Translations under genes and position numbers: made by a program
The notes under the pieces: model-generated
What the model was told of the DNA's origin: nothing
Databases searched by the model: none
What the model saw: the letters and a program-made list of their open reading frames with translations, nothing else
Origin: Cordia subcordata
Lineage: Eukaryota > Streptophyta > Magnoliopsida > Boraginales > Cordiaceae
Assembly: GCA_028554755.1 (NCBI GenBank)
Contig: JAPTOF010000016.1
Location: 14,318,001-14,382,000, forward strand
Reading direction: 5' to 3'
Length of the DNA: 64,000 nucleotides
In this document: positions 1-64,000 of the stretch, one piece after another
Position numbering within the stretch: the first letter of the stretch is position 1
Layout: every line of letters starts with the position of its first letter

Positions 1-650
1 TGCTTACCACCTTCAATGAAGACCTCTTCTAGAGGAATAGCTCCAATAAACTCATTTTCCACAAAGGGTTCATAAAAGTCAAGCTTAGTAGCATCCTCAA
101 GGCTTCTATTATAAGTTTTTTGCCAATCTTTGTTAGCTTTCCAAACATTTTCGGGGGCAGTATTTTGAATTGAAGCATGAGGGGATTTATAACTTGCTGG
201 ACTTGCTTAAATTGATTAGAGAATTCGTCTTGAAGGTTACCTTATGAAGAGCTAGCATAACATGCATTCTGGACATTTGCAAAGTTTGCTGTCGAGTGAG
301 TAATTTGCCAAGTAGAAAAAGTCTCCAAGTTGTCAAGTGGGCCATGCATCCTAATTTACTGAGTTGGAGATGAGAGAGATCGCTTCTTTTTGTTTGACAA
401 AACATTTTACTTTGGTTTATAGTTTCCTGGGCAAAGAGGGGGAAAATCCATTGTGTTTTCATTTGAAATGTTTGGAGCATTACATTACCCCATGAAGAGA
501 GAGAAGGTTGAGTTGATGCCTAAAGACATGTTTTGTCAGCTGAAGAACGTGATAGGGTTGGCAGTGGATTTGTTTAAGTAATAACCAGCTGTGGAGAAAC
601 ACAAAAGGCAGATGTATATTACCAGATGAAAAAAAAGGTATTGTCTCCTT
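1..650 (-). pseudogene. LINE ORF1 fragment (N-terminal half, type II)
   Basis: Minus-strand remnant of the variable N-terminal part of a LINE ORF1. Near 60-150 the translation reads NKDWQ, then KLDFYEPFVEN and EEVFIEGG, which match the segment just before the DUF4283 domain in the other type II ORF1 copies (for example the one at 43827-46133). Near 410-460 a short MDFPPL stretch matches the linker of that copy. Stops and frame changes interrupt it, so it makes no protein. The DUF4283 core and the 3' end lie outside the window. Its right border near 640-655 is uncertain; an A8 run at about 629 is not clearly a LINE tail. Confidence 0.6.
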
Positions 651-1936
651 AGTATGAAAAGTGGCTGGTGCAAAGTCCTTGTCTTGATGAGTTATTGTCC
701 AAGCATTATCTTGTCCAGAAAGAGAAGTACAAAAATTACCAAAATCATCACACTTTGTGCTATAGTGGAAGGACCAATGGGTACTTTGATGGGACCTACG
801 GATAAAAGTGAAGCTTGCTCATCCTTTCTTCCTTCATTGACCAAGGGAGTTTTTTCAAGAAGATTTCTATTTTTGCTAAATCCTACATCTGAAACAAGGT
901 GAAAAGGCTAATTTGAGGAGGAAGGAGTGATTCAAGGTTATTTAGAGCAAAATGAGTAACGTTAATCGAGGGTGAAAGGTTGGTTTGTGTTGAGTAACAT
1001 TAAGACAAATCCAAAAAGGTGTAGGATTCTGTCAATTTGTCCATTTGAATGGGATTGCCAAGAGTGCTTGCCACATAGCTAGGTCCTCTTCTGGTGATAA
1101 GAGAACATAGGAAATTATGAAGGTTAACCCAAAGTGGGACTCTCTCCCAACTAAAATGCATATGTTGGGCATTTGAATCCCATCTCCTAAGCAAAAAAGG
1201 GAGATGATGCACGTGCCACATTTGCTCAAGGACTTGCTCACAATAGTTTTCATTTTCACACTTGAACACAAAGAGCCCATTTTTGGTGGATCTAATTTCA
1301 ACCTTTCCATACATTCTCTAATGGATATCAACCATTCTTCTAATGAGGAAAAAAGGACGGGGTTTGTCAAGGAATTGACCAATAAGACAATAATTGTAAT
1401 AATTGTCACCTTCAAGATACACTTTCTTGGAAGGAATAGCCCCAATGAAACCATTCTCTTCATAAGGTTCAATGAAATTAAGCTTAGTAGAAAAGGAAAG
1501 ATTACCTACAAATGTGCCTTGCCAATCCTTTCGGGAGTTCCATGCTTGTGGAAAAGAAAAGCTTGCATTTCCTTGCTCAAGAGATGATTGAGGCAAAAGC
1601 ATTGGAGCACTAAGATTTAATTGTGGAGATGCATTCTTTTGGCTTGGATTAACTTGTGAGAGAGAGGGGAACTCATCAAAAAAATGCTTGTGAATGTGCA
1701 ATCTTGTTTGAAGAGTTAATTCCATCTTGGCTGAGATCCTTGGAGCATATATTTTTTGAGGAAGAGCTGCTGTTCATCCAAGCATTTTGGGGCAAAATAG
1801 GGGTTGAAAAATGAGCTTTTGAGATGGTAAGTGGGCTGCTGATCATGGGTGACTTGGCAGCCAAATCAACACCATTAGATGAGCTGGCTAGAAAAAGAGA
1901 ACTACCAGCAAAATCACGTGGTTTTGGGGAGTATAA
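650..1936 (-). pseudogene. LINE ORF1 fragment, type II DUF4283, knuckle deleted
   Basis: Minus-strand ORF1 remnant with the type II DUF4283 domain (about 1020-1500): IRRMVDIH, a segment like GLFVFKCENENYCEQVLEQ, LLRRWDSNAQ and WVNLHNFLCSLITRRG. Upstream (1500-1936) is the linker with WQGTFVGNLS and SSSNGVDLAAKS. After TESYTFLDLS the expected GFARVC...CCHC knuckle is missing, and the frame passes straight into C-terminal tail sequence (an IGPSTIA stretch near 750), so about 200-300 bases of host element are deleted. Two frames are needed across the domain. Type II ORF1 is otherwise seen here in ORF1-only elements. At 1936 it meets a plus-strand LINE tail. Confidence 0.65.
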
Positions 1937-2060
1937 ATAGATCTATTTGTAAATCCTAAGGATTAGAGGATATCATTGTATAGGTATCTCCACTTTTGTT
2001 AATGTGTTTGTACATTCATCTTTAATACAAATCTCACTTTTGTCGCCAAAAAAAAAAAAG
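1937..2060 (+). mobile_element. Extremely 5'-truncated LINE 3' end with poly(A)
   Basis: Only about 124 bp of a plus-strand LINE: the last ORF2 codons (NRSICKS-like, cf. 62820-62860), the short 3' UTR with the GGATTAGAGGATATCATTG stretch also seen at 62600-62640, and a terminal TTTGTCGCC followed by an A12 run. The flanks differ (ORF1 on the left, LINE-B ORF2 on the right), so the host has been rearranged or the TSD is lost. Confidence 0.75.
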
Positions 2061-2690
2061 AGGATAACAATTTTGGCTGCTAGGATCAAGCTCAAGAAGA
2101 GACATTGGCCAATTCCAATTTGTTTCAATAATAACATCACTGACCTTGGCAAACTAGTGGGGGGTGGAAAAAGTTGTGCTCCAATGATGAGAAAGAGGTC
2201 TGCATGGGTGCCAATTGTCATGCTGAAAGAAAGTGGAACCACCACCACCAATTGAGTGAATAATGTGGGGCTTAATGTCTTCTTGGATCTTTAACAAAGA
2301 TTTAAGAATCCAACTTCCATTCGAGGGACAATCAATAGTCCAAATTGATTTATCTTTAATATAATTTGTTTGCATCCATTTGCTCCATAAAAAATCCCTA
2401 CAAGGATACATCCTCCAAAAAATTTTTGTTAATGAAGTGAGATTAATATCTTTGAGTCTTCTAATGCCCAAACCTCATTCATTATAAGGTAGACAAATAT
2501 CTCCCCAAGCAACTTTAGGTCTCGTGCCCTTTCAAAGGAAAGCTTTGAATTTTGATTCAATCAAATTTATAACTCCTTTTGGGAGGAGCAAAGCAGTAGC
2601 TCAATAAGCAACAATTTAAACTAGGCTGGATTTAATGAGCAAAACTCTACCCACAAAAGATAACCATTTAGTTGTCCAATGGTTAATCTT
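2061..2690 (-). pseudogene. LINE-B ORF2, C-terminal part (after the RT)
   Basis: Minus-strand ORF2 from just after the RT thumb (INHWTTKWLSFVGR at about 2690) through the connection domain (WRMYPCRDFLWSKWM, SIWT, SWILKSLLK, FFQHDNWH) to NWNWPMSLLELDP, where it stops against the plus-strand tail at 2060. The zf-RVT domain and 3' end are missing. It continues in frame upstream at 18584-19374: that piece ends KITNKINH and this one resumes INHW, with LINE-A inserted between. Several stops are present. Confidence 0.8.
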
Positions 2691-2774
2691 TTTGTGCAAA
2701 ATAAGTAAGAATCTATATTGATCATGGTACAAATGTACAAAATATACGATGGTAATTGCAAAAGAAATCTACCA

Positions 2775-5700
2775 CTAGACAAGTATTTCCTCAAGACCCC
2801 AAGATTTACAAATATCTCTATTGAAACTAAAGGAAGTGAACTTTTCCCAAAAATACATTTAATTCTATCATTCAAGATAGTAGAGAAAACTTGCTATTCA
2901 GATTTAGTTTCATGTTTAAACATTCGGCTATTCCTTTTCATCCAAATATGGTAGATGGCTGCCCCCAACAAATGCTTTATAATGGTTGCCTTCAAATGAT
3001 TTTCAAGGGCTAAAGGAGTGACATATTCAAAAATTCTATCCCATTCAATAATAGATTTATGAACCCTAGTAAGATTAAGCCCTCTTCTCCAAATTCGCCT
3101 TGTGTCTACATTCAAAGAAAAGATGCTCCTTAGTTTCACAACCCAAGTTACAAAAGCAACAAGTGGGGTTTAAGGTGACTTCCCATTGGAGGATCTGATA
3201 TTTGGTATTAAGCTTATCTAGAAAAGTGAATAATTGTATGCCAAGGAAAGTGCCCTTTGAATCAAACAATATTGTGCCAATTAATTTTTTCTCCTTTGGT
3301 TCTTATATGCTTCCATGTATGTTTGAAGCAATAAGGACCATTAGTAGATAAGTTCCAACAAAAATTATCTTGAATCTCATCCATGATAGTGAAGGAAGGA
3401 GCATGAATGTAAGTGAGTTGAATTGGCCAATTCCATCCATTTTAAATGAAGATTTCACTCACCTTATCGTGCAATAGAGGCTGCAAAAAGATACTATTGC
3501 AATGTGACCAAAGATTACCTTCTGGATGCCAAGTGTTAAGCCAAAAATGAGTATTCTTTCCATTTCCCACAATGTGCTTGATGTTATTTTTGGCAATGTC
3601 CCTACACTTGAGCAAGTACTTCAGAACACTACTATGATCTTTGGAAGAGTTGCATGTCCAAATAGAGCCCTCTTTGATGAGATTACTATGAATCCATGAG
3701 CTTCAAATAGTATCTCTAAAAGGATACATTCTCCAAAACATTTTGAGCAAAAATATGTTGTTGACATCTTCAATTCTTTTGATACCCAATTCCTTCCATT
3801 CAACTTTATCTCCTGTGCCCCTCAAAAGAAAAGCTTTGAATTTTTTCTCAATGAGAGTAATGACTCCTTTGGGTAGCATGATGGCATTGGCCCAAAAAGC
3901 ACAAATCTGGACTAAAGTGAACTTGATGAGAAACGACCTTCTCGTAAATGAAAACCATTTGGTTGTCCAATTTTCAAGCTTGCTAGTGATCCTTTCCAAA
4001 AAAGGATAGCAATCATCTTTCCAAAGTTTTCTAGACACAAAGGGGAGACCCAAATATCAGATAGGAAGCCTCCCTTCATTGAAACCAATCATTCTAAGAA
4101 TAATTTGTTTCTTCTCCAAGGAAACTCCTCCAAAGAAAGCATCACTTTTCCTATTATTAATCTTCAAACCTGAGAGAGTGTAAAAAGAGTCAAGAACATC
4201 AATGATGCACTTAATAGATTCAACATTGCCTTGCAAAAGATGAAAAGGTCATTCGCAAAGCATAAATGGTTGAGCTTCATTTTCATGCACTTCGGATGAT
4301 ATTAAAAGCTTTGATTCATCTCCAATTTGTTTGACATACAAGAAAGAACTTCTATACAAATCACAATGATGTAGGGGGATAGAGGGTCCCCTTGCCTAAT
4401 ACCATTAGCTCCTTTGAAAAATCCCAAAAGACTACGATTGATTGCAAGAGAGAAGCAAGGTGAGGTAATGCAAGCCATGATCCACTCGACAAACTTTTTT
4501 GGAAAGCCAAATGGAATAAGAGTGCATTCAATAAAATGCCAATTCAAAGTGTCAAAAGCCTTCATGATATCAATCTTTAGAGCACATCTAGAAGAAATGT
4601 GTTGTCTAGTGTAACCCTTCAAAAGCTCATGTGCCACTAGAATGTTTTCATGAATGAGTCTATCTTGACGAAGGTTGATTGGTTTCTAGCAATGATGCAA
4701 GGAAGACACTTCTTGAGTCTATTAGCAAGCAACTTAGAGATGTACTTGTATAGAGTATTACAACAAGAGATGGGCCTAAAATCTTTCACCAAAGAAGGGT
4801 TTTGGATTTTAGGCACTAAAGTGATAATGGTTACATTTACCTCTTTAAGAAGCTTCTTGGAATTGAAAAAGAGCTAATAGCATTCACCACATCAGCACCA
4901 ATAATATCCCACGCCTCAATATAGAATTTGGAAGTGTATCCATCAAGTCCTAACTTTTATTTGGATTAAGAGAGAAAAGAGCTTTCTTAATTTCCTCAAA
5001 AGAGAAAGGACCAATAAGGGAGTCCAGCCAAGCATTGTCAATTGATTTACCATGGATAGATTTGATACTTTGAATGTTTGCATTTGAGTTTGTTGGAGAG
5101 CCAAGAGGATTCATATAATAACTGAGAAATTGGGCTTTTACCTCTTCCTCCTTGGTAAGTAGGTTCCTTTTATCATCAAAGATTGCATTGACAGTGTTCT
5201 TACATCTCTTGCTTTTGCTAACATTATGGAAGAACTTGGTATTGGCATCACCATTCTTGATCTATTGAACTCTAGCCTTTTGATGGAGAAATTTCCTTTG
5301 AGTATCTTTAAAACTTCCAATTTCCTTCAAAATGGTCTTCTCCTATTCAAGAATATCTTCATTACAATTGCCATTCATGATATCACTTTGAACAACATGG
5401 GGATCCTTTTTAAGGCTACAAATTTGTTGCCGAACAATAGAGAAATACTTCTTATGAAACTCTTTGAGAGCTTGCTTGAGAAGATTTTGCTTTCTTGTAA
5501 GGGAAAACATTGGAGTACCAAAAACCCTGTACTCCAAGTTTCCTCAACAACCTTGTGGAAAAGCTCATGAGAAGTCCAAACATTGAAATATTTGAATGGC
5601 TTTGGGGGAGAAGGGTTGGACTTACATGTGTGCATCACAAGAGGCCAATGGTCCGAAATCCCTAGGCAATCCACCAAGAGAAAAGAGCTATCCAAGTATT

Positions 5701-6317
5701 CAAGCCAATATGAATTGACTAAAGCTCTATCAAGCTTGCTAGCCAAGAAATTTAAGGAAGAACCTTTGTTAGTCTAAGTGTAATGTGGCCCAAATGCTTT
5801 ACATTCATAAAGACAAGCCCTACTAATACATTTTTTGAAGTCCCAAGCACTTGGAGGATGGAAGAGCTAGATGATCTATCTCCACCATTAAGAATCTTAT
5901 TGAAGTCTCCAAAAATGCAAAGAGGGCTATTCTCACACCAAGTGCTCTATTTTTCAAGCTTTTTCCAAAGGGAGTTCCTCTCACTTTGTTCATTCCAACC
6001 ACAGACAAAAGCAATACAAATGCAAGTTTTGTTAGGCAACATAATGTTGTAGAGATCACCTTGATCCACAGAGTCAATAAAAGAGATTTGAAAATTTTTT
6101 CTCCAAAAAAACCAAAGCTGACTAGCCATGTTTTCATCCACATGATTCTTGAACCCTAATCGGTCAAAATAGGTTGCAATAGTATTGAATGAGTTTGTAT
6201 TCACAACCTTTGTTTCCAAAATGCAAAAGCAATCCAACTTATGTTTGTTGATCCAAAGATTTACTTGTGTTTGTTTGGGGTATTAAAACCCCTAATGTTC
6301 CATGGTCCAAAATTCAT
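2775..6317 (-). pseudogene. LINE-A ORF2 (EN-RT-zf-RVT), decayed
   Basis: The ORF2 polyprotein would nick DNA and reverse-transcribe the element RNA. The start ATG at 6317 opens a WNIRGFNTP motif (EN motif I); LETKV, a GDFN motif near 5900 and ISDHWP (near 5660) are the other EN motifs. The RT palm has KIDIMKAFDTLNWHF and NGIRQGDPLSPY (4380-4600). The catalytic box reads FAND (4248-4259) instead of FADD, so the first Asp is lost. Downstream are the connection (FWRMYPFRDT) and zf-RVT (CCFCNLGCETKEHLFFEC, about 3110-3170), ending EEILV-stop at 2775. Many stops and frameshifts make this an old copy. Confidence 0.88.
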
Positions 6318-6329
6318 AAGTTAGAAGGT

Positions 6330-7872
6330 GTTGGAATGTTCTCCACATTTTCCTTGCCTAAGGCATCTTGGTAGGAAGAATGAATATCTTCATTTTCCAA
6401 TATTGATTTCCTTTGATCGTCATGTATTTCAGCCAAGATTTCTCCTTCTTCCTTGTCCTCAAGAGTTGAAATTGATTCTTTTGTTGACTTTTTTGTACTT
6501 CAAGTTCTTCTTTTTGCTTGCCAATTCGGTTGTAACCTTCTCTACATTTTTAGCATTTTGTTTCTTTTTCCCCACAACCTACCATTCAGGCGTATCTAGC
6601 ATTATAATACATTTTTTGCCTATGTTGTTGGTGACCATTTTGATTCTCGATAGGCTGATTTTGCTTTAGGCTTGAATGGAAAAAAATTATCATTGTGTCC
6701 TACTAATTTACACAAAGCACGTTTAGTTGGCCTCCATGCATATTAAACATCCACCTTAGCCTTTGTACCATCTTTCAACTTCATAAAGACTTCTTCTGGA
6801 AGATGACCATCAAGGTCAACCTCAATACAAACTTTTGTAAACTCCAAATTCCTTCTAGACTCCGTATAGGTATCCATTTAAAGGGGCTTTCCAATGAATG
6901 AAGCAATGTAGCTAAGTTCTCTTCTAGACCATAAGCTTAAAGGCATCTCTCTTAGTTTGACGCATATTGGAATCTTATTGCACTTGAGGTTGACAAATTG
7001 AAGATTTGGTTCCCATTTCCTAAGAAGGAGAGGTCTATGATTAACATACCATAATTGTTGACGAATATTTTGGCAAGCTTCTTCTTGTTCAAATTTGAAG
7101 ACAAAGAGCCCTTGTCCTTTAGTGTAAATTTCGACAAGCCCAAATTTTCTTCATGCAAACTCAACGATATTTCTTATAAGGAAGAATGGGCGAGGGGCTC
7201 CAAGGAATTGTCCAATAAGACAATGTGTCCAAAATTTCTCACCATCATCATAAATTTCATCTATAGGATCATCAACCTCCCTAATTTCATTAACAATCTT
7301 AACTTTATGCTCATCAAGTTGTAAGTTGGTGCTAACAAATTTAACAAATTCCCCTTCCCCATTGGGTGATGGCTCATTAGATATAGGCTCATACCTTATT
7401 TTTAGAGGTTTCCTCCATTCATTTGGCCGCCCACCATTACCCTCCATCCTTCTTGAATTTTGCTTATAAACACCTTGCCTTGTTCCATCTAAATGCCTAG
7501 GACGAGCATTCATCATGAGTTCATTAAATTCAACCTATGTGGTAGAGGGCTGCACTCGCTGACTTTAAAGCTCAACATTCTGGGAAGATGAGTTGGCCTT
7601 TTGTGATGATGTGGCTACGATGTTGGATTTAGAAGGGGACAATAGGAGACTTTCTTTAACTATATTCTGCCGAGCAGGTAAAGAGGGAAAAGTCCTCTCA
7701 TTGATGCAAGCTATTTCTTTCAATTTTGTGGGCCCAATCTAATGTCACTTCCAAGAACGTCTAAGTCCAAGAAAGGAATAGAAAGTGGTTAGTTGTTGGC
7801 TAATAAGGTACCAAAAATTTTAGCTTTTGATGTACTTTCCAAGTACAAAGGTTTTTGCCCATTGGACAAATT
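6330..7872 (-). pseudogene. LINE-A ORF1, C-terminal two thirds (type I)
   Basis: RNA-binding ORF1 protein of LINE-A. The DUF4283 start is well preserved at 7151-7420 (EIYDDGEKFWTHCLIGQFL, FFLIRNIVEFA); the rest (6780-7150) needs frame changes. The CCHC knuckle near 6700 is degenerate: CKLVGHND keeps the second Cys and the His, but the first Cys is gone and the last is replaced by Phe. At 7872 the frame is cut by the OO-1 insertion and continues at 16374 (NLSNGQ then KPLYLES across the join). ORF2 starts at 6317. Confidence 0.82.
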
Positions 7873-7935
7873 TTTTTTTTTTTTGCGGATTAAGTAAGAA
7901 TTATATTAAAATGCAAGTTTGGTACAACTATCCAA

Positions 7936-7988
7936 ACCCCTCAAGCTAAAAATACAACCATACAAAACAAAAGCAAAGCTTGAGGGGT
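7936..7988 (-). other. 3' UTR hairpin of OO-1
   Basis: Arms ACCCCTCAAGCT (7936-7947) and AGCTTGAGGGGT (7977-7988) pair perfectly over 12 bp around a 29-nt loop, about 52 nt before the poly(A). The same structure with the same spacing, but partly different bases, occurs in the other four ORF1-only elements. Confidence 0.85.
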
Positions 7989-8049
7989 GTGAAAATGAAA
8001 AACACAAAGGAAAACCTAATACAAATCAAAGAAAAGAAAAAACTAGGGG

Positions 8050-9200
8050 TCAAGTACAACCAAGGGGAGGAGGTGAATCATCAGTACCATTTGGGCCTTC
8101 AACAATCACTTCATTAACCTTTCCAAATTGGCTAACCTTCTCATTTTCTTTATTTTGCAAATCAGCTTGGCATGTTGCCAATTCATCTTCATTCTTCTCA
8201 TTAAGAGAACTTTTTCCTTCACCATTTGGATGATCATTATTAAGATTAAGAGAAGCACATCGGTTATTTCCCAATGGAGTTTGTGAAAAAGGGCTGAAGT
8301 CCTTTTTTTCAAGATTTGAGACTTGATTGGTGCTTGATTTAAGCGCAAAACTTGGAAAGGGCAATGGATTTGCATTATGAGTTCTTTTCCAAACTTTCTT
8401 TGTCTTTACACCTTTCCATTCCCCCACTCTATTCTTCTCCCCTTGGGAGGTCCTTGAAGCATTTTGGTTGAAAGTATTTAGACACAAGGAGAGTGAATGG
8501 CCCACAATTTTGCATTTGGAGCATACGTGTGGCTTCCAAGTGTATTCAACGTCAATTCTTACCCATTCTCTGTTTCGAAGTTTCACAAAAGTATGATCCC
8601 GCAACTCTTTATATAAGTCCAATTCAATACAAACTCTAGCAAATCCAAAAAAAGTTCTAGCTTCCATAAGCTTATCCATTTGCAATGGATAGCCCAAGGT
8701 ACTTGTAATATAACTCAATCCTTTTCTACTAATAAGTGAACAAGGGACATTTCTAAGCTTCACCCAAAGAGGAACTCTATCCCCACCAAATTTTATCATT
8801 TGCGCATTTGGATCCTATTTCCTAAGAAAAAGGGGGCGGTGGTTAACATGCCACATTTGCTCCATTACAAGATCACAATAATCAGCATTTTCAAACTTGA
8901 AAACAAAAACCCATTCTCGGCTGATTTTATATCAACTTTACCAAAGCTCTTCCAATGAGTATCAACCATTTTCTGGATGAGAAAGAATGGAGAAGCATTA
9001 CCAATAAATTATCGAATCAAACAATTTTGCCAATGCTCATCTCTCTCCTCAAAAACCTTAATAGAATGGAACTCAAGTTTACGAGAATTAATGAGATTAC
9101 CTAAGCAAGTGCGTTTCTAATCTTTGTTGATATTCCAGGCTGAACTTTGTCCATTTGCATATGACGGAAGGGAAGGTTGCTGAATGTCATTTGCTTCCAT
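8050..9200 (-). pseudogene. OO-1 ORF1, C-terminal half (type II DUF4283 + CCHC)
   Basis: From 8799 to 8050 the frame is open for 249 residues: WVKLRNVPCSLISRKG, LGYPLQMDKLMEARTF and FARVCIELDL (end of DUF4283), the knuckle CSKCKIVGHSLSLC (CX2CX4HX4C, intact), then a polar, Asn/Lys/Glu-rich tail ending PPPLGCT-stop at 8050. The N-terminal half of the DUF4283 (8800-9200) has stops and a frame break. At 9200 LINE-Y interrupts the gene; it resumes at 15097. The protein probably coats element RNA; a nucleic-acid-binding role is inferred from the domains. Confidence 0.85.
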
Positions 9201-9268
9201 TTTTTTTGCGAGAAAAGTAAGGAAATTCATTCATGAAAGAAACAACAAATTTACAAATACAAAACTGA

Positions 9269-12200
9269 TCAAAAGAGGATTTCCTCCATCCTCCATAATT
9301 TACAAATTTTCCTATTCATACTAGAAGGAGTGAAATGTTTTCCAACAATGCATTCTAGTCTAACATGATTAAAGATGGATGAGAAGATTTGCTCCTCCGT
9401 TCTGAAGCTCTTGTGAAATTCACGATGATTCCTTTCAATCCAAATAAAATAGATTGCTACCTCCAAAAAGTGCTTCAAGATAGTAGCTTTGAGATTTTTC
9501 TCGAGTGCATAAGGTGTAATAAAAGCAATAATGTCTCCCCAATCGGTCAAAGCATCTTGGATCAAAGTAAGATGAAGTCCTTTTCTCCAAATCCTTCTAG
9601 TGAAACTACAGTTAAAGAAAAGATGGTCTCTAGTTTCACACCCAAAGTTGCAAAAAATGCAAGTGGGATTCAGCTCCCTTCCCAAGTTAGCAATCTGAAT
9701 TTAGTGGAAAGCCAATCATGAATAGCAAGCCAAGTAAAAAATGCATGTCTTGGTGTATGCCCTTTGAACCAAACAATATAGTGCCAATCAACCTTATTCT
9801 TCTTCCTTCTGATTTCCTCCCAAGTGTTCGAGAATGTGAAGTCACCATTTGGAGAAAGATCCCAAGTAATAACATCAAAATTTTCTTCCACAAGATTGGT
9901 GCTAGGTGGATCAAAATGCGAGAGATGAATAGGCCAAATCCAATTACCAAAAGTGTAAATGTCACAAACCTTAGCATAGTATGGTGGATTGTTGAGAGTG
10001 CCACTCCAAAAGTTGCTAAGAATACCATGAGTGTGCCATTTATCATGCCAAAAGTGCGTGTGCTTTCCATTGTCGAGGACATGTGAGATGTGGGCTCTTG
10101 CAAAATTTCGAAATTTGAGGAGATTTTTGAGAACCCAACTATCATCCTTAGATGTGGTGAGTGTCCAAATCGATTTGTCTTTGATGTAGTTACTTTGCAT
10201 CCAATTGCTCCAAAGAGAATCCCTATAAGTATACATTCTCCAAAAGGATTTTAGAAGAAAAGTGCTGTTGATGTCTTCAATCTTCCGGATACCAAGTGCA
10301 CCTTCATCAAGAGGGACACAAATGTCTTTCCAAGCAATCTTTGCCCCAGTATCCTTCCAAAGGAAAGCACAAATTTTGGATTCAATTATTTGAATGATAC
10401 TTTTGGGAATAAGTAATGCACCAGCCCAAAAGGAACAAATTTGGAAAAGTGTGGATTTGATAAGGGTTAATCTACCCATGTAAGAGAGCCAAAGATTGGT
10501 CCAGCTTTCAAGCCTTCTATTGATTTTCTCCAAAAAAGGTAAACAATCGGCCCTTCGAAGCTTTCTTGACACAAGAGGAACTCCCAAATATCTTATAGGA
10601 AGATTGCCTTCTTTAAAGTTCATTTTGCAAAGTATGGCCAGCCTTGTTTCATGAGGGACACCACCAAAGAAAATATTACTCTTGGAAGGATTGACTTTAA
10701 GACCCGAGAGAGAGTAAAAATGTTCCAAGACATCCATGATGCACTCAAGTGAATTAATATTTCCTTTGCAAAAGATGAATAGGTCATCAGCAAAACAAAT
10801 ATGGTTCAACCTCAACTTTGCACATTTTGGATGAAACCCAAACTTTTGATCTTGTTCCAACTTGTTGAGCATACATGATAACATTTCCATGCAAATAACA
10901 AAAATGTATGGTGAGAGAGGATCCCCTTGCCTTATTCCATTTGCCCCTTTGAAAAACCCCTCTAAACTTCCATTGATTACAACAGAGAAACTTGTTGATG
11001 TAATACAAGACATGATCCATTTCACAAAGAAATTTGGGAAGCCAAACGCATGTAGAGTGCATTCAATAAATTTCCAATTGAGTGAGTCAAAAGCTTTCAT
11101 GATATCAACTTTGAGTGCACATCTAGGAGAAATATGAGTTCTAGTATAGCCTCTAAGAATATCATGTGCAACAAGAATATTCTCATTGATAAGCCTCCCT
11201 TTAACAAAAGCCGATTGATTCCAAGAAATGATAGAAGGTCAACACTCTTTGAGCCTATTTGCAAGCATCTTGGATATGCATTTATAAATGGTGTTGTAGC
11301 AAGAAATTGGTCTAAAGTCTTTTACCCAAAACGGGTTTTGGACTTTGGGAACAAGGGCAATATAAGTAGCATTTACCTCTTGGAACAGCTTTGAAGAGTA
11401 GAGAAAAGACTTTATTGCTTTATGCACATCTTCTCCAACAACCTCCCAAGCCATCTTGTAGAAGTGTGAAGTGTAGCCATCCGGCCCCGGGCTCTTGTTT
11501 GGATTTATGGAGAAAAGAGTTGTTTTGATTTCCTCTAAGGTGATAGGGGCAGCAAGCTTTGCCAAGCAACTTTCCTCAATGGTTTTTCCAATAATGCCTT
11601 TGATGATCTCCACACTAGCAGTTGAATGTAAGGGAGTGCCAAAGAGTTTTTTGAAGTAGGAGATAAATTCAGCCTTTATCTCTTCCTTTGAAGTGATGAG
11701 ATTCCCTTCATTGTCATTGATGGCAAAGATGGAGTTGATGTTTTTCCTTTCACGGATCTTATTGTGGAAGAACTTTGTATTAGCATCTCCATCTTTAATC
11801 CAATTTACTCGAGCCTTTTGGTGGAACATCTTTTTGTAGGTGTCTTCAAGCTTTTTAATATTCCTCATAATCTACTTTTCTTTGTTAAGTGCCTCTTCAT
11901 TAAGATACCCATTCAGCATAGCGAGTTGGACTTCCGAAAGAGTTCTCTTGAGATCCTCAACTTGACTTGGAATGCACGAGAAATATTTCTTATCAAAATC
12001 CTTGAGCACTCTTTTGAGAGCTTTTTGTTTTTGCGAAAGAATGAACATTGGTGTGCCAAAAACCCGTGCACTCCAATGTTTTTCCACCTCATGCAAGAAA
12101 AGAGAATGAGTTTTCCAGGTATTGTAGAACTTGAATGGCTTTGGTGAAGAAGGCTTGATGATGCAAGTATGAACCACAAGAGGGCAATGGTCCGAAATAC

Positions 12201-12852
12201 TTGGGTTATCAATTAAGAGAGAAGAGTGATCCAAGTGGTCCATCCAAAAGCTGTTAACCAAAGCTCTATCCAGCTTACTTGCAATAAGATTGCCTTTGGA
12301 GCTTCGGTTAGTCCAAGTAAAATGAGGGCCAATAGTCTTAATTTCAAATAGTCTAGCTTGAGAAATGCAATTCTTGAAATCCAAAGCACTTGGTGCAATA
12401 GTGGTAGAGGAAGATCTATCTCCGTAATTCAGAACCTCATTAAAATCTCCAAGAATACAAAGTGGCCCATTATTACACCTTACGCTCCAGCATACAATTT
12501 TTGCCCAAAGATGTTGCCTTCTTGAAGGATCATTCCTACCATAGACAAAAGCCACAAAAAAAGGAACTTGGGATGGACTCTCCAAATGGCAAAGGATTCC
12601 TTGATCCATAGTGTCAATTATTGTAGCCTTGATGTGTTGCTTCCAAAATAACCAAATTCTGCCAGCCATATTCTCATCGATGTAGTTTGCAAAACCCAAA
12701 GTGTTAAAATATGAAGCAATGAAAGTATCTTTGTCCACTTTGGTCTCCAAAACACAAAAACAATCAAGCCTATGCTTGTTTATTAAACTCTTCATTTCTT
12801 TATGCTTTTTAGGGGAATTAAAACCTCTAATGTTCCATGCACACAAAATCAT
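9269..12852 (-). pseudogene. LINE-Y ORF2 (EN-RT-zf-RVT), about 1194 codons
   Basis: The start ATG at 12852 begins MILCAWNIRGFNSP. The EN (about residues 1-230) has all motifs: WNIRG, LETKV, LGDFNEVL and ISDHCPLVVH. The RT (about 460-800) has SPGPDGYTSHFYK, NQSAFVKGRLINENI, KVDIMKAFDSLNW, NGIRQGDPLSPYIF and an intact CFADDLFIFCKG near residue 689, then YLGVPLVSRKL. The zf-RVT (about 1030-1100) has HTPRHAFFTWLA and CIFCNFGCETRDHLFFNC. It ends EEILF-stop at 9269. Lesions are in-frame stops at 11872 and 11239 and one frameshift near 9680, between TWE and GRELNP. No RNase H domain is visible. Confidence 0.93.
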
Positions 12853-12944
12853 TTAAGGATAGGAGTGGTAACCAACCCCCCTCTATCATCTTTCCGTGAA
12901 TCATTTTGCTCCTCAATTGGATCATCATCTTCCTCTTCATTTAC

Positions 12945-14934
12945 TTAAATAAGGATCTCCCCTTCTTCCTTTTGTCCATAGCAATCAAGTTTCCTTTCCA
13001 CTTTAATCCCAAACTCATCTTCAATATTCAAAGTATCTTCACTATGCTCATCCTCTCGGCCAAGGACTTCAAAGCAATTTTGTCGATTTATATTTGAGTC
13101 AAGTGTAGCCTTAGGAGAGTTTGGCGGAGTAGTCTTCTTTTCCTTATTTGGAATGGAAATATCATTGCTCAAAACCTCAGAATTCTTCAATGGAGCTTGC
13201 TTTTTGCCCACAACTTGCCATTCTTGGCGAATTTTTCCTTGCTGCCCATAATGATTTGTTTGAGGATTTTGTTGTGTTTTCGGCTTCAAGGGGCAATTCT
13301 CCTCAACATGCCCCACCATTTTACAATGTATGCATTTTCTTGGCTTCCAAGCATATTCAACCTCAACTTTTGCTCTAGCACCATTCTTAAGTTTTGGAAA
13401 GACAAAGATCCGGGAGATTACATTCAAGGTCCACTTCAATGCAAACCCTAGCAAACTCCAAGTTCCTTCTAGAGTCCGTAAGTGCATCCATTTGAATAGG
13501 CTTACCAATAAAAGAAGCAATATAACCAAGCCCTCTTTTGGAGTATAGACTCAATGGAACATCCCAAAGTTTAATCCAAATTGGAACTTTATTACATGAT
13601 AGGTTCACAAACTTGATATTGGGTTCCCATTTCCTTAACAACAGCGGCCTATGGTTAACATGCCAAAGTTGTTGAAGGACTTTTTGGCAAATTTCTTCAT
13701 TTTCAAACTTGAAGAGAAAGAGACCTTTTCCTTTAGTGTGTATGTCCACCTTACCAAATCTCTTCCAAGCAAACTCAACCATATTTTTTATTAAGAAAAA
13801 AGGTGGTGGAGCTCCTAAAAACTGCCCAATTAAGCAATAACTCCAGAATTTATCACCCTCTTCATAAAGGTCATCCGGAGGATCAACCACTTCCCTCTTG
13901 CCTTCCATAATATTGTAAGCATGCTCTTCATCAAATTTAAGATTTGCATTTATATGCTCAGCAAAAACACCTGCCCAATCGGGTGAAGGATCATTTGGGG
14001 TTGGTACATACCTGAATTTAAGTGGTTTGTGCCAAGCATTTTGCTGATTTTATGCTTGAGCTTTGTTTTGCATGTTGACTCCTTGTGCTTTTTGGATAGA
14101 ATTGGAGCGAGCTATGTTTTCTCCATGCTGCCTTTTCAAGACATCATTCAAAGATGAAGAGCTGCCTTGAACGACATCCCCACCATTTGTTTGAGTATGA
14201 ACTTGAAACCCCAGCTTTGGTGAGGAAGAAAGCTTCTGATTTGTATCTAGATGACATGGCGCTTTGCTTGCATTGTTGGCTGCCACGTCTTTTCCATTAG
14301 GCTTTTGATTTGGCATGGTTTTACCATTTGAAACGTGTGCAAGTGGAGGGAAATTCTCAGCATTTTCACGTGGGCCAGCATACAAGGTTTTGAAATCTGA
14401 ACTTAAAAGCTAACCACCTTTTTGAGTTGTCAAGTTTTCTTTAGAGAAGTCTGAAATAGTGCTAAGGTGATTAAGAGAGAGATGGTCAGACCCATGTGTA
14501 AAGGTTCTGTCCGGTCCTTGCACTTCAGCGTTTCCATTGGACAATAACCCTTCTTCCTCTTCTCTTTTTCCTCCATTTCCAACGGCTGAAACATGAATAT
14601 AGGAGTTTGGAGAAAAAGGGGAAAGTGATTTTGTGTTGGCAGCAAGGGGACTCACAATTTCAGCCTTAGTTTTGCAATGGACATCAACTTCTTCCTCAAA
14701 GGAATGGCCATCTTCAAGTGCATCATAGACCTCTTTGAAAAACAAACTTGAGGTTGATTGAGCATCTTCATTTGAGTGAGATGAAGAGGCCGAATCAACC
14801 TCAGCTTTGGATGAAGAACCCGAGCAAGCTAGAGAGTATGCACCAACATCTTGCTTCTTTGCCTTGAGTCGAGCACTAGTACGAGTAGGAGGAGAGTTTC
14901 TCTTTTTCTTTCCCATGAAATCAAGTGAGGGCAA
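12945..14934 (-). pseudogene. LINE-Y ORF1 (type I DUF4283 + CCHC)
   Basis: The start ATG at 14934 gives MGKKKRNSPPTRTSARLKAK, a basic NLS-like N-terminus shared by nearly all ORF1 copies here. A Ser/acidic linker (14050-14850) follows, then DUF4283 (13870-13420: DDLYEEGDKFWSYCLIGQ, VEFAWKRFGKVDIHTKG, WHVNHRPLLLRKW, IWIKLWDVPLSLYSKRG) and the knuckle CIHCKMVGHVEENC (about 13300-13345). The tail ends EEGEILI-stop at 12945, about 90 bp before ORF2. Lesions: stops at 14410 and 14050 (both in frame) and a frameshift at about 13400-13450 between DUF4283 and the knuckle. Confidence 0.9.
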
Positions 14935-15080
14935 GGGGACGTGAAGGATAGAGAGTAGAGGAAAAGTGTTTGGGGTTTAATGATGGATGAAGGAGATTTG
15001 AGGGTGGCGAGTGGTAGTTTGAAGGTGGCTGGTTGCACAAATTCTAGAGAGAAGGAGGAGGTTTTTCATGGTAGAGAATC
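14935..15080 (-). promoter_or_regulatory. LINE-Y 5' UTR with pyrimidine box
   Basis: A complete 5' leader of 146 nt before the ORF1 ATG. About 25 nt from the 5' end it carries CCTTCTCTCTAG (plus-strand complement at 15044-15055). The same box lies near the 5' end of LINE-F, LINE-A, OO-1, OO-3 and OO-5, so it is a candidate internal promoter or initiator element. Confidence 0.5.
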
Positions 15081-15096
15081 TGTTATTTGCTTCCAT

Positions 15097-16245
15097 TTGC
15101 TCACGTTCTTGTTGGGGAGTTTGCAAAAGCAAATTGTGAGGATTCTTTCCAGCTGAGTTGAGCATAAAATGACTATTTTGTTGACCATTTTGGAGAGGAC
15201 TTTGTTGGAAAACTTATTTGGATGATGTGGCAACATTAAGTGATGTGGCAGCCACGATTGAATTAAGTTGGACTCCACGAGGACTTGCAAGAATGGTTTT
15301 TGCCAAAATCCCAGAGAAGAGAACTCGTCAAAATTATCTTCTGAAGTGGGATTCAAAAAGTGTGATGTACTTCCCATGTTGGAAAGAGAGTGATGAGTTG
15401 TTGAAATGTGGTTAGGGAGGCTGAAAAGACGTCCTTTTGGCCAGAAGCAACAGCTACAACGTTTGAATATATATATACTATTCCAGCCAAAAAACCATTG
15501 GGTAATGACCTGCTTGCAATTCTATCAGCTCCCAATAAACCTGAGCTGCCATGGTAGGAATTCGAGACTTTTTCTTGCAAAAGTGGATGTTTAAAATTAG
15601 ATTTTGATTCAATAACTTTGTTCTCCAAGCCATAAGGAGCATTTTGACTACCATTTTCCCCAAGAAAAATTGATTTTTCTTGTACCTCGACAGCCATTGA
15701 AGGTATTTCTTCGAGCTTATTCTTAGCAAAGATAGGAGGATTATGACCATCTGAGCTCAAAAATAAGGGTGAGAGGTTTCCATCTCTATTTTCCACGAGA
15801 GAAGAATTTCTCCAAGCATCAAGTTGCTGACTATGGGAGCTTAGGGAAGGAGTGGTCGAAACTTCAAGATTTTGATACTTCTTTGGATCTTCTTGCCATG
15901 GCCGACTCTTCTTGATGAGGCTTTGCCAAGTTGCTTCTTAGCTTCATCATATTTTTGCTCAAGATTTCCAACAACATAACTAGAGGAAGGAGAATTTTTA
16001 TTTTTAGCCAACCAAGATTTTGCTTCCTCTTCATAGAGAGTATTGTGCTCTTTGCAAGATAAAGATCCTTCATCTTCTAATTTTGAGCAAGCATTAGAGA
16101 GGGTATCACATGCGTCTCGAACCTCAAGAATATGGTCCATAGTATATTCTTCCTCTTCTTAAACATATTTGCCATGGTCAAATTTTGAAGCTAACCTAGC
16201 ACTCTTCCTAGTTTTAGAGGCACTAGACCTCTTTTTCTTACCTAT
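15097..16245 (-). pseudogene. OO-1 ORF1, N-terminal half
   Basis: Begins at the expected start position (16245-16243), where ATA replaces ATG, and continues GKKKRSSASKTRKSARLASK, an NLS-like basic block. Next comes an acidic helical stretch (ILEVRDACDTLSNACSKLED, about 16050-16140) with a likely coiled-coil continuation (EQKYDEAKKQLGK), then a Ser/Asn-rich linker (15353-15796). Frameshifts separate these blocks. It continues at 9200 after LINE-Y is removed. Confidence 0.8.
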
Positions 16246-16373
16246 AAGTGAGAAAAAGATGGTGGTTTATGGTGGTAGAAGTGGCTGTCAGTGGTGGTAG
16301 AAGGTGGTCAAAGTAGAGAGTGGTAAGAGCATGTAGTTTCTACAGAGAGAAACTATTGCCCATTGGACAAATT

Positions 16374-16776
16374 ACCTTCTTCTTCTTCTTCCTGAAGTGG
16401 ACCCGAGCCTCCATTGTTGTTCTTTGAAGTGTAATTGCTTGTAACAACATGAGGATTAGAAATAGAGTTTGAATATTTTTGCTCTATGGTAGAATGATTT
16501 TGCATAGGTGATACAAAGATCTTCCTGGCAATCTCTTTCTCAACTCTATGTTTTTGTGCAGCAGTTAAGCTTTGAGCAGGAGGAGAGTGAGGCTGAGAGC
16601 TTAGAATGAGACTTCTAACTTTGTCACATTTAGCCACATCTCTAAGCTTTTCTATCTCTTGAAACGTTTGGCCAGACTCAATAGCATCATAAACCTCCTT
16701 GAGTTTCTTACTAGTGGTTAAGAGAGCATCTTCACTAGTAAGAGGTAAAGTGGCTATATCAACCTCCCTGGGAGTT
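16374..16776 (-). pseudogene. LINE-A ORF1, middle piece
   Basis: Linker part of LINE-A ORF1 between the OO-2 and OO-1 insertions. Minus-strand translation: VDIATLPLTSEDALL, LKEVYDAIESGQTFQEIEKL, a Ser/Gln-rich segment and EEEEEGNLSNGQ, which continues in frame as KPLYLES at 7854. The block resembles FEAIESGKSFKEY of LINE-F and FKAIESGKTWKEYEEE of LINE-I, so YDAIESGxTF is a conserved amphipathic segment of type I ORF1. At 16776 the frame passes across OO-2 to 18271. Confidence 0.8.
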
Positions 16777-16795
16777 CTCTTTTTTTCTTTTTTCC

Positions 16796-17781
16796 CATCA
16801 TGCCTAAAAAGAAAATTCATTTTAGCTAGGAAAAGTGCAAGAATCAAATCTATTAATGAAAAGCTCAAAGAGTCCTATGTAGAACTCCCTCAAAATGATG
16901 CTGAAAATCTTAAGCATGGTGGAAATGTTCCTCGCTTCATGCGTGAAAAATCCTCATCTTTGCTGGTTGTTGAAGATAAATCCACCACTAACTCAAGCCT
17001 TGAGTTCAAGTTAGCTTATGATGCTTGCTGTAACATTGGCTTCTCACCCCCCCCCCCTTTGGACCTCTATGATGAAGGGGAAGAATATTGGAAGCATTGT
17101 CTTGTTGGACAATTTTTAGGAGCCTCTTCACATTTCTTTCTAATTAGAAATATGGTTGAATATGCATGGAGGAAATTTGGTAGAATTGAAATCAAAACTA
17201 GAGGCAAAGGACTTTTCAAGTTTGAGTATGAAGAATATTGTCAAAAAGTCATTGACCAACTATGGCATGTCAACCATAGGCCACTCTTGCTTCGAAAGTG
17301 GGAACCAAATCTCCAATTTGTTAACTTGAAGTGTGACAAAGTTCCTATTTGGGTCAAACTTAGAGATGTGCCTTTTAGTCTTTGGTCTAGGAGAGGACTT
17401 GGATATGTTGCATCATTCATTGGAACACCATTGCAAATGGACTCCCTAACGGAGTCAAGAAGCAACCTTGAATTTGCCCGTGTTTGCATTGAGGTCAATT
17501 TGGAAGCAGAATTGCCGGAAGTTATTTTTCCAAAACTTAGGGATAGAACTAGAGCTAAAGTGAAAGTTGAATATGCTTGGCGTCCATCCAAATGCTCTAA
17601 ATGTAAGCTTGTTGGACACTTTGAAGATCGATGCCCCTTGACTGAAACTACACTTGACATACTCCCAAGGAATATGAAAGAAGTTCAAATGCCAAAGGAT
17701 CAAAATGAATGGACTTTTATTGGAAAAAAGCAGACAATAAGTACAGCTAACGTACGCCAAGCAAAAGAAGTTAAGAGCTGA
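16796..17781 (+). pseudogene. OO-2 ORF1 (type I DUF4283 + CCHC), almost open
   Basis: The longest open ORF1 here: about 325 residues run without a stop from LARKSARIKSINEKLK to the stop at 17781. The expected ATG at 16796 (MPKKK) is one frame off: its own frame stops after ten codons, so a small indel just after the start destroyed initiation. DUF4283: DLYDEGEEYWKHCLVGQFL, NMVEYAWRKFGRIEIKTRGK, WHVNHRPLLLRKWEPN, VPIWVKLRDVPFSLWSRRG. The knuckle CSKCKLVGHFEDRC is intact. Compared with OO-5 the linker between CNIGFS and DLYDEG is missing. Confidence 0.87.
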
Positions 17782-18152
17782 TCTAGCTCTCCAAACTCCC
17801 TTAGGAAAGATTGGAATTCACAAACTCACTCTCCAAATGTCTCTCAACCACATTCTCTAATGAAGACTTGCATCTCTTCAAAAATAAATAGCTCAACAAA
17901 GCATAGAAGCTACCATTTTGAAGCACTTGTTGTTGACGACAATAGAGAAGATTTGATGTCATCCCAAAGATCCCCGGCAGCAAATGAAGTAGATATTAAT
18001 GTTCCTTGTACTTAAAGATTTTATTTGCTACCTTTGATGTTGCTTTTCTTTTGGTTGTGTTTCTTCTTGTCTTTTTCCAATCCCTTGATTTGTTTGAATA
18101 TTGTTGCGGGATTGTTTATTTGCATTTTTATCTTGCTTGGTTGTTTTTCCTT
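17782..18152 (+). other. OO-2 3' UTR, 5' part
   Basis: Non-coding, T-rich on the plus strand, without conserved protein similarity in any frame. It leads into the 3' hairpin. Confidence 0.6.
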
Positions 18153-18205
18153 TTCCCCTCAAGCCAAATTGATGTATTGCAATGCTGTATCTTGCTTGAG
18201 GGGAA
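18153..18205 (+). other. 3' UTR hairpin of OO-2
   Basis: Arms TTCCCCTCAAGC (18153-18164) and GCTTGAGGGGAA (18194-18205) pair over 12 bp around a 29-nt loop, about 54 nt before the A tail. The lower stem (TT/AA) and upper stem (AAGC/GCTT) differ from OO-3 but remain paired. Confidence 0.85.
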
Positions 18206-18270
18206 TGGGGATGTCTTTGTACTTTTTTGCGATCAATGAAAAATTACTTTCTCCACAAAAAAAAAAAAAT

Positions 18271-18583
18271 GTCCCTGGGAGTTTCAAGAATGGACTTAGA
18301 AGGAGAAATACCAATCTTAGCAGCCATTTTTGCACTAAGTTGAGCACTAAACCTCGCTGGAGAGGAGCTTTTCTTCTTTCTACCCTTGAAATCAAATGTT
18401 AAGGTTGAGGGATGGGTTTGGAGTTTGTGTTTAGGTTAAAGTGTCTAAGGTTAATGACATATGAAGGTTTTTTTGGTGGTGGCAAGTGGTGGTGGAAGGG
18501 CAGTGGCTGATAAGTAGTTTAAAGAGAGGTGGGAGCATTTCAGTAGAGAGAGAAAGCTTTTGATGCTGTAGAAGGGTCCTTCG
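18271..18583 (-). pseudogene. LINE-A 5' UTR and ORF1 start
   Basis: Right-hand end of LINE-A. ORF1 begins at 18387, where AAG stands in place of ATG, then GRKKKSSSPARFSAQLSAKM, matching the MGKKKRNSPPTRTSARLKAK start of LINE-Y. The 5' UTR (18388-18583) ends with the pyrimidine box CTTTCTCTCTCTAC (complement at 18543-18556) and the TSD. The start loss and divergence fit an older copy. Confidence 0.8.
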
Positions 18584-19374
18584 CAATGGTTAATCTTATT
18601 TGTAATCTTCTCAACAAGTGGGAGACAATCACTTTTCCTTAATTTCCTTGAAACAAAAGGAATGCCAAGATATTTTATAGGGAGGGTACATTTATTGAAG
18701 CCCATGAGAAGCTTGATTTCTTCCTTAGTATTGCATGCCATTCCACCCAAGTACATGTCACTCTTTGTTGGATCTACTTTGAACCCGAACATGTTGTAGA
18801 AGTTTTCCAAGACCTCATAGATGCATTTGATAGAGCTAACATTGCCTTTGCAAAAAATAAAGAGATCATCCACAAAACAAAGGTGATTGAGATTAAGCTT
18901 AGCACACTTGGGATGAAATCCAAAGTTTGGACTATTCTTCAAATTGTTGAGCATGCAAGATAAACCTCCATACAAAGGACAAAGATATAGAGAGAGATGG
19001 GATCCCCTTGACGGATGCCATTTGCACCCAAGAAATTATCCTTCAAGACTTCCATTTATGCCAATAGAGTATCTAGGAGTGGTAACACGCTCCATAATCC
19101 ATTCCCCAAATTTTTTGGGAAAGCCAAAAGCCAAAAGAGTGTTTTCAATGAAGTTCCAATTTAAGAAATCAAAAGCTTTCATAAGATCAACCTTGAGTGC
19201 ACATCTAGCAGAAATGTGAGCTCTAGAGTATCCTCTAAGAATATCATGAGCAAGAAAGATGCTCTCATTAATGAGTCTCCCCTTGATGAAGGCTGATTGG
19301 TTTTGAGAGTGATGGTTTTGCAAGCTTTCTTTCAGCCAATTTGCAATCAATTTAGTGATGCACTTGTAGATAAT
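18584..19374 (-). pseudogene. LINE-B ORF2, RT core
   Basis: Minus-strand RT: YKCITKLIANWLKE, NQSAFIKGRLINESI, ISARCALKVDLMKAFDFLNW, an NGIRQGDP motif, an intact CFVDDLFIFCKG catalytic box (about 18850-18890) and YLGIPFVSRKLRKSDCLPL, ending KITNKINH at the LINE-A junction. It continues at 2690. Two frames and several stops. Upstream the frame is cut at 19375 by the tail of LINE-C; its EN half is possibly the fragment at 37424-37682. Confidence 0.85.
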
Positions 19375-19463
19375 GTTTTTTTTTTTTGCATGAAAAGTAA
19401 TGTATTAAAAGGTAAAAGATGTACAAAAAAGGGGGTAACCTATACAAGAATATTCTCAATCCC

Positions 19464-22400
19464 CTAAGCTTTACAAATAGCTTTTTCAGTACAAGATGAA
19501 GTGAAAAGCTTCCCAACCGAGCACTTAAGCCTAACATGGTTGAAAATAGATGAGAAAATTTGTTCTTCTATCTTAGCTCCTTTGCTGAATTCACGATTGT
19601 TTCTTTCAAGCCAAACAAAATAGACTGGTGCACTAAGAAGATGTTTGATGATAGTTGCTTGAAGGTTGTCTTCAAGGGCATGTGGGGTGAGGAACGTGAT
19701 GATATCCTCCCAAGCAATTGACGGCTTCTTAACATAGGTCAAGTTGAGTCCTCTTTGCCAAATTTTTCTTACAAAGCTACAATGGAAGAAGAGGCGGTCT
19801 CTTGTTCCACAACCCATTTTACAAAAGATACAATATGCGCTTATCTCCATTCCCCATGATAGCATTCTGAATTTTGTAGTGAGTCGATCATGCATTGCAA
19901 GCCAAGTGATGAAAGCATGCCGTGGAGTATGGCTTTTAAACCAAATGATGTTGTGCCATTCAACTTTGCTTTTCCTTTTACAAAAATGATCCCAAGTGTG
20001 CTTGAAGGAGAATTGCCCATTTTTAGATAATCCCCAAGTGTAAGAATCTGGTGTGTTCTCCCTAAGCAAAAAAGTTGGAGTACGAATGTGCAGTAGTTGA
20101 ATAGGCCAAATCCATCTATCATGGGAATAATGATCCCGTACCTTTGCATGAAGTTGTGGATGATTGAAGGTGTTGCCCCATTGTTCAAGGAGGAGACCTT
20201 GATCATGCCATTTGTCGAGCCAAAAATGTGTGCTTCTTCTATCTCCAAGTGAGTGAGAGATATGATTCCTAATGGAGGCACGGCACTTGAGGAGTTGCTT
20301 GATGATCCAACTTGAATCTTTTGAGCGTAAAATGGTCCAAATGGAGCCATTCTTTATATAATTTGTATGCACCCATTTGCTCCATAGAGTATCCCAAAAT
20401 GCATACATTATTCAAAAAATCTTGACGAAGAAAGTGTTATTTGTATTTTTCACTGATCTAATCCCCAAACCTCCCTCATCCAAAGGGACACAAATAATGT
20501 TCCAAGCAATATTTGCACCCATATCTCTCCAAAGAAATGCACAAAACTTTGACTTAATATCTTCGATGATACATTTAAGGATGAGAAGTGTACCTGCCCA
20601 ATATGCACAAATTTGTGAGAGAGTTGATTTGATAAGAAGGCATCTCCCTGTATATGAGAGCCATCTGGGGGTCTAATGCTCAATTATCCCATTAATTTTC
20701 TCCAAAAGAGGCCTATAATCTGCTTTACGAAGTTTTCGAGTGACCAAGGGACCCCCAAATACTGAATTGGAAGTTTGCCCTCTTTAAATTCGAGTTTCTC
20801 AAGAATAAGTCTCTTTTCACTTTGAGAGACTCCTCCAAAGAATGCATCACTTTTGCCACTATTCACTTTGAGTCCTGAAAATTCATGGAATATGTTCAAG
20901 GTTTCCATGATACAGTTAATGGATTCCAAGTTGCCTTTGCAAAAATGAAAAGATCATTCGCAAAACAAATACGATTCAACTTAAGCTTTGCACATTTAGG
21001 ATGAAATCCAAACTCTGAGTTGCGCATCAACTTGTTAAGCATAGAGGAGAGAACTTCCATACAAATGACAAAGATGCAGGGGGAGAGAGAGTCACCTTGC
21101 CTTATGCCACTTGCTCCTTTGAAATATCATTCAACACTCCCATTGATGGAGATGGAGAAACTTGGTGTAGTGATACATGCCATGATCCATTTCACAAAGA
21201 TGTTTAGGAAGCTGAAAGCATAGAGAGTAACTTCAATGAAATCCCAACTAAGTGAGTCCAAAGCCTTCATGATGTCAACTTTAAGTGCACATCTAGGAGA
21301 GATATGGGTTCTTGAGTAGCCTCTAAATATGTCATGTGCAACAAGAATGTTCTCATTAATGAGCCTTCCTTCAATAAAGGCTAATTGGTTCCATGAGATG
21401 ATGGACGGGAGGTACTTTTTCATTCTATTTGTAAGAATTTTGGAGATGTATTTGTAAATTGTATTGCAGCATGAAATAGGTCAAAGTCCTTAACCATATA
21501 AAGGTTTTGGACTTTAGGAACAAAGGCAATGTAGGTAGCATTTACCTCTTTAAGAAGCTTCTTTGAATCAAAGAAAGAAATGATGGCGTTAAGCTCATCT
21601 CCTCCAACAATATTCCAAGCACTTTTATATAACAATGAAGTGTACCGATCTGGGCTCGGACTTTTGTTAGGGTTGATTGAAAAATAGTGCTTTTGATCTC
21701 TTCCATTGTGATAGAAGGAGTTAAATTTACAAGGAATTTCTCACCCACGATTTTGCCAAGAATGTTTTTGATATGGTCAACATTTGCTTGAGTGGATTTT
21801 GGAGCATGAATGAGGTTCTTGAAGTAGGCAATGAATTCTTCTTTAATGCCTTCCACAGATGTAATGAGCTTTCCTTCTTCATCCTTTAAAGCATAAATCG
21901 AGTTCTTTCTTTTCCTCTCTTTGACCACACTATGAAAAAACTTTGAGTTTGTGTCATTATGCTTGATCCATTGGAGCTTAGATTTTTGATGTAGCATTTG
22001 CCTTTGGATGCTATCAAGGTCTTCAATCTTTTCCATAATGTCTTTTTATTTATTTAGATTCTCCTCATCAATCAGCCCATTGAGTATGTCAACTTGCACC
22101 TTATTGAGATCTTCTTTGGGGCAACTTAATTGGTGTGGGATGCAAGGGTAGTGTTCGTTATTAAAAGCCTTCAACGCTTTTTGAGAAGTTTTTGTTTTTG
22201 ATAAACTATGAACATTAGAGTGCCAAAGACCTGTGCACTCCAACAATCCTTCATAATATGCAAGAACAAGGCATAAGAGGTCCAAGCGTTGTAAAATTTG
22301 AAAATCTTTGGAGTGGATTGCAACTTTGCCATGGTGTGCAAGATGAGAGGACAATGGTCCGAAATACCCAGGCTATCCATGAAGAGAAAGGAATTTGCTA

Positions 22401-22875
22401 TATGTTTTTCCTAAGAGTTGTTGACAAGTGCCTTATCAATTTCGCTTGCTATATGATTTACTTGCATGCTTTGGTTGGTCCATGTAAAGTGAGGACCAAA
22501 AATTTTGATTTCACATAAATTTGCTTGGCTGACATATTATTTGAAGCTCTATGCACTAGAAGGAATGCTCCATGATGAAGATCTATCACCACAATGTAGA
22601 ATTTCATTGAAATCCCTCAAAATGCAAAGTGGTCCTTTTAAACACCATTCACTCCATAATTTGATTGTATTCCAAAGGAGTCTTCTTCTTGATGGAGTGT
22701 TTCTACTGTAAACAAAGCCAATAAAAAATGAACGGCTGGTATGGAGAGAAATATGATAAAAAATACCTTGCTCCATGCTGTCAATAATGTTCATGTTGAT
22801 GTGATTTCTCCAAAAGAGCCAAATTCTTCCTTCTATATTCTCATCCATGTAGTTAGCAAAACCCAAGGTGTTGAG
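19464..22875 (-). pseudogene. LINE-C ORF2, main part
   Basis: Continues from 36531 (KFFSTLGF) into STLGFANYMDEN at 22875. EN motifs: LRDFNEIL (the Gly of GDFNE is Arg) and ISDHCPLILH. RT motifs: NQLAFIEGRLINENI, KVDIMKALDSLSWDF and a catalytic box reading FAND (20953-20964) instead of FADD. The C-terminal 314 codons (19464-20408) are open: FWDTLWSKWVHTNYI, HTPRHAFITWLAMHDRL, CIFCKMGCGTRDRLFFHC (zf-RVT, with H-to-R in the usual DHLFF). It ends with a stop at 19464. Several stops and frameshifts in the first two thirds. Confidence 0.88.
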
Positions 22876-22890
22876 TAGTTCTAATGATGC

Positions 22891-22902
22891 TTCTCTCTCT
22901 AG
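22891..22902 (+). promoter_or_regulatory. Pyrimidine box at OO-3 5' end
   Basis: TTCTCTCTCTAG 15 nt from the 5' end of OO-3. The same box is at 47535-47546 (OO-5), and its complement is near the 5' ends of LINE-Y (15044-15055), LINE-F (42280-42290), LINE-A (18543-18556) and OO-1 (about 16338-16353). Confidence 0.5.
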
Positions 22903-22984
22903 CAAATGTTCTCTCACCTCTCTCTACAATTTTCCAGCATTGACCACTTTCTTCCTTTTTTAATCACCACTATCTCCTTCACTA

Positions 22985-24871
22985 ATGGGAAAAAAGAAGA
23001 GATCTAGTGATTCCAAAACTAGAAAGAGTGCTAGACTTGCTTTTAAATACAACCATGGTAGCTATGAAGATGATGATGATGAATACTCCTTGGATTCGTA
23101 CATGGAACTCAAAAAGGCTTGTGAAACCATAAATGATTGCATGTCTTGCTCGGGTGCACTTACTTTTTCTCTCCAAAGTGTTCAAAAGCTTGAGAAGAAC
23201 TTAGATGATGCAAAAAGGCAACTCGTTCAAATCTTGATAAGGAAAAGTTCTCCTTCTCCTGGTTGTCATAGTTCCTCCAGCTCGAATCTTCATCTTTCTC
23301 AAGGAAATTCCATGGCAAATGAACTTGGACTTAGAGATCTTCAAGTTTCTCCCTCCTCTCTAAGAATTCATGGTCAAAGAAATGGTGATCCAAATATAGA
23401 GCATTTTTCAAGCTCGGCTATAGCTAACCATCTCGACATGGCAAGTGCAAAAAACTCAACAAATGTCACATCCACTCCTATTCTGAATGGTGCTTGTCGG
23501 AATCCTGATGAGATGGAGAACAAAATGGCAACAAAATATCATTATTTTCCATCTTCGATTGAGGGTGAAAAAGCTCCGAATTCTGGCCATTGTGGTTCAT
23601 TTTTCAATGCCAATGGACCAATGGATAATACACTTGTGACCAGCATGCATTTGATTGAGCAAGTACAACGTGCAGCCCCTTTTCCTAACCAGCAGTGTAC
23701 TTTTGCTACCATAATCAACCAAAGGATGATAACTCATCCTATTGGGAATGGTTTTGGTAGCCCAATTTCAAATTTGCAAGCATGTGAATAAGTTTTTTCC
23801 CCCCAAATTCAATCAGATGCTATTGGAATAGGACCAACATCCTTGGGTATAAATTCTGAACCTTTGTGTCCCATTCCCTTAAATTCGGCTATATCAAATG
23901 TGGCCCCCAATCCATGTGATAGGGACCTATATGTTCATTTCCCTCCCCTCCCCTCCAAACTAGGTCAGCAAGCTCTCTTTCCAAATTAGCAAGGCAAAAT
24001 GACATGGCAGCCATGTATGCAAAGGATTCTCTTCCTTTTAGTGCAAACGGGAATGTCTAAGATGAGCCTTCAAATGCCAATATTCAAAATTCCTCTCTTC
24101 CTCACCATCCTTTTGGAGTTCATGGTGATCTTTGCAGCCAATCTCAAGGTAATTTTCAGCCTCCTACTCAAAATAATGAGCCATAATTAGTTTGGAATAT
24201 TGATAAAAATTGGAAAGATGCATGCTTGGGTAAGCTTGGTAATTCACATAAGCTTGATTTTCATAATCCCACTTGTGAAAATGGTATTATTGGAGCTGCA
24301 CCGCCTATTGAAGTTTTTGAGGAGGGAGACGAGCATTGGAGATGTTGCTTGATTGGACAATTTATTGGTACCCCGCCTCCCTTTTTTTGGTCATTCGTAA
24401 AATGGTTGATTCACATTGGAAGATGTTTGGAAAAGTTGAAATAAAATCAACAGAAAATGGCTTTTATGTTTTCAAGTTTGTTAATGATGAATCTTGTGAT
24501 CTTGTCATGGAGCAATTATGGCATGTAAACCACTGACCCTCTTGCTTAGAAGATGGGATCCAAATGCACAGCTAATTAATTTTAGTTGGGATAAAGTTCC
24601 CCTTTGGGTCAAGTTAAGGAATGTCCCTTGTTCGCTAATCACTCGAAAAGGGTTAAGTTATATTGCTAGTACATTAGGTTGTCTATTACAAATGGATAAA
24701 CTTACTGAATCACGGACTTTTGTGGGCTATGCAAGAGTTTGTATCGAAATGGACCTTTCTAGAGAGTTGCCAGATCACACTTTTGTAAAGCTTAGGGATG
24801 AAAATTGGGCTAAAATTGAAGTTGAGTATGCTTGAAAACCTCTTGTGTGTTCAAATTGCAAGATTATGGGT
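22985..24871 (+). pseudogene. OO-3 ORF1, first part (type II)
   Basis: Starts at ATG 22985 with MGKKKRSSDSKTRKSARLAF (NLS-like), then an acidic block (YEDDDDEYSLDSYMELKKA) and a likely coiled coil (QKLEKNLDDAKRQLVQIL); the first 268 codons are open (to 23791). After a stop-rich linker, DUF4283 (24226-24835) reads FEEGDEHWRCCLIGQFIGTP, MVDSHWKMFGKVEIKSTENG, LLRRWDPNAQLINFSWDKVP, KLRNVPCSLITRKG and FVGYARVCIEMDLSREL. The knuckle begins CSNCKIMG and is cut there by Athila; it resumes GHSLSLCLN at 35866. One frameshift at about 24400 inside the domain. Confidence 0.88.
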
Positions 24872-26700
24872 TGGTGCATCTTTCAAGTGCAAGCTCTAAA
24901 AGACCCGCAAGCGTATGGATTGTGCAATATAGTGTGTACAAGTACGGGTATCGAACCACAGGGAGGCGTGAATAATGTGGGTGAATTCTATGCTTGGTGT
25001 TCTAGAAAGTACCAAAAAGAAAGATCTAAACTAGACATATTTTTGGGGTTTTGGATTATTGGGAGCTCTAGGTAAAGGAAATAAAACTAAACTATGAATA
25101 TGAACCCAAGTTGGTCAAAAGGGAACTAACAATTGAGAAGGGGTTAGGGTGACTTCGACATCTGAATGGGTAATTCTATACTCAAATGCTATGGGATTAA
25201 GGGATGATGGCTAACTAGCATGAGTGCTCTTAACTAGGTTGCTAGTTAGTGTCCTAATTTCCCCCTAGGACTCGGTGCGGGTCTATTCCTGGGCGGTGCC
25301 TCCTAGAGCTACGGCGTGGTCCTTATGACCTAGGGCCTCAAGAGTGACTAACTAACTTCCTAGGTGACTTAGAATGAACCTACCTTAGTACCTAAATCTT
25401 TGGCTGGATTTAAAGCCAAGACCTAGTGTTGCTAAGGTTGACTAAACTTATCCGAAAACCTATTGGCTAGATTTAAAGCCAAAGGAGACTCGGTCTAGAC
25501 TAGCTGTAAATTACACTTCATCATTCTAAGGTCACTACAGCAGGATTTGACTTGCTTGTGCGTTCATACATGTTCAAGGCCAAGGTGCTTGTGAATAATG
25601 GAACCTATTCAACTACCAAACATCGTCATGTTCAGTTCACACCATTAGAAATAATTAATAACCAACACGTATGTGTTATTGAAGTTATGCTCATTACTAG
25701 GCATGCAAATATACATATAGACATGAATAAAAGCATTACCCACTTCATAGCATCCACATATAAACACATAGACATGATTATAACATGGATTAGATGTGTT
25801 TAGTAACAAACAAACTTCAATTTATACACATATTACTCATCTAGGCATTTTATCAAACACTTAGACATGAATGAGAAAATATCCATTTGAACAAGAAAAT
25901 TCGAAACATGTATATGCATTCAGCCATCATATCCCATATCATAAGAGTATATAGTTAACCTATTACATAAGTTAAATCACCCTACACAAGTCTACTCAAT
26001 CATAATAGGAAATAGAATCAAAGAGAGATAATGAAGCTTCCCTTTCATCCTAGCTAATCTTGTACAAAGCTTTTGAGCAAACTTGATTCCAAATGTTTGA
26101 ACCCTCCAAATAAAGCCTGGTTCTTAGTGAGAAATGTGTGAAGAGTGTGGGTGAAGTGGGTGGGATCTAGGGTTAAGTGTGTGAGAATTTTAGGTGTGAA
26201 GTGTGTGTTAATATTCCAAAAAGTCCTTTTTTCTGCAAAATGGGGCACTATTTATATGTTCTCAGGCCTCTGGACCTAGCTCGACCAGCTTTCTAATGAT
26301 GCTCGTTGGATTGGCTGGTCGACCAGCTCAGGAGGGGTGATCGTCCAGCTATTTTTCGCACTTCTCTGGAGTGGCCGGTCGACCGGCTCTTTTTCCTTGG
26401 TCGTCCAGCTGACTTTCTTCCTCTATTCTTTGTCTTCTCGGCCTCTGGTCTTCTCTCTTAGACCCGTGCATTTCTCATCTTCATCACCTTTCAATCTTGA
26501 TCTTAACCCAAAGTTCACCTAAATGATTGAAAACAAGCAATTAGTGTAGCAATTTGTCTCTTAAACTCGATATGCACATTTGTTTACGCTTAAGCCTATT
26601 CTTATCAAAAGCACTACACTAATGCATCATTATGAGCACTCAACACCTCTAAAATATAGGTAAATGACAATGCAAACACACACAAAAACACAACACATCA
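24872..26700 (-). repeat. Athila 3' LTR (left copy)
   Basis: 1829 bp, TGGTG...ACATCA on the plus strand. It is near-identical to the right LTR, with scattered substitutions and a few small indels: it has extra bases near 26130 (an AAGAGTGTGGGTG stretch) and lacks a short CATCG-type insert near 26490. It keeps more CpG sites than the right copy in the palindrome cluster (26281-26410). The 83-codon reading frame at 25552-25803, conserved in the other LTR, has no recognisable domain and is probably chance. Confidence 0.95.
26248..26410 (-). promoter_or_regulatory. LTR TATA box with upstream palindromic repeat cluster
   Basis: On the minus strand ATATAAATAG (plus 26248-26257; 35401-35410 in the other LTR) is a good TATA box. 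Immediately upstream in that orientation lie five related units in 130 bp: TCGACCAGCT (26281-26290), the perfect 14-bp palindrome GCTGGTCGACCAGC (26314-26327), TCGTCCAGCT (26341-26350), the perfect palindrome GCCGGTCGACCGGC (26374-26387) and TCGTCCAGCT (26401-26410). They are CpG-rich in otherwise AT-rich DNA. A transcription-factor or methylation target role is inference. Confidence 0.6.
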
Positions 26701-26736
26701 ACACCCCAAACCTTCTCCTTGCTTGTCCTCAAGCAA
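26701..26736 (-). other. Polypurine tract and hairpin next to the 3' LTR
   Basis: Directly beside the LTR end (26700), ACACCCCAAACCTTCTCC on the plus strand is the complement of a purine-rich plus-strand primer site. It is followed by TTGCTTG-TCCT-CAAGCAA (26719-26736), a perfect 7-bp hairpin with a 4-nt loop. Confidence 0.7.
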
Positions 26737-27641
26737 GCCCAATCTTAAATTTTATTTCTAAAGCCGATACAATGGATTGCCTAAAGGATTAACTCTCTAT
26801 CAAAGTCAGTCTAAGAAACATAAAGAGGGCATTCCTATTGTGGAGAGATCCCCAAATCTCTTTGGATCCTCCATCTACTCATAAGGGGTCTCGTTCCTTG
26901 TAGGAATTTCCCGAGTAGCCAATCCACCACATGCCTAGGATTCTAACTCACGCACTCGGGATGTTGATATTTCATGCTCCCTCAACTAACATGGCCTCCC
27001 CAACATGCACCAAGCCTCAAAGACAAGAAGAGAGAATATACAAACACAATGGCTTATAAAAAGCCTTATTCACGTATCTACAAAGATGATAACTTGTGCT
27101 AAGTTGACATTGTGTCACTTATGCACTTATTCACTAACTTTTTGGTGCCTTTGGCTTTTCCTCTTTTTCACTTCATTATATATATATATATATATATGTA
27201 TATTTGCACCTTTTTGCCTTTTTCATTTTTTTGTTGAACTTTTAATGCTTTGTATTGCATTCAGAAAAAGAAAGAAAAAGAAAGGCTTTGGCACATCAAC
27301 AAGAACCAATCAAGGAAGGGGCATTCACATCAACAACCCTTTTCCAACACTCTTTCCTACCAAGCTATGGGGTGGCTACAAAGGTTATTCTTTCAAGGTT
27401 CTCACTCCCCACAACTTTGAAGGGCATCCCCTCCAAGACTTATTTTTCAAACCACTCAATTCATTTCTCCACAATGCCTCTCATCTTCATAAATCAATAA
27501 AGTTAATCACAAAATCCAACACAATGATCAACAAAGAAATAAATGACTCTATATGCATCAAAATTAAAAAATTTTCACCATTTTTAAACGCAGAATGCAA
27601 TCTACCCTAAGCAAGATATATAACAAGAAAACCAAACTCCT
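26737..27641 (-). other. Athila 3' non-coding region
   Basis: About 0.9 kb between two polypurine/hairpin modules. I see no env-like ORF with homology; the 201-codon frame at 27005-27610 (plus strand, antisense to the element) is T-rich and runs through a TA dinucleotide repeat (27177-27197), so I take it as chance. Athila elements often have an env-like ORF here; this copy does not. Confidence 0.6.
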
Positions 27642-27679
27642 ACACCCCCAAACCTAAACTTTGCTTGTCCTCAAGCAAA
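27642..27679 (-). repeat. Second polypurine/hairpin module
   Basis: ACACCCCCAAACCTAAAC (27642-27659), then TTTGCTTG-TCCT-CAAGCAAA (27660-27679, 8-bp stem), a near copy of the module at 26701-26736 located 0.94 kb further inside. It may be an internal second primer site or the trace of a duplication. Confidence 0.6.
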
Positions 27680-28118
27680 AAGATCAAAACACAAAAACAA
27701 GCAAATCGTCATTACAAAACAAGTAAGGGTGGTGGGGATAGGGTGTAAACATAGGGAACAAGTGGAGAAAGGATAGATACAACCTTGCATTTTCTTCAAA
27801 GCTTTCTATGCCAATGATAAATCACCATACTTCTAATCCTGTGACTCACAATTCATAAACACTCACAAAGAAAACAACATTAGTAGCATTGCCTATGCAT
27901 ACTTGCATTGGCATGTGCAACAATGAGCAATGGTGTATCTTATGGGACAAAGGATTTGGATTCAACACTTTGGTATGGGTGCAAGAAAGATAAAAGAAAG
28001 AAAATAAAAAGAAAATAAAGTGAAACAAATGCAAAATCAAAATTGCAAAATTGAACCTAGGTTGCCTCCTAGTAGCGCTAACCACCATGCCGTCAGCCAG
28101 GCAAACACCAACTCATCT
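27680..28118 (-). other. Athila non-coding spacer after integrase
   Basis: About 440 bp downstream of the integrase stop in element orientation. It is A-rich, and no conserved protein is recognised in any frame. Confidence 0.5.
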
Positions 28119-29460
28119 TCAACTTCCATAGATGGGATCCTGAAGCATTAAAACCTCCGTACGAGCAATGCTCGGATAATATGCGTGCTTCAAGTGTTGC
28201 CCATTCACCTTCAACTCTCGGTCATCCTTCAAGTCTTTAATCTTGATTGCTTCAGAAGGATAGGCAACCATCACCTCATATGGACTATCCCATCTTGTCT
28301 TAAGCTTACCTGGAAAGAGTTTCAATCGTGAGTTAAACAACCAAACTTTATCAAAAGGAGAGAATGATTTCTTAATAATGTGTTTATCATGAATTCTCTT
28401 CATCCTATCCTTATAAAGTTTAGCGTTCTCATACGCCTCGAATCTAAGATCTTCCAATTCCGCTAGGTCTAGCTTCCTTTTCTCACCCGCTCTTGCCAAG
28501 TCAAAATTTAGGGCTTTGATTGCCCAATAATGGGAGTCTTAAAGGCGGTATGGTAGGCCCACAAAGCATCATTTAGCCTAATAGACCAATCTCTTCTATC
28601 GGGCCTAACCGTTTTCTCTAAAATGTGCTTGATCTCTCTATTGGACACCTCTACTTGTCCACTAGTTTGCGGGTGATAAGGAGTGGCTACCTTATGGGTG
28701 ACCGAATATCTTCTCAACAAGGCCTCTAAAGTCCTATGGCAAAAATGCAAACTCCCATCACTAATTAAGACCCTAGGGACTCCAAATCTAGAGAAAATGT
28801 TTTCTTTAATAAACTTAACCACTACCCTATGGTCATTAGTGCATGTAGGAATAGCCTCAACCCATTTGGACACATAATCAACGGCCACTAAAATGTATTG
28901 GTACCCAAAGGAAGGTGGAAATGGACCCATTAAGTCTATACCCCAAACATCAAACAATTTACAAGGAAGAATAGGGGATAAAGGGATCATGTTTCTTTTA
29001 GAGATGGACCCGGATTGTTGACATCTAAAACACTTCTTGCAATATTCTTGGGCATCCTTAAAGAGAGTAGGACAAAACAGTCCACTTTGCAAGACCTTCG
29101 CGGCGGTCTTCTTCCCACTAAAATGACCCCCACACCCCTCATCATGACACATGCTCAAAACGCTCTCAAACTCATCCTCAGGCACACACCGGCGAATCAT
29201 TTGATATGCACACACTTTGAAAAGATAGAGATCCTCTCAAAAGAAATGTCTAACTTGCGCTAGGAACCTATCTCTCTCTCTCTTCTCCCAATGGGAAGGA
29301 AAACGCCTTGTGGCAAGATAATTGACAATATGAGCAAACTAAGGTGCGTGATGAGAGATGGCAAACAATTGCTCATCAGGGAATGAATCATGAAAAGAAG
29401 ATAGATCACTAGAAGACTTGCTAACAAGACAGGAAAGATGATCTGCAACTAAATTTTCTC
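28119..29460 (-). pseudogene. Athila integrase
   Basis: Inserts the cDNA into the host genome. The HHCC zinc domain has [18 protein letters not shown] and [11 protein letters not shown] (about 29060-29150). The catalytic core has D ([12 protein letters not shown]), D (LISDGSLHF) and E ([16 protein letters not shown]), so DDE is intact. After the TAFKTPI motif the frame jumps into [18 protein letters not shown] (28510-28545). From family knowledge about 30 residues (the usual GMSP...HKAY segment) are missing, a small internal deletion that also shifts the frame. The C-terminal part (28119-28499) runs KLDLAELEDLRFEAYENAK to QDPIYGS-stop. No chromodomain is visible, as expected for Athila. Confidence 0.9.
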
Positions 29461-29494
29461 TACCCTTCTTATCCCGGATTTCTATGTCAAACTC

Positions 29495-30763
29495 TTAAAG
29501 AAGGAGCAACCACCTAATCAAGCGGGGCTTAGATTCTTTCTTAGACAACAAATACTTCAATGCTGCATGATCGGTGTAGACAATCACTTTGGACCCTAGG
29601 ATGTATGACCTAAATTTGTCAATGGAGAAAACTATTGCTAGAAGCTCTTTTTCCGTAGTGGTATAATTCTTTTGTGCTTCATCAAGAGTCTTGCTAGCAT
29701 AGTACACAACATTGGGCAACTTATCCTTCCTTTGACCTAAAACAGCTCCTATCGCATAATCGGATGCATCACACATAACCTCAAATGGGAGACTGTAGTT
29801 AGGTGGCTGGATAATTGGGGATGTAGACAATAAGGATTTAAGCCTATTGAAAGCTCTAACACATTCATCATCAAAGTCAAAAGGGACATCTTATGCTAAG
29901 AGCCTAGACAAGGGGCGTGCAATGTGACTTAAATCCTTAATGAATCTACGGTAAAATCCTCAATGCCCTAGAAAAGATCTAACATCCTTGACACACTTAG
30001 GGACAGGCAACTTTTCAATTAATTCTACCTTAGCTAGGTCAACTTGAATTCCACTAGATGATACAACATGACCCAACACTATCCCTCGTTGCACCATGAA
30101 GTGGGATTTCTCCCAACTTAACACTAGATTCTTCTTTACACATTGGTCTAAGACTAAAGAGAGATGACTCAAGCACTCATCAAAGCTATCTCCAAAGACT
30201 GAGAAATCATCCATGAAAATCTCTAAATGCCTCTCAATCATGTCACTAAAAATGGCCATCATATATCTCTGAAAGGTCGCTGGGGCATTACAAAGACCGA
30301 AGGGCATTCTCCTTTAAGCAAAAGTGCCATAGAGACAAGTAAAGGTGGTCTTGACCTGGTCCTTGAGAAACATAGGGATCTGGTTATAACCCGAATAACC
30401 ATCTAGAAAATAATAGTAGCTATGCCCAGCTACTTTATCTAAGATTTGGTCTAAAAAAGGCAATGGGAAATGATCCTTCGTAGTTTTGGAGTTGAGCTTC
30501 CTATTGTCAATACAAACTCTCCATCCCGTGGGAGTACGTGTAGGGATAAGCTCTTTTCTCTCATTCTCAACAACCGTGATCCCAGACTTCTTAGGGACAA
30601 CTTGGACCGGGCTAACCCACTCATTATCGAAGATCGGATAAATAATGCCTGCATCTAAAAGCTTAATGATCTCTTTCTTAACTACTTCGCTCATGTGTGG
30701 GTTTAGCCTCCTTTGCATTTCCCTAGAAGGAATGGCTCCATCCTCAAGGTGAATACGATGCAT
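29495..30763 (-). pseudogene. Athila reverse transcriptase and RNase H
   Basis: The RT begins with PHMSEVVKKEIIKLLDAGII (about 30690), then SPVQVVPKKSGITVV, PTGWRVCIDNRKLN, PFGLCNAPATFQRYMM and the catalytic FMDDFSVFG (30195-30225; FMDD is the usual Athila form of YxDD), then GHVVSSSGIQVD. RNase H (29495-29830) has [32 protein letters not shown] and [12 protein letters not shown]. All segments lie in one frame with stops at 30314 (between TFA and RRMPFG) and near 29495, plus damage between 29830 and 29960. It is in the same frame as the protease and the integrase core, so the parent had one long pol. Confidence 0.92.
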
Positions 30764-30802
30764 GCAAACTGAATGGTCTATACCTCTTAAATCATCAATT
30801 TT

Positions 30803-32254
30803 CTACCCTATAGCTTTCCTATGTTTCCTAAGGACTTCTAAGAGATGCTCCTCATGCTCACTAGAAAGACCGAAAGCTATGATGATCGGAAGGGTCTCAT
30901 TAGGGCTTAAGAATGCATATTTCAAATGATCAGGAAGGGGTTTAAGCTCTAAAGATGGGCTAGGATCAACCAAGGGGGACTTAACCTCAATATTATCAAT
31001 GGGGACATCACTAGAAATGAGACTAGAAGGATTAACCTTAATTGATTTATTAGTCAAATGGCTCTCAATCAAGGAAGTAGAAGCTACACATTTCCTCTCT
31101 AAGGTCTCCAAATCAAAACTAGACATCAATTCCTTAAATTTCCTCAATTCTTCTCCATCGGTCATAGTCTTCTCGATAATATCCTCAACACAAGAATCAA
31201 TCACATCCACCCTAAAGCACTCTTCTCTATCCTCTCCTCCTATACTAGCCCTATTCACCACCTCTGCAACTTTCATAGTGGATCTCAAATTCCCAAATTT
31301 CATCTCCAATATCCCCGACTTACAATGGATAATGGCATCTACAGTGGCAAGGAAGGGGCGACCTAGAAGAATGGGTGTAAAATGTCTAGAGTCATATCCT
31401 GAATCCATATCTAACACTATGAAGTCAACAGGGTACACAAACTCATCTACCTGGACCATAATGTCCTCTATCACACCCCTAGGTCTACGCTCAGACTTAT
31501 CAGCTAGCTGAAGAGTAACATGTGTAGGAGACAACTCACCTAGACCTGGCTGCTGATAAACAGAGTAGGGAATGAGATTCACACTAGATCCTAAATCTAA
31601 CAAGGCGTGATCAATTTGGGTCTCACGGATCCTACATGGAATGGTGAAGGCTCCAGGGTTACTCATCTTGGGCGGAAGGCCCGAAGTACAAATACTGCTC
31701 ACCTTCTTAGGAATGTTCGATGACCTATGTTTTCTTGTACAAAGATCCTTAAAGAACTTAGAATAAGAGGGGATGGAAATGATCGCATCTATCAAAGGAA
31801 GATTGACCTTAAGGTCCTTAAGATGCTCTAAAACCTTAAAGAACCTAGAATCCTTACTACGTGTAGGCCTCTCTAAGGCGGATGGAAAGGGAACTCTAGG
31901 CTTTATACCTCTAGATACATGGGAGTCATCAATAGGCTTTTTTTCCTCCCGACATGGGCGAGAAGTACTACTCTCTCCATGATCTCTAATGGGCTCATCT
32001 CTCTCAACAGGACCTTCTCTAGAATTTCCCTCAACAGGGCTACCATGTGGTGCTCTAGACTTGGAAGGACCACAAGGTGCAGGCATTGCAAAGTCAACTC
32101 CTACCTTATTATCCACTACCCGACTGCTCCTAAAAGTAGTGACAGCTTTAGCCTGGGCCTGAGGGGGATAAGTGGTATCGGTGGAGGAACAGGACTCGAC
32201 TCTAAGGTTCACCTCTGGCTGAGAAGGCAATTTCCCGAGGTCTCTAGCACTCAA
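30803..32254 (-). pseudogene. Athila retropepsin (aspartic protease) region
   Basis: An open stretch of 483 codons. A low-complexity, charged first third (31800-32250) is followed by LKDLKVNLPLIDAIISIPSY (31745-31810) and the retropepsin core HALLDLGSSVNLIPYSVYQQ at about 31560-31610. The active-site triad reads DLG-S, the usual Athila variant of DTG/DSG. It is followed by VHVDF-type strands (VYPVDFIVLDM) and PILLGRPFLATVDAIIH. Cuts the Gag-Pol precursor. It is in frame with gag (across stops near 32290-32402) and with RT (stop at 30803). The final part links to RT. Confidence 0.88.
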
Positions 32255-32288
32255 CTAACTAGTAATCTGTCTTAACTGTGCCTCAAAC

Positions 32289-33753
32289 CTCGCCATTTGC
32301 TACCTATTTTCTGCCAATTCTTGTTGTTGGCTCTAAATGAACTGCATTATCTTTATCATGTCATTACTAGGAGGTTCGCTACTAGAGGGAGCAGGCAAAG
32401 CCTAGGGTTGAGGAGCACCAGTAAGACAGGGTTGATTAACATGATAGAAACCTGGGGGATATCGAGGACGGGGTCGCTGCTGGGGTGGAATCTGAGGATG
32501 TGAACTAGACTCATGCTGTCCTTGTCTCCAAGAAAATTTCGGGTTATCCCTCCAACCCGGATTGTATGTGTTCGAGTATGGATTATACTCACGAGAATAA
32601 CCTTGTGTGGCGCATACTTGCTCTTTCATGAATTCAGGAAATTGGGATGCTAAAGGGCAAGCTATGGTCTCATGAGATGACTCGGAGCACAATGCACAAA
32701 CTTCAACAACTAAAGGGGCGAAGGAAGAACCTAAAGAACTAGTCCTATGACCTTGGGATGAAATGGACAAAGAAATGAATTGATCTAGCTTATTCGTCAA
32801 AGCCTCAACCTTAGCGGGTAAGTCTAAAGAAATTCCAACCTCACTAACACTTCTCTTGTTACCTCCCCGACTAGACCTTTCCATTGCAAAATTTTGAAAA
32901 GAATTTTCAGCCATCATTTCTATTTTCTCCCATGCCTCAGTCGGTCTCAAAAGATAGAAGCCACCACTGGAGGCGGCATTGACCATCATCCTATTTTGTT
33001 CATTCAAGCCTTGAAAGAAGTATGGCATTAGGTCATGATTGCCGTACCCGTGGTGCGGACATTGTCTAAGAAGATCCTTGAACCTTTCCCAAGCCTCATG
33101 AAAAGATTCTAGGTCATGTTGGGAGAAAGTCATATGGCTGTCCTAAGGTCGGTCATCTTGGCCATGGGATAAAATTTTTGAAAGAACTTAGATTGAAGCT
33201 CAGCCCATGTAGTAATGCAACCGTTAGGTAAGCAGTGTAACCAAGTCCTAGCCTTGTCCTTAAGAGAGAAAGGAAACAATCTTAGACGTATGACCTCTTG
33301 AGAGACATTGGGGACATGGAGAATGGAACTCATCTCAACAAAATCAGTGATATGATCTAGAGAACTCTCATTGCTTCTCCCGTAGAAGGAGGGAAGCATG
33401 GCCAACATATTAGGCTTAATCTCAAAGTTCGTTTCCCCCAAGCCCTGAATTTGAATAGCCAAATTAGGCTCAAAGGCTTCGGGAAGAAAGAATTGCCTAA
33501 GAGTGGGTTCCCTATCTATGGGTGGGTCCGGTCTACGGGGCTCTCGCCTAAAATGAGCTTGGGCTTGATGCCCAATGTGATCATGAGGTGGAATGGGATT
33601 CATTGGGGGATTGGGAGGATTAGGAGGATGATTGGGATCGGCCATCTCCTCAAGTAGATCTCCTAAATTCCTTAAATGTCTAGCAATTCTATCAGGTTCA
33701 GGATTAAGAGGAACTAGGTGATTTCTAAGGGATCTCCTACCAAGCATGCACAA
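32289..33753 (-). pseudogene. Athila gag
   Basis: Capsid protein. First part (33130-33753): Pro/Asn-rich, then FEIKPNMLAMLPSFYGRS, EVIRLRLFPFSLKDKART and ITTWAELQSKFFQKFYPM. A frameshift at about 33133 moves it to the second frame (32402-33133): FHEAWERFKDLLRQCPHHG and GLNEQNRMMVNAASSGGFY. A zinc knuckle CALCSESSHETIAC (CX2CX4HX4C, about 32665-32705) and a basic, Pro/Arg-rich tail end at a stop at 32402. Downstream in the same frame QQELAENR and MARFEAQLRQI (32290-32340) look like a helical Gag tail cut by stops. Confidence 0.9.
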
Positions 33754-34003
33754 TCTATCCTAACTCCGGCCACTTCTACCCCCGAAAACTTCAATACTCC
33801 TAAAACTATAGCAAATAAACCACAATCCTAGAAAGTCTACAAAAATAAAGAAAAAAGCTGAAATAGATAAACAAAAACTAAAGCAAGATAATATAAACAA
33901 TAAAAAAGATAAGCAAAATCTAAACAAACTATAAAGGAAAAACAAGAAAAGCAAATAAAGCAACTGCCAAAACACACAAGCAAAGAATGCAAATCACCGT
34001 GCC
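33754..34003 (-). other. Athila leader between PBS and gag
   Basis: About 250 nt of A-rich (plus strand) untranslated leader without conserved coding. It may contain the packaging signal; nothing specific can be shown. Confidence 0.5.
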
Positions 34004-34021
34004 GCCCCAGCAACGGTGCCA
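34004..34021 (-). other. Primer-binding site, tRNA-Asp type
   Basis: On the minus strand TGGCACCGTTGCTGGGGC starts 6 nt after the 5' LTR. It is close to TGGCGCCGTTGCCGGGG, the plant tRNA-Asp primer site used by Athila/Tat elements; two C-to-T-type changes are consistent with CpG decay. Confidence 0.85.
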
Positions 34022-34027
34022 AGAACT

Positions 34028-35860
34028 TGGTGTGTCTTTCAAGTGCAAGCTCTAAAAGACCTGCAAGCGTACGGATCGTGCAATATAGTGTGTACAAGTG
34101 CGGGTGTCGAACCATAGGGAGGCATGAATAAAGTAGGTGAATTCTATGCTTGGTGTTCTAGAAAGTGCCCAAAAGAAAGATATAAACTAGACATATTTTT
34201 GGCGTTTTGGATTATCGGGAGCTCTAGGTAAAGGAAATAAAACTAAATTACGAATATGAAAAATGGGAACATAAGTTGGTCAAGAGGGAACTAACAATTG
34301 AGAAGGGGTTAGGGTGACTTCGACTTATGAATGGGTAATTCTATACTCAAATGCTATGGGATTAAGGGATGATGGCTAACAATCATGAGTGCTCTTAACT
34401 AGGTTGCTAGATAATGTCCTAATTTCCCCCTAGGACTCGGTGCGGGTCCATCCCTAGGCGGTGCCTTCTAGAGCTACGGCGTGGTCCTTATGACCTAGGG
34501 CCTCAAGAGTGACTAACTAACTTCCTAGGTTACTTAGAATGAACCTACCTTAGTACCTAAACCTTTGGCTGGATTTGAAGCCAAGACCTAGTATTGCTAA
34601 GGTTGACTAAACCTATCCGGAAACCTATTGGCTGGATTTAAAGACAAAGGAGACCCGGTCTAGACTAGCCCTAAATTACACTTTGTCATTCTAAGGTCAC
34701 TACAGCAGGATTTGACTTGCTAGTGCGTTCATACATGTTCAAGGCCAAGGTGCTCGTAAATAATGGAACATATTCAACTACCAAACATCGTCATGTTCAG
34801 TTCACACCATTAGAAATAATTAACAACCAGCACGTATGCGTTATTGAAGTTATGCTCATTACTAGGCATGCAAACATACATATAGACATGAATAAAAGCA
34901 TTACCCACTTCATAGCATCCATATATAAACACATAGACATGATTATAATATGGATTAGATGTGTTTAGTAACAAGCAAACTTCAATTTATAGACATGTTA
35001 CTCATCTAGGCATTTTATCAAACACTTAGACATGAATGAGAAAGTATCCATTTGAACAAGAAAATTCGAAACATGTATATGCATTCAGCCATTATATCCC
35101 AAATCATAAGAGTATATAGTTAACCTATTACATAAGTTAAATCACCCTACACAAGTCTACTCAATCATAATAGGAAATAGAATGATAGAGATAATGAAGC
35201 TTCCCTTTCATCCTAGCTAATCTTGTACAAAGCTTTTGAGCAAACTTGATTCCAAATGTTTGAACCCTTCAAATCAAGCCTGGTTCTTAGTGAGAAATGT
35301 GTGTGAAGTGGGTGGGATCTAGGGTTAAGTGTGTGAGAATTTTAGGTGTGAAGTGTGTGTTAATATTCCAAAAAGTCCTTTTTTTCTGCAAAATCGAGCC
35401 CTATTTATATGTTCTCAGGCCTCTGGACCTAGCTCGACCGGCTTTTTAATGATGCTCTTTGGATTGGCCGATCAACCGGCTCTGTAGGGGTGATCATCCG
35501 GCTATTTTTGGCACCTCTCTGGAGTGGCCGGTCAACCGGCTCTTTTTCCTTGGTCATCCAGCAAACTTTCTTCCTCCATTCTTTGTCTTTTCGGCCTCTG
35601 TTCTTCTCTCTTAGACCTATGCATTTCCCATCTTCATCACCTTTCATCGTCCAATCTTGATCTTAACCCAAAGTTCATCTAAATCATTGAAAACAAGCAA
35701 TTAGTGTAGCAATTTGTCTTTTAAACTCGATATGCACATTTGTTTACGCTTAAGCCTATTCTTATCAAAAGCACTACACTAATGCATCATTATGAGCACT
35801 CAACACCTCTAAAATATAGGTAAATGACAATGCAAACACACACAAAAACATAACACATCA
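34028..35860 (-). repeat. Athila 5' LTR (right copy)
   Basis: 1833 bp, promoter-bearing LTR in element orientation. It matches the left LTR throughout. In the palindrome cluster (35434-35572) the CpG of the central GTCGAC is changed to GTCAAC or ATCAAC in two of the five units, and TCGTCC to TCATCC in two, all transitions. TATA box complement at 35401-35410. Confidence 0.95.
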
Positions 35861-35865
35861 TAGGT

Positions 35866-36323
35866 CATTCACTCTCTTTATGTCTCAATGCTATCGATCC
35901 AAAAGTGCCAAAATTTCGCCATAGTGATAAGAAAAAAGAAGAATGGAAAGGTGTAAAGTCAAAGAAAGTTTGGAAAAGAACACTTAAGGCTGATCCAAAG
36001 CCTTTTTCAAGTGCTATGCGTCCTTGCACCACTCAAGTCTCAAAGAAAGAAAATGAGCATTTGGCCACATCATAAAAATATCGGTTGGGCATTAATCATT
36101 TTGCAACATTCATACCTTGTGATAAAGATAAGAAAGATGAGGAATTTTGCTCTCTTGAAGAGATAATCAAAGTTGATTCACCAAATTGTCACCTTAAAGG
36201 GAAAATGAAGATCTTATGCGGGATAAAATTGTTGGAAGGAAAAGAGTGGAAGATGCAGATTGGGGAAGCATTAAAGAGGCTCCACCCGAGAATGAAGTTA
36301 CCTCGCTGCCGCCTTTTGATTGA
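35866..36323 (+). pseudogene. OO-3 ORF1, C-terminal part
   Basis: Resumes the CCHC knuckle as GHSLSLCLN after Athila, giving CSNCKIM + GHSLSLC (CX2CX4HX4C) when joined. Then a charged tail (EEWKGVKSKKVWKRT matches KGVKTKKVWKRTH of OO-1) and an end at SLPPFD-stop (36321-36323). At least one stop lies in the tail (36075). Confidence 0.8.
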
Positions 36324-36415
36324 TTTTGTTTGTTCACTTTCATTTGATGTAACTTTGTTTCAATTAGTTTCTTTTTATTGTAATTGGAATCTTTTCCTAG
36401 TTGTTTTTTTTCTTG

Positions 36416-36466
36416 CCCCTCAAATCTAAAATTGGCTAGTTTTGTTATATCTTATGATTTGAGGGG
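36416..36466 (+). other. 3' UTR hairpin of OO-3
   Basis: CCCCTCAAATC (36416-36426) pairs with GATTTGAGGGG (36456-36466) over 11 bp around a 29-nt loop, about 50 nt before the A tail. Confidence 0.87.
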
Positions 36467-36530
36467 TTTGGGATGTAATCTTACAAATTTGCAGTTTATA
36501 TATCTTACTTACCTCGCAAAAAAAAAAAAA

Positions 36531-36686
36531 ACCCAAGGTGCTGAAAAATTTGGCAATAAGATTATCTTTATTCACCATGGTCTCCAAAAGACAAAAACAA
36601 TCCAAAATTTGCTTGTTGATTAAAGCTTTCATTTCTTTTTGCTTGCTAGGGGTGTTAAGACCTCTAATATTCCATGAGCAAATCAT
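36531..36686 (-). pseudogene. LINE-C ORF2 start
   Basis: The first 52 codons of LINE-C ORF2: ATG at 36686, MICSWNIRGLNTPSKQKE (EN motif I), LDCFCLLETMV (motif II, with Lys replaced by Met) and KFFSTLGF. It continues in frame at 22875 once OO-3 and one TSD copy are removed. Confidence 0.87.
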
Positions 36687-36689
36687 TTG

Positions 36690-37423
36690 AGTGGTGGGGG
36701 GACTCTCGGTCCGAGGCATCCTCTTCATGCGATGGTTGTTTCTCAATTTGATCACAAATGTTCAAAGATGGGTCAATTTCTCCTTCTTCTCAATTTTCGA
36801 GAGTCTCAAGTGCCTTATATGGATTTGCTTGCTTTGGTTCCATTTTAGAAGGTGTCTTCAATGGCTTTTCATTCATTCCATCTTATTTTTTCTTTTCATT
36901 TAAAGGGTAGTATTTTTCACTTTGCTTTTCAAAATGTGGATCATCCTTTTCTTGAGAACTTTTCTTCTTTCCCACAACTTGCCAAGTTTCAAGAGTTTTG
37001 GGGGGGTTGACAATCTTCATATCTTGAGCTTTGTGTGTTCTTGGCTTTGTAGGGCATTGGTCAACCAAGTGCCCTACCATTTTGCAATAAGTGCAAACAT
37101 TGGGTCTCCAAGAATACTCAACACTAACTCGAGCTTTAGATCCATCTCTAAGCTTTGAAAAGATTTCATCCAGCAATTTATCTTCCAAATTAACTTAAAT
37201 GCATACTCTAGCAAATTCAAGATTTCTCCTTGACTCCGTGAGAGCATCTATTTGGATTGGCCTTCCAATAAAAGAAGCAAGGTAACCGAACCCTCTTTTT
37301 GACCATCAGCTAAGGGGAACATCTTTCATCTTGACCCAAATTGGAACCTCGTAACATGAGAAATTTATTAATTCAAGATGTGGCTGCCATTTTCTCAAAA
37401 GTAAGGGTCTATTATTAACAAAG
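36690..37423 (-). pseudogene. LINE-C ORF1, C-terminal half (type I)
   Basis: Starts inside DUF4283 at NNRPLLLRKWQPHLELINFS (37423), showing 5' truncation of the element. It continues WVKMKDVPLS, a stop, then FIGRPIQIDALTESRRNLEFA and FSKLRDGSKARVSVEY, and an intact knuckle CTYCKMVGHLVDQC (about 37060-37100). A charged tail has WQVVGKKKSSQEK. The last 200 bp to ORF2 are decayed. Two in-frame stops interrupt the domain. Confidence 0.83.
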
Positions 37424-38461
37424 AATACCTTGTTCCATAGTGTCGATGATGTTAACTGTGTTGCGTTTCTTCCAAAAAAGCCATAGGCATTCAACCATTT
37501 TCTCATCCATGTAATTTTCAAAACCCAAGGAAAGAAAAAGAAGGGCCAAAGGTTGCTGATTTGCAACCTTTGTTTCCACAAGGCAAATGCAATCAAGCTT
37601 ATGCTTATTGATCAAAAAGTTGACTTCTTTTTTTTTTTCTAGGGGAATTAAAACCCCTAATGTTCCAATCACAAAAAATCATAAAGAGGACTTGGGAGAA
37701 GAAGGCCTTCCCAATCTATCTTTGTCCAAGGCCTCAAGATTCCCAAAAGAGTCAAAACCATCATTTTCTTATTCTTTTAGAAATTTGCCATCCTCTTTTC
37801 CCACATGATCATTAAGAACCCTGGATGTATTGTTGTGTGTGGATGTAGGAGTGGAAACATACTTTAAAGGAGATCTTGGCCTAGTAGATAGGGCTTTTTG
37901 ATTTCCATTAGCAACTTCATTTTTCTCATAGTTTGGGGCTGATTTCTCAAGGGTTGACTTTCTTTTTCCCACAACTTGCCATTCATCATGGCTTTTTTCT
38001 TTATGAGCTAGGTAGGTAGCCTTATCATTTTGTGTCCTAGCTTTTTGAAAAATGTGAACCACTTGGGGTTTGGGCTTCATTGGGCAAGAATCATCGACAT
38101 GTCCCACCATTTTGCAATGTGAGCATTTCAATGGTTTCTATACATATTCAACTTCAACACGGGCCTTTGAACCATCCCTAAGTTTAACAAAAACCTCATA
38201 TGGAAGTTTATCTTCAAGATCAACTTCAACACATACACGGGCAAATTCAAGGTTTTTCCTTGATTCGGTGATAGCATTAATTTGGAGGGGCATTCCAAAG
38301 AAAGAACCAATGTATCCAAATCCACTTTTAGACCATAAGCTTAATAGCATTTCTTGAAGCTTCACCCAAATGGGAACTTTATTGCAATTTAGATTGACAA
38401 ACTCAAGATTTGGTTGCCATTTTCTCAAAAGTAGAGGCCTATGATTCACATGCCAAAGTTG
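37424..38461 (-). pseudogene. LINE-E: ORF2 start and ORF1 end of a truncated LINE
   Basis: Minus strand. ORF2 starts at 37682 (MIFCDWNIRGFNSP), loses frame in an A12 run (about 37628-37639), then LDCICLVETKV, GFENYMDEK and NIIDTMEQGILC, and is cut at 37424 by LINE-C. ORF1 (37690-38461) runs from QQLWHVNHRPLLLRKWQPN through LQEMLLSLWSKSGFGYIGSF and FVKLRDGSKARVEVEY to an intact knuckle CSHCKMVGHVDDSC and a WQVVGKRKSTLEK tail. The 5' end is truncated in DUF4283 at 38461, where LINE-F ORF2 begins. It could be the 5' part of LINE-B; orientation and order fit, but the joining sequence is absent. Confidence 0.8.
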
Positions 38462-40659
38462 TTGTAAGAGCCAATGGTTGGTCCACCAGTCAAGCTTGCA
38501 GCTAATTTTCTCCATAAGAGATCGATAATCTCCCTTTCTAAGCTTCCTTGTAATAAGAGAAACACCCAAGTATCTCATAGGAAGTGACCCTTCATTGAAC
38601 TCCATTTTGTCAAGAATTATAAGCCTTTGGTTATGATCAGGACCCCTAAAGAAGACATCACTCTTAGAATTATTCACTTTCAAGCCTGAGAGGGAATGGA
38701 AAGTATTCAACACCTCCATCACACAATCAATAGATTCCATGTTGTCTTTGCAAAAGATGAAGAGATCATCGGCAAAGCTAAGATGATCAAGCTTCAAATT
38801 TGCACATTTGGGATGGTATTCAAATCTTGAGTCTTGATCCAAGCCACAAAAAGGGTAGGAAATCCAAAAGCAATGAGAGTGTATTGAATGAACTTCCAAT
38901 TGAGGGAAACAAAAACCTTCATGATATCAACTTTGAGGGCACACCTAGGAGAGATATGAGTTCTAGTATATCCTCTAAATAAATCATGGGCCACAAAGAT
39001 ATTCTCATTGATAAGCCTCCCTTTAACAAAAGCTGATTGGTTCCAATATGCTAGGCAAGCAATCTTTGATTCTATTGGCAAGAATCTTGGAAATGTATTT
39101 GTATATGGTGTTGCAACAAGAAATGGGTCTAAAGTCCTTAACAAAAGAGGGGTTTTGGACTTTGGGGACAAGAGCAATATAAGTAGCACTAACCTCTTTA
39201 AGGAGTTTCTTTGATGTAAAGAAAGAGTCAATAGCCAAAAGATCATCTCGGCCCAAAATGTCCCAAGCCACCTTGTAGAAATGAGATGTGTAACCATCTG
39301 GGCCGAGCTCTTGTTTGGATTAAGTGAGAAAAGGGTGCTCTTAATCTCCTCCATTGTGATAGGTGCAACAAGATTAATTGCACATGTTTCACCAATAGTC
39401 TTTCCAATGATGCCCTTGATAATGTCCATACTAGCATTAGAGGAGGTTAGGCAGCCAAGAAGGCCTTGGAAGTAAGAGAGAAATTTAGCCTTGATCCCCT
39501 CTTTGGAAGTGATAAGATTCCCATTTGTGTCTTGAATAGCATGAATAGTATTCTTATTTCTTCTTCCCTTAATGGTGTTATGAAAGAACTTTTTGTTGGC
39601 ATCATCATAGTTGATCCAATTAAACCTCAATTTTTGGTGGAGCATTTTCTTGTAAGTGTCTTCCAAATCTTCAATCCAAAGCATAATGTCCTTTTCTTTG
39701 TTGATGTTCTCCTCAATGGTGTTACCATTGAGAATGCCAAATTGAACCTCCATGAGTGTCTCCTTGAGACATTCAATCTTGTTGGGAATGCAAGAAAAAT
39801 GTAGCTTGTCAAACTCTTTGAGTGCCTTCTTGAAGATTTTTTGCTTTTGGAATAATATGAACATTGGAGTGCCAAAAACATGTGCACTCTAATGTTCCTT
39901 CACCATATAAAGGAAGAGATCATAAGAGGACCATGCATTATAGAACTTGAAAGGCTTTGGTGAATTCTTGTTAGAGATCATGATAAGTGGACAATAATTC
40001 GAAATTAGTGGGTTTTCCAACAAGAGAAAATGGTTATCCAAATGCTCCATCCAATTTGAATTGACAGGTGCTCTATCAAGCTTGCTTGCAATGATATTGC
40101 CCTTAGTGCTTTTGTTGGTCCAAGTAAAGTGAGGGCCAATAGCTTTAACTTCCATTAACTTGGTTTGATTAATGCATTGATTGAATTCCCAAGCACTCGG
40201 TAGGAGAGAGTAGGAACAAGATCTATCTCCATAATGCAAGACTTCATTAAAATCTCCAAGAATGCATAATGGCCCGTCAGCGCACCACTTGCTCCACTTT
40301 GAGATTCCATTCCAAAGTTGTCTTCTCCTATTGAGGTCATTCCTACCATAGACAAAAGCCACAAAGAAAGAACAGATAGAAGGGAGTTCAAAATGGCAAA
40401 GTATACCTTGATCCATTGAATCAAGGATGTTGATTTTGATATGGTGTCTTCAAAAGAGCCAAATTCTTCGAGCCATATTTTCATCCAAATAGTTAGCAAA
40501 ATCCAAGGCTTCAAAAAAAGTAGTAATGGACTAATCACAAGACCCCTTGGTCTCCAAAACACAAAAACAATCCAAAAGATGTTTATTGATCAAACACCTC
40601 GCTTCTTTTTGTTTGTTTGGGGAATTGAATCCCCGAATATTCCATGAGAAAAAATTCAT
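38462..40659 (-). pseudogene. LINE-F ORF2 (EN and RT)
   Basis: ATG at 40659: MNFFSWNIRGFNSPNKQKE (EN motif I), CFCVLETKG, GDFNEVLHYGDRS, GPHFTWTNKS. The last EN motif reads ISNYCP where functional copies have ISDHCP, so the catalytic Asp-His pair is lost. RT: NPNKSSAQM (a frameshift here), NQSAFVKGRLINENI, ISPRCALKVDIMK, an intact FADDLFIFCKD box (about 38750-38775), GLKVNNSKSDVFF, ending CKLDWWTNHWLL at 38462. The region 38794-39864 is open for 356 codons but crosses the frameshift into a wrong frame. Confidence 0.85.
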
Positions 40660-40689
40660 TAGGTAGATGGAAGAGATGGCACCCCCCTA

Positions 40690-42159
40690 AAAGTAGATTC
40701 GGCCCATCTTAATGCACTTGGGCTATGCAATTCAATCCAATTATGATTTCCTTTTCTTGAGATGTTTGAGCTTGAATTTCCCCTTCCTCATTTTCTTCCA
40801 TTCTATCAAGAGCATGAAAAGGGTTGGCAACTTGGATATCTTACTTCAACATAGAGGATAAAGCAACCCAATCTTGCTTCTCAACTTTCCTTTGATTGGA
40901 GATCATTTCCTCATCCAATTTCTCAAAGTGTGGAGCTTGTCTATCGAGGAAAGCTTTCTTTTCCCCCACAACCTTTCAAGTATTTTTGATTCTTGTTTTT
41001 GGAGTGAAAGGGGGGACTTAATGACTTTCTGAACTTTGGGTTTCAATGGCATTGATCTTCCATATGACCCACCATCTTACAATGTGAACAAACATTTGGT
41101 TTCCATGCATATTCTACCTCAACTTTTGCTCTAGAGCCATCCCTTAGTTTAGGGAAAATTTTGTCTGGAAACTTATCATTCAAGTTGACTTCAATGCAAA
41201 CCCTTGTAAACTCAAGATTTCTTCTAGCCTCGGTTTGAGCATCAATTTGTAGTGGCCTCCCAATAATTGAAGCCATATAGCTAAATCCCCTTTTCGACCA
41301 TAGACTAAGAGGAACATTTTTAAGCTTAATCCAAATTGAAACTTTATTGCAAGAAAGATTGACAAACTCAAGATTAGGTTGCCACTTTCTAAGAAGTAAT
41401 GGCCTATGATTAACATGCCATAATTGTTGGAGAGCCCTTTGACAATATTCCTCTTTTTCAAATTTGAACATAAAGAGACCTTTGCCTTTAGGATATATCT
41501 CAACTTTCCCAAACCTCCACCAAGGATTATACACCATGTTCTTAATAAGAAAGAAAGGAGGAGGGGTTCCAAGAAATTTCCCAACAAGGCAATGATAAAA
41601 CTTTTCACCATCATCATATAAATCTTGAGAGGGGTCATCAACTTCTCTAACGCCATCCTTAGTTTTCACTATGAATTCATCTTCAAGATGCAAGTTTGTT
41701 TCCATATTTTTAGCAAAATCATGTTCCCAATCCATTTTAGGGTTATTCGGAGTGGGAACATGCCTAAAGAAAGGTGGATGTTTCCAAGCATTTGGTTGAG
41801 TTCCATCTCCATGGCCTTTTCTATTCTCGGCTGAAATAGTAGCATTCTTTTCCATGGAAGAGTTGTTGTAGTTTTCCATGGAGTTCATGGAAAGACTTTT
41901 CACAAGCTCTCTTTTAGCTAGCTCTTTCTCCTCTTCGTACTCTTTGAAAGTACTCTTTGAAAGATTTGCCCGATTCAATAGCTTCAAAGACATCATTACA
42001 TTCAATAGAGGTTGATCAAGCATCTTTACTATTAGAAGGCAAAGAGGCTAAATCAAACTCTTCCTTAGTATCCAAGGAAGCCTCCTTGCAAATCGATCTA
42101 GGTTGAAGGCGAGCACTAGAACGTGAGGGAGAACCCAAAACCTTCTTCTTTCTAGCCAT
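40690..42159 (-). pseudogene. LINE-F ORF1 (type I DUF4283 + CCHC)
   Basis: ATG at 42159 gives MARKKKVLGSPSRSSARLQP (NLS-like), then the DVFEAIESGKSF helical segment. From 42023 the frame is open for 326 codons: linker, VDDPSQDLYDDGEKFYHC, the GKFLGTPPPFFLIKNMVY core, WHVNHRPLLLRKWQPN, IWIKLKNVPLSLWSKRG, FPKLRDGSRAKVEVEYAWKP and the knuckle CSHCKMVGHMEDQC (complete, about 41045-41090), then a stop. One frame break near 41940 separates the N-terminus. The tail (40690-41040) is decayed. An otherwise well-preserved DUF4283. Confidence 0.87.
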
Positions 42160-42318
42160 GAAAATCCAGGAGAAGGGGTTTGGGAAAGAGAATGAGGAAG
42201 TGTTTAAGTAATTGTATAAGCAAATGAAGGAGTTTTAGTGGTGGAGAAGGTAGTGGGTTGGTGGCGGGTTGCAAGGTTTCTAGAGAGAAGGGAGAGGATT
42301 TTCATTCTAGTGAGAGAA
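42160..42318 (-). promoter_or_regulatory. LINE-F 5' UTR
   Basis: A leader of about 155 nt aligned with the LINE-Y leader: AAATCCTC(T)CCCTTCTCTCTAGAAA near the 5' end, then GCAACC. It probably holds the internal promoter. Confidence 0.5.
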
Positions 42319-42387
42319 AGGACATTTGAATGGTTTCCATGAAGCTTCTTTTTGGAGCCACAGTCTACCATCTTTAGGCAAAAAGAA
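42319..42387 (+). pseudogene. LINE-N ORF2, fragment left of LINE-G
   Basis: A short plus-strand piece reading LLFGATVYHL-stop-AK (about 42345-42387), equal to LFGATVYHLWAEK at the C-terminus of LINE-H ORF2. It continues RNRRIFKNEAS at 62962 across LINE-G; the 9-bp TSD CAAAAAGAA lies at 42379-42387 and 62957-62965. Confidence 0.7.
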
Positions 42388-43633
42388 GTCATTCATGAAT
42401 TCAAGCCTATTGGTCCTCACTTTACTTGGATAAATAGAAGCTCTAATGGTAATCTTCTTGTAAGCAAAATTGATAGAGCTTTGATGAATCCTTGTTGGAT
42501 GAAGAGCGTAGTGGATACTTTTCTTTTGGTGGATGGTCCATGAATTTCGGATCATTGCCCTCTCATTCTTTACACATGCAAGCTCAAGCTTTCTTGCCCA
42601 AAACGTTTCAAATTCTATAATGCTTGGACAACACATGATCTTTTCTTGCAAGTTGTGGAGCAACATTAGAGTGTACGGGTCTGTAGCACTCTAATGTTTA
42701 TCTTATATCAAAAGCAAAAGTGCCTTAAGCAAGCCTTGAGGAAGTTTGACGAGGAGCATTTTTCATGCATTCCCCAAAAAATTCATGATCTTAAGGAGAT
42801 GCTTTGTAGAGTGCAAGCTGATTTGATGAATGGCCTCCTAAATGATTAGATTCTCAACATGGAAAAGGATATGTTGATTGAGATCAAAACTCTTGAAACC
42901 ACCTACAATTATATGCTCCACTAGAAATCTCATCTCAATTAGATCAAAGATGGTGATGCAAACACAAAATTCTTTCATAGCATTATTAAGGAAAGGAAAA
43001 GCAAAAATTCTATTAATGCTATCCAAGCCAAAGATGGTACTTTTATTTCATCAAATAATGGCATTAAGGCTGAATTCATTTCATTTTTTGAAAGCTATCT
43101 TGGTACCCCTACTCTTACTTGTACAAATGTGGACATCATAAAGGCTACCATTGGAAAATCAATTGATGAAGATTTCTGGGATATGCTTGTTGCACCATTT
43201 ACTCATGAAAAGATCAAAAGCACTCTTTTCTCTCTCAATCCAAACAAAAGCTGGGGGCCAGATGGTTATATATCTCTCTTCTACAAGGCTGCTTGGAGCA
43301 TCGTTGGTGATGATGTTTTGAATGCCATTGGATCCTTTTTTTATTCTACAAAGCTCTTTAGAGAGGTAAATGCTACATACATTGCATTAGTGCCTAAAGT
43401 CCCAAACCCATCCATGGTAAAAGACTCTAGACCCATATCTTATTACAACACCATTTAGAAATGCATCTCTAAAATACTTGCAAATAGACTCAAGGCTTGC
43501 CTCTCAAAGATTATCTCATGGAATCAATCTGCTTTCATCAAAGATAGACTCATCACTGAAAAAATTCTTGCTGCTCATGAAATCCTTAGAGGATATTCAA
43601 GAAGCCATATCTCTTCTATATGTGCTCTTACAG
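42388..43633 (+). pseudogene. LINE-G ORF2, EN C-terminus and RT N-terminus
   Basis: Plus strand: EFKPIGPHFTWINRSSNGN, VSKIDRALMN, ISDHCPLILYTCK (intact last EN motif), QALRKFDEEHFSCIPQKI, KDGDANTKFFHSIIKERKSK, then the RT: NPNKSWGPDGYISLFYKAAW, NATYIALVPKVPNPSMVKD, NQSAFIKDRLITEKILA, ending YSRSHISSICALT at the OO-4 insertion. About six in-frame stops. It continues with CALKVDILKAFDSLN at 46160. Confidence 0.88.
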
Positions 43634-43693
43634 TTTTTTTTGCGAGGTAAGTAAGATTAAAATTACCGCAAATTTGTAATGATACATCCAAAA

Positions 43694-43744
43694 CCCCTCA
43701 AATAAAAAATACAAACAAAACTAACCAAATCTAGATTTGAGGGG
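43694..43744 (-). other. 3' UTR hairpin of OO-4
   Basis: CCCCTCAAAT (43694-43703) pairs with ATTTGAGGGG (43735-43744) over 10 bp. The eleventh pair seen in OO-3 is here A/G; inside it the spacing is again 29 nt. About 53 nt from the tail. Confidence 0.85.
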
Positions 43745-43826
43745 CAAGTAATACAACAAAAAAGGTCCAAAGACAAAATAAAAAACAATAAAGCAAGAAA
43801 CATCCAAGGAAGACAAAGAAAAGAGA

Positions 43827-46133
43827 TCAAGTCTCCCAACCCTTTGAAATTGGTGCTTCAAGAGTAGCTGGAAAACCCGAGACTTCCTTTTGCCTTCCAA
43901 GCTCGTGTATTTGATTCAATCCATTCATTTCTTGATGTTCCTTCCCTAGTGAAAATGGCTCAACTTGAAAATTTTCCTTCACTTGGCTGCCTATTTTGTT
44001 TTCAATCTCATTTACATGGCTGCCCATCTTGCTTTCCTCCTCATTTACCTTATCATTGTGGTATTCACATTTTCATCAAGGCAAATCTATTACATGTTGA
44101 AGATTCAATAGACAAATTTGCCAAGGGCTTCTTTGCTGGTTTGGGAGGAAGAATTACATTTGCAAAAGGAGTAGGGTTTATATCTTGCACCTTCTTCCAC
44201 ACTTTTTCATTCTTATAGCTTTTCCAATCTCCTTCTCTCTTTTCAAATTTTTGCACTTGACAGGGGGCATTTGCATGTGACATATTGGGACATGTTTTAA
44301 TAGAGTGACCAACAATCTTGCAAGTGGGGCAAACAAGTGGTTTCCAAGCATATTCCACATCAATTTTAGCCCATTCCCCATTTCTCAACTTAACAAAAGT
44401 ATGATCCAGAAGTTCTTTGGAAAGGTCCAACTCAATACAAACTCTAGCAAAACCAACAAATGTTCTAGATTCCGTCAATCGATCCATTTGTATTGGGTAA
44501 CCAAGTGTGCTTGCAATATAGCTAAGACCACTCCTTGTAATAAAAGAACATGGCACATTTCTTAACTTGACCCACAAAGGAACTTTCTCCCAACTAAAGT
44601 GCAACAATTGTGCATTAGGATCCCATCTTCTTAATAATAGAGGTCTATGATTTACATGCCACATTTGTTCCAAAATTTGGTCACAATAATGATCATTTTC
44701 AAACTTGAATACAAAGAAACCATTTTCAGCTGATTTAATTTCAACTTTTCCAAAGTTTTTCCAATGCAAATCCACCATTCTTCTAATAAGGAAAAAAAGA
44801 GGGGGTTGATCAAGGAATTGTCCAATCAAACAATGTTTCCAATGTTCATCACCTTCCCTAAAAACTTCTTCAGGTGGTTCAGCCCCCAATATGCCATTTT
44901 CCATTAAGATAGGTTCATGGAAATCAAGCTTAGTAGGGTTAGAGAGATTACCCAAGTAAGTGCCTTGCCAATCTTTGCAAGAGTTCCATGCATGTTGGTT
45001 TAGAGCTTGATGAGCATGGCTAGATTGTGTAGCAATTTGTTCCTCATGTTTGGAAGCTCCATGATCTTCTTGACAATTGATTCCATGCCCCTTAAAGTGT
45101 GAAGTACATTGTGGAGAAGTAGGGGCTGGAGTGGTGGGCGTTGACTTGGCACAGGATTTTAAATTTTCAAATAAGTTAGCATCTACATCATGAGAAGAAG
45201 ATGAATTGGCTGCCAAGTTATTTTTCCTTAAAAGCTCACGTGACAAAGGGGGAAAATCCACCAAATTTGGAGTAGAGTAAAGAGGGCTGAAACCTTTCTT
45301 TGGCGGGTAGGATTCATTTGGACCAAGAGCATTTGAATTTATTTGGTATTGACCAGCAGCCAAGGAATTATCCATTGGGGAGCGGTGTGTTGTCAACTTT
45401 GGGGAGTTATCCAATGGATGGGGATGTGTTGTCGGCCAAAAGGTTGAGGAATACACATTATGTCTTGAAAAAGTACCTTGAAAAGATGAAATGGCAGTCG
45501 GGTTATTGCACAACATTTCTTTAGCCAAAGGACAAGAGGATAAAAGCTTGGACTTGACTGTACTTGTTTCTTCTTCCACCCAATTTTCAAAGGCTTTTTC
45601 ATGGTAAAAATCTCCATGGAACCCATTCTTTGAAGCATTTGATTGATTCTCCAAGGCAAGAAGAGTATTTTGAGTGCCATATTGTTGCGGTTCAAATGCT
45701 TTATCCTTAAGTGGAGAAGAAATATAAAGGTTAACATCCAAATCTTCTTCATCTCCATCCTCGATTTGAATCTCTTGAGAGCTCTTAGGATTTGTGCCTT
45801 GATGACCATGACTTCTTCTAAGAAGACTTTGAACAAGCTCCTTCTTAGCGTTATCCAAACTTTCTTGGAGTTTAAGCTCATTTGAAGTATGGCAAAAAGA
45901 TGGACTAGGTCTTGAGAGAAAGCCATAGAAGATCTAGATTCGTCTTCATCAAAGAAAGATGGAGAGGAGTGTTTAGCAAGATTTTTGCTTACAATGCTAC
46001 ACGCTTTGTGAAGCTCCAAGATGGATTCGGATGAGTAGTCTTCTTCCTCTTCATAGTTGTCAAAAGCATTCCTTGAAGCTAATCTTGCACTCTTTCTTGT
46101 TTTGGATGCACTTGATCTTTTCTTTTTGCCTAT
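43827..46133 (-). pseudogene. OO-4 ORF1 (type II DUF4283 + CCHC), well preserved
   Basis: The start position (46133-46131) is ATA instead of ATG: GKKKRSSASKTRKSARLASR, then an acidic/helical block (YEEEEDYSSESILELHKACS). A frameshift near 45870-45900 follows; then 597 codons are open (45858-44065): LDNAKKELVQSLLRRSH helical segment, long Ser/Asn/Pro linker with VDFPPLSRELL, and DUF4283 with VFREGDEHWKHCLIGQFL, RRMVDLHWKNFGKVEIKSAE, LLRRWDPNAQLLHFSWEKVP, KLRNVPCSFITRSG and FVGFARVCIELDLSKEL. The knuckle CPTCKIVGHSIKTC (about 44280-44325) is intact. A second break near 44065 leads to a tail ending SKGWET-stop at 43827. Confidence 0.92.
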
Positions 46134-46168
46134 GGAAGTTGCAAAAGAAGGTATATGTGCTCTTAAAG

Positions 46169-46800
46169 TTGACATTCTAAAGGCTTTTGACTCGTTAAAT
46201 TGAGGCTTCATTGAGAGCACCCTACTTTCATTTGGATTCCCATGCAAATTTGTTGCTTAGATTATGGCTTGTGTTACATCCCCTTGTTTCTCTATTGCTA
46301 TCAACAGTAGTCTTAAAGGCTTTTTCAAGGGTGCAAATGGAATAAGACAAGGAGATCTCCTCTCTCCATATCTCTTTGTTTTCTGTATGGAAGTTCTCAT
46401 ATGTATGCTCACTAACTTGGAAAATGGAATGGTTTTGCTTTCCACCCCAAATGTGCCAAGTTGAAGCTAAATCATTTTTGCTTTGCTGATGATCTTTTCA
46501 TCTTTTGTAAAGGCAATATAGAATCTATTGATTGTATCATGGGTGTTTTAAGGACTTTCCAATCCGTTTCGGGGTTTAAAGTCAACAATACAAAGAGTGA
46601 TATTTTTTTTGGGGTGTTTCAAATGATGAAAAAGCTTTCCATTCTTACCAAAGTGGAATTCAAAGAAGGCACACTTCCAATCCGTTATTTGGGCATTTCT
46701 TTTGTCTCAAGAAAGCTTAGAAGGGCTGATTGTGCTTCTCTCTTAGAGAAAATTGCAAACAAGCTTGATAATTGGACCACAAAATGGCTCTCCTAGGTAG
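46169..46800 (+). pseudogene. LINE-G ORF2, RT palm
   Basis: Resumes KVDILKAFDSLN, then ACVTSPCFSIAINSSLKGF, NGIRQGDLLSPYLFVFCMEV and an intact FADDLFIFCKGNIESIDC box (about 46480-46530), GFKVNNTKSDIFFG, YLGISFVSRKLRRADC and DNWTTKWLS at 46795. One stop and one frameshift (about 46460). It stops at the LINE-H tail and resumes YAGRLLLIK at 59735. Confidence 0.9.
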
Positions 46801-46849
46801 GTAGTTTTATTTATTTATTTTTTTTTGCGAAGCAAGTAAGTGAGTGATA

Positions 46850-47087
46850 TCACTGATCAAAAGTATTTACAAATTTACAAGAAGCTCTAAGCCAAAATAT
46901 CTTCGAGCTTCCATTTTTCCCCATTTCGATATTTGCTTTTGTGGGGGGAAACTTTTTACAAAAAGTGAGTCTACATCTTAAATCATTGTAAATAGAAACA
47001 AAAATATGTTCTTCTGTACTAGCTTCATTCTTGAAAAGTCTTTGATTTTTTTCTGCCCAAAGGTGGTACACTGTAGCACCAAAAAGG
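46850..47087 (-). pseudogene. LINE-H ORF2, C-terminus
   Basis: Reads ILFGATVYHLWAEKNQRLF, KNEASTEEHIFVSIYNDLRC and TFCKKFPPTKANIEMGK, the terminal segment of ORF2 after zf-RVT. It is cut at 47088 by the tail of LINE-I; upstream sequence resumes near 55650. Confidence 0.85.
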
Positions 47088-47156
47088 ATTTTTTTTTTTT
47101 GAGAACTAAGTTGAATTTGCATTAATCACAAAATGTACAAAAAAAAAGGGTATGAG

Positions 47157-47514
47157 TTAGCCCATCAAACAATCAAGTTTCCATGATCTACAAATGCTAA
47201 TGTTTCTATTTTTGGGCTTGATTTTTTTACAAAAAGAAAGTTTACATCTCACATCATTATAAATTGTAGCAAAAAGAGTTTCTTTTGTTCTTGCCTCATT
47301 GCAAAAGATCCTTCGATTTCTTTCATCCCAAATATGGTAGATTGAAGCTCCGACAAGATGCTTGAGGATATTTGCTTTAATATTCTTTTCCAATGCCCAA
47401 GGAGTGAGGTAAGCAATAATATCCTCCTATTCAATTAAGTGCTTCGAAACTTTTGCGAGGTGAAGACCATTTCTCCATATTCTTCTTGTGAAACAATAAG
47501 AGAGAAAAAGATGA
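47157..47514 (-). pseudogene. LINE-I ORF2, C-terminus
   Basis: Reads a zf-RVT end (IRRIWRNGLHLAKV-like), then EKNIKANILKHLVGASIYHI, WDERNRRIFCNEARTKETLF and FCKKIKPKNRNISICRSWK, ending at a stop at 47157. Joined to 50281 across OO-5. Confidence 0.85.
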
Positions 47515-47622
47515 ACTTCATAGGAACATGAAGTTTCTCTCTCTAGAACTCTTGCTCTCACTTCTCTCTAAAATTACTCCTCTCAACTACCAAGTTTTCT
47601 CTTCTTAATTTCAACTTCAATC

Positions 47623-50071
47623 ATGCCAACGAAGAAGAATCACACTTCTTCTAGAAAGAGTGCAAGGATAAAAGCCATAAATGTTAAGCTCAAGGAATCA
47701 TACCAAGAACTCACCAATTGGTGCTAAAAATAAAGGAAAAGTGGCTGGTAATTTCGGTTCTTCCCCTTCTTTGGTTGAACATTCTTCCCCATCTTTCATG
47801 GATGAAGACGAGTTTTCAACCCACTCAAGTTTTGAATTTAAAATGGCATATGATACTGTGTATAGCATGGGTTCTACTCAACCCTTTTCTCCCACCCATG
47901 GTCAAGATACTTCTTCTAGCATGGTCAAGACTAAATTTCATAAGAGATCCTTGGAAGAAATGGATAGGATAATCGAAGAAGCTCAAAAACTTTGTCCCCC
48001 ATCAGTTGGTTGAGGCAACTTCCTAGAAGAGAAGTACAATATTTCCAAAAAAGAGCTCATTCAAAGCTTGACCCGCAGCAGCTATCTTAGGTTAGATGGT
48101 CATCCATACAAAAATTCATCTTTAAAATCTCCACAACCTGAGCTGAAGAAAATTTCTCCTATGGCTGCTGAAGTTTCTAAGGCTCCACTTTCAAACGTGC
48201 AAAATGGATTGTTTTCTTCTCCTCTTGAAGTGGAGTCCACTAATCTTGAGGCAAATCCCCCATCATCTTTAAGAAAATCCGGAGAAATTGGCTCAAAGAA
48301 GGCTTCGGATAATGAACTTGGAAGAAACGGGGAAGATGACACTTTTAACTGGACAATACCTTTGCCCGTTGGAAATTTACTCATAGCTGCCAACACTTCT
48401 GATATTAATAGACAACATGTCGGCCAAGATTTGAATATTTCTAACCATGTCACTTGTCAGTCGACTCCTAAGCACATCTCACCATCATTTTCACATGGGA
48501 AAGAGACAACACCTTTTTACCCATTGGATTGTTGTGATGATCCAGCAGGTACTCTCGGTGCAAGTGTGCTAGCTCAAAATTCAAACTTACGAGTTGGTTT
48601 TCAATCGACTTGCCTTGTTCAATTTAGCTCCAATCAGAAAATTACTCTCAAATAAACATTGTGGAAAAATGCTTTACCCCATATGCCATGATGGATTTAC
48701 AACAAGGAATTTATAAAGCTCAATTCCCTCCCTTGCAAGCTAAATCAGCAACCAACTCAACAGATGCAAATGACGTGCCTACCATATCTGATTTTAATGC
48801 ACCAAAAACCTCATCTTTCCAGATCATTTCTCATGCAAATGGAGGCACTCTCCAGCAGCATTACACCTCTCAAAATGCTTGGAACACTGTTAAGGATTGG
48901 CAATCAACTTATGTTGGTAAACTCTCTTACTCTTCAAAGCTTAATTACTTTAAACCTATTGAAGAGAACGGTTTTATTAGGGCTGCTTCCCCTGAAGATG
49001 TGTTTTTAGAGGGAGATGCTTATTGGAAACATTGCCTAATTGGTCAATTTTTGGATAAACCTCCCCCCTTCTTCTTTATTAGAAGAATGGTTGACTACCA
49101 TTGGCAAAAGTTTGGGAAGGTTGAGATTATGTCCGCTGAAAATGGTTTTTTGTCTTCAAGTTTGAGAATGATGAGTTTTGTGATCAAGTGTTGGAACAAA
49201 TGTGGCATGTAAATCACCGGCCTCTCTTACTTAGAAGATAGGATTTAAGTGCTCAATTGATGCATTTTAGTTGGGAGAAAGTGCCATTGTGGGTCAAGCT
49301 TAGAAATGTCCCTTGTTCTTTAATCACTCAAGGAGGTTTAAGCTACATTGATAGTACCTTAGGCAACCCTCTTTATATGGATAAGTTGACGGAATCACGT
49401 ACTTTTGTTAGATTTGCAAGGGTTTGCATTGAAATGGATCTTTCAAAAACTCTCCCAAATTGCACTTATGTTAAGTTGAGGAATGGTGAATGGGCTAAGA
49501 TTGATGTTGAATATACATGGAAGCCCCTTGTTTGTCCTTCTTGCAAGATTATGGGTCACACCCTTTCAACATATCCAAATGCATCTTAAGCAGATGACTA
49601 TCAACAAAGCTCTAAGGTTAAAAAGATTGATGGAGAATGGCATGGGTCCAAACTGAAGAAGACTTGGAGAAGAATTATGAATGAGAACCAACACCATTTA
49701 CAAGTGTTTTCCTTAAATCTAAAGGTAATCAACCTCTCAATATGGTCAATAGTCCCCCAGCCCTAACACCCAAGAATCCAATGAATCACAATAGGTTTAT
49801 TGCCCTTGATGTTAATAATGTCATCTCAAATAAAGCTCGGGTTAATGAAGGAAATTTGGGTGAAATTGAAGTGGAAAATTCTAGAAATATGGAAAAAGAT
49901 GCCCACGATGGTGTTAGGTGAGGAAAAAATGAAAAGAATGGTGGCAGAATTCTTGAAGAATCTGATTGTGGTAGGGAAGAGAAATTGGAGGGAATAGGTT
50001 TAATTGTAGTTGAAGGAAGCATAAAGGAGACTCCACCCGAGATTGAAGATACCCCGCCTTCTCAAGATTGA
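47623..50071 (+). pseudogene. OO-5 ORF1 (type II DUF4283, knuckle mutated)
   Basis: The ATG at 47623 gives MPTKKNHTSSRKSARIKAIN, closer to OO-2 than to OO-3 at the N-terminus, then stops at about 47709; the next frames continue (FEFKMAYDTVYSMG, SLEEMDRIIEEAQKL; 48068-48655 linker). DUF4283 (48960-49530): VFLEGDAYWKHCLIGQFLDK, RRMVDYHWQKFGKVEIMSAE, KLRNVPCSLITQGG, FVRFARVCIEMDLSK. The knuckle reads CPSCKIMGHTLSTYP: the fourth ligand Cys is Tyr. The tail ends PEIEDTPPSQD-stop (50069-50071), matching the OO-3 tail. At least four lesions. Confidence 0.87.
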
Positions 50072-50169
50072 TTTTGATTACACAATGTTTTCACTTTCAT
50101 TTGATGTTACTTTGTTTCAATGGTTTCATTTATTGTAATTGGAATCTTTTCCTTGCTTTTTTTTTCTTG

Positions 50170-50220
50170 GCCTTCAAATCTAGATTTGGTTACTATTATT
50201 GTAACTTGTGATTTGAGGGG
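50170..50220 (+). other. 3' UTR hairpin of OO-5
   Basis: CCTTCAAATC (50171-50180) pairs with GATTTGAGGG (50210-50219), 10 bp with one G-T pair, around a 29-nt loop and about 53 nt before the A tail. Confidence 0.82.
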
Positions 50221-50283
50221 TTTGGGATGTAATTTTACAAATTTTGTGATTTATTTAACTTACTTACCTCACAAAACAAAAAG

Positions 50284-53200
50284 AGAAAAAAAGATGATCT
50301 CTTGTTTCACTAGCCAAGCAACAAAAATTACAAGGGGGTCGTCTCCGATACTCTAATGTAGCATTCTGAATTTGGTGTTCAGTTTATCCTTGAAAGCAAG
50401 CCAAGTAATGAATCCATACCTTGGATTACGTCCTTTGAACCAGATCAAGTACTTTCTATGGAAGCTATCACCTTTGCTTTGAATGTGTTCCCAAGTGTGC
50501 TTGAAGGAGAAACTGCCATCCGATGAGAGAGACCAAATAGTCTTATCCATTCTTTCATTTTCAAGGCTAAAATTTAGGGCGCTGATGTGGGACAAGTGTA
50601 GGGGCCAATTCCAAGAATCATGGTAGAACAATGAGCTAACCTTTGCCAAGTAAGGAGGATTTAGAAAAATATTGCTCTAATGTTATGTGAGGTACCCTTC
50701 ATTATGCCAACAATCATGCCAAAAGAAAGTGTTGCAGCCATTGCCAAGGATATGCTTGATATGATTTTTAGCTTCCATCCAAATTGAAAGGAGGGTTTTG
50801 AAGATCCAACTTGCATCGCCAAGGCATGGTATGCTCCAAATTGATTCCCCCTTGAGATAGTTAGAGTGCACCTAACGGCTCCAAAGAGAGTCCTTAGAAG
50901 AATACATTCTCTAGAAGATCTTGAGCTTAAAAACCGTGTTAATATCAACAAGTTTCGTTACTCCAAGCCCTCCTTCTTTAAAGGGTAAACAAATGTCTTT
51001 CCAAGAAACTTTTGGCCCCGTATTCCTCCATAAAAAACCTTTGAATTTAGATTCAATGGCTACCGCAATACACTTAGGAACGGGCATAACACTTGCCCAA
51101 AAGGCAAAAATTTGCAATAGGGTAGATTTAATGAGGAGAAGCCTACCCGCATAAGAAAGCCAAGTATTCACCCAATGATCAATTTTACCCTTTATTTTAT
51201 CCAAGACAGGTTGAAAATCAGATTTCCTCAATTTTCTAGTTACAAGAGGAATACCCAAATATCTCAATGGCAAAGATCCTTCTTTAAAATCCATTTTGTC
51301 CAAAATGGCAACCTTCTCATTATTTGAAACTCCACCAAAGAAGATGTCACTTTTTGAAGTGTTTGCAAGGTATCCAAGATGCAATTTATGGAATTGATGT
51401 TACCTTTGCAAAAAATGAAGAGATCATCCACAAAACAAAGATGGTTGAGCTTGAGTGATGCATATTTCAGATGGTAGCTGAAGTCCGCATTTGAGCCAAG
51501 ATTATTAAGCATAAAAGTAAGAACTTCCATGCAAATGGTGAAAAGGTAAGGAGATAAAGGGTCTCCTTGTCTAATTCCATTCTCTTCTTGGAAGAAGCTT
51601 TTAAGACTACCATTAATAGAGATAGAGAGGCTTAGGGTAGTGATGCAAGCCATGATCCAGTTAACAAATTTTGTTGGGATGCCAAAAGCAAGGAGAGCCA
51701 TCTTGATGAAGTTCCAATTGAGAGTATCAAATGCCTTCATAATATCAATCTTGAGTGCACATCTAGGATAAATATGTCTTCTCGTATAGCCCCTCAAAAT
51801 ATCATGTGCAATAAGTATGTTTTCATTTATGAGTCTATCTTGCGTGAAAGCCGATTGATTCCATGAGATGATATGCTTCACGCAATTCTTTAGCCTATTT
51901 GCAAGCAATTTGGAGATGCTTTTGTAAATAGTGTTGCAACAAGAAATCGGCCAAAACTCTTTAACCATGAGAGGGTTTGCAACTTTAGGAATAAGAGCAA
52001 TGGTAGTGGTGTTTACCTCTTTGAGAAGTTTGCAATCATTGAGGAATGAGGTAATAGCTCTAGTAACATCATCTCCCACAATGCTCCATGCTGCCATGTA
52101 AAAATGTGATGTATACCCATTGGGTGCCGGACATTTGTCAGGATTTAAAGAGAAATGGGTGTTTTTGACTTTCTCATTTGTAATAGAAGCTATAAGAGCA
52201 TCAATAGAATCTTCATGAATGTGCTTTCCAACAATGCTCTTTAACAAATCCACATTGGCTGAGGTGCATGTAGGGGTGCCGAGAAGGTTCTTGAAGCAGT
52301 TTATAATCTCATTTTTTACGTCTTTCTCCTTGACAAGAAGCTCACGATTCTCTTTTTGATAGCACGGATAGTGTTTTTGGCAAGTCTTTCTTTGATGGCA
52401 TTATGGAAAAACTTAATATTTGCATCACACTCCTTGAGCCAAGACATCCTAAATTTTTGGATAAGGATTGCTTTGTGAGTAGTTTCAAGTTTCTCCAATT
52501 GTACAAGAGTTTCTTTTCTTCTTTAATCAATAGCTCCCCGAAATCTCCATTAAGGATAGCATGCTAGATCTTTTCAAGCTTTCCTTTAAGATTCTTGATG
52601 GCACATGGGATTTCAGCAAAATGATCTTTATTTAACCTCTTGAGTGCTATCTTGAGCATTTTTTGCTTTTGGTAGAGGATATACATTGGAGTGCCAAAGA
52701 CCTGCGCACTTCAATTATTGTGAACAATATGCAAGAAGTGTTCATGTTTGGTCCAAATATTAAAGAACTTGAATGGTTTTGGACAGGGAGACCAAACCTT
52801 GCATGTATGCAAAATAAGTGGACTATGGTCGGAAATGCCCCGAGTATCCACCAAAAGAAAGGAGTCTTCCATAAATTGCATCCGATTTTGATTGCCCAAA
52901 GCTCTATCAAGTTTGCTGGCCATGAAGTGCTCACTTTTACTTCAGTTGCTCCAAGTGAAGCTAGGTCCAAAAGTATGGATTTTATGAAGTTTGGATTTAG
53001 CAATGCAATTTTTGAAGTCCCAAGCACTTCTAGGGATGGAGTAGGAGTTTGATCTATCACCACAATCAAGAATCTCATTGAAATCCCCCAAGACACAAAA
53101 GTAGCCATCCTTACTTCAATTGCTCCAAGTGAGGAGTTTGTTCCAAAGAATTTTCCTCCTTGAAGCCTCATTCCTCCCCCAAACAAAAGCAACAATGATT

Positions 53201-53496
53201 GCACAATGAACATCTTCAAAGTAGCAAAGTATACCTTGATCAAAAGTGTCAATAACCTTGAAATTGATGTTATTCTTCCAAAAGAGCCAAAGCCTCCCAT
53301 GAGTGCTTTCATCAACAAAATTTGCAAAACCCATTTTACTAAAGGAGGAGCCGATTGCAAGAGTGCTTTCTTTATTCACCACCTTGGTTTCCAAAATACA
53401 AATGATGTCCAAGTGGTGCTTATTTATCAAAAGTTGAACATGCTTTTGCTTGTTTGGGGAATTACGACCCCTAATGTTCCAAGAGCTTAATATCAT
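50284..53496 (-). pseudogene. LINE-I ORF2, EN to zf-RVT
   Basis: ATG at 53496: MILSSWNIRGRNSPNKQK, IICILETKVVNKE, VLGDFNEILDCGDRS, ISDHSPLILHTCK; all EN motifs are intact. The RT (51264-52253 open for 329 codons) has LNPDKCPAPNGYTSHFY, NQSAFTQDRLINENI, ALKIDIMKAFDTLNWNF, NGIRQGDPLSPYLF and CFVDDLFIFCKGNINSI. Then YLGIPLVTRKLRKSDFQP, LSYAGRLLLIKSTLLQIF, WKDICLPFKEGGLGVTKLVD, RNPRYGFITWLAFKDKLNTK. About six stops or frameshifts in total. It continues at 47514 after OO-5. Confidence 0.9.
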
Positions 53497-55572
53497 TATG
53501 TTGAGAGGGGCAAGAACTACCTATTCCAAGGGGCGGATCAACATTGGCTTTAATTGTAAACTCCTTCCCATTTGGCTCGTGAGCTTCTATATCAATGAGT
53601 TCCCCTACTTCCATTTCCAGATGTGCTTCAAGAATTTTGAAGTTGTTTATAGCCACCAAAGAGGAGCTAGTATTTTCTTTTGGGGATAGAAGCCGATTAG
53701 ATGCTTCTCTATTTAAGGGTTTTGTGGCCATCTTGTCATCTAAAGTGTTGTTGCTAGGAAGACTTCTTTTCTCAACCACCTTCCATTCACTTTGTTGGCC
53801 CACTCGCCAGCTTGGTCTTGGGTGGGCTCGTTGATGTTGTTGATTGTGAATAGGATCATAAGTCTTTGGTTTTAAGGGGCAATTCTTCTCTAAGTGTCCT
53901 ACCATTTTGCAATGCAAACATTTTTTTGGTTTCCATGCATACTCCACTTCAACTCGAGCTTTTGAACCATCCCTAAGTTGGTAAAATGACCTTCAGTAGA
54001 TTTTCCTCAAGGTTAACTTCAATACAAAGCCTAGCATATTCCAAATTTCTTCTAGTTTCGATTAAAGCATCCATTTGAATTGGAGTGCCAATGAATGATG
54101 CGACATAACCTAAACCTCATTTAGACCAAAGACTCATAGGAACATCTCTCATTTTCACCCAAATAGGAACCTTGTTGCAGTTTATGTTAATATATTCCAG
54201 GTTTGGTTCCTATTTTCTAAGAAGCAAGGGCTTATTATTCACATGCAAAAGTTGTTGGAGAATCTTTTGGTATGATTCCTCCTTATCAAACTTAAAGACG
54301 TAAAGCCTTTTCCCCTTATTGATAATGTCAACCTCACCAAATTTCCACCATGCGATTTGTACCATGTTCCTAATCATGAAATAAGGAGGGACCACCAAGA
54401 AATTGGCCTACAAGACAATGAGTCCAAAGGTTGTCTCCTTCATCGTAGATATCTTCTGGAGGGTCATCAACAACTCTAACTCCATTCACTATTCTAGCTT
54501 CAAATTCTTTTTTAATGTGCAAATTCGTGCTCATGGAACCAGCAAAATTATTTCCCCAATCAATTGAAGGGTTATTTGATGTAGGAACATACCTTAATCT
54601 AGGAGGTTTCACCCAAGTATTTGTTTCATGAACTTTTTCCCCCTTAGATTCTTCCTTCTACTTGGTATAGATGGCTGAATCTTGCTTGTAAGAGAAAGGA
54701 GCTTCCTTCCTATTTTCGATTGAGGTACTTCCTGGAAAGGAACAATTACTATTGCCTTTTTTTTGCTAAGCATGCAACTTTCGGTGAGGTGGCAGCCATC
54801 TCATAAGGGACCTCCATCCTATGTGGCACTAAAGGAGCTTCTCAGCCAAGGGGAGGGAAAATTTCTTCAAGGGGATCTTTTGAATTTTGTGGGCCAGCCT
54901 TTTCATTTCCAAGAAGGTGAGTTGTTGAGTGGGTGGAGTTTTGAGATGTCATGTCAACTTTTGTGGACTCTTGCACCTTCAGGACTTGCTCTTTACCCGA
55001 TCCATAACTTGAATATCCCTTAGGCAGAGATAGCTCATTGTCTGGTCCAAAACATGAGACCCCATTGGGTAAAAACCTTTTTCCATCTTCTTCTTTGTTT
55101 ATGCGACCCGAAGAGTTGGCCATGGTAGGATCTTTAATGCTCTTTCTAGTATTTTCAGCCAAGACAAAAGAGCTCTTTGGTATGTGAAAAGTGACTTTGC
55201 AATCTCCATTTTAGCTAACTCCTTGGGGAAAGGAGGGTTAGCCCAATCTTTTTGAGCTAGTGAGCTTCTTGCTTTAGAGTTTTGGAGTAAAGATTTTACC
55301 AAACCAGCCTTGGAGGCATTTAGCTCTTCTTCGTATTCTTTCCAGGTTTTGCCCGATTCTATAGCTTTAAAGAAGTCTTCACATTCTTGAGAGGTTGATG
55401 AAGCATCTTTGCTATCAAGAGGGGAGGGCAAAGAGGCTGAATCAACCTTTTCATTTGTGGTCGAGTCTTCCAATGGGCTAGCAATAGGGGAACAATTCAT
55501 AGCTTGTGCCTTAGCTTGAAGCCTAGCACTAGATCGAGAAGAAGATGAGTTTGATCTCTTCTTCTTTGCCAT
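53471..55572 (-). pseudogene. LINE-I ORF1 (type I DUF4283 + CCHC)
   Basis: ATG at 55572: MAKKKRSNSSSSRSSARLQA (NLS-like), then CEDFFKAIESGKTWKEYEEE (conserved helical block), linker, and DUF4283 (53990-54600) with VDDPPEDIYDEGDNLWTHC, IRNMVQIAWWKFGEVDIINK and KARVEVEYAWKPKK. The knuckle CLHCKMVGHLEKNC is intact (about 53890-53920). The last frame runs to a stop at 53471, 26 nt beyond the ORF2 ATG (53496), so the two ORFs overlap. Frameshifts near 55100, 54400 and 53990. Confidence 0.88.
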
Positions 55573-55639
55573 AATGCTCGGGAGATGTAAAAGGATAGTA
55601 GATATGTTTAGGCTAGGAATAAGTTGAACAAAAATGGAA

Positions 55640-58600
55640 GGTTAAACGAAATTTCATGATTGTTACCTTTAAGTTCCTTTCAAGTGGAAGTGAGTGATGT
55701 AAGTGATGATATCCTCCCAATTGATAAGGTGTGAAGGACAGCAAGTGATGTGCAATCCCATCCTCCAAATTCTCCTTGTAAAACTACAATTGAAGAAAAG
55801 ATGCTCCTTTGTTTCACATCCCAGGTGACAAAAGCTGCAAAGGGGGTTAATATTGATGCCCCATTAGAGAAGCTTGTTTTTGGTAATAAGTTTATCCTTG
55901 AAAGCAAGCCACAAAATGAAGCTGTCTTGGATTATGTCTTTTGAACCAAATCAAATTGTGCCCACCAAAAGGTTCTCCTCTCTTTCTAATGTGATCCCAA
56001 GTATATTTAAAAGAGAAATTCCCACTAGGTGAAAGGCTCTAAGAGAAACCATTCTCTCAGCTATGGTCAACGTGCAAAGGTGGTGATATGTTTGGAAGAC
56101 TAGATGGCCAAATCCAAAACCCATTAACGAGTATATCACTAACCTTTGCATTGAGTGGAGGATAAGGAAGAGCATTACTCCAATGGTTGATAAGTATGCC
56201 TTCCAGATGCCATTTATCATGCCAAAATAAAGTATGGGATCCATTTCCCAAAGTGTGATTGATGTGCTTCCTAGCTTTATCTCTACATTTCAAAAGACAT
56301 TTGAAGATCCAGCTAGCATCACGAGGATAAGGAATGACCCAAATAGAGCTCACTTTGATGTAATTTTCATGAATCCACTAGCTCCGAAGGATGTATCTGT
56401 GAGCATACATTCTCCAAAAATGTTTTAGCATGTAAGTGTTGTTGATTTCCTCAAGATTTTGAACCCCAAGTCCACCCTCATTGAAAGGTAAGCAAACCTC
56501 TTTCCATGCAACTTTTGGCCCGGTATCTCTCCAACAAAATGATTTAAGTTTGATTCAATGGAGGCCACAATACTTTTTGGAATGAGAAGAGCACTTGCCC
56601 AAAATACATAAACTTTTGTGAGAGTAGATTTGATAAGAAGTAATCTACCCGTATATGAGAGCCAATTGTTAGTCCAATGGTTAATTTTGCCATTAATCTT
56701 CTCCAAAAGAGGAAGGAAATCTAATTTAGGAAGCTTCCTTGAAATAAAAAGAGTGCCCAAGTACCTAATTGAAAGCTTACCTTAATTGAAGTCAGCTTCA
56801 TCAAGGATTTCTTTTTTCACCTCACAACTAACTTCACCAAAGAAGATGTCACTTTTGGCTTTGTTTATCCTTAACCTGAAAAATGTTGAGAAAGTTTCCA
56901 AGGTTTCCATGATACATTTGATGGAGCTAATGTTGCCTTTGCAAAATATAAAAAGATCATCCACAAAGCAAAGGTGGTTGAGCTTGAGAGAAGTGCATTT
57001 GGGATGAAAACCAAACTCCATTTTGTTGCCAAGATTATTTAGCATGCAAGTAAGAACCTTCATAGCCATCACAAAGAGATAAGGAGAAAATGGATCTCCT
57101 TGTCTAATGCCATTTGCCTCTTTGAAAAAAGCCTTCCAATCCACCATTGATTGAAATTGAAAAACATGGAGTAGAAATGCAAGCAAGGATCCAATCAACA
57201 AATCTTCTAGGTATCCCAAAAGCAAGGAGCATAATTTCAATGAATTCCCAATTTAATGAGTCAAATGCCTTCATCATATCCACTTCAAGGGCACATCTTT
57301 GTGAAATATGGTTTCTTGTATATCCTCTAAGAATATCATGTGCAATAAGGACATTTTCATTGATAAGCCTATCCTTAATGAATGCAGATTGATTTCAAGA
57401 TATAAGTTGCTCCATACAATGTTTCAATCTATTTGCAAGTATCTTGGAAATGCATTTGTAGATAGTTGTGCAACAAGAGATAGGCCGAAAATCCTTCACC
57501 ATGGTGGGATTATGAATTTTGGGAATAAGAGCAATGTAAGTGGTATTTACCTCCTTAAAAAGCTTGCAAGCATAAAAAAAGGAGATAATGGCATTTATGA
57601 CTCCTCTCCAACAATATCCCAGGCTGTAATGTAGAAAAGCAAGGTGTAGCCATCTGGACCCGGGCTTTTGTTGGGGTTGAGGAAGAATATAGTGTGCTTG
57701 ACTTCTTCACGTGAAATGAGGGCACAAAGGTTAGTCATAGTGCCTTCATTGATTTGTTTGCCAAGAATAGTCTTGATGGAGTTCAAGCAAGCAAGAGTAT
57801 TTGAGGAAGTACCAAGAAGAGCTTTAAAGTATTGAATGAACTCTTCTTTTACCTCACAGTCTTTAGTGAGGAGTTCTCCGTTTTAATTGAAGATAGCATT
57901 TATAGAGTTCCTGCTTTTCCTTTCCTTGAGAGCATTATGAAAGAATTTTGAGTTGGAATCCCCGTCCTTGAGCCAATTGAGCCTAGACTTTTGGTCAAGC
58001 AAAGCTCTATATGTGGAGTCGAGATCCTCAATTTGAGGTTTCTTTCTTCTTCTATAGTCTCGGCCCTATGATCACCATTGAGAATAGAAATTTGAATTGA
58101 ATCAAGTTGTTCCTAAGCTCCTTGATGGTGCATGGAATATGCTTAAAATGCTCTTTGTCAAAGTCTTTGAGGGCTTGCTTGAGAATCTTTTGCTTTTGTA
58201 CGAAATATATTGGTGTGCCAAAAATCAGGGCATTCCAATGCCTATTTACAAGTGCCAAAAAACCATGATGTTTTGTCCAAACATTATAGAATTTAAATGG
58301 CTTTGGAGAAGAGTACCAAGTCTTGCAAGTGTGAAGAAGAAGTAGGCAATGGTCGAAGAGGCTGGTGCTATCCACAATTAAGAAAGACTCAATTAAGGAA
58401 TGAAGCCACCCATTATTTGTAAGTGCCCTATCAAGCTTGCTGGCCATAAAAGAAGAGAAGTGACCTTTGTTGGTCCATGTATAGTGGGATCCAATAGCTT
58501 TAAGCTCATGAAGGATTACCTTATGTGTGCAATTTTTGAAATCCCAAGCACTTCTAGGAATGCTTTGACAATTTAATCGATCCCCAACATGAAGTATTTC

Positions 58601-59020
58601 ATTGAAATCTTCTATCACACAAAGGCTACCATTTTCACACCATTTGCTCCAAAGTTCAAGTTTCTTCCAAAGTGCTGCCCTTTTTAAAGCTTCATTTCTC
58701 CCATATACAAAAGCCACAAAGATTGATTGGTGATGGTTCACATGGTAGAAGAGAGTACCTTGATCAAAAGAGTCAATCCACTTGGCCTTGATGTTATGCC
58801 TCCAAAAAAACCCAAGCCTTCCAATAGTGTTGCTATCCAAGTGGTTTTCAAACCCCAATTTGTCAAAAGAAGAGTTGATGGCCAAAATGCTATCATTATT
58901 TATCACTTTGGTTTCCAAGATACAAAAGACATCAACATTGTGTTTATTCAACAAAAGTTTAACTTCTTTTTGCTTGCTTGGGGAGTTAAAACCCCTAACA
59001 TTCTAAGAACAAATAATCAT
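55640..59020 (-). pseudogene. LINE-H ORF2, EN to zf-RVT
   Basis: ATG at 59020: MIICS-stop-NVRGFNSPSKQKE, FCILETKVINND. The third EN motif reads EDFNEILHVGDR (Gly lost) and the last LFDHCLLLLH (SDH changed to FDH), so EN is dead. The frame 58052-58954 is open for 300 codons. The RT has NPNKSPGPDGYTLLFY (57650-57700), NGIRQGDPFSPYLFV, CFVDDLFIFCKGNISSIKC (56900-56960) and WLSYTGRLLLIKSTLTKV. zf-RVT near 55740-55850 (CSFCHLGCETKEHLFF-like). It joins the C-terminus at 47087, possibly with a small loss at the LINE-I insertion. Confidence 0.87.
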
Positions 59021-59734
59021 GGATAGATAGGAGGTGTTGGCTCCTTTTGCCCCAGATCAATATCACAATCATTTGCTTGCAAAGTTTTTTTTTTTTTTGC
59101 GAGGTAAGTTAGTTTTGCTTGCAAAGTTGTTGTGACTTCTCCTTCTTCAATTTCTTCAACCTCTTCAATTCCATCAAGAGGTTCAAAGTGATTCTTGTTT
59201 GGCTTAGATGAAGAAGCTTTTCCATGATTAGTCTCATGTTGCATCCCTATAGCCCTTTTTTCTTTCCTCTTCAAAGTGTTTCTTTTTTCAACTCGTTGCC
59301 ATTCTTGAGATATTCTCAGTTTTGGGATATATGAGTTTTTGTGCTTCACAATCGGCCTTTGTTGTTGCATGTGAGGTGTAAGTGTTGGTGGTGTTGGCAG
59401 GTCGAGGACAATTATCATCTTCATGCCCCACCATTTTGCAAGAAGAGCATTTTTTTGGTTTCCATGCATATTTGACCTCGACCTTAGCCTTTGAGCCATC
59501 CCTTAGTTTAGGAAAGATAACATCGGGCAAGTGCTCATCAAGGTTGACTTCCACACACAATCTACCAAATTCCAAATTCCTTCGAGATTCGATGAGTGCG
59601 TCCATTTGTATAAGTGTTCCAATAAAAGAGGCAACATAGCCTAACCCTCTCTTGGACCAAAGACTCATGGGAATGTCCCTTAGCTTAACCCATATTGAAA
59701 CTCCATTTGTATAGGTGTTCCTATGCAGGTAGGT
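59017..59734 (-). pseudogene. LINE-H ORF1, C-terminal part (type I)
   Basis: Starts within DUF4283 at about 59734 (5' truncation): MSLWSKRGLGYVASFIG, QMDALIESRRNLEFGRLCVE, FPKLRDGSKAKVEVKYAWKP and the knuckle CSSCKMVGHEDDNC (intact). Then a WQRVEKRNTLKRKEK tail and EEVEEIEEGEV. The last frame stops with TGA at 59017-59019, which overlaps the ORF2 ATG at 59018-59020 as ATGA. The tail contains an in-frame 42-bp gain caused by a tiny LINE insertion (59087-59113) and its TSD. Confidence 0.87.
59087..59113 (-). mobile_element. Micro-insertion: LINE tail of 15 nt plus poly(A)
   Basis: The 27-nt insert reads T12 then GCGAGGTAAGTTAGT on the plus strand, that is ACTAACTTACCTCGC plus A12 on the minus strand. 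It is flanked by a perfect 15-bp TSD, TTTGCTTGCAAAGTT, at 59072-59086 and 59114-59128. It is the extreme case of 5' truncation: only the conserved terminal motif of OO-type elements was copied. Confidence 0.88.
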
Positions 59735-60185
59735 TGCTTCTTATCAAATTAACACTTACCCAAATTTGTTCCTTTTGGGATGGAATTCTCATGCTTCCTA
59801 GAGGTATTATTTCTACAAAAGAATCAAAATTCAAGGCATTCCTTTGGAGAGATACAGGTGCCTTTTGGAGAAAGTATTCACATAGGGATTCACTTTGAAG
59901 CAAATGGGTGTATGAGAATTATACCAAGAATGAATCAATTTGGACTCTTTGTACTCCAAAAGATGCTAGTTGGATTCTAAAAATGCTGATTAAGTGTCGA
60001 GGAATTGCAAGGAATCTTATTACTCATTCCGTGGGAAATGGCACTCGAACTCATTTTTGGCATAATAAATGGCACTCAAGTGGTGTTCTTGGCAACAATT
60101 GGAGCTCCACTTTCCCTACTCTGCCTTGTTTTGTAAAGGTTGGAGATGCTTTTCATAACAACACTTGGAATTGGCCTATTCATTT
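59735..60185 (+). pseudogene. LINE-G ORF2, connection region
   Basis: Plus strand: YAGRLLLIKLTLTQICSFWD, ESKFKAFLWRDTGA, then directly FWRKYSHRDSL, so about 40 residues (the WKDICLPL...IEDINNTF segment) are deleted. Then KNESIWTLCTPKDASWILKM, SVGNGTRTHFWHNKWH and TWNWPIHFF at 60185, where the LINE-L tail begins. Confidence 0.87.
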
Positions 60186-61743
60186 TTTTTTTGCAAGGAA
60201 AGTGAGAAGCTTTGAATTCATGTATGAATTTGTACAAAGGTCAAAACATTTACAAAAAAGGGATTGCCTTATATGAGAATTTCTTCAATCCCCCACAATT
60301 TACAAATTTTCCTATTAACACAAGAGGAAATGAAATGTTTCCCAACAATACATTTAAGTCGAACATGGTTATAGATGGATGAGAATAATTGCTCTTCCAT
60401 CTTGATACTCTTATGAAATTAACGGCAATTCCTTTCATTCCAAACAAAGTAGATTGTAGACTTCAAAAGATGCTTTAAGATGGTAGCTTTAAGATTTCTT
60501 TCAAGAGCTTGAGGTGTAATATAAGCAAGAATTTCTTCCTAATCAATCAATGAGTCTTGAATCATGGTACGATGAAGACCTTTGTGCCAAATTCTTCTAG
60601 TGAAGCAACAATTGAAGAAAAGGTGATCTCTAGTTTCCCACCCAATGTTACAAAAGATACAAGTGGGTTTAATCTCGTTACCCCAACATAACAATCTGAA
60701 TTTTGTGCTAAGACGGTCATGGACAGCAAGCCATGTTATAAATGCATGCCATGGGGTATGCCCTTTGAACCATACAATGCTATGCTAATCAACTTTATTC
60801 TTCTTCATTCTAATATTCTCCCAAGTATGCATGAAACTGAATTCACTATTCGGGGAGAGATCCCAAGTGAAAGCATCCGAATTTTCCTCCACAAGTTGGT
60901 TACTAGGGGGATCAAAATGCAAGAGGTGGATAGGCCAATACCAAGTGCCATGTAAGTAAGTATCACTAACCTTTGCATAGTAGGGAGGATTGTTGAAAGT
61001 ATTACTCCAATGGTTGCTAAGAATGCCCTCCATGTGCAATTTGTCATGCCAAAAGTGTGTTTGCTTCCCGATGCCAAGAACATGGGTAATGTGAGACCTT
61101 GCAATATCACGGCATTTGAGAAGACTTTTTAGAATCCAACTGGCATCCTTTGAGGAAGTTAAAGTCCAAATGGAACTATCCTTGATGTAATTTCCATGCA
61201 TCCAATTACTCCAAAGAGCCCTAGAAGCATACATTCTTCAAAAGGTTTTGAGGAGGAAAGTGTTGTTAATGTCTTCAATTTTCCAGATACCCAAACCACC
61301 TTCATCAAGAGGTACACAAATGTCTTTCCAAGCAATTTTAGCCCCCGTATTCCGCCAGAGAAAGGCAAAAAATTTGGATTCAATTTTCAATAATACCCTT
61401 AGGTAGGAGTAATTTACCAGCCCAATAAGAACAAATTTGCAAAAGTGTGGATTTAATAAGAATTAATCTACTCGCATAGAAGAGCCATTGTGTGGTCCAA
61501 TTCTCAAGTCTCCTAGTGATTTTCTCCAAAAATGGAAGGCAATCAGCCTTTTTAAGCTTTCTAAACACAAGGGGAACACCCAAGTATTTAATGGGAAGAT
61601 TACCCTCCTTGAAGTCCACTTTGTTGAGAGTAGCAAGTTTTTCCTAATAAGGAACACCTATAAAAAAGATATCACTCTTGGCATTATTCACCTTAAGACC
61701 CGAAAGGGAGAAAAAGGTGTTCAAAACCTCCATGATGCATTCA
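60186..61743 (-). mobile_element. LINE-L, 5'-truncated LINE (ORF2 C-terminal half)
   Basis: Minus-strand LINE with a T10 tail (60186-60195) and ORF2 from the end of the RT (LNTFFSLSGLKVNNAKSDIF at 61740) through YLGVPLVFRKLKKADCLPF, DICVPLDEGGLGIWKIED, KDSSIWTLTSSKDASWILK, FTWDLSPNSEFSFMHTWENI and zf-RVT (CIFCNIGWETRDHLFFNC, second Cys pair changed to Trp) to EEILI-stop. Very similar to LINE-Y. The host LINE-G loses about 80 codons between its two flanks; only a short ATTCAT repeat is shared by the junctions. Confidence 0.87.
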
Positions 61744-62063
61744 TTTGTTGGCTTGCTTTTTGGGATTGGTTAACTACAAAATTTAGATTACTCTCGTGGG
61801 GGGAAATCAATCCAATGTGTATCCTTTGCAACATGGGTTGTAAAACCCGTAATCATCTTTGCTTTGAATGTTGGTTCACTAGAAGAATCTGGAAATGGGG
61901 CATTCAACTTGCTATGGTTCGAGAATCATTGATTAATTGGGATGATATTTTGGCATACATTACCCCCTTTGCTCTTGAGAAGAATCTTAAAGCAACTATC
62001 TTGAAGCACTTATTGGAAGCCACTATTTATCACATTTGGATGGAAAGAAACAACAGGGATTTC
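61744..62063 (+). pseudogene. LINE-G ORF2, zf-RVT
   Basis: Plus strand: FICWLAFWDWLTTKFRLLSW, CILCNMGCKTRNHLCFECWF (zf-RVT ligands present), TRRIWKWGIQLAMVRESLIN, WDDILAYITPFALEKNLKAT, HLLEATIYHIWMERNNRDF. It is cut by LINE-M at 62063 and continues in frame at 62734. Confidence 0.88.
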
Positions 62064-62714
62064 TCTTTCAAGCACACTTGGGAATACATTAGAAAGAAGG
62101 GCAATCATTTTGAGAGGTACAACATCATTTGGCACAAGGGGCATAATCCAAGGCATAGCTTTATTGTTTGGCTTGCCTACCTTGACCGACTAAGTAAAAA
62201 ATTCAGAATTGTACATTGGGGGCTCAACATAAATCCATCTTGCACTTTTTGTCATATGGGTTGTGAAACAAGAGAACATCTCTTTTTTTAATGTAGTTTC
62301 AATTGACGAATTTAGAGAAAAGGGCTTCAACTCTCTCTAATTCTAGAAAACTTAATTTGTTGGAAAGACATCATTGTTTACATCACTCCCTTTGCGCTTG
62401 AGAAGCACTTGAAGGCCACCATTGTCAAGCAACTATTTGTTGCAGCTGTTTATCATATTTGGATTGAAAGGAATCAATGCATCTTCAAGCATCAAGCCAA
62501 AATCGAGGAGTCCATTTTTCTTGCTATTTTCAATGATGTTAGAGTCGAACTCTCAAATTGTAGAAAATTTGTTTCTCACTTTTGAACAAATCTTTATGCA
62601 AATTATGGAGATTAGAAGATATTATTGTATAGGATCTTTTGTACCCTCTCCCCTTTGTACTTGTATATACTACATGATTTAGTGGAATACAATCATACTT
62701 ACTTGTCCTGCAAA
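62064..62714 (+). mobile_element. LINE-M, 651-bp 5'-truncated LINE
   Basis: Plus-strand 3' end of a LINE. It carries FKHTWEYIRKKGNHFERYN, HNPRHSFIVWLAYLDRLSKK, the zf-RVT CTFCHMGCETREHLFF-stop, then decayed ORF2 end and 3' UTR, ending ACTTACTTGTCCTGC plus A6. The 20-bp TSD AAAGAAACAACAGGGATTTC (62044-62063) / AAAGAAACAATAGGGATTTC (62715-62734) has one mismatch. It makes an accidental fused frame with the host (two zf-RVT domains in a row). Confidence 0.92.
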
Positions 62715-62734
62715 AAAGAAACAATAGGGATTTC

Positions 62735-62956
62735 AAAAAAGGATTCAAGACCCAGGAGAAAATTTTCTCATCCATCTATAATAATGTTAGGCTTAAATGC
62801 TTTATTGGAAGGAAATTCAATTCCTCTTGTATTAATCGAACTCTTTGTAAATCTTAGGGGCTTAAAGATATTCTTGTATAGGACTACCCCTTTTGTTATC
62901 TTTTGTACTAGTATATTTTGATGCATTTATACAAATTTCACTTTCTTCGTGAAAAA
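62735..62956 (+). pseudogene. LINE-G ORF2 end and 3' UTR
   Basis: Continues NNRDF + KKGFKTQEKIFSSIYNN, VRLKCFIGRKFNSSCINRTL, CKS-stop, then a short 3' UTR ending TTTCACTTTCTTCGTG plus AAAAAC. In the 3' UTR, AGGGG (62857-62862) and CCCCT (62886-62891) could pair weakly. Confidence 0.83.
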
Positions 62957-63200
62957 CAAAAAGAAATCGAAGAATTTTCAAGAATGAAGCTAGTACTAAA
63001 GAACATCTTTTTGTATCTATATACAATGATGTTAAATGTAGACTCAATTTTTGTAAAAAGTTTCCCCCCACTAGAGCAAATATTGAAATGGGGAAAATTT
63101 GGAAGCTCAAAAATATTTTGGCTTAGAGCTCCTTTGTAAATTTTGTAAATCGCTTTGAGTTAATGATATTACACACTTGCTTCGCAAAAAAAAAAAATCA
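62957..63200 (+). mobile_element. LINE-N ORF2 end, 3' UTR and poly(A)
   Basis: Plus strand: KRNRRIFKNEASTKEHLFVS, IYNDVKCRLNFCKKFPPTRA, NIEMGKIWKLKNILA-stop (about 63125), then 3' UTR ACACACTTGCTTCGC and A12 (63187-63198). Nearly the same 3' end as LINE-H. It is inserted in minus-strand LINE-R. Confidence 0.87.
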
Positions 63201-63430
63201 CCCAAATGGAAGAGTCTTTGATATAGTTTGTATGAAACCATTGACTCCAAAGTGTTTCTTTAGTTGCATATATCCTCCAAAAGATTTTAAGCGTAAAGAG
63301 CAAATTGATCTCTACAATGCTTCGAATACCAAGTCCCCCTTCTTTCAAGGGAAGGCATATTTTCTTCCATGTCACCTTGAGACTAGTCCCTCTCCACAAG
63401 AAAGCCTTGAATTTAGCCTCAATGGCACCA
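63201..63430 (-). pseudogene. LINE-R ORF2 fragment
   Basis: Minus strand: GAIEAKFKAFLWRGTSLKVT, WKKICLPLKEGGLGIRSIVE, INLLFTLKIFWRIYATKETL and WSQWFHTNYIKDSSIW, the region after the RT. It is bounded on the left by the LINE-N tail and on the right (about 63425) by a plus-strand LINE. The reading frame is open throughout. Where the rest of it lies is not visible. Confidence 0.83.
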
Positions 63431-64000
63431 ACAGTAGAAAGAAGGGCAACCATTTTAAGGGTTACAACCTCATCTGGCACAAACTACATAATCCAAGACA
63501 TAGCTTTATTGTTTGGCTTGCATTTCTAGATTAGTTGAATACAAGGTTCAGAATTTTACATTGGGGGCTTAACATTAATCCATCTTGCATCTTTTGTCAC
63601 GTGGGTTGTGAAACAAGGGATCATCTCTTTTTTTAATGTAGCTTCACTAGACGGATTTGGAGGTTAGGGCTTTATCTCATCCAAATTCTAGAAAGCTTGA
63701 TTTCTTGGGAAGATATTATCGTTTGCATCACTCCTTTCTCACTTGAAAAGCATTTGAAAGCAACAATCGTCAAGCATCTCTTTTGTGCAGCCATTTATCA
63801 CATTTGGATTGAAAGGAATCAACGCATCTTCAAGCGTCATGCTAAAACAGAGGAGTCCATCTTTCATGCTATTTTTAACGACGTTAGAGTTAAACTCTCA
63901 AATTGTAGAAAAATCTTTTTTAAAAAATCATTATGTAAAGAATGGAGATTAGAAGATATTTTTGTACAGGTTCTTTTATACCCCCTTTGCATTGTACTTG
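63431..64000 (+). mobile_element. LINE-S, 5'-truncated LINE, runs off the window
   Basis: Plus-strand relative of LINE-M with the same start region: KKGNHFKGYNLIWHKLHNPR, HSFIVWLAFLD-stop, CIFCHVGCETRDHLFF-stop, TRRIWRLGLYLIQI, ITPFSLEKHLKATIVKHLF, IYHIWIERNQRIFKRHAKTE, SNCRKIFFKKSLCKEWRLED. The 3' UTR reaches the window edge before any poly(A). Confidence 0.85.

Follow-up and report, generated by a model that had tools for sequence, protein, structure and literature searches.

Five L1-type elements in a 64-kb window of the Cordia subcordata genome (the whole stretch of DNA analysed here) have an ORF1 without an ORF2, and in all five of these ORF1-only (OO) elements a hairpin precedes the A tail by about 50 nt. 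What does this structure do in the RNA of an element that lacks its own endonuclease and reverse transcriptase? ORF1-only elements are known from mammals, where HAL1 (half-L1) is an L1-type element with ORF1 but without ORF2, ends in an A tail, is flanked by target duplications and is presumed to be mobilised in trans by L1 ORF2p. As to how L1 RNA is recognised, passages of PMC3747384 describe mammalian L1 as relaxed, recognising the poly(A) tail, and plant L1 as stringent in one monocot lineage and presumably relaxed in others. In openly licensed PMC literature, no description was found of an ORF1-only plant L1 family with a covarying 3' hairpin.

Hairpins in the window

All five predicted hairpins are real. 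Those of OO2 (18153..18205; 12 bp), OO3 (36416..36466; 11 bp) and OO5 (50171..50219; 10 bp including one T-G pair) lie on the plus strand and have loops of 29 nt. Those of OO1 (7936..7988; 12 bp, loop of 29 nt) and OO4 (43694..43744; 10 bp, loop of 31 nt) lie on the minus strand, a correction to the earlier description. An inverted-repeat scan of the window, with Watson-Crick arms of at least 9, loops of 25-33 and arm GC of at least 0.4, returned 6 inverted repeats, whereas 30 first-order Markov shuffles gave a mean of 0.83 and a maximum of 3. Four of these six repeats are OO hairpins; the OO5 hairpin, with its T-G pair, escaped this strict scan. No Rfam family matched the window at gathering score.

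Two finer points of the original prediction did not hold. The loop, described as invariant at 29 nt, is longer in OO4, and over 75 genome copies it spans 21-41 nt, with two outliers of 53 and a mode of 28-29. The outer part of the stem, described as constant, reads CCTTCAAATC/GATTTGAGGG with the T-G pair in OO5, and elsewhere in the genome its pairs also vary with compensation, for example ACCCTCCAAGTC/GACTTGGAGGGT in copy L023. Alignments of the copies show a recurring TTGTTGTATC-like motif in the loop near the 3' arm (a loose pattern of it occurs in 72/75 sequences, counted anywhere in the sequence and not in the loop alone) and a TTTGG-like 3' flank of the stem. A second, small hairpin 3' of the main stem (TGTA/TACA, TGG/CCA) seemed to covary and was rejected, its folding energy barely beating that of shuffles (mean z -0.46).

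Structure of the ORF1-only elements

OO3 and OO4 are the best delimited of these elements. OO3 (plus strand) is split by an LTR element into a 5' piece (22872..24870) and a 3' piece with the hairpin and A tail (35861..36531), both recognised by self-comparison, and the target duplication AAAACCCAAGGTG, at 22858 and 36528, flanks the two ends of the split element. OO4 (43634..46151, minus strand) is near full-length, with a 14-nt target duplication and a 597-aa ORF (44065-45858) in which DUF4283 is accompanied by a sub-threshold Pfam match to a CCHC knuckle. Each has an A tail and no ORF2. Because of their target duplications, and because the joined flanks match uninterrupted LINE copies (at the OO4 insertion site), OO3 and OO4 are discrete insertions.

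The boundaries of the other three are less sharp. OO1 (7871..9199, minus strand; A tail 7884-7871) has a DUF4283 match in ORF 8050-8799 and OO homology up to 9137; its 5' limit is uncertain, it lies directly against the A tail of a LINE near position 9200, and no target duplication was found for it. That LINE 3' terminus (9204..9221, minus strand) has the shared CTTACTTnnYYCGC-A(n) end without the OO hairpin. Target duplications of OO2 and OO5 are short or weak. OO2 (16777..18269, plus strand) also has DUF4283 and is followed, after its tail, by a repeat of the 12-nt TCCCTGGGAGTT at 16765-16776, a candidate target duplication; if it is one, OO2 is 5' truncated and ORF 16699-17781 starts outside the element. 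For OO5 (47515..50286, plus strand), delimited by self-comparison, the candidate duplication is weak: the A-rich 10-nt repeat AAAAAGATGA. Further OO ORF1-like pieces lie at 1-1552 (minus strand), and no 3' ends were found for them.

Pairing selection across genome copies

The pattern CCCCTCAA-N28-44-TTGAGGGG has 486 matches in the 472-Mb genome, and its reversed control has 0. The copies are clustered: on contig C1, 34 of the 40 places listed for the pattern fall within 24.56-25.75 Mb of 42.3 Mb. In a covariation sample of 75 genome copies, of which 65 are non-redundant, RNAalifold (48 of the 65) predicted an 11-bp stem as the sole structure, with both-side changes in 9 of the 11 pairs. In the alignment test, 94.5% of stem cells were paired, both-side changes numbered 50 cells against 12.7 in shuffles, and none of 500 shuffles reached any of five pairing measures. 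On a tree of the 65 copies, 15 double-compensatory branch events were counted, compared with 0-2 in ten slid controls.

This pairing is no artefact of the search pattern, since 21 of the 25 copies that lack the exact pattern retain at least 10 of the 11 pairs; overall 70/75 copies do so, against 1-2/75 in five letter shuffles and 2/20 LINE tails. G-U outnumbers A-C in the stem (57 vs 13, or 33 vs 12 without the outermost pair), which indicates sense RNA; these counts were taken from fixed columns, and the G-U count of the stem finder, which favours G-U over other mismatches, was not used. The compensatory change claimed from five elements is thus upheld on 75, with the reservation that a tree-based null, in which the two best stem pairs come first and second among 8128 column pairs, gives them all-pairs E values of 0.97 and 2.4, so that the best pair is significant over the 12 proposed pairs only and not over all 8128. 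Together, the predicted stem, the double-compensatory events, the shuffles and the pairing without the exact stem bear out a selected RNA structure, and pairing selection on the sense strand is well supported.

Carriers of the hairpin and their ORF1

The nearest same-strand domain upstream of the hairpin is ORF1 in 60/75 copies and zf-RVT, a LINE domain, in 3/75; in 12/75 none was recognisable. Three of the 60 ORF1s (L011 9423, L012 9402 and L023 882, identical over 155-163 residues) belong to a neighbouring OO copy, which leaves an own ORF1 in 57/75; with OO3 and OO4 bounded by target duplications, the description of the carriers as ORF1-only elements stands. Where zf-RVT is nearest, L020 resolves into two elements, a LINE that has its own tail and, after it, an OO truncated at the 5' end; in L062 the zf-RVT lies 744 nt upstream.

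OO ORF1 evolves under constraint, with a median dN/dS of 0.21 in the main OO group A (50 usable of 703 possible pairs, the others being excluded by insufficient length or by the dS limits; with duplicates and the joined OO3 still included, 60 pairs gave 0.20). An in-frame stop was found in 26/45 ORF1 stretches, so many copies are dead. Group A ORF1s are 52-53% identical to those of group B or C, and LINE ORF1s are 69% identical to group B. In an unrooted ORF1 tree of 67 sequences, which includes the three neighbour-ORF1 copies, 12 LINE sequences group together (support 89), and further supports are 99 for B+L029, 99 for C, 88 for B+L029+LINE and 100 for B+L029+C+LINE; rooted on the LINE branch, this tree would allow a single origin of the OO lineage. 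Three presumed LINE ORF1s (LINE_L010_8932, LINE_L022_3479 and LINE_L024_5702) turned out to be OO ORF1s followed by an unrelated APE; they were excluded from the tree and from the identity and dN/dS comparison. A search for ORF1 homologues returned two Rhododendron proteins only; the best reverse transcriptase match was to Shorea (42% identical over its length).

LINE tails and a chimeric LINE

The original prediction held that the hairpin is absent from full LINEs. This is borne out by the sampled tails, 0/20 of which have it (24 rows minus two antisense OOs, the chimera described below and one false tail; 9 further zf-RVT matches had no tail in reach), with the exception of a single chimeric LINE whose 3' end is that of an OO. 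OOs and LINEs have in common a terminal CTTACTTnnYYCGC-like 14-mer followed by the A tail. An RNAalifold run on 19 of these 20 tails gave no consensus structure, and a candidate LINE hairpin of opposite polarity (GGGG...CCCC, loop of about 21-26 nt, TTGTATA in several) was reduced to a hint, its mean pairing score being 14.6 against 12.9 +/- 0.57 for shuffled partners (maximum of 300 shuffles 14.6).

The chimera (L021/L045) consists of a full-length LINE followed by an OO 3' end, with a perfect 15-nt target duplication around the whole, and the LINE tail does not resume within the following 1 kb. Because an insertion with a 15-nt duplication is here a full-length LINE with an OO 3' end, LINE-type machinery has begun its copying on an OO tail: as read from its structure, this one insertion started on an OO tail and finished in full-length LINE sequence. 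In the 317 kb covered by the window and the fetched sequences, which overlap in part, no second chimera was found among the 75 copies. This one resembles a recent one-off switch, since its LINE part matches a neighbouring, ordinary-tailed LINE at 98.5% identity over 4399 bp and 99.1% over 1391 bp.

Discussion

As far as their sequences can tell, the OO elements most likely form an L1 lineage that has ORF1 only and is moved in trans. We give a probability of roughly 55% to the reading that the hairpin and the shared terminal 14-mer mark the RNA of these non-autonomous L1s so that LINE machinery accepts it. On this view the hairpin, with its stem of 10-12 bp, is part of the 3' UTR of a diverged, non-autonomous plant L1 lineage. 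Members of this lineage would make an RNA-binding-type ORF1 protein themselves but rely for ORF2, which supplies endonuclease and reverse transcriptase, on the full LINEs that share their genome. Stem-loop and terminal CTTACTTnnYYCGC-A(n) would tag OO RNA for the LINE machinery, and target-primed reverse transcription would start at the OO tail. Binding of the hairpin itself, and ORF2p as the protein that binds it, are our inference; its predicted role as the signal for a partner ORF2 is plausible on the same footing, and the chimera lends support to the idea that LINE machinery uses OO 3' ends. Since the sampled LINE tails lack the hairpin, it is not needed in the enzyme's own RNA, if it is needed at all, and the shared 14-mer and A tail alone could be enough for recognition.

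The most serious alternative, which we regard as doubtful, is that the hairpin is a candidate binding site for the element's own ORF1 protein, with its DUF4283 and CCHC-like knuckle, serving cis packaging, and that ORF2p is recruited via ORF1p and reads only the terminal 14-mer and A tail. The constraint on OO ORF1 despite the missing ORF2 favours a job of ORF1p on its own RNA, and both the tie of the hairpin to ORF1-only elements and the 14-mer common to OOs and LINEs agree with this; however, ORF1 groups as far apart as A and B or C all carry the hairpin, whereas the LINE ORF1s, closer to group B, go with none in the sampled tails. That an autonomous LINE family with the same hairpin is the true partner, with the chimera as its member or founder, would suit a full-length LINE that has an OO tail and its own target duplication, but it is unlikely given the 20 other LINE tails without hairpin and the near-identity of the chimera's LINE part to an ordinary-tailed LINE. 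Alternatively, the hairpin may act in transcript stability or 3'-end processing, setting the cleavage site about 50 nt further on, without influencing which template is chosen. This accords with a hairpin-to-A-tail distance of mostly 45-58 nt and with an AATAAA-like sequence that many copies have in this interval; we consider it rather improbable, since LINEs of this genome end in a comparable terminal motif and A tail with no such hairpin and the restriction to ORF1-only elements would be left unexplained. An inverted repeat inherited by recent common descent, or acting as DNA, draws on the non-significant all-pairs test and on some subfamilies being recent and nearly identical, yet it is contradicted by independent compensatory changes, the G-U over A-C asymmetry and pairing in copies without the exact stem, and is very improbable.

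Along with HAL1, the L1 hairpins of monocots come closest to the OO hairpin among known systems. Passages of Ohshima (PMC3747384) describe a stringent-type 3' hairpin with compensatory mutations in L1 lineage 1a and ZmSINE2/3, within a conserved region of the last ~45-50 nt common to LINE and SINE; the loop has a conserved UCU, and CGAG follows the stem. As in these passages, the OO hairpin is a plant L1-clade 3' structure with compensatory changes in a non-autonomous user of LINE machinery; unlike the structure described there, it has its own loop motif and 3' flank instead of UCU and CGAG, lies ~50 nt before the tail and not within the last ~45-50 nt, is not common to the LINEs (the chimera apart, only the terminal 14-mer is) and is carried by a non-autonomous element that encodes a protein. 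Passages of PMC11288735 present the Celine-type centromeric LINEs of poplar, tea and ash as autonomous plant L1s; these resemble the OOs in their DUF4283 ORF1 and in nested insertions clustered in one region. The OOs differ in being non-autonomous, and as to their location what is seen here is clustering. In the main text of that paper 'stem-loop' has 0 occurrences, and its passages use 'nonautonomous' in a general sense and leave ORF1-only partners unmentioned.

More tentatively, ORF1-only and ORF1+ORF2 elements may form a lasting two-part retrotransposition system, in which one reverse transcriptase would serve two RNA tags, template switching would yield LINEs with a new 3' end, and the OO lineage would have split into several ORF1 groups with its own hairpin replacing the conserved 3' block of LINEs. 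The OO elements share with HAL1 a discrete unit with ORF1 and without ORF2 and, in OO3 and OO4, the L1-type A tail and target duplication, and differ from it as plant L1s with a DUF4283-type ORF1 and a covarying 3' hairpin. They indicate that the HAL1 kind of ORF1-only strategy also occurs in plants, and the presence in one genome of an OO family, hairpin-free LINEs and a natural OO-to-LINE switch offers a ready template pair for testing recognition.

ORF1-only elements and their stems in the window

The window consists of nested plant L1 DNA, with DUF4283 (ORF1), Exo_endo_phos, RVT_1 and zf-RVT domains in its ORFs, and belongs to a 472-Mb genome assembled into 62 contigs. Its five ORF1-only L1-type elements (OO1-OO5, with OO1 and OO4 on the minus strand) encode DUF4283, to which OO4 adds a CCHC match that falls short of the Pfam cut-off, and ORF2 is absent from them among the domain matches in the window. 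The five stems of the original prediction were all exact in sequence and position. They share one location in the aligned 3' ends, ~50 nt upstream of the A tail, and account for four of the six comparable inverted repeats in the window (0.83 in shuffles).

Target duplications bound OO3 and OO4 (AAAACCCAAGGTG; TATATGTGCTCTTA), the joined flanks of which align with uninterrupted window copies of LINEs (full elements with ORF1 and ORF2) at about 69-73% identity. A putative 12-nt duplication flanks OO2 and a weak 10-nt one OO5; none was found at the ends of OO1. Measured by element limits, OO3, OO4 and OO5 are ~2.5-2.8 kb long, and OO3 is interrupted by an LTR retrotransposon (24871-35860; LTRs 93% identical) with gag and weak protease-like matches. 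Two more pieces resembling OO ORF1 regions lie within 1-1552 on the minus strand (1549-1006 and 151-1), with no 3' end found within the window. An A tail following the LINE/OO-like terminal motif CTAACTTACCTCGC (59085-59112, minus) separates an APE ORF at 58052-58954 from a stretch resembling ORF1 at about 59400-59702; it looks as though an end that bears ORF1 adjoins another LINE.

Copies in the genome

The pattern CCCCTCAA-N28-44-TTGAGGGG gave 486 genome matches, compared with 0 for the reversed control. Contig C1 holds 40 of the 50 places among the matches listed, 34 of these within 24.56-25.75 Mb; the listed copies cluster in ~1.2 Mb of C1 and near the ends of C5, C8, C10 and C22, as would be expected of centromeres. 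In one OO subfamily, the matches listed on C1, C5, C12, C21, C24, C26 and C30 have hairpin regions that are the same or almost the same, a sign of recent spread. From the 50 places, 20 stretches of 10 kb and 20 of 1.27 kb were fetched, and a profile search of these and the window, with stem columns masked and E up to 1e-6, yielded 59 hits, 55 of them distinct. A second set was selected by the loop and tail motif, disregarding the stem (103 forward matches and 35 reverse ones, many of which start within the same place and overlap; the control gave 1 in each direction); 20 copies were chosen among distinct places in the first 100 listed matches, most repeats of one subfamily being omitted. The combined 75 copies included 65 that were non-redundant at 95% identity.

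Pairing and covariation

Inner pairs were assessed in 31 clusters sharing exact 8-mers, at positions outside the search pattern. The first two pairs beyond the 8-mers were Watson-Crick in 24 and 25 clusters, compared with 14.0 and 14.5 in shuffles, counts reached by 0 of 2000 shuffles; the third (19 versus 16.8) did not exceed them. RNAalifold, applied to 48 of the 65 copies, predicted the stem as the sole structure, with both-side changes in some copy at 9 of 11 pairs. Stem cells were paired in 94.5% of cases, with 50 both-side cells and 0 of 500 shuffles as high in any measure, and sliding the stem by 1-3 columns lowered pairing to 31-64%. On a FastTree tree of the 65 copies, the stem shows 15 double-compensatory branch events, compared with 0-2 in ten slid versions; its single consistent events number 46 and its breaking events 47. 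Under our own null (not R-scape), in which substitutions are redistributed on the tree, the two inner stem pairs come first and second among 8128 column pairs, with all-pairs E values of 0.97 and 2.4, which are not significant; for the proposed stem only (times 12), the values are 0.0014 and 0.0035. Among copies without the exact stem, 21 of 25 retain at least 10 of 11 pairs, a level reached by only 2 of 20 LINE tails and by 1-2 of 75 sequences after shuffling. The loop spans 21-41 nt, with two outliers at 53. G-U pairs outnumber A-C pairs 57 to 13; such an excess is expected if the sense RNA is selected, but not if selection acts on DNA or on the antisense strand. Within the OO RNA, the hairpin is under selection.

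ORF1 linkage and LINE tails

On the same strand within 1.1-1.5 kb upstream (less in two copies), the nearest domain was ORF1 in 44 of 55 copies of the first set and 16 of 20 of the second, and zf-RVT in 2 and 1; none was recognised in 9 and 3. Three of those 44 ORF1s belong to a neighbouring OO, leaving 57 of 75 copies with their own. ORF1 sequences separate into a LINE group and three OO groups, of which A is the main one and B and C are small (mean amino acid identity 48% for A-LINE, 69% for B-LINE). Median ORF1 dN/dS in group A is 0.21 (50 usable of 703 pairs); a set of 60 pairs that still contained the joined OO3 and three duplicates gave 0.20. Since 26 of 45 OO ORF1 stretches hold an in-frame stop, many copies are dead; the low dN/dS probably arises in lines of descent between OO copies.

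The OO hairpin occurs in 0 of 20 LINE tails of the same genome, which end in an OO-like manner with a CTTACTTnnYYCGC-like 14-mer (changed in several) and an A tail. Roughly 70-105 nt upstream of the tail, close to the position of the OO hairpin, the 3' ends of autonomous LINEs have a conserved block in common: TTTGTAAATTGTGG, followed by GA-ATAT and frequently by TTGTATAGG (for example, window 60189-60317 and fetched stretch L020:5243-5371, both minus).

A LINE/OO chimera

In two adjacent fetched stretches of C1 (L021:1040-9948, minus, with L045), a LINE turns within its 3' UTR into an OO 3' end bearing the hairpin and A tail, and its own tail does not resume within the next 1 kb. A perfect 15-nt duplication, AAGAATCAGCTTGAG, flanks the whole, at the LINE 5' end and past the OO tail. 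The chimera is split by a second LINE with an ordinary tail, which matches the chimera's LINE part at 98.5% identity in a section of 4399 bp and at 99.1% in one of 1391 bp. The simplest reading is that reverse transcription started on OO RNA and then moved to LINE RNA, the alternative being a hybrid transcript; under either origin, an OO 3' end was where LINE-type machinery started.

Interpretation

Known plant L1 hairpins (PMC3747384) lie in another place, have other motifs and are common to their LINE, and the OO hairpin differs on all three points. Searches of the openly licensed literature turned up no description of plant L1 elements that have ORF1 alone and carry such a hairpin. On the likeliest reading, the hairpin would be the mark for the borrowed ORF2 enzyme; the main rival explanation is that ORF1p binds it. 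We take the OOs to be a lineage like HAL1, the half-L1 elements of mammals, with its own ORF1 and borrowing ORF2.
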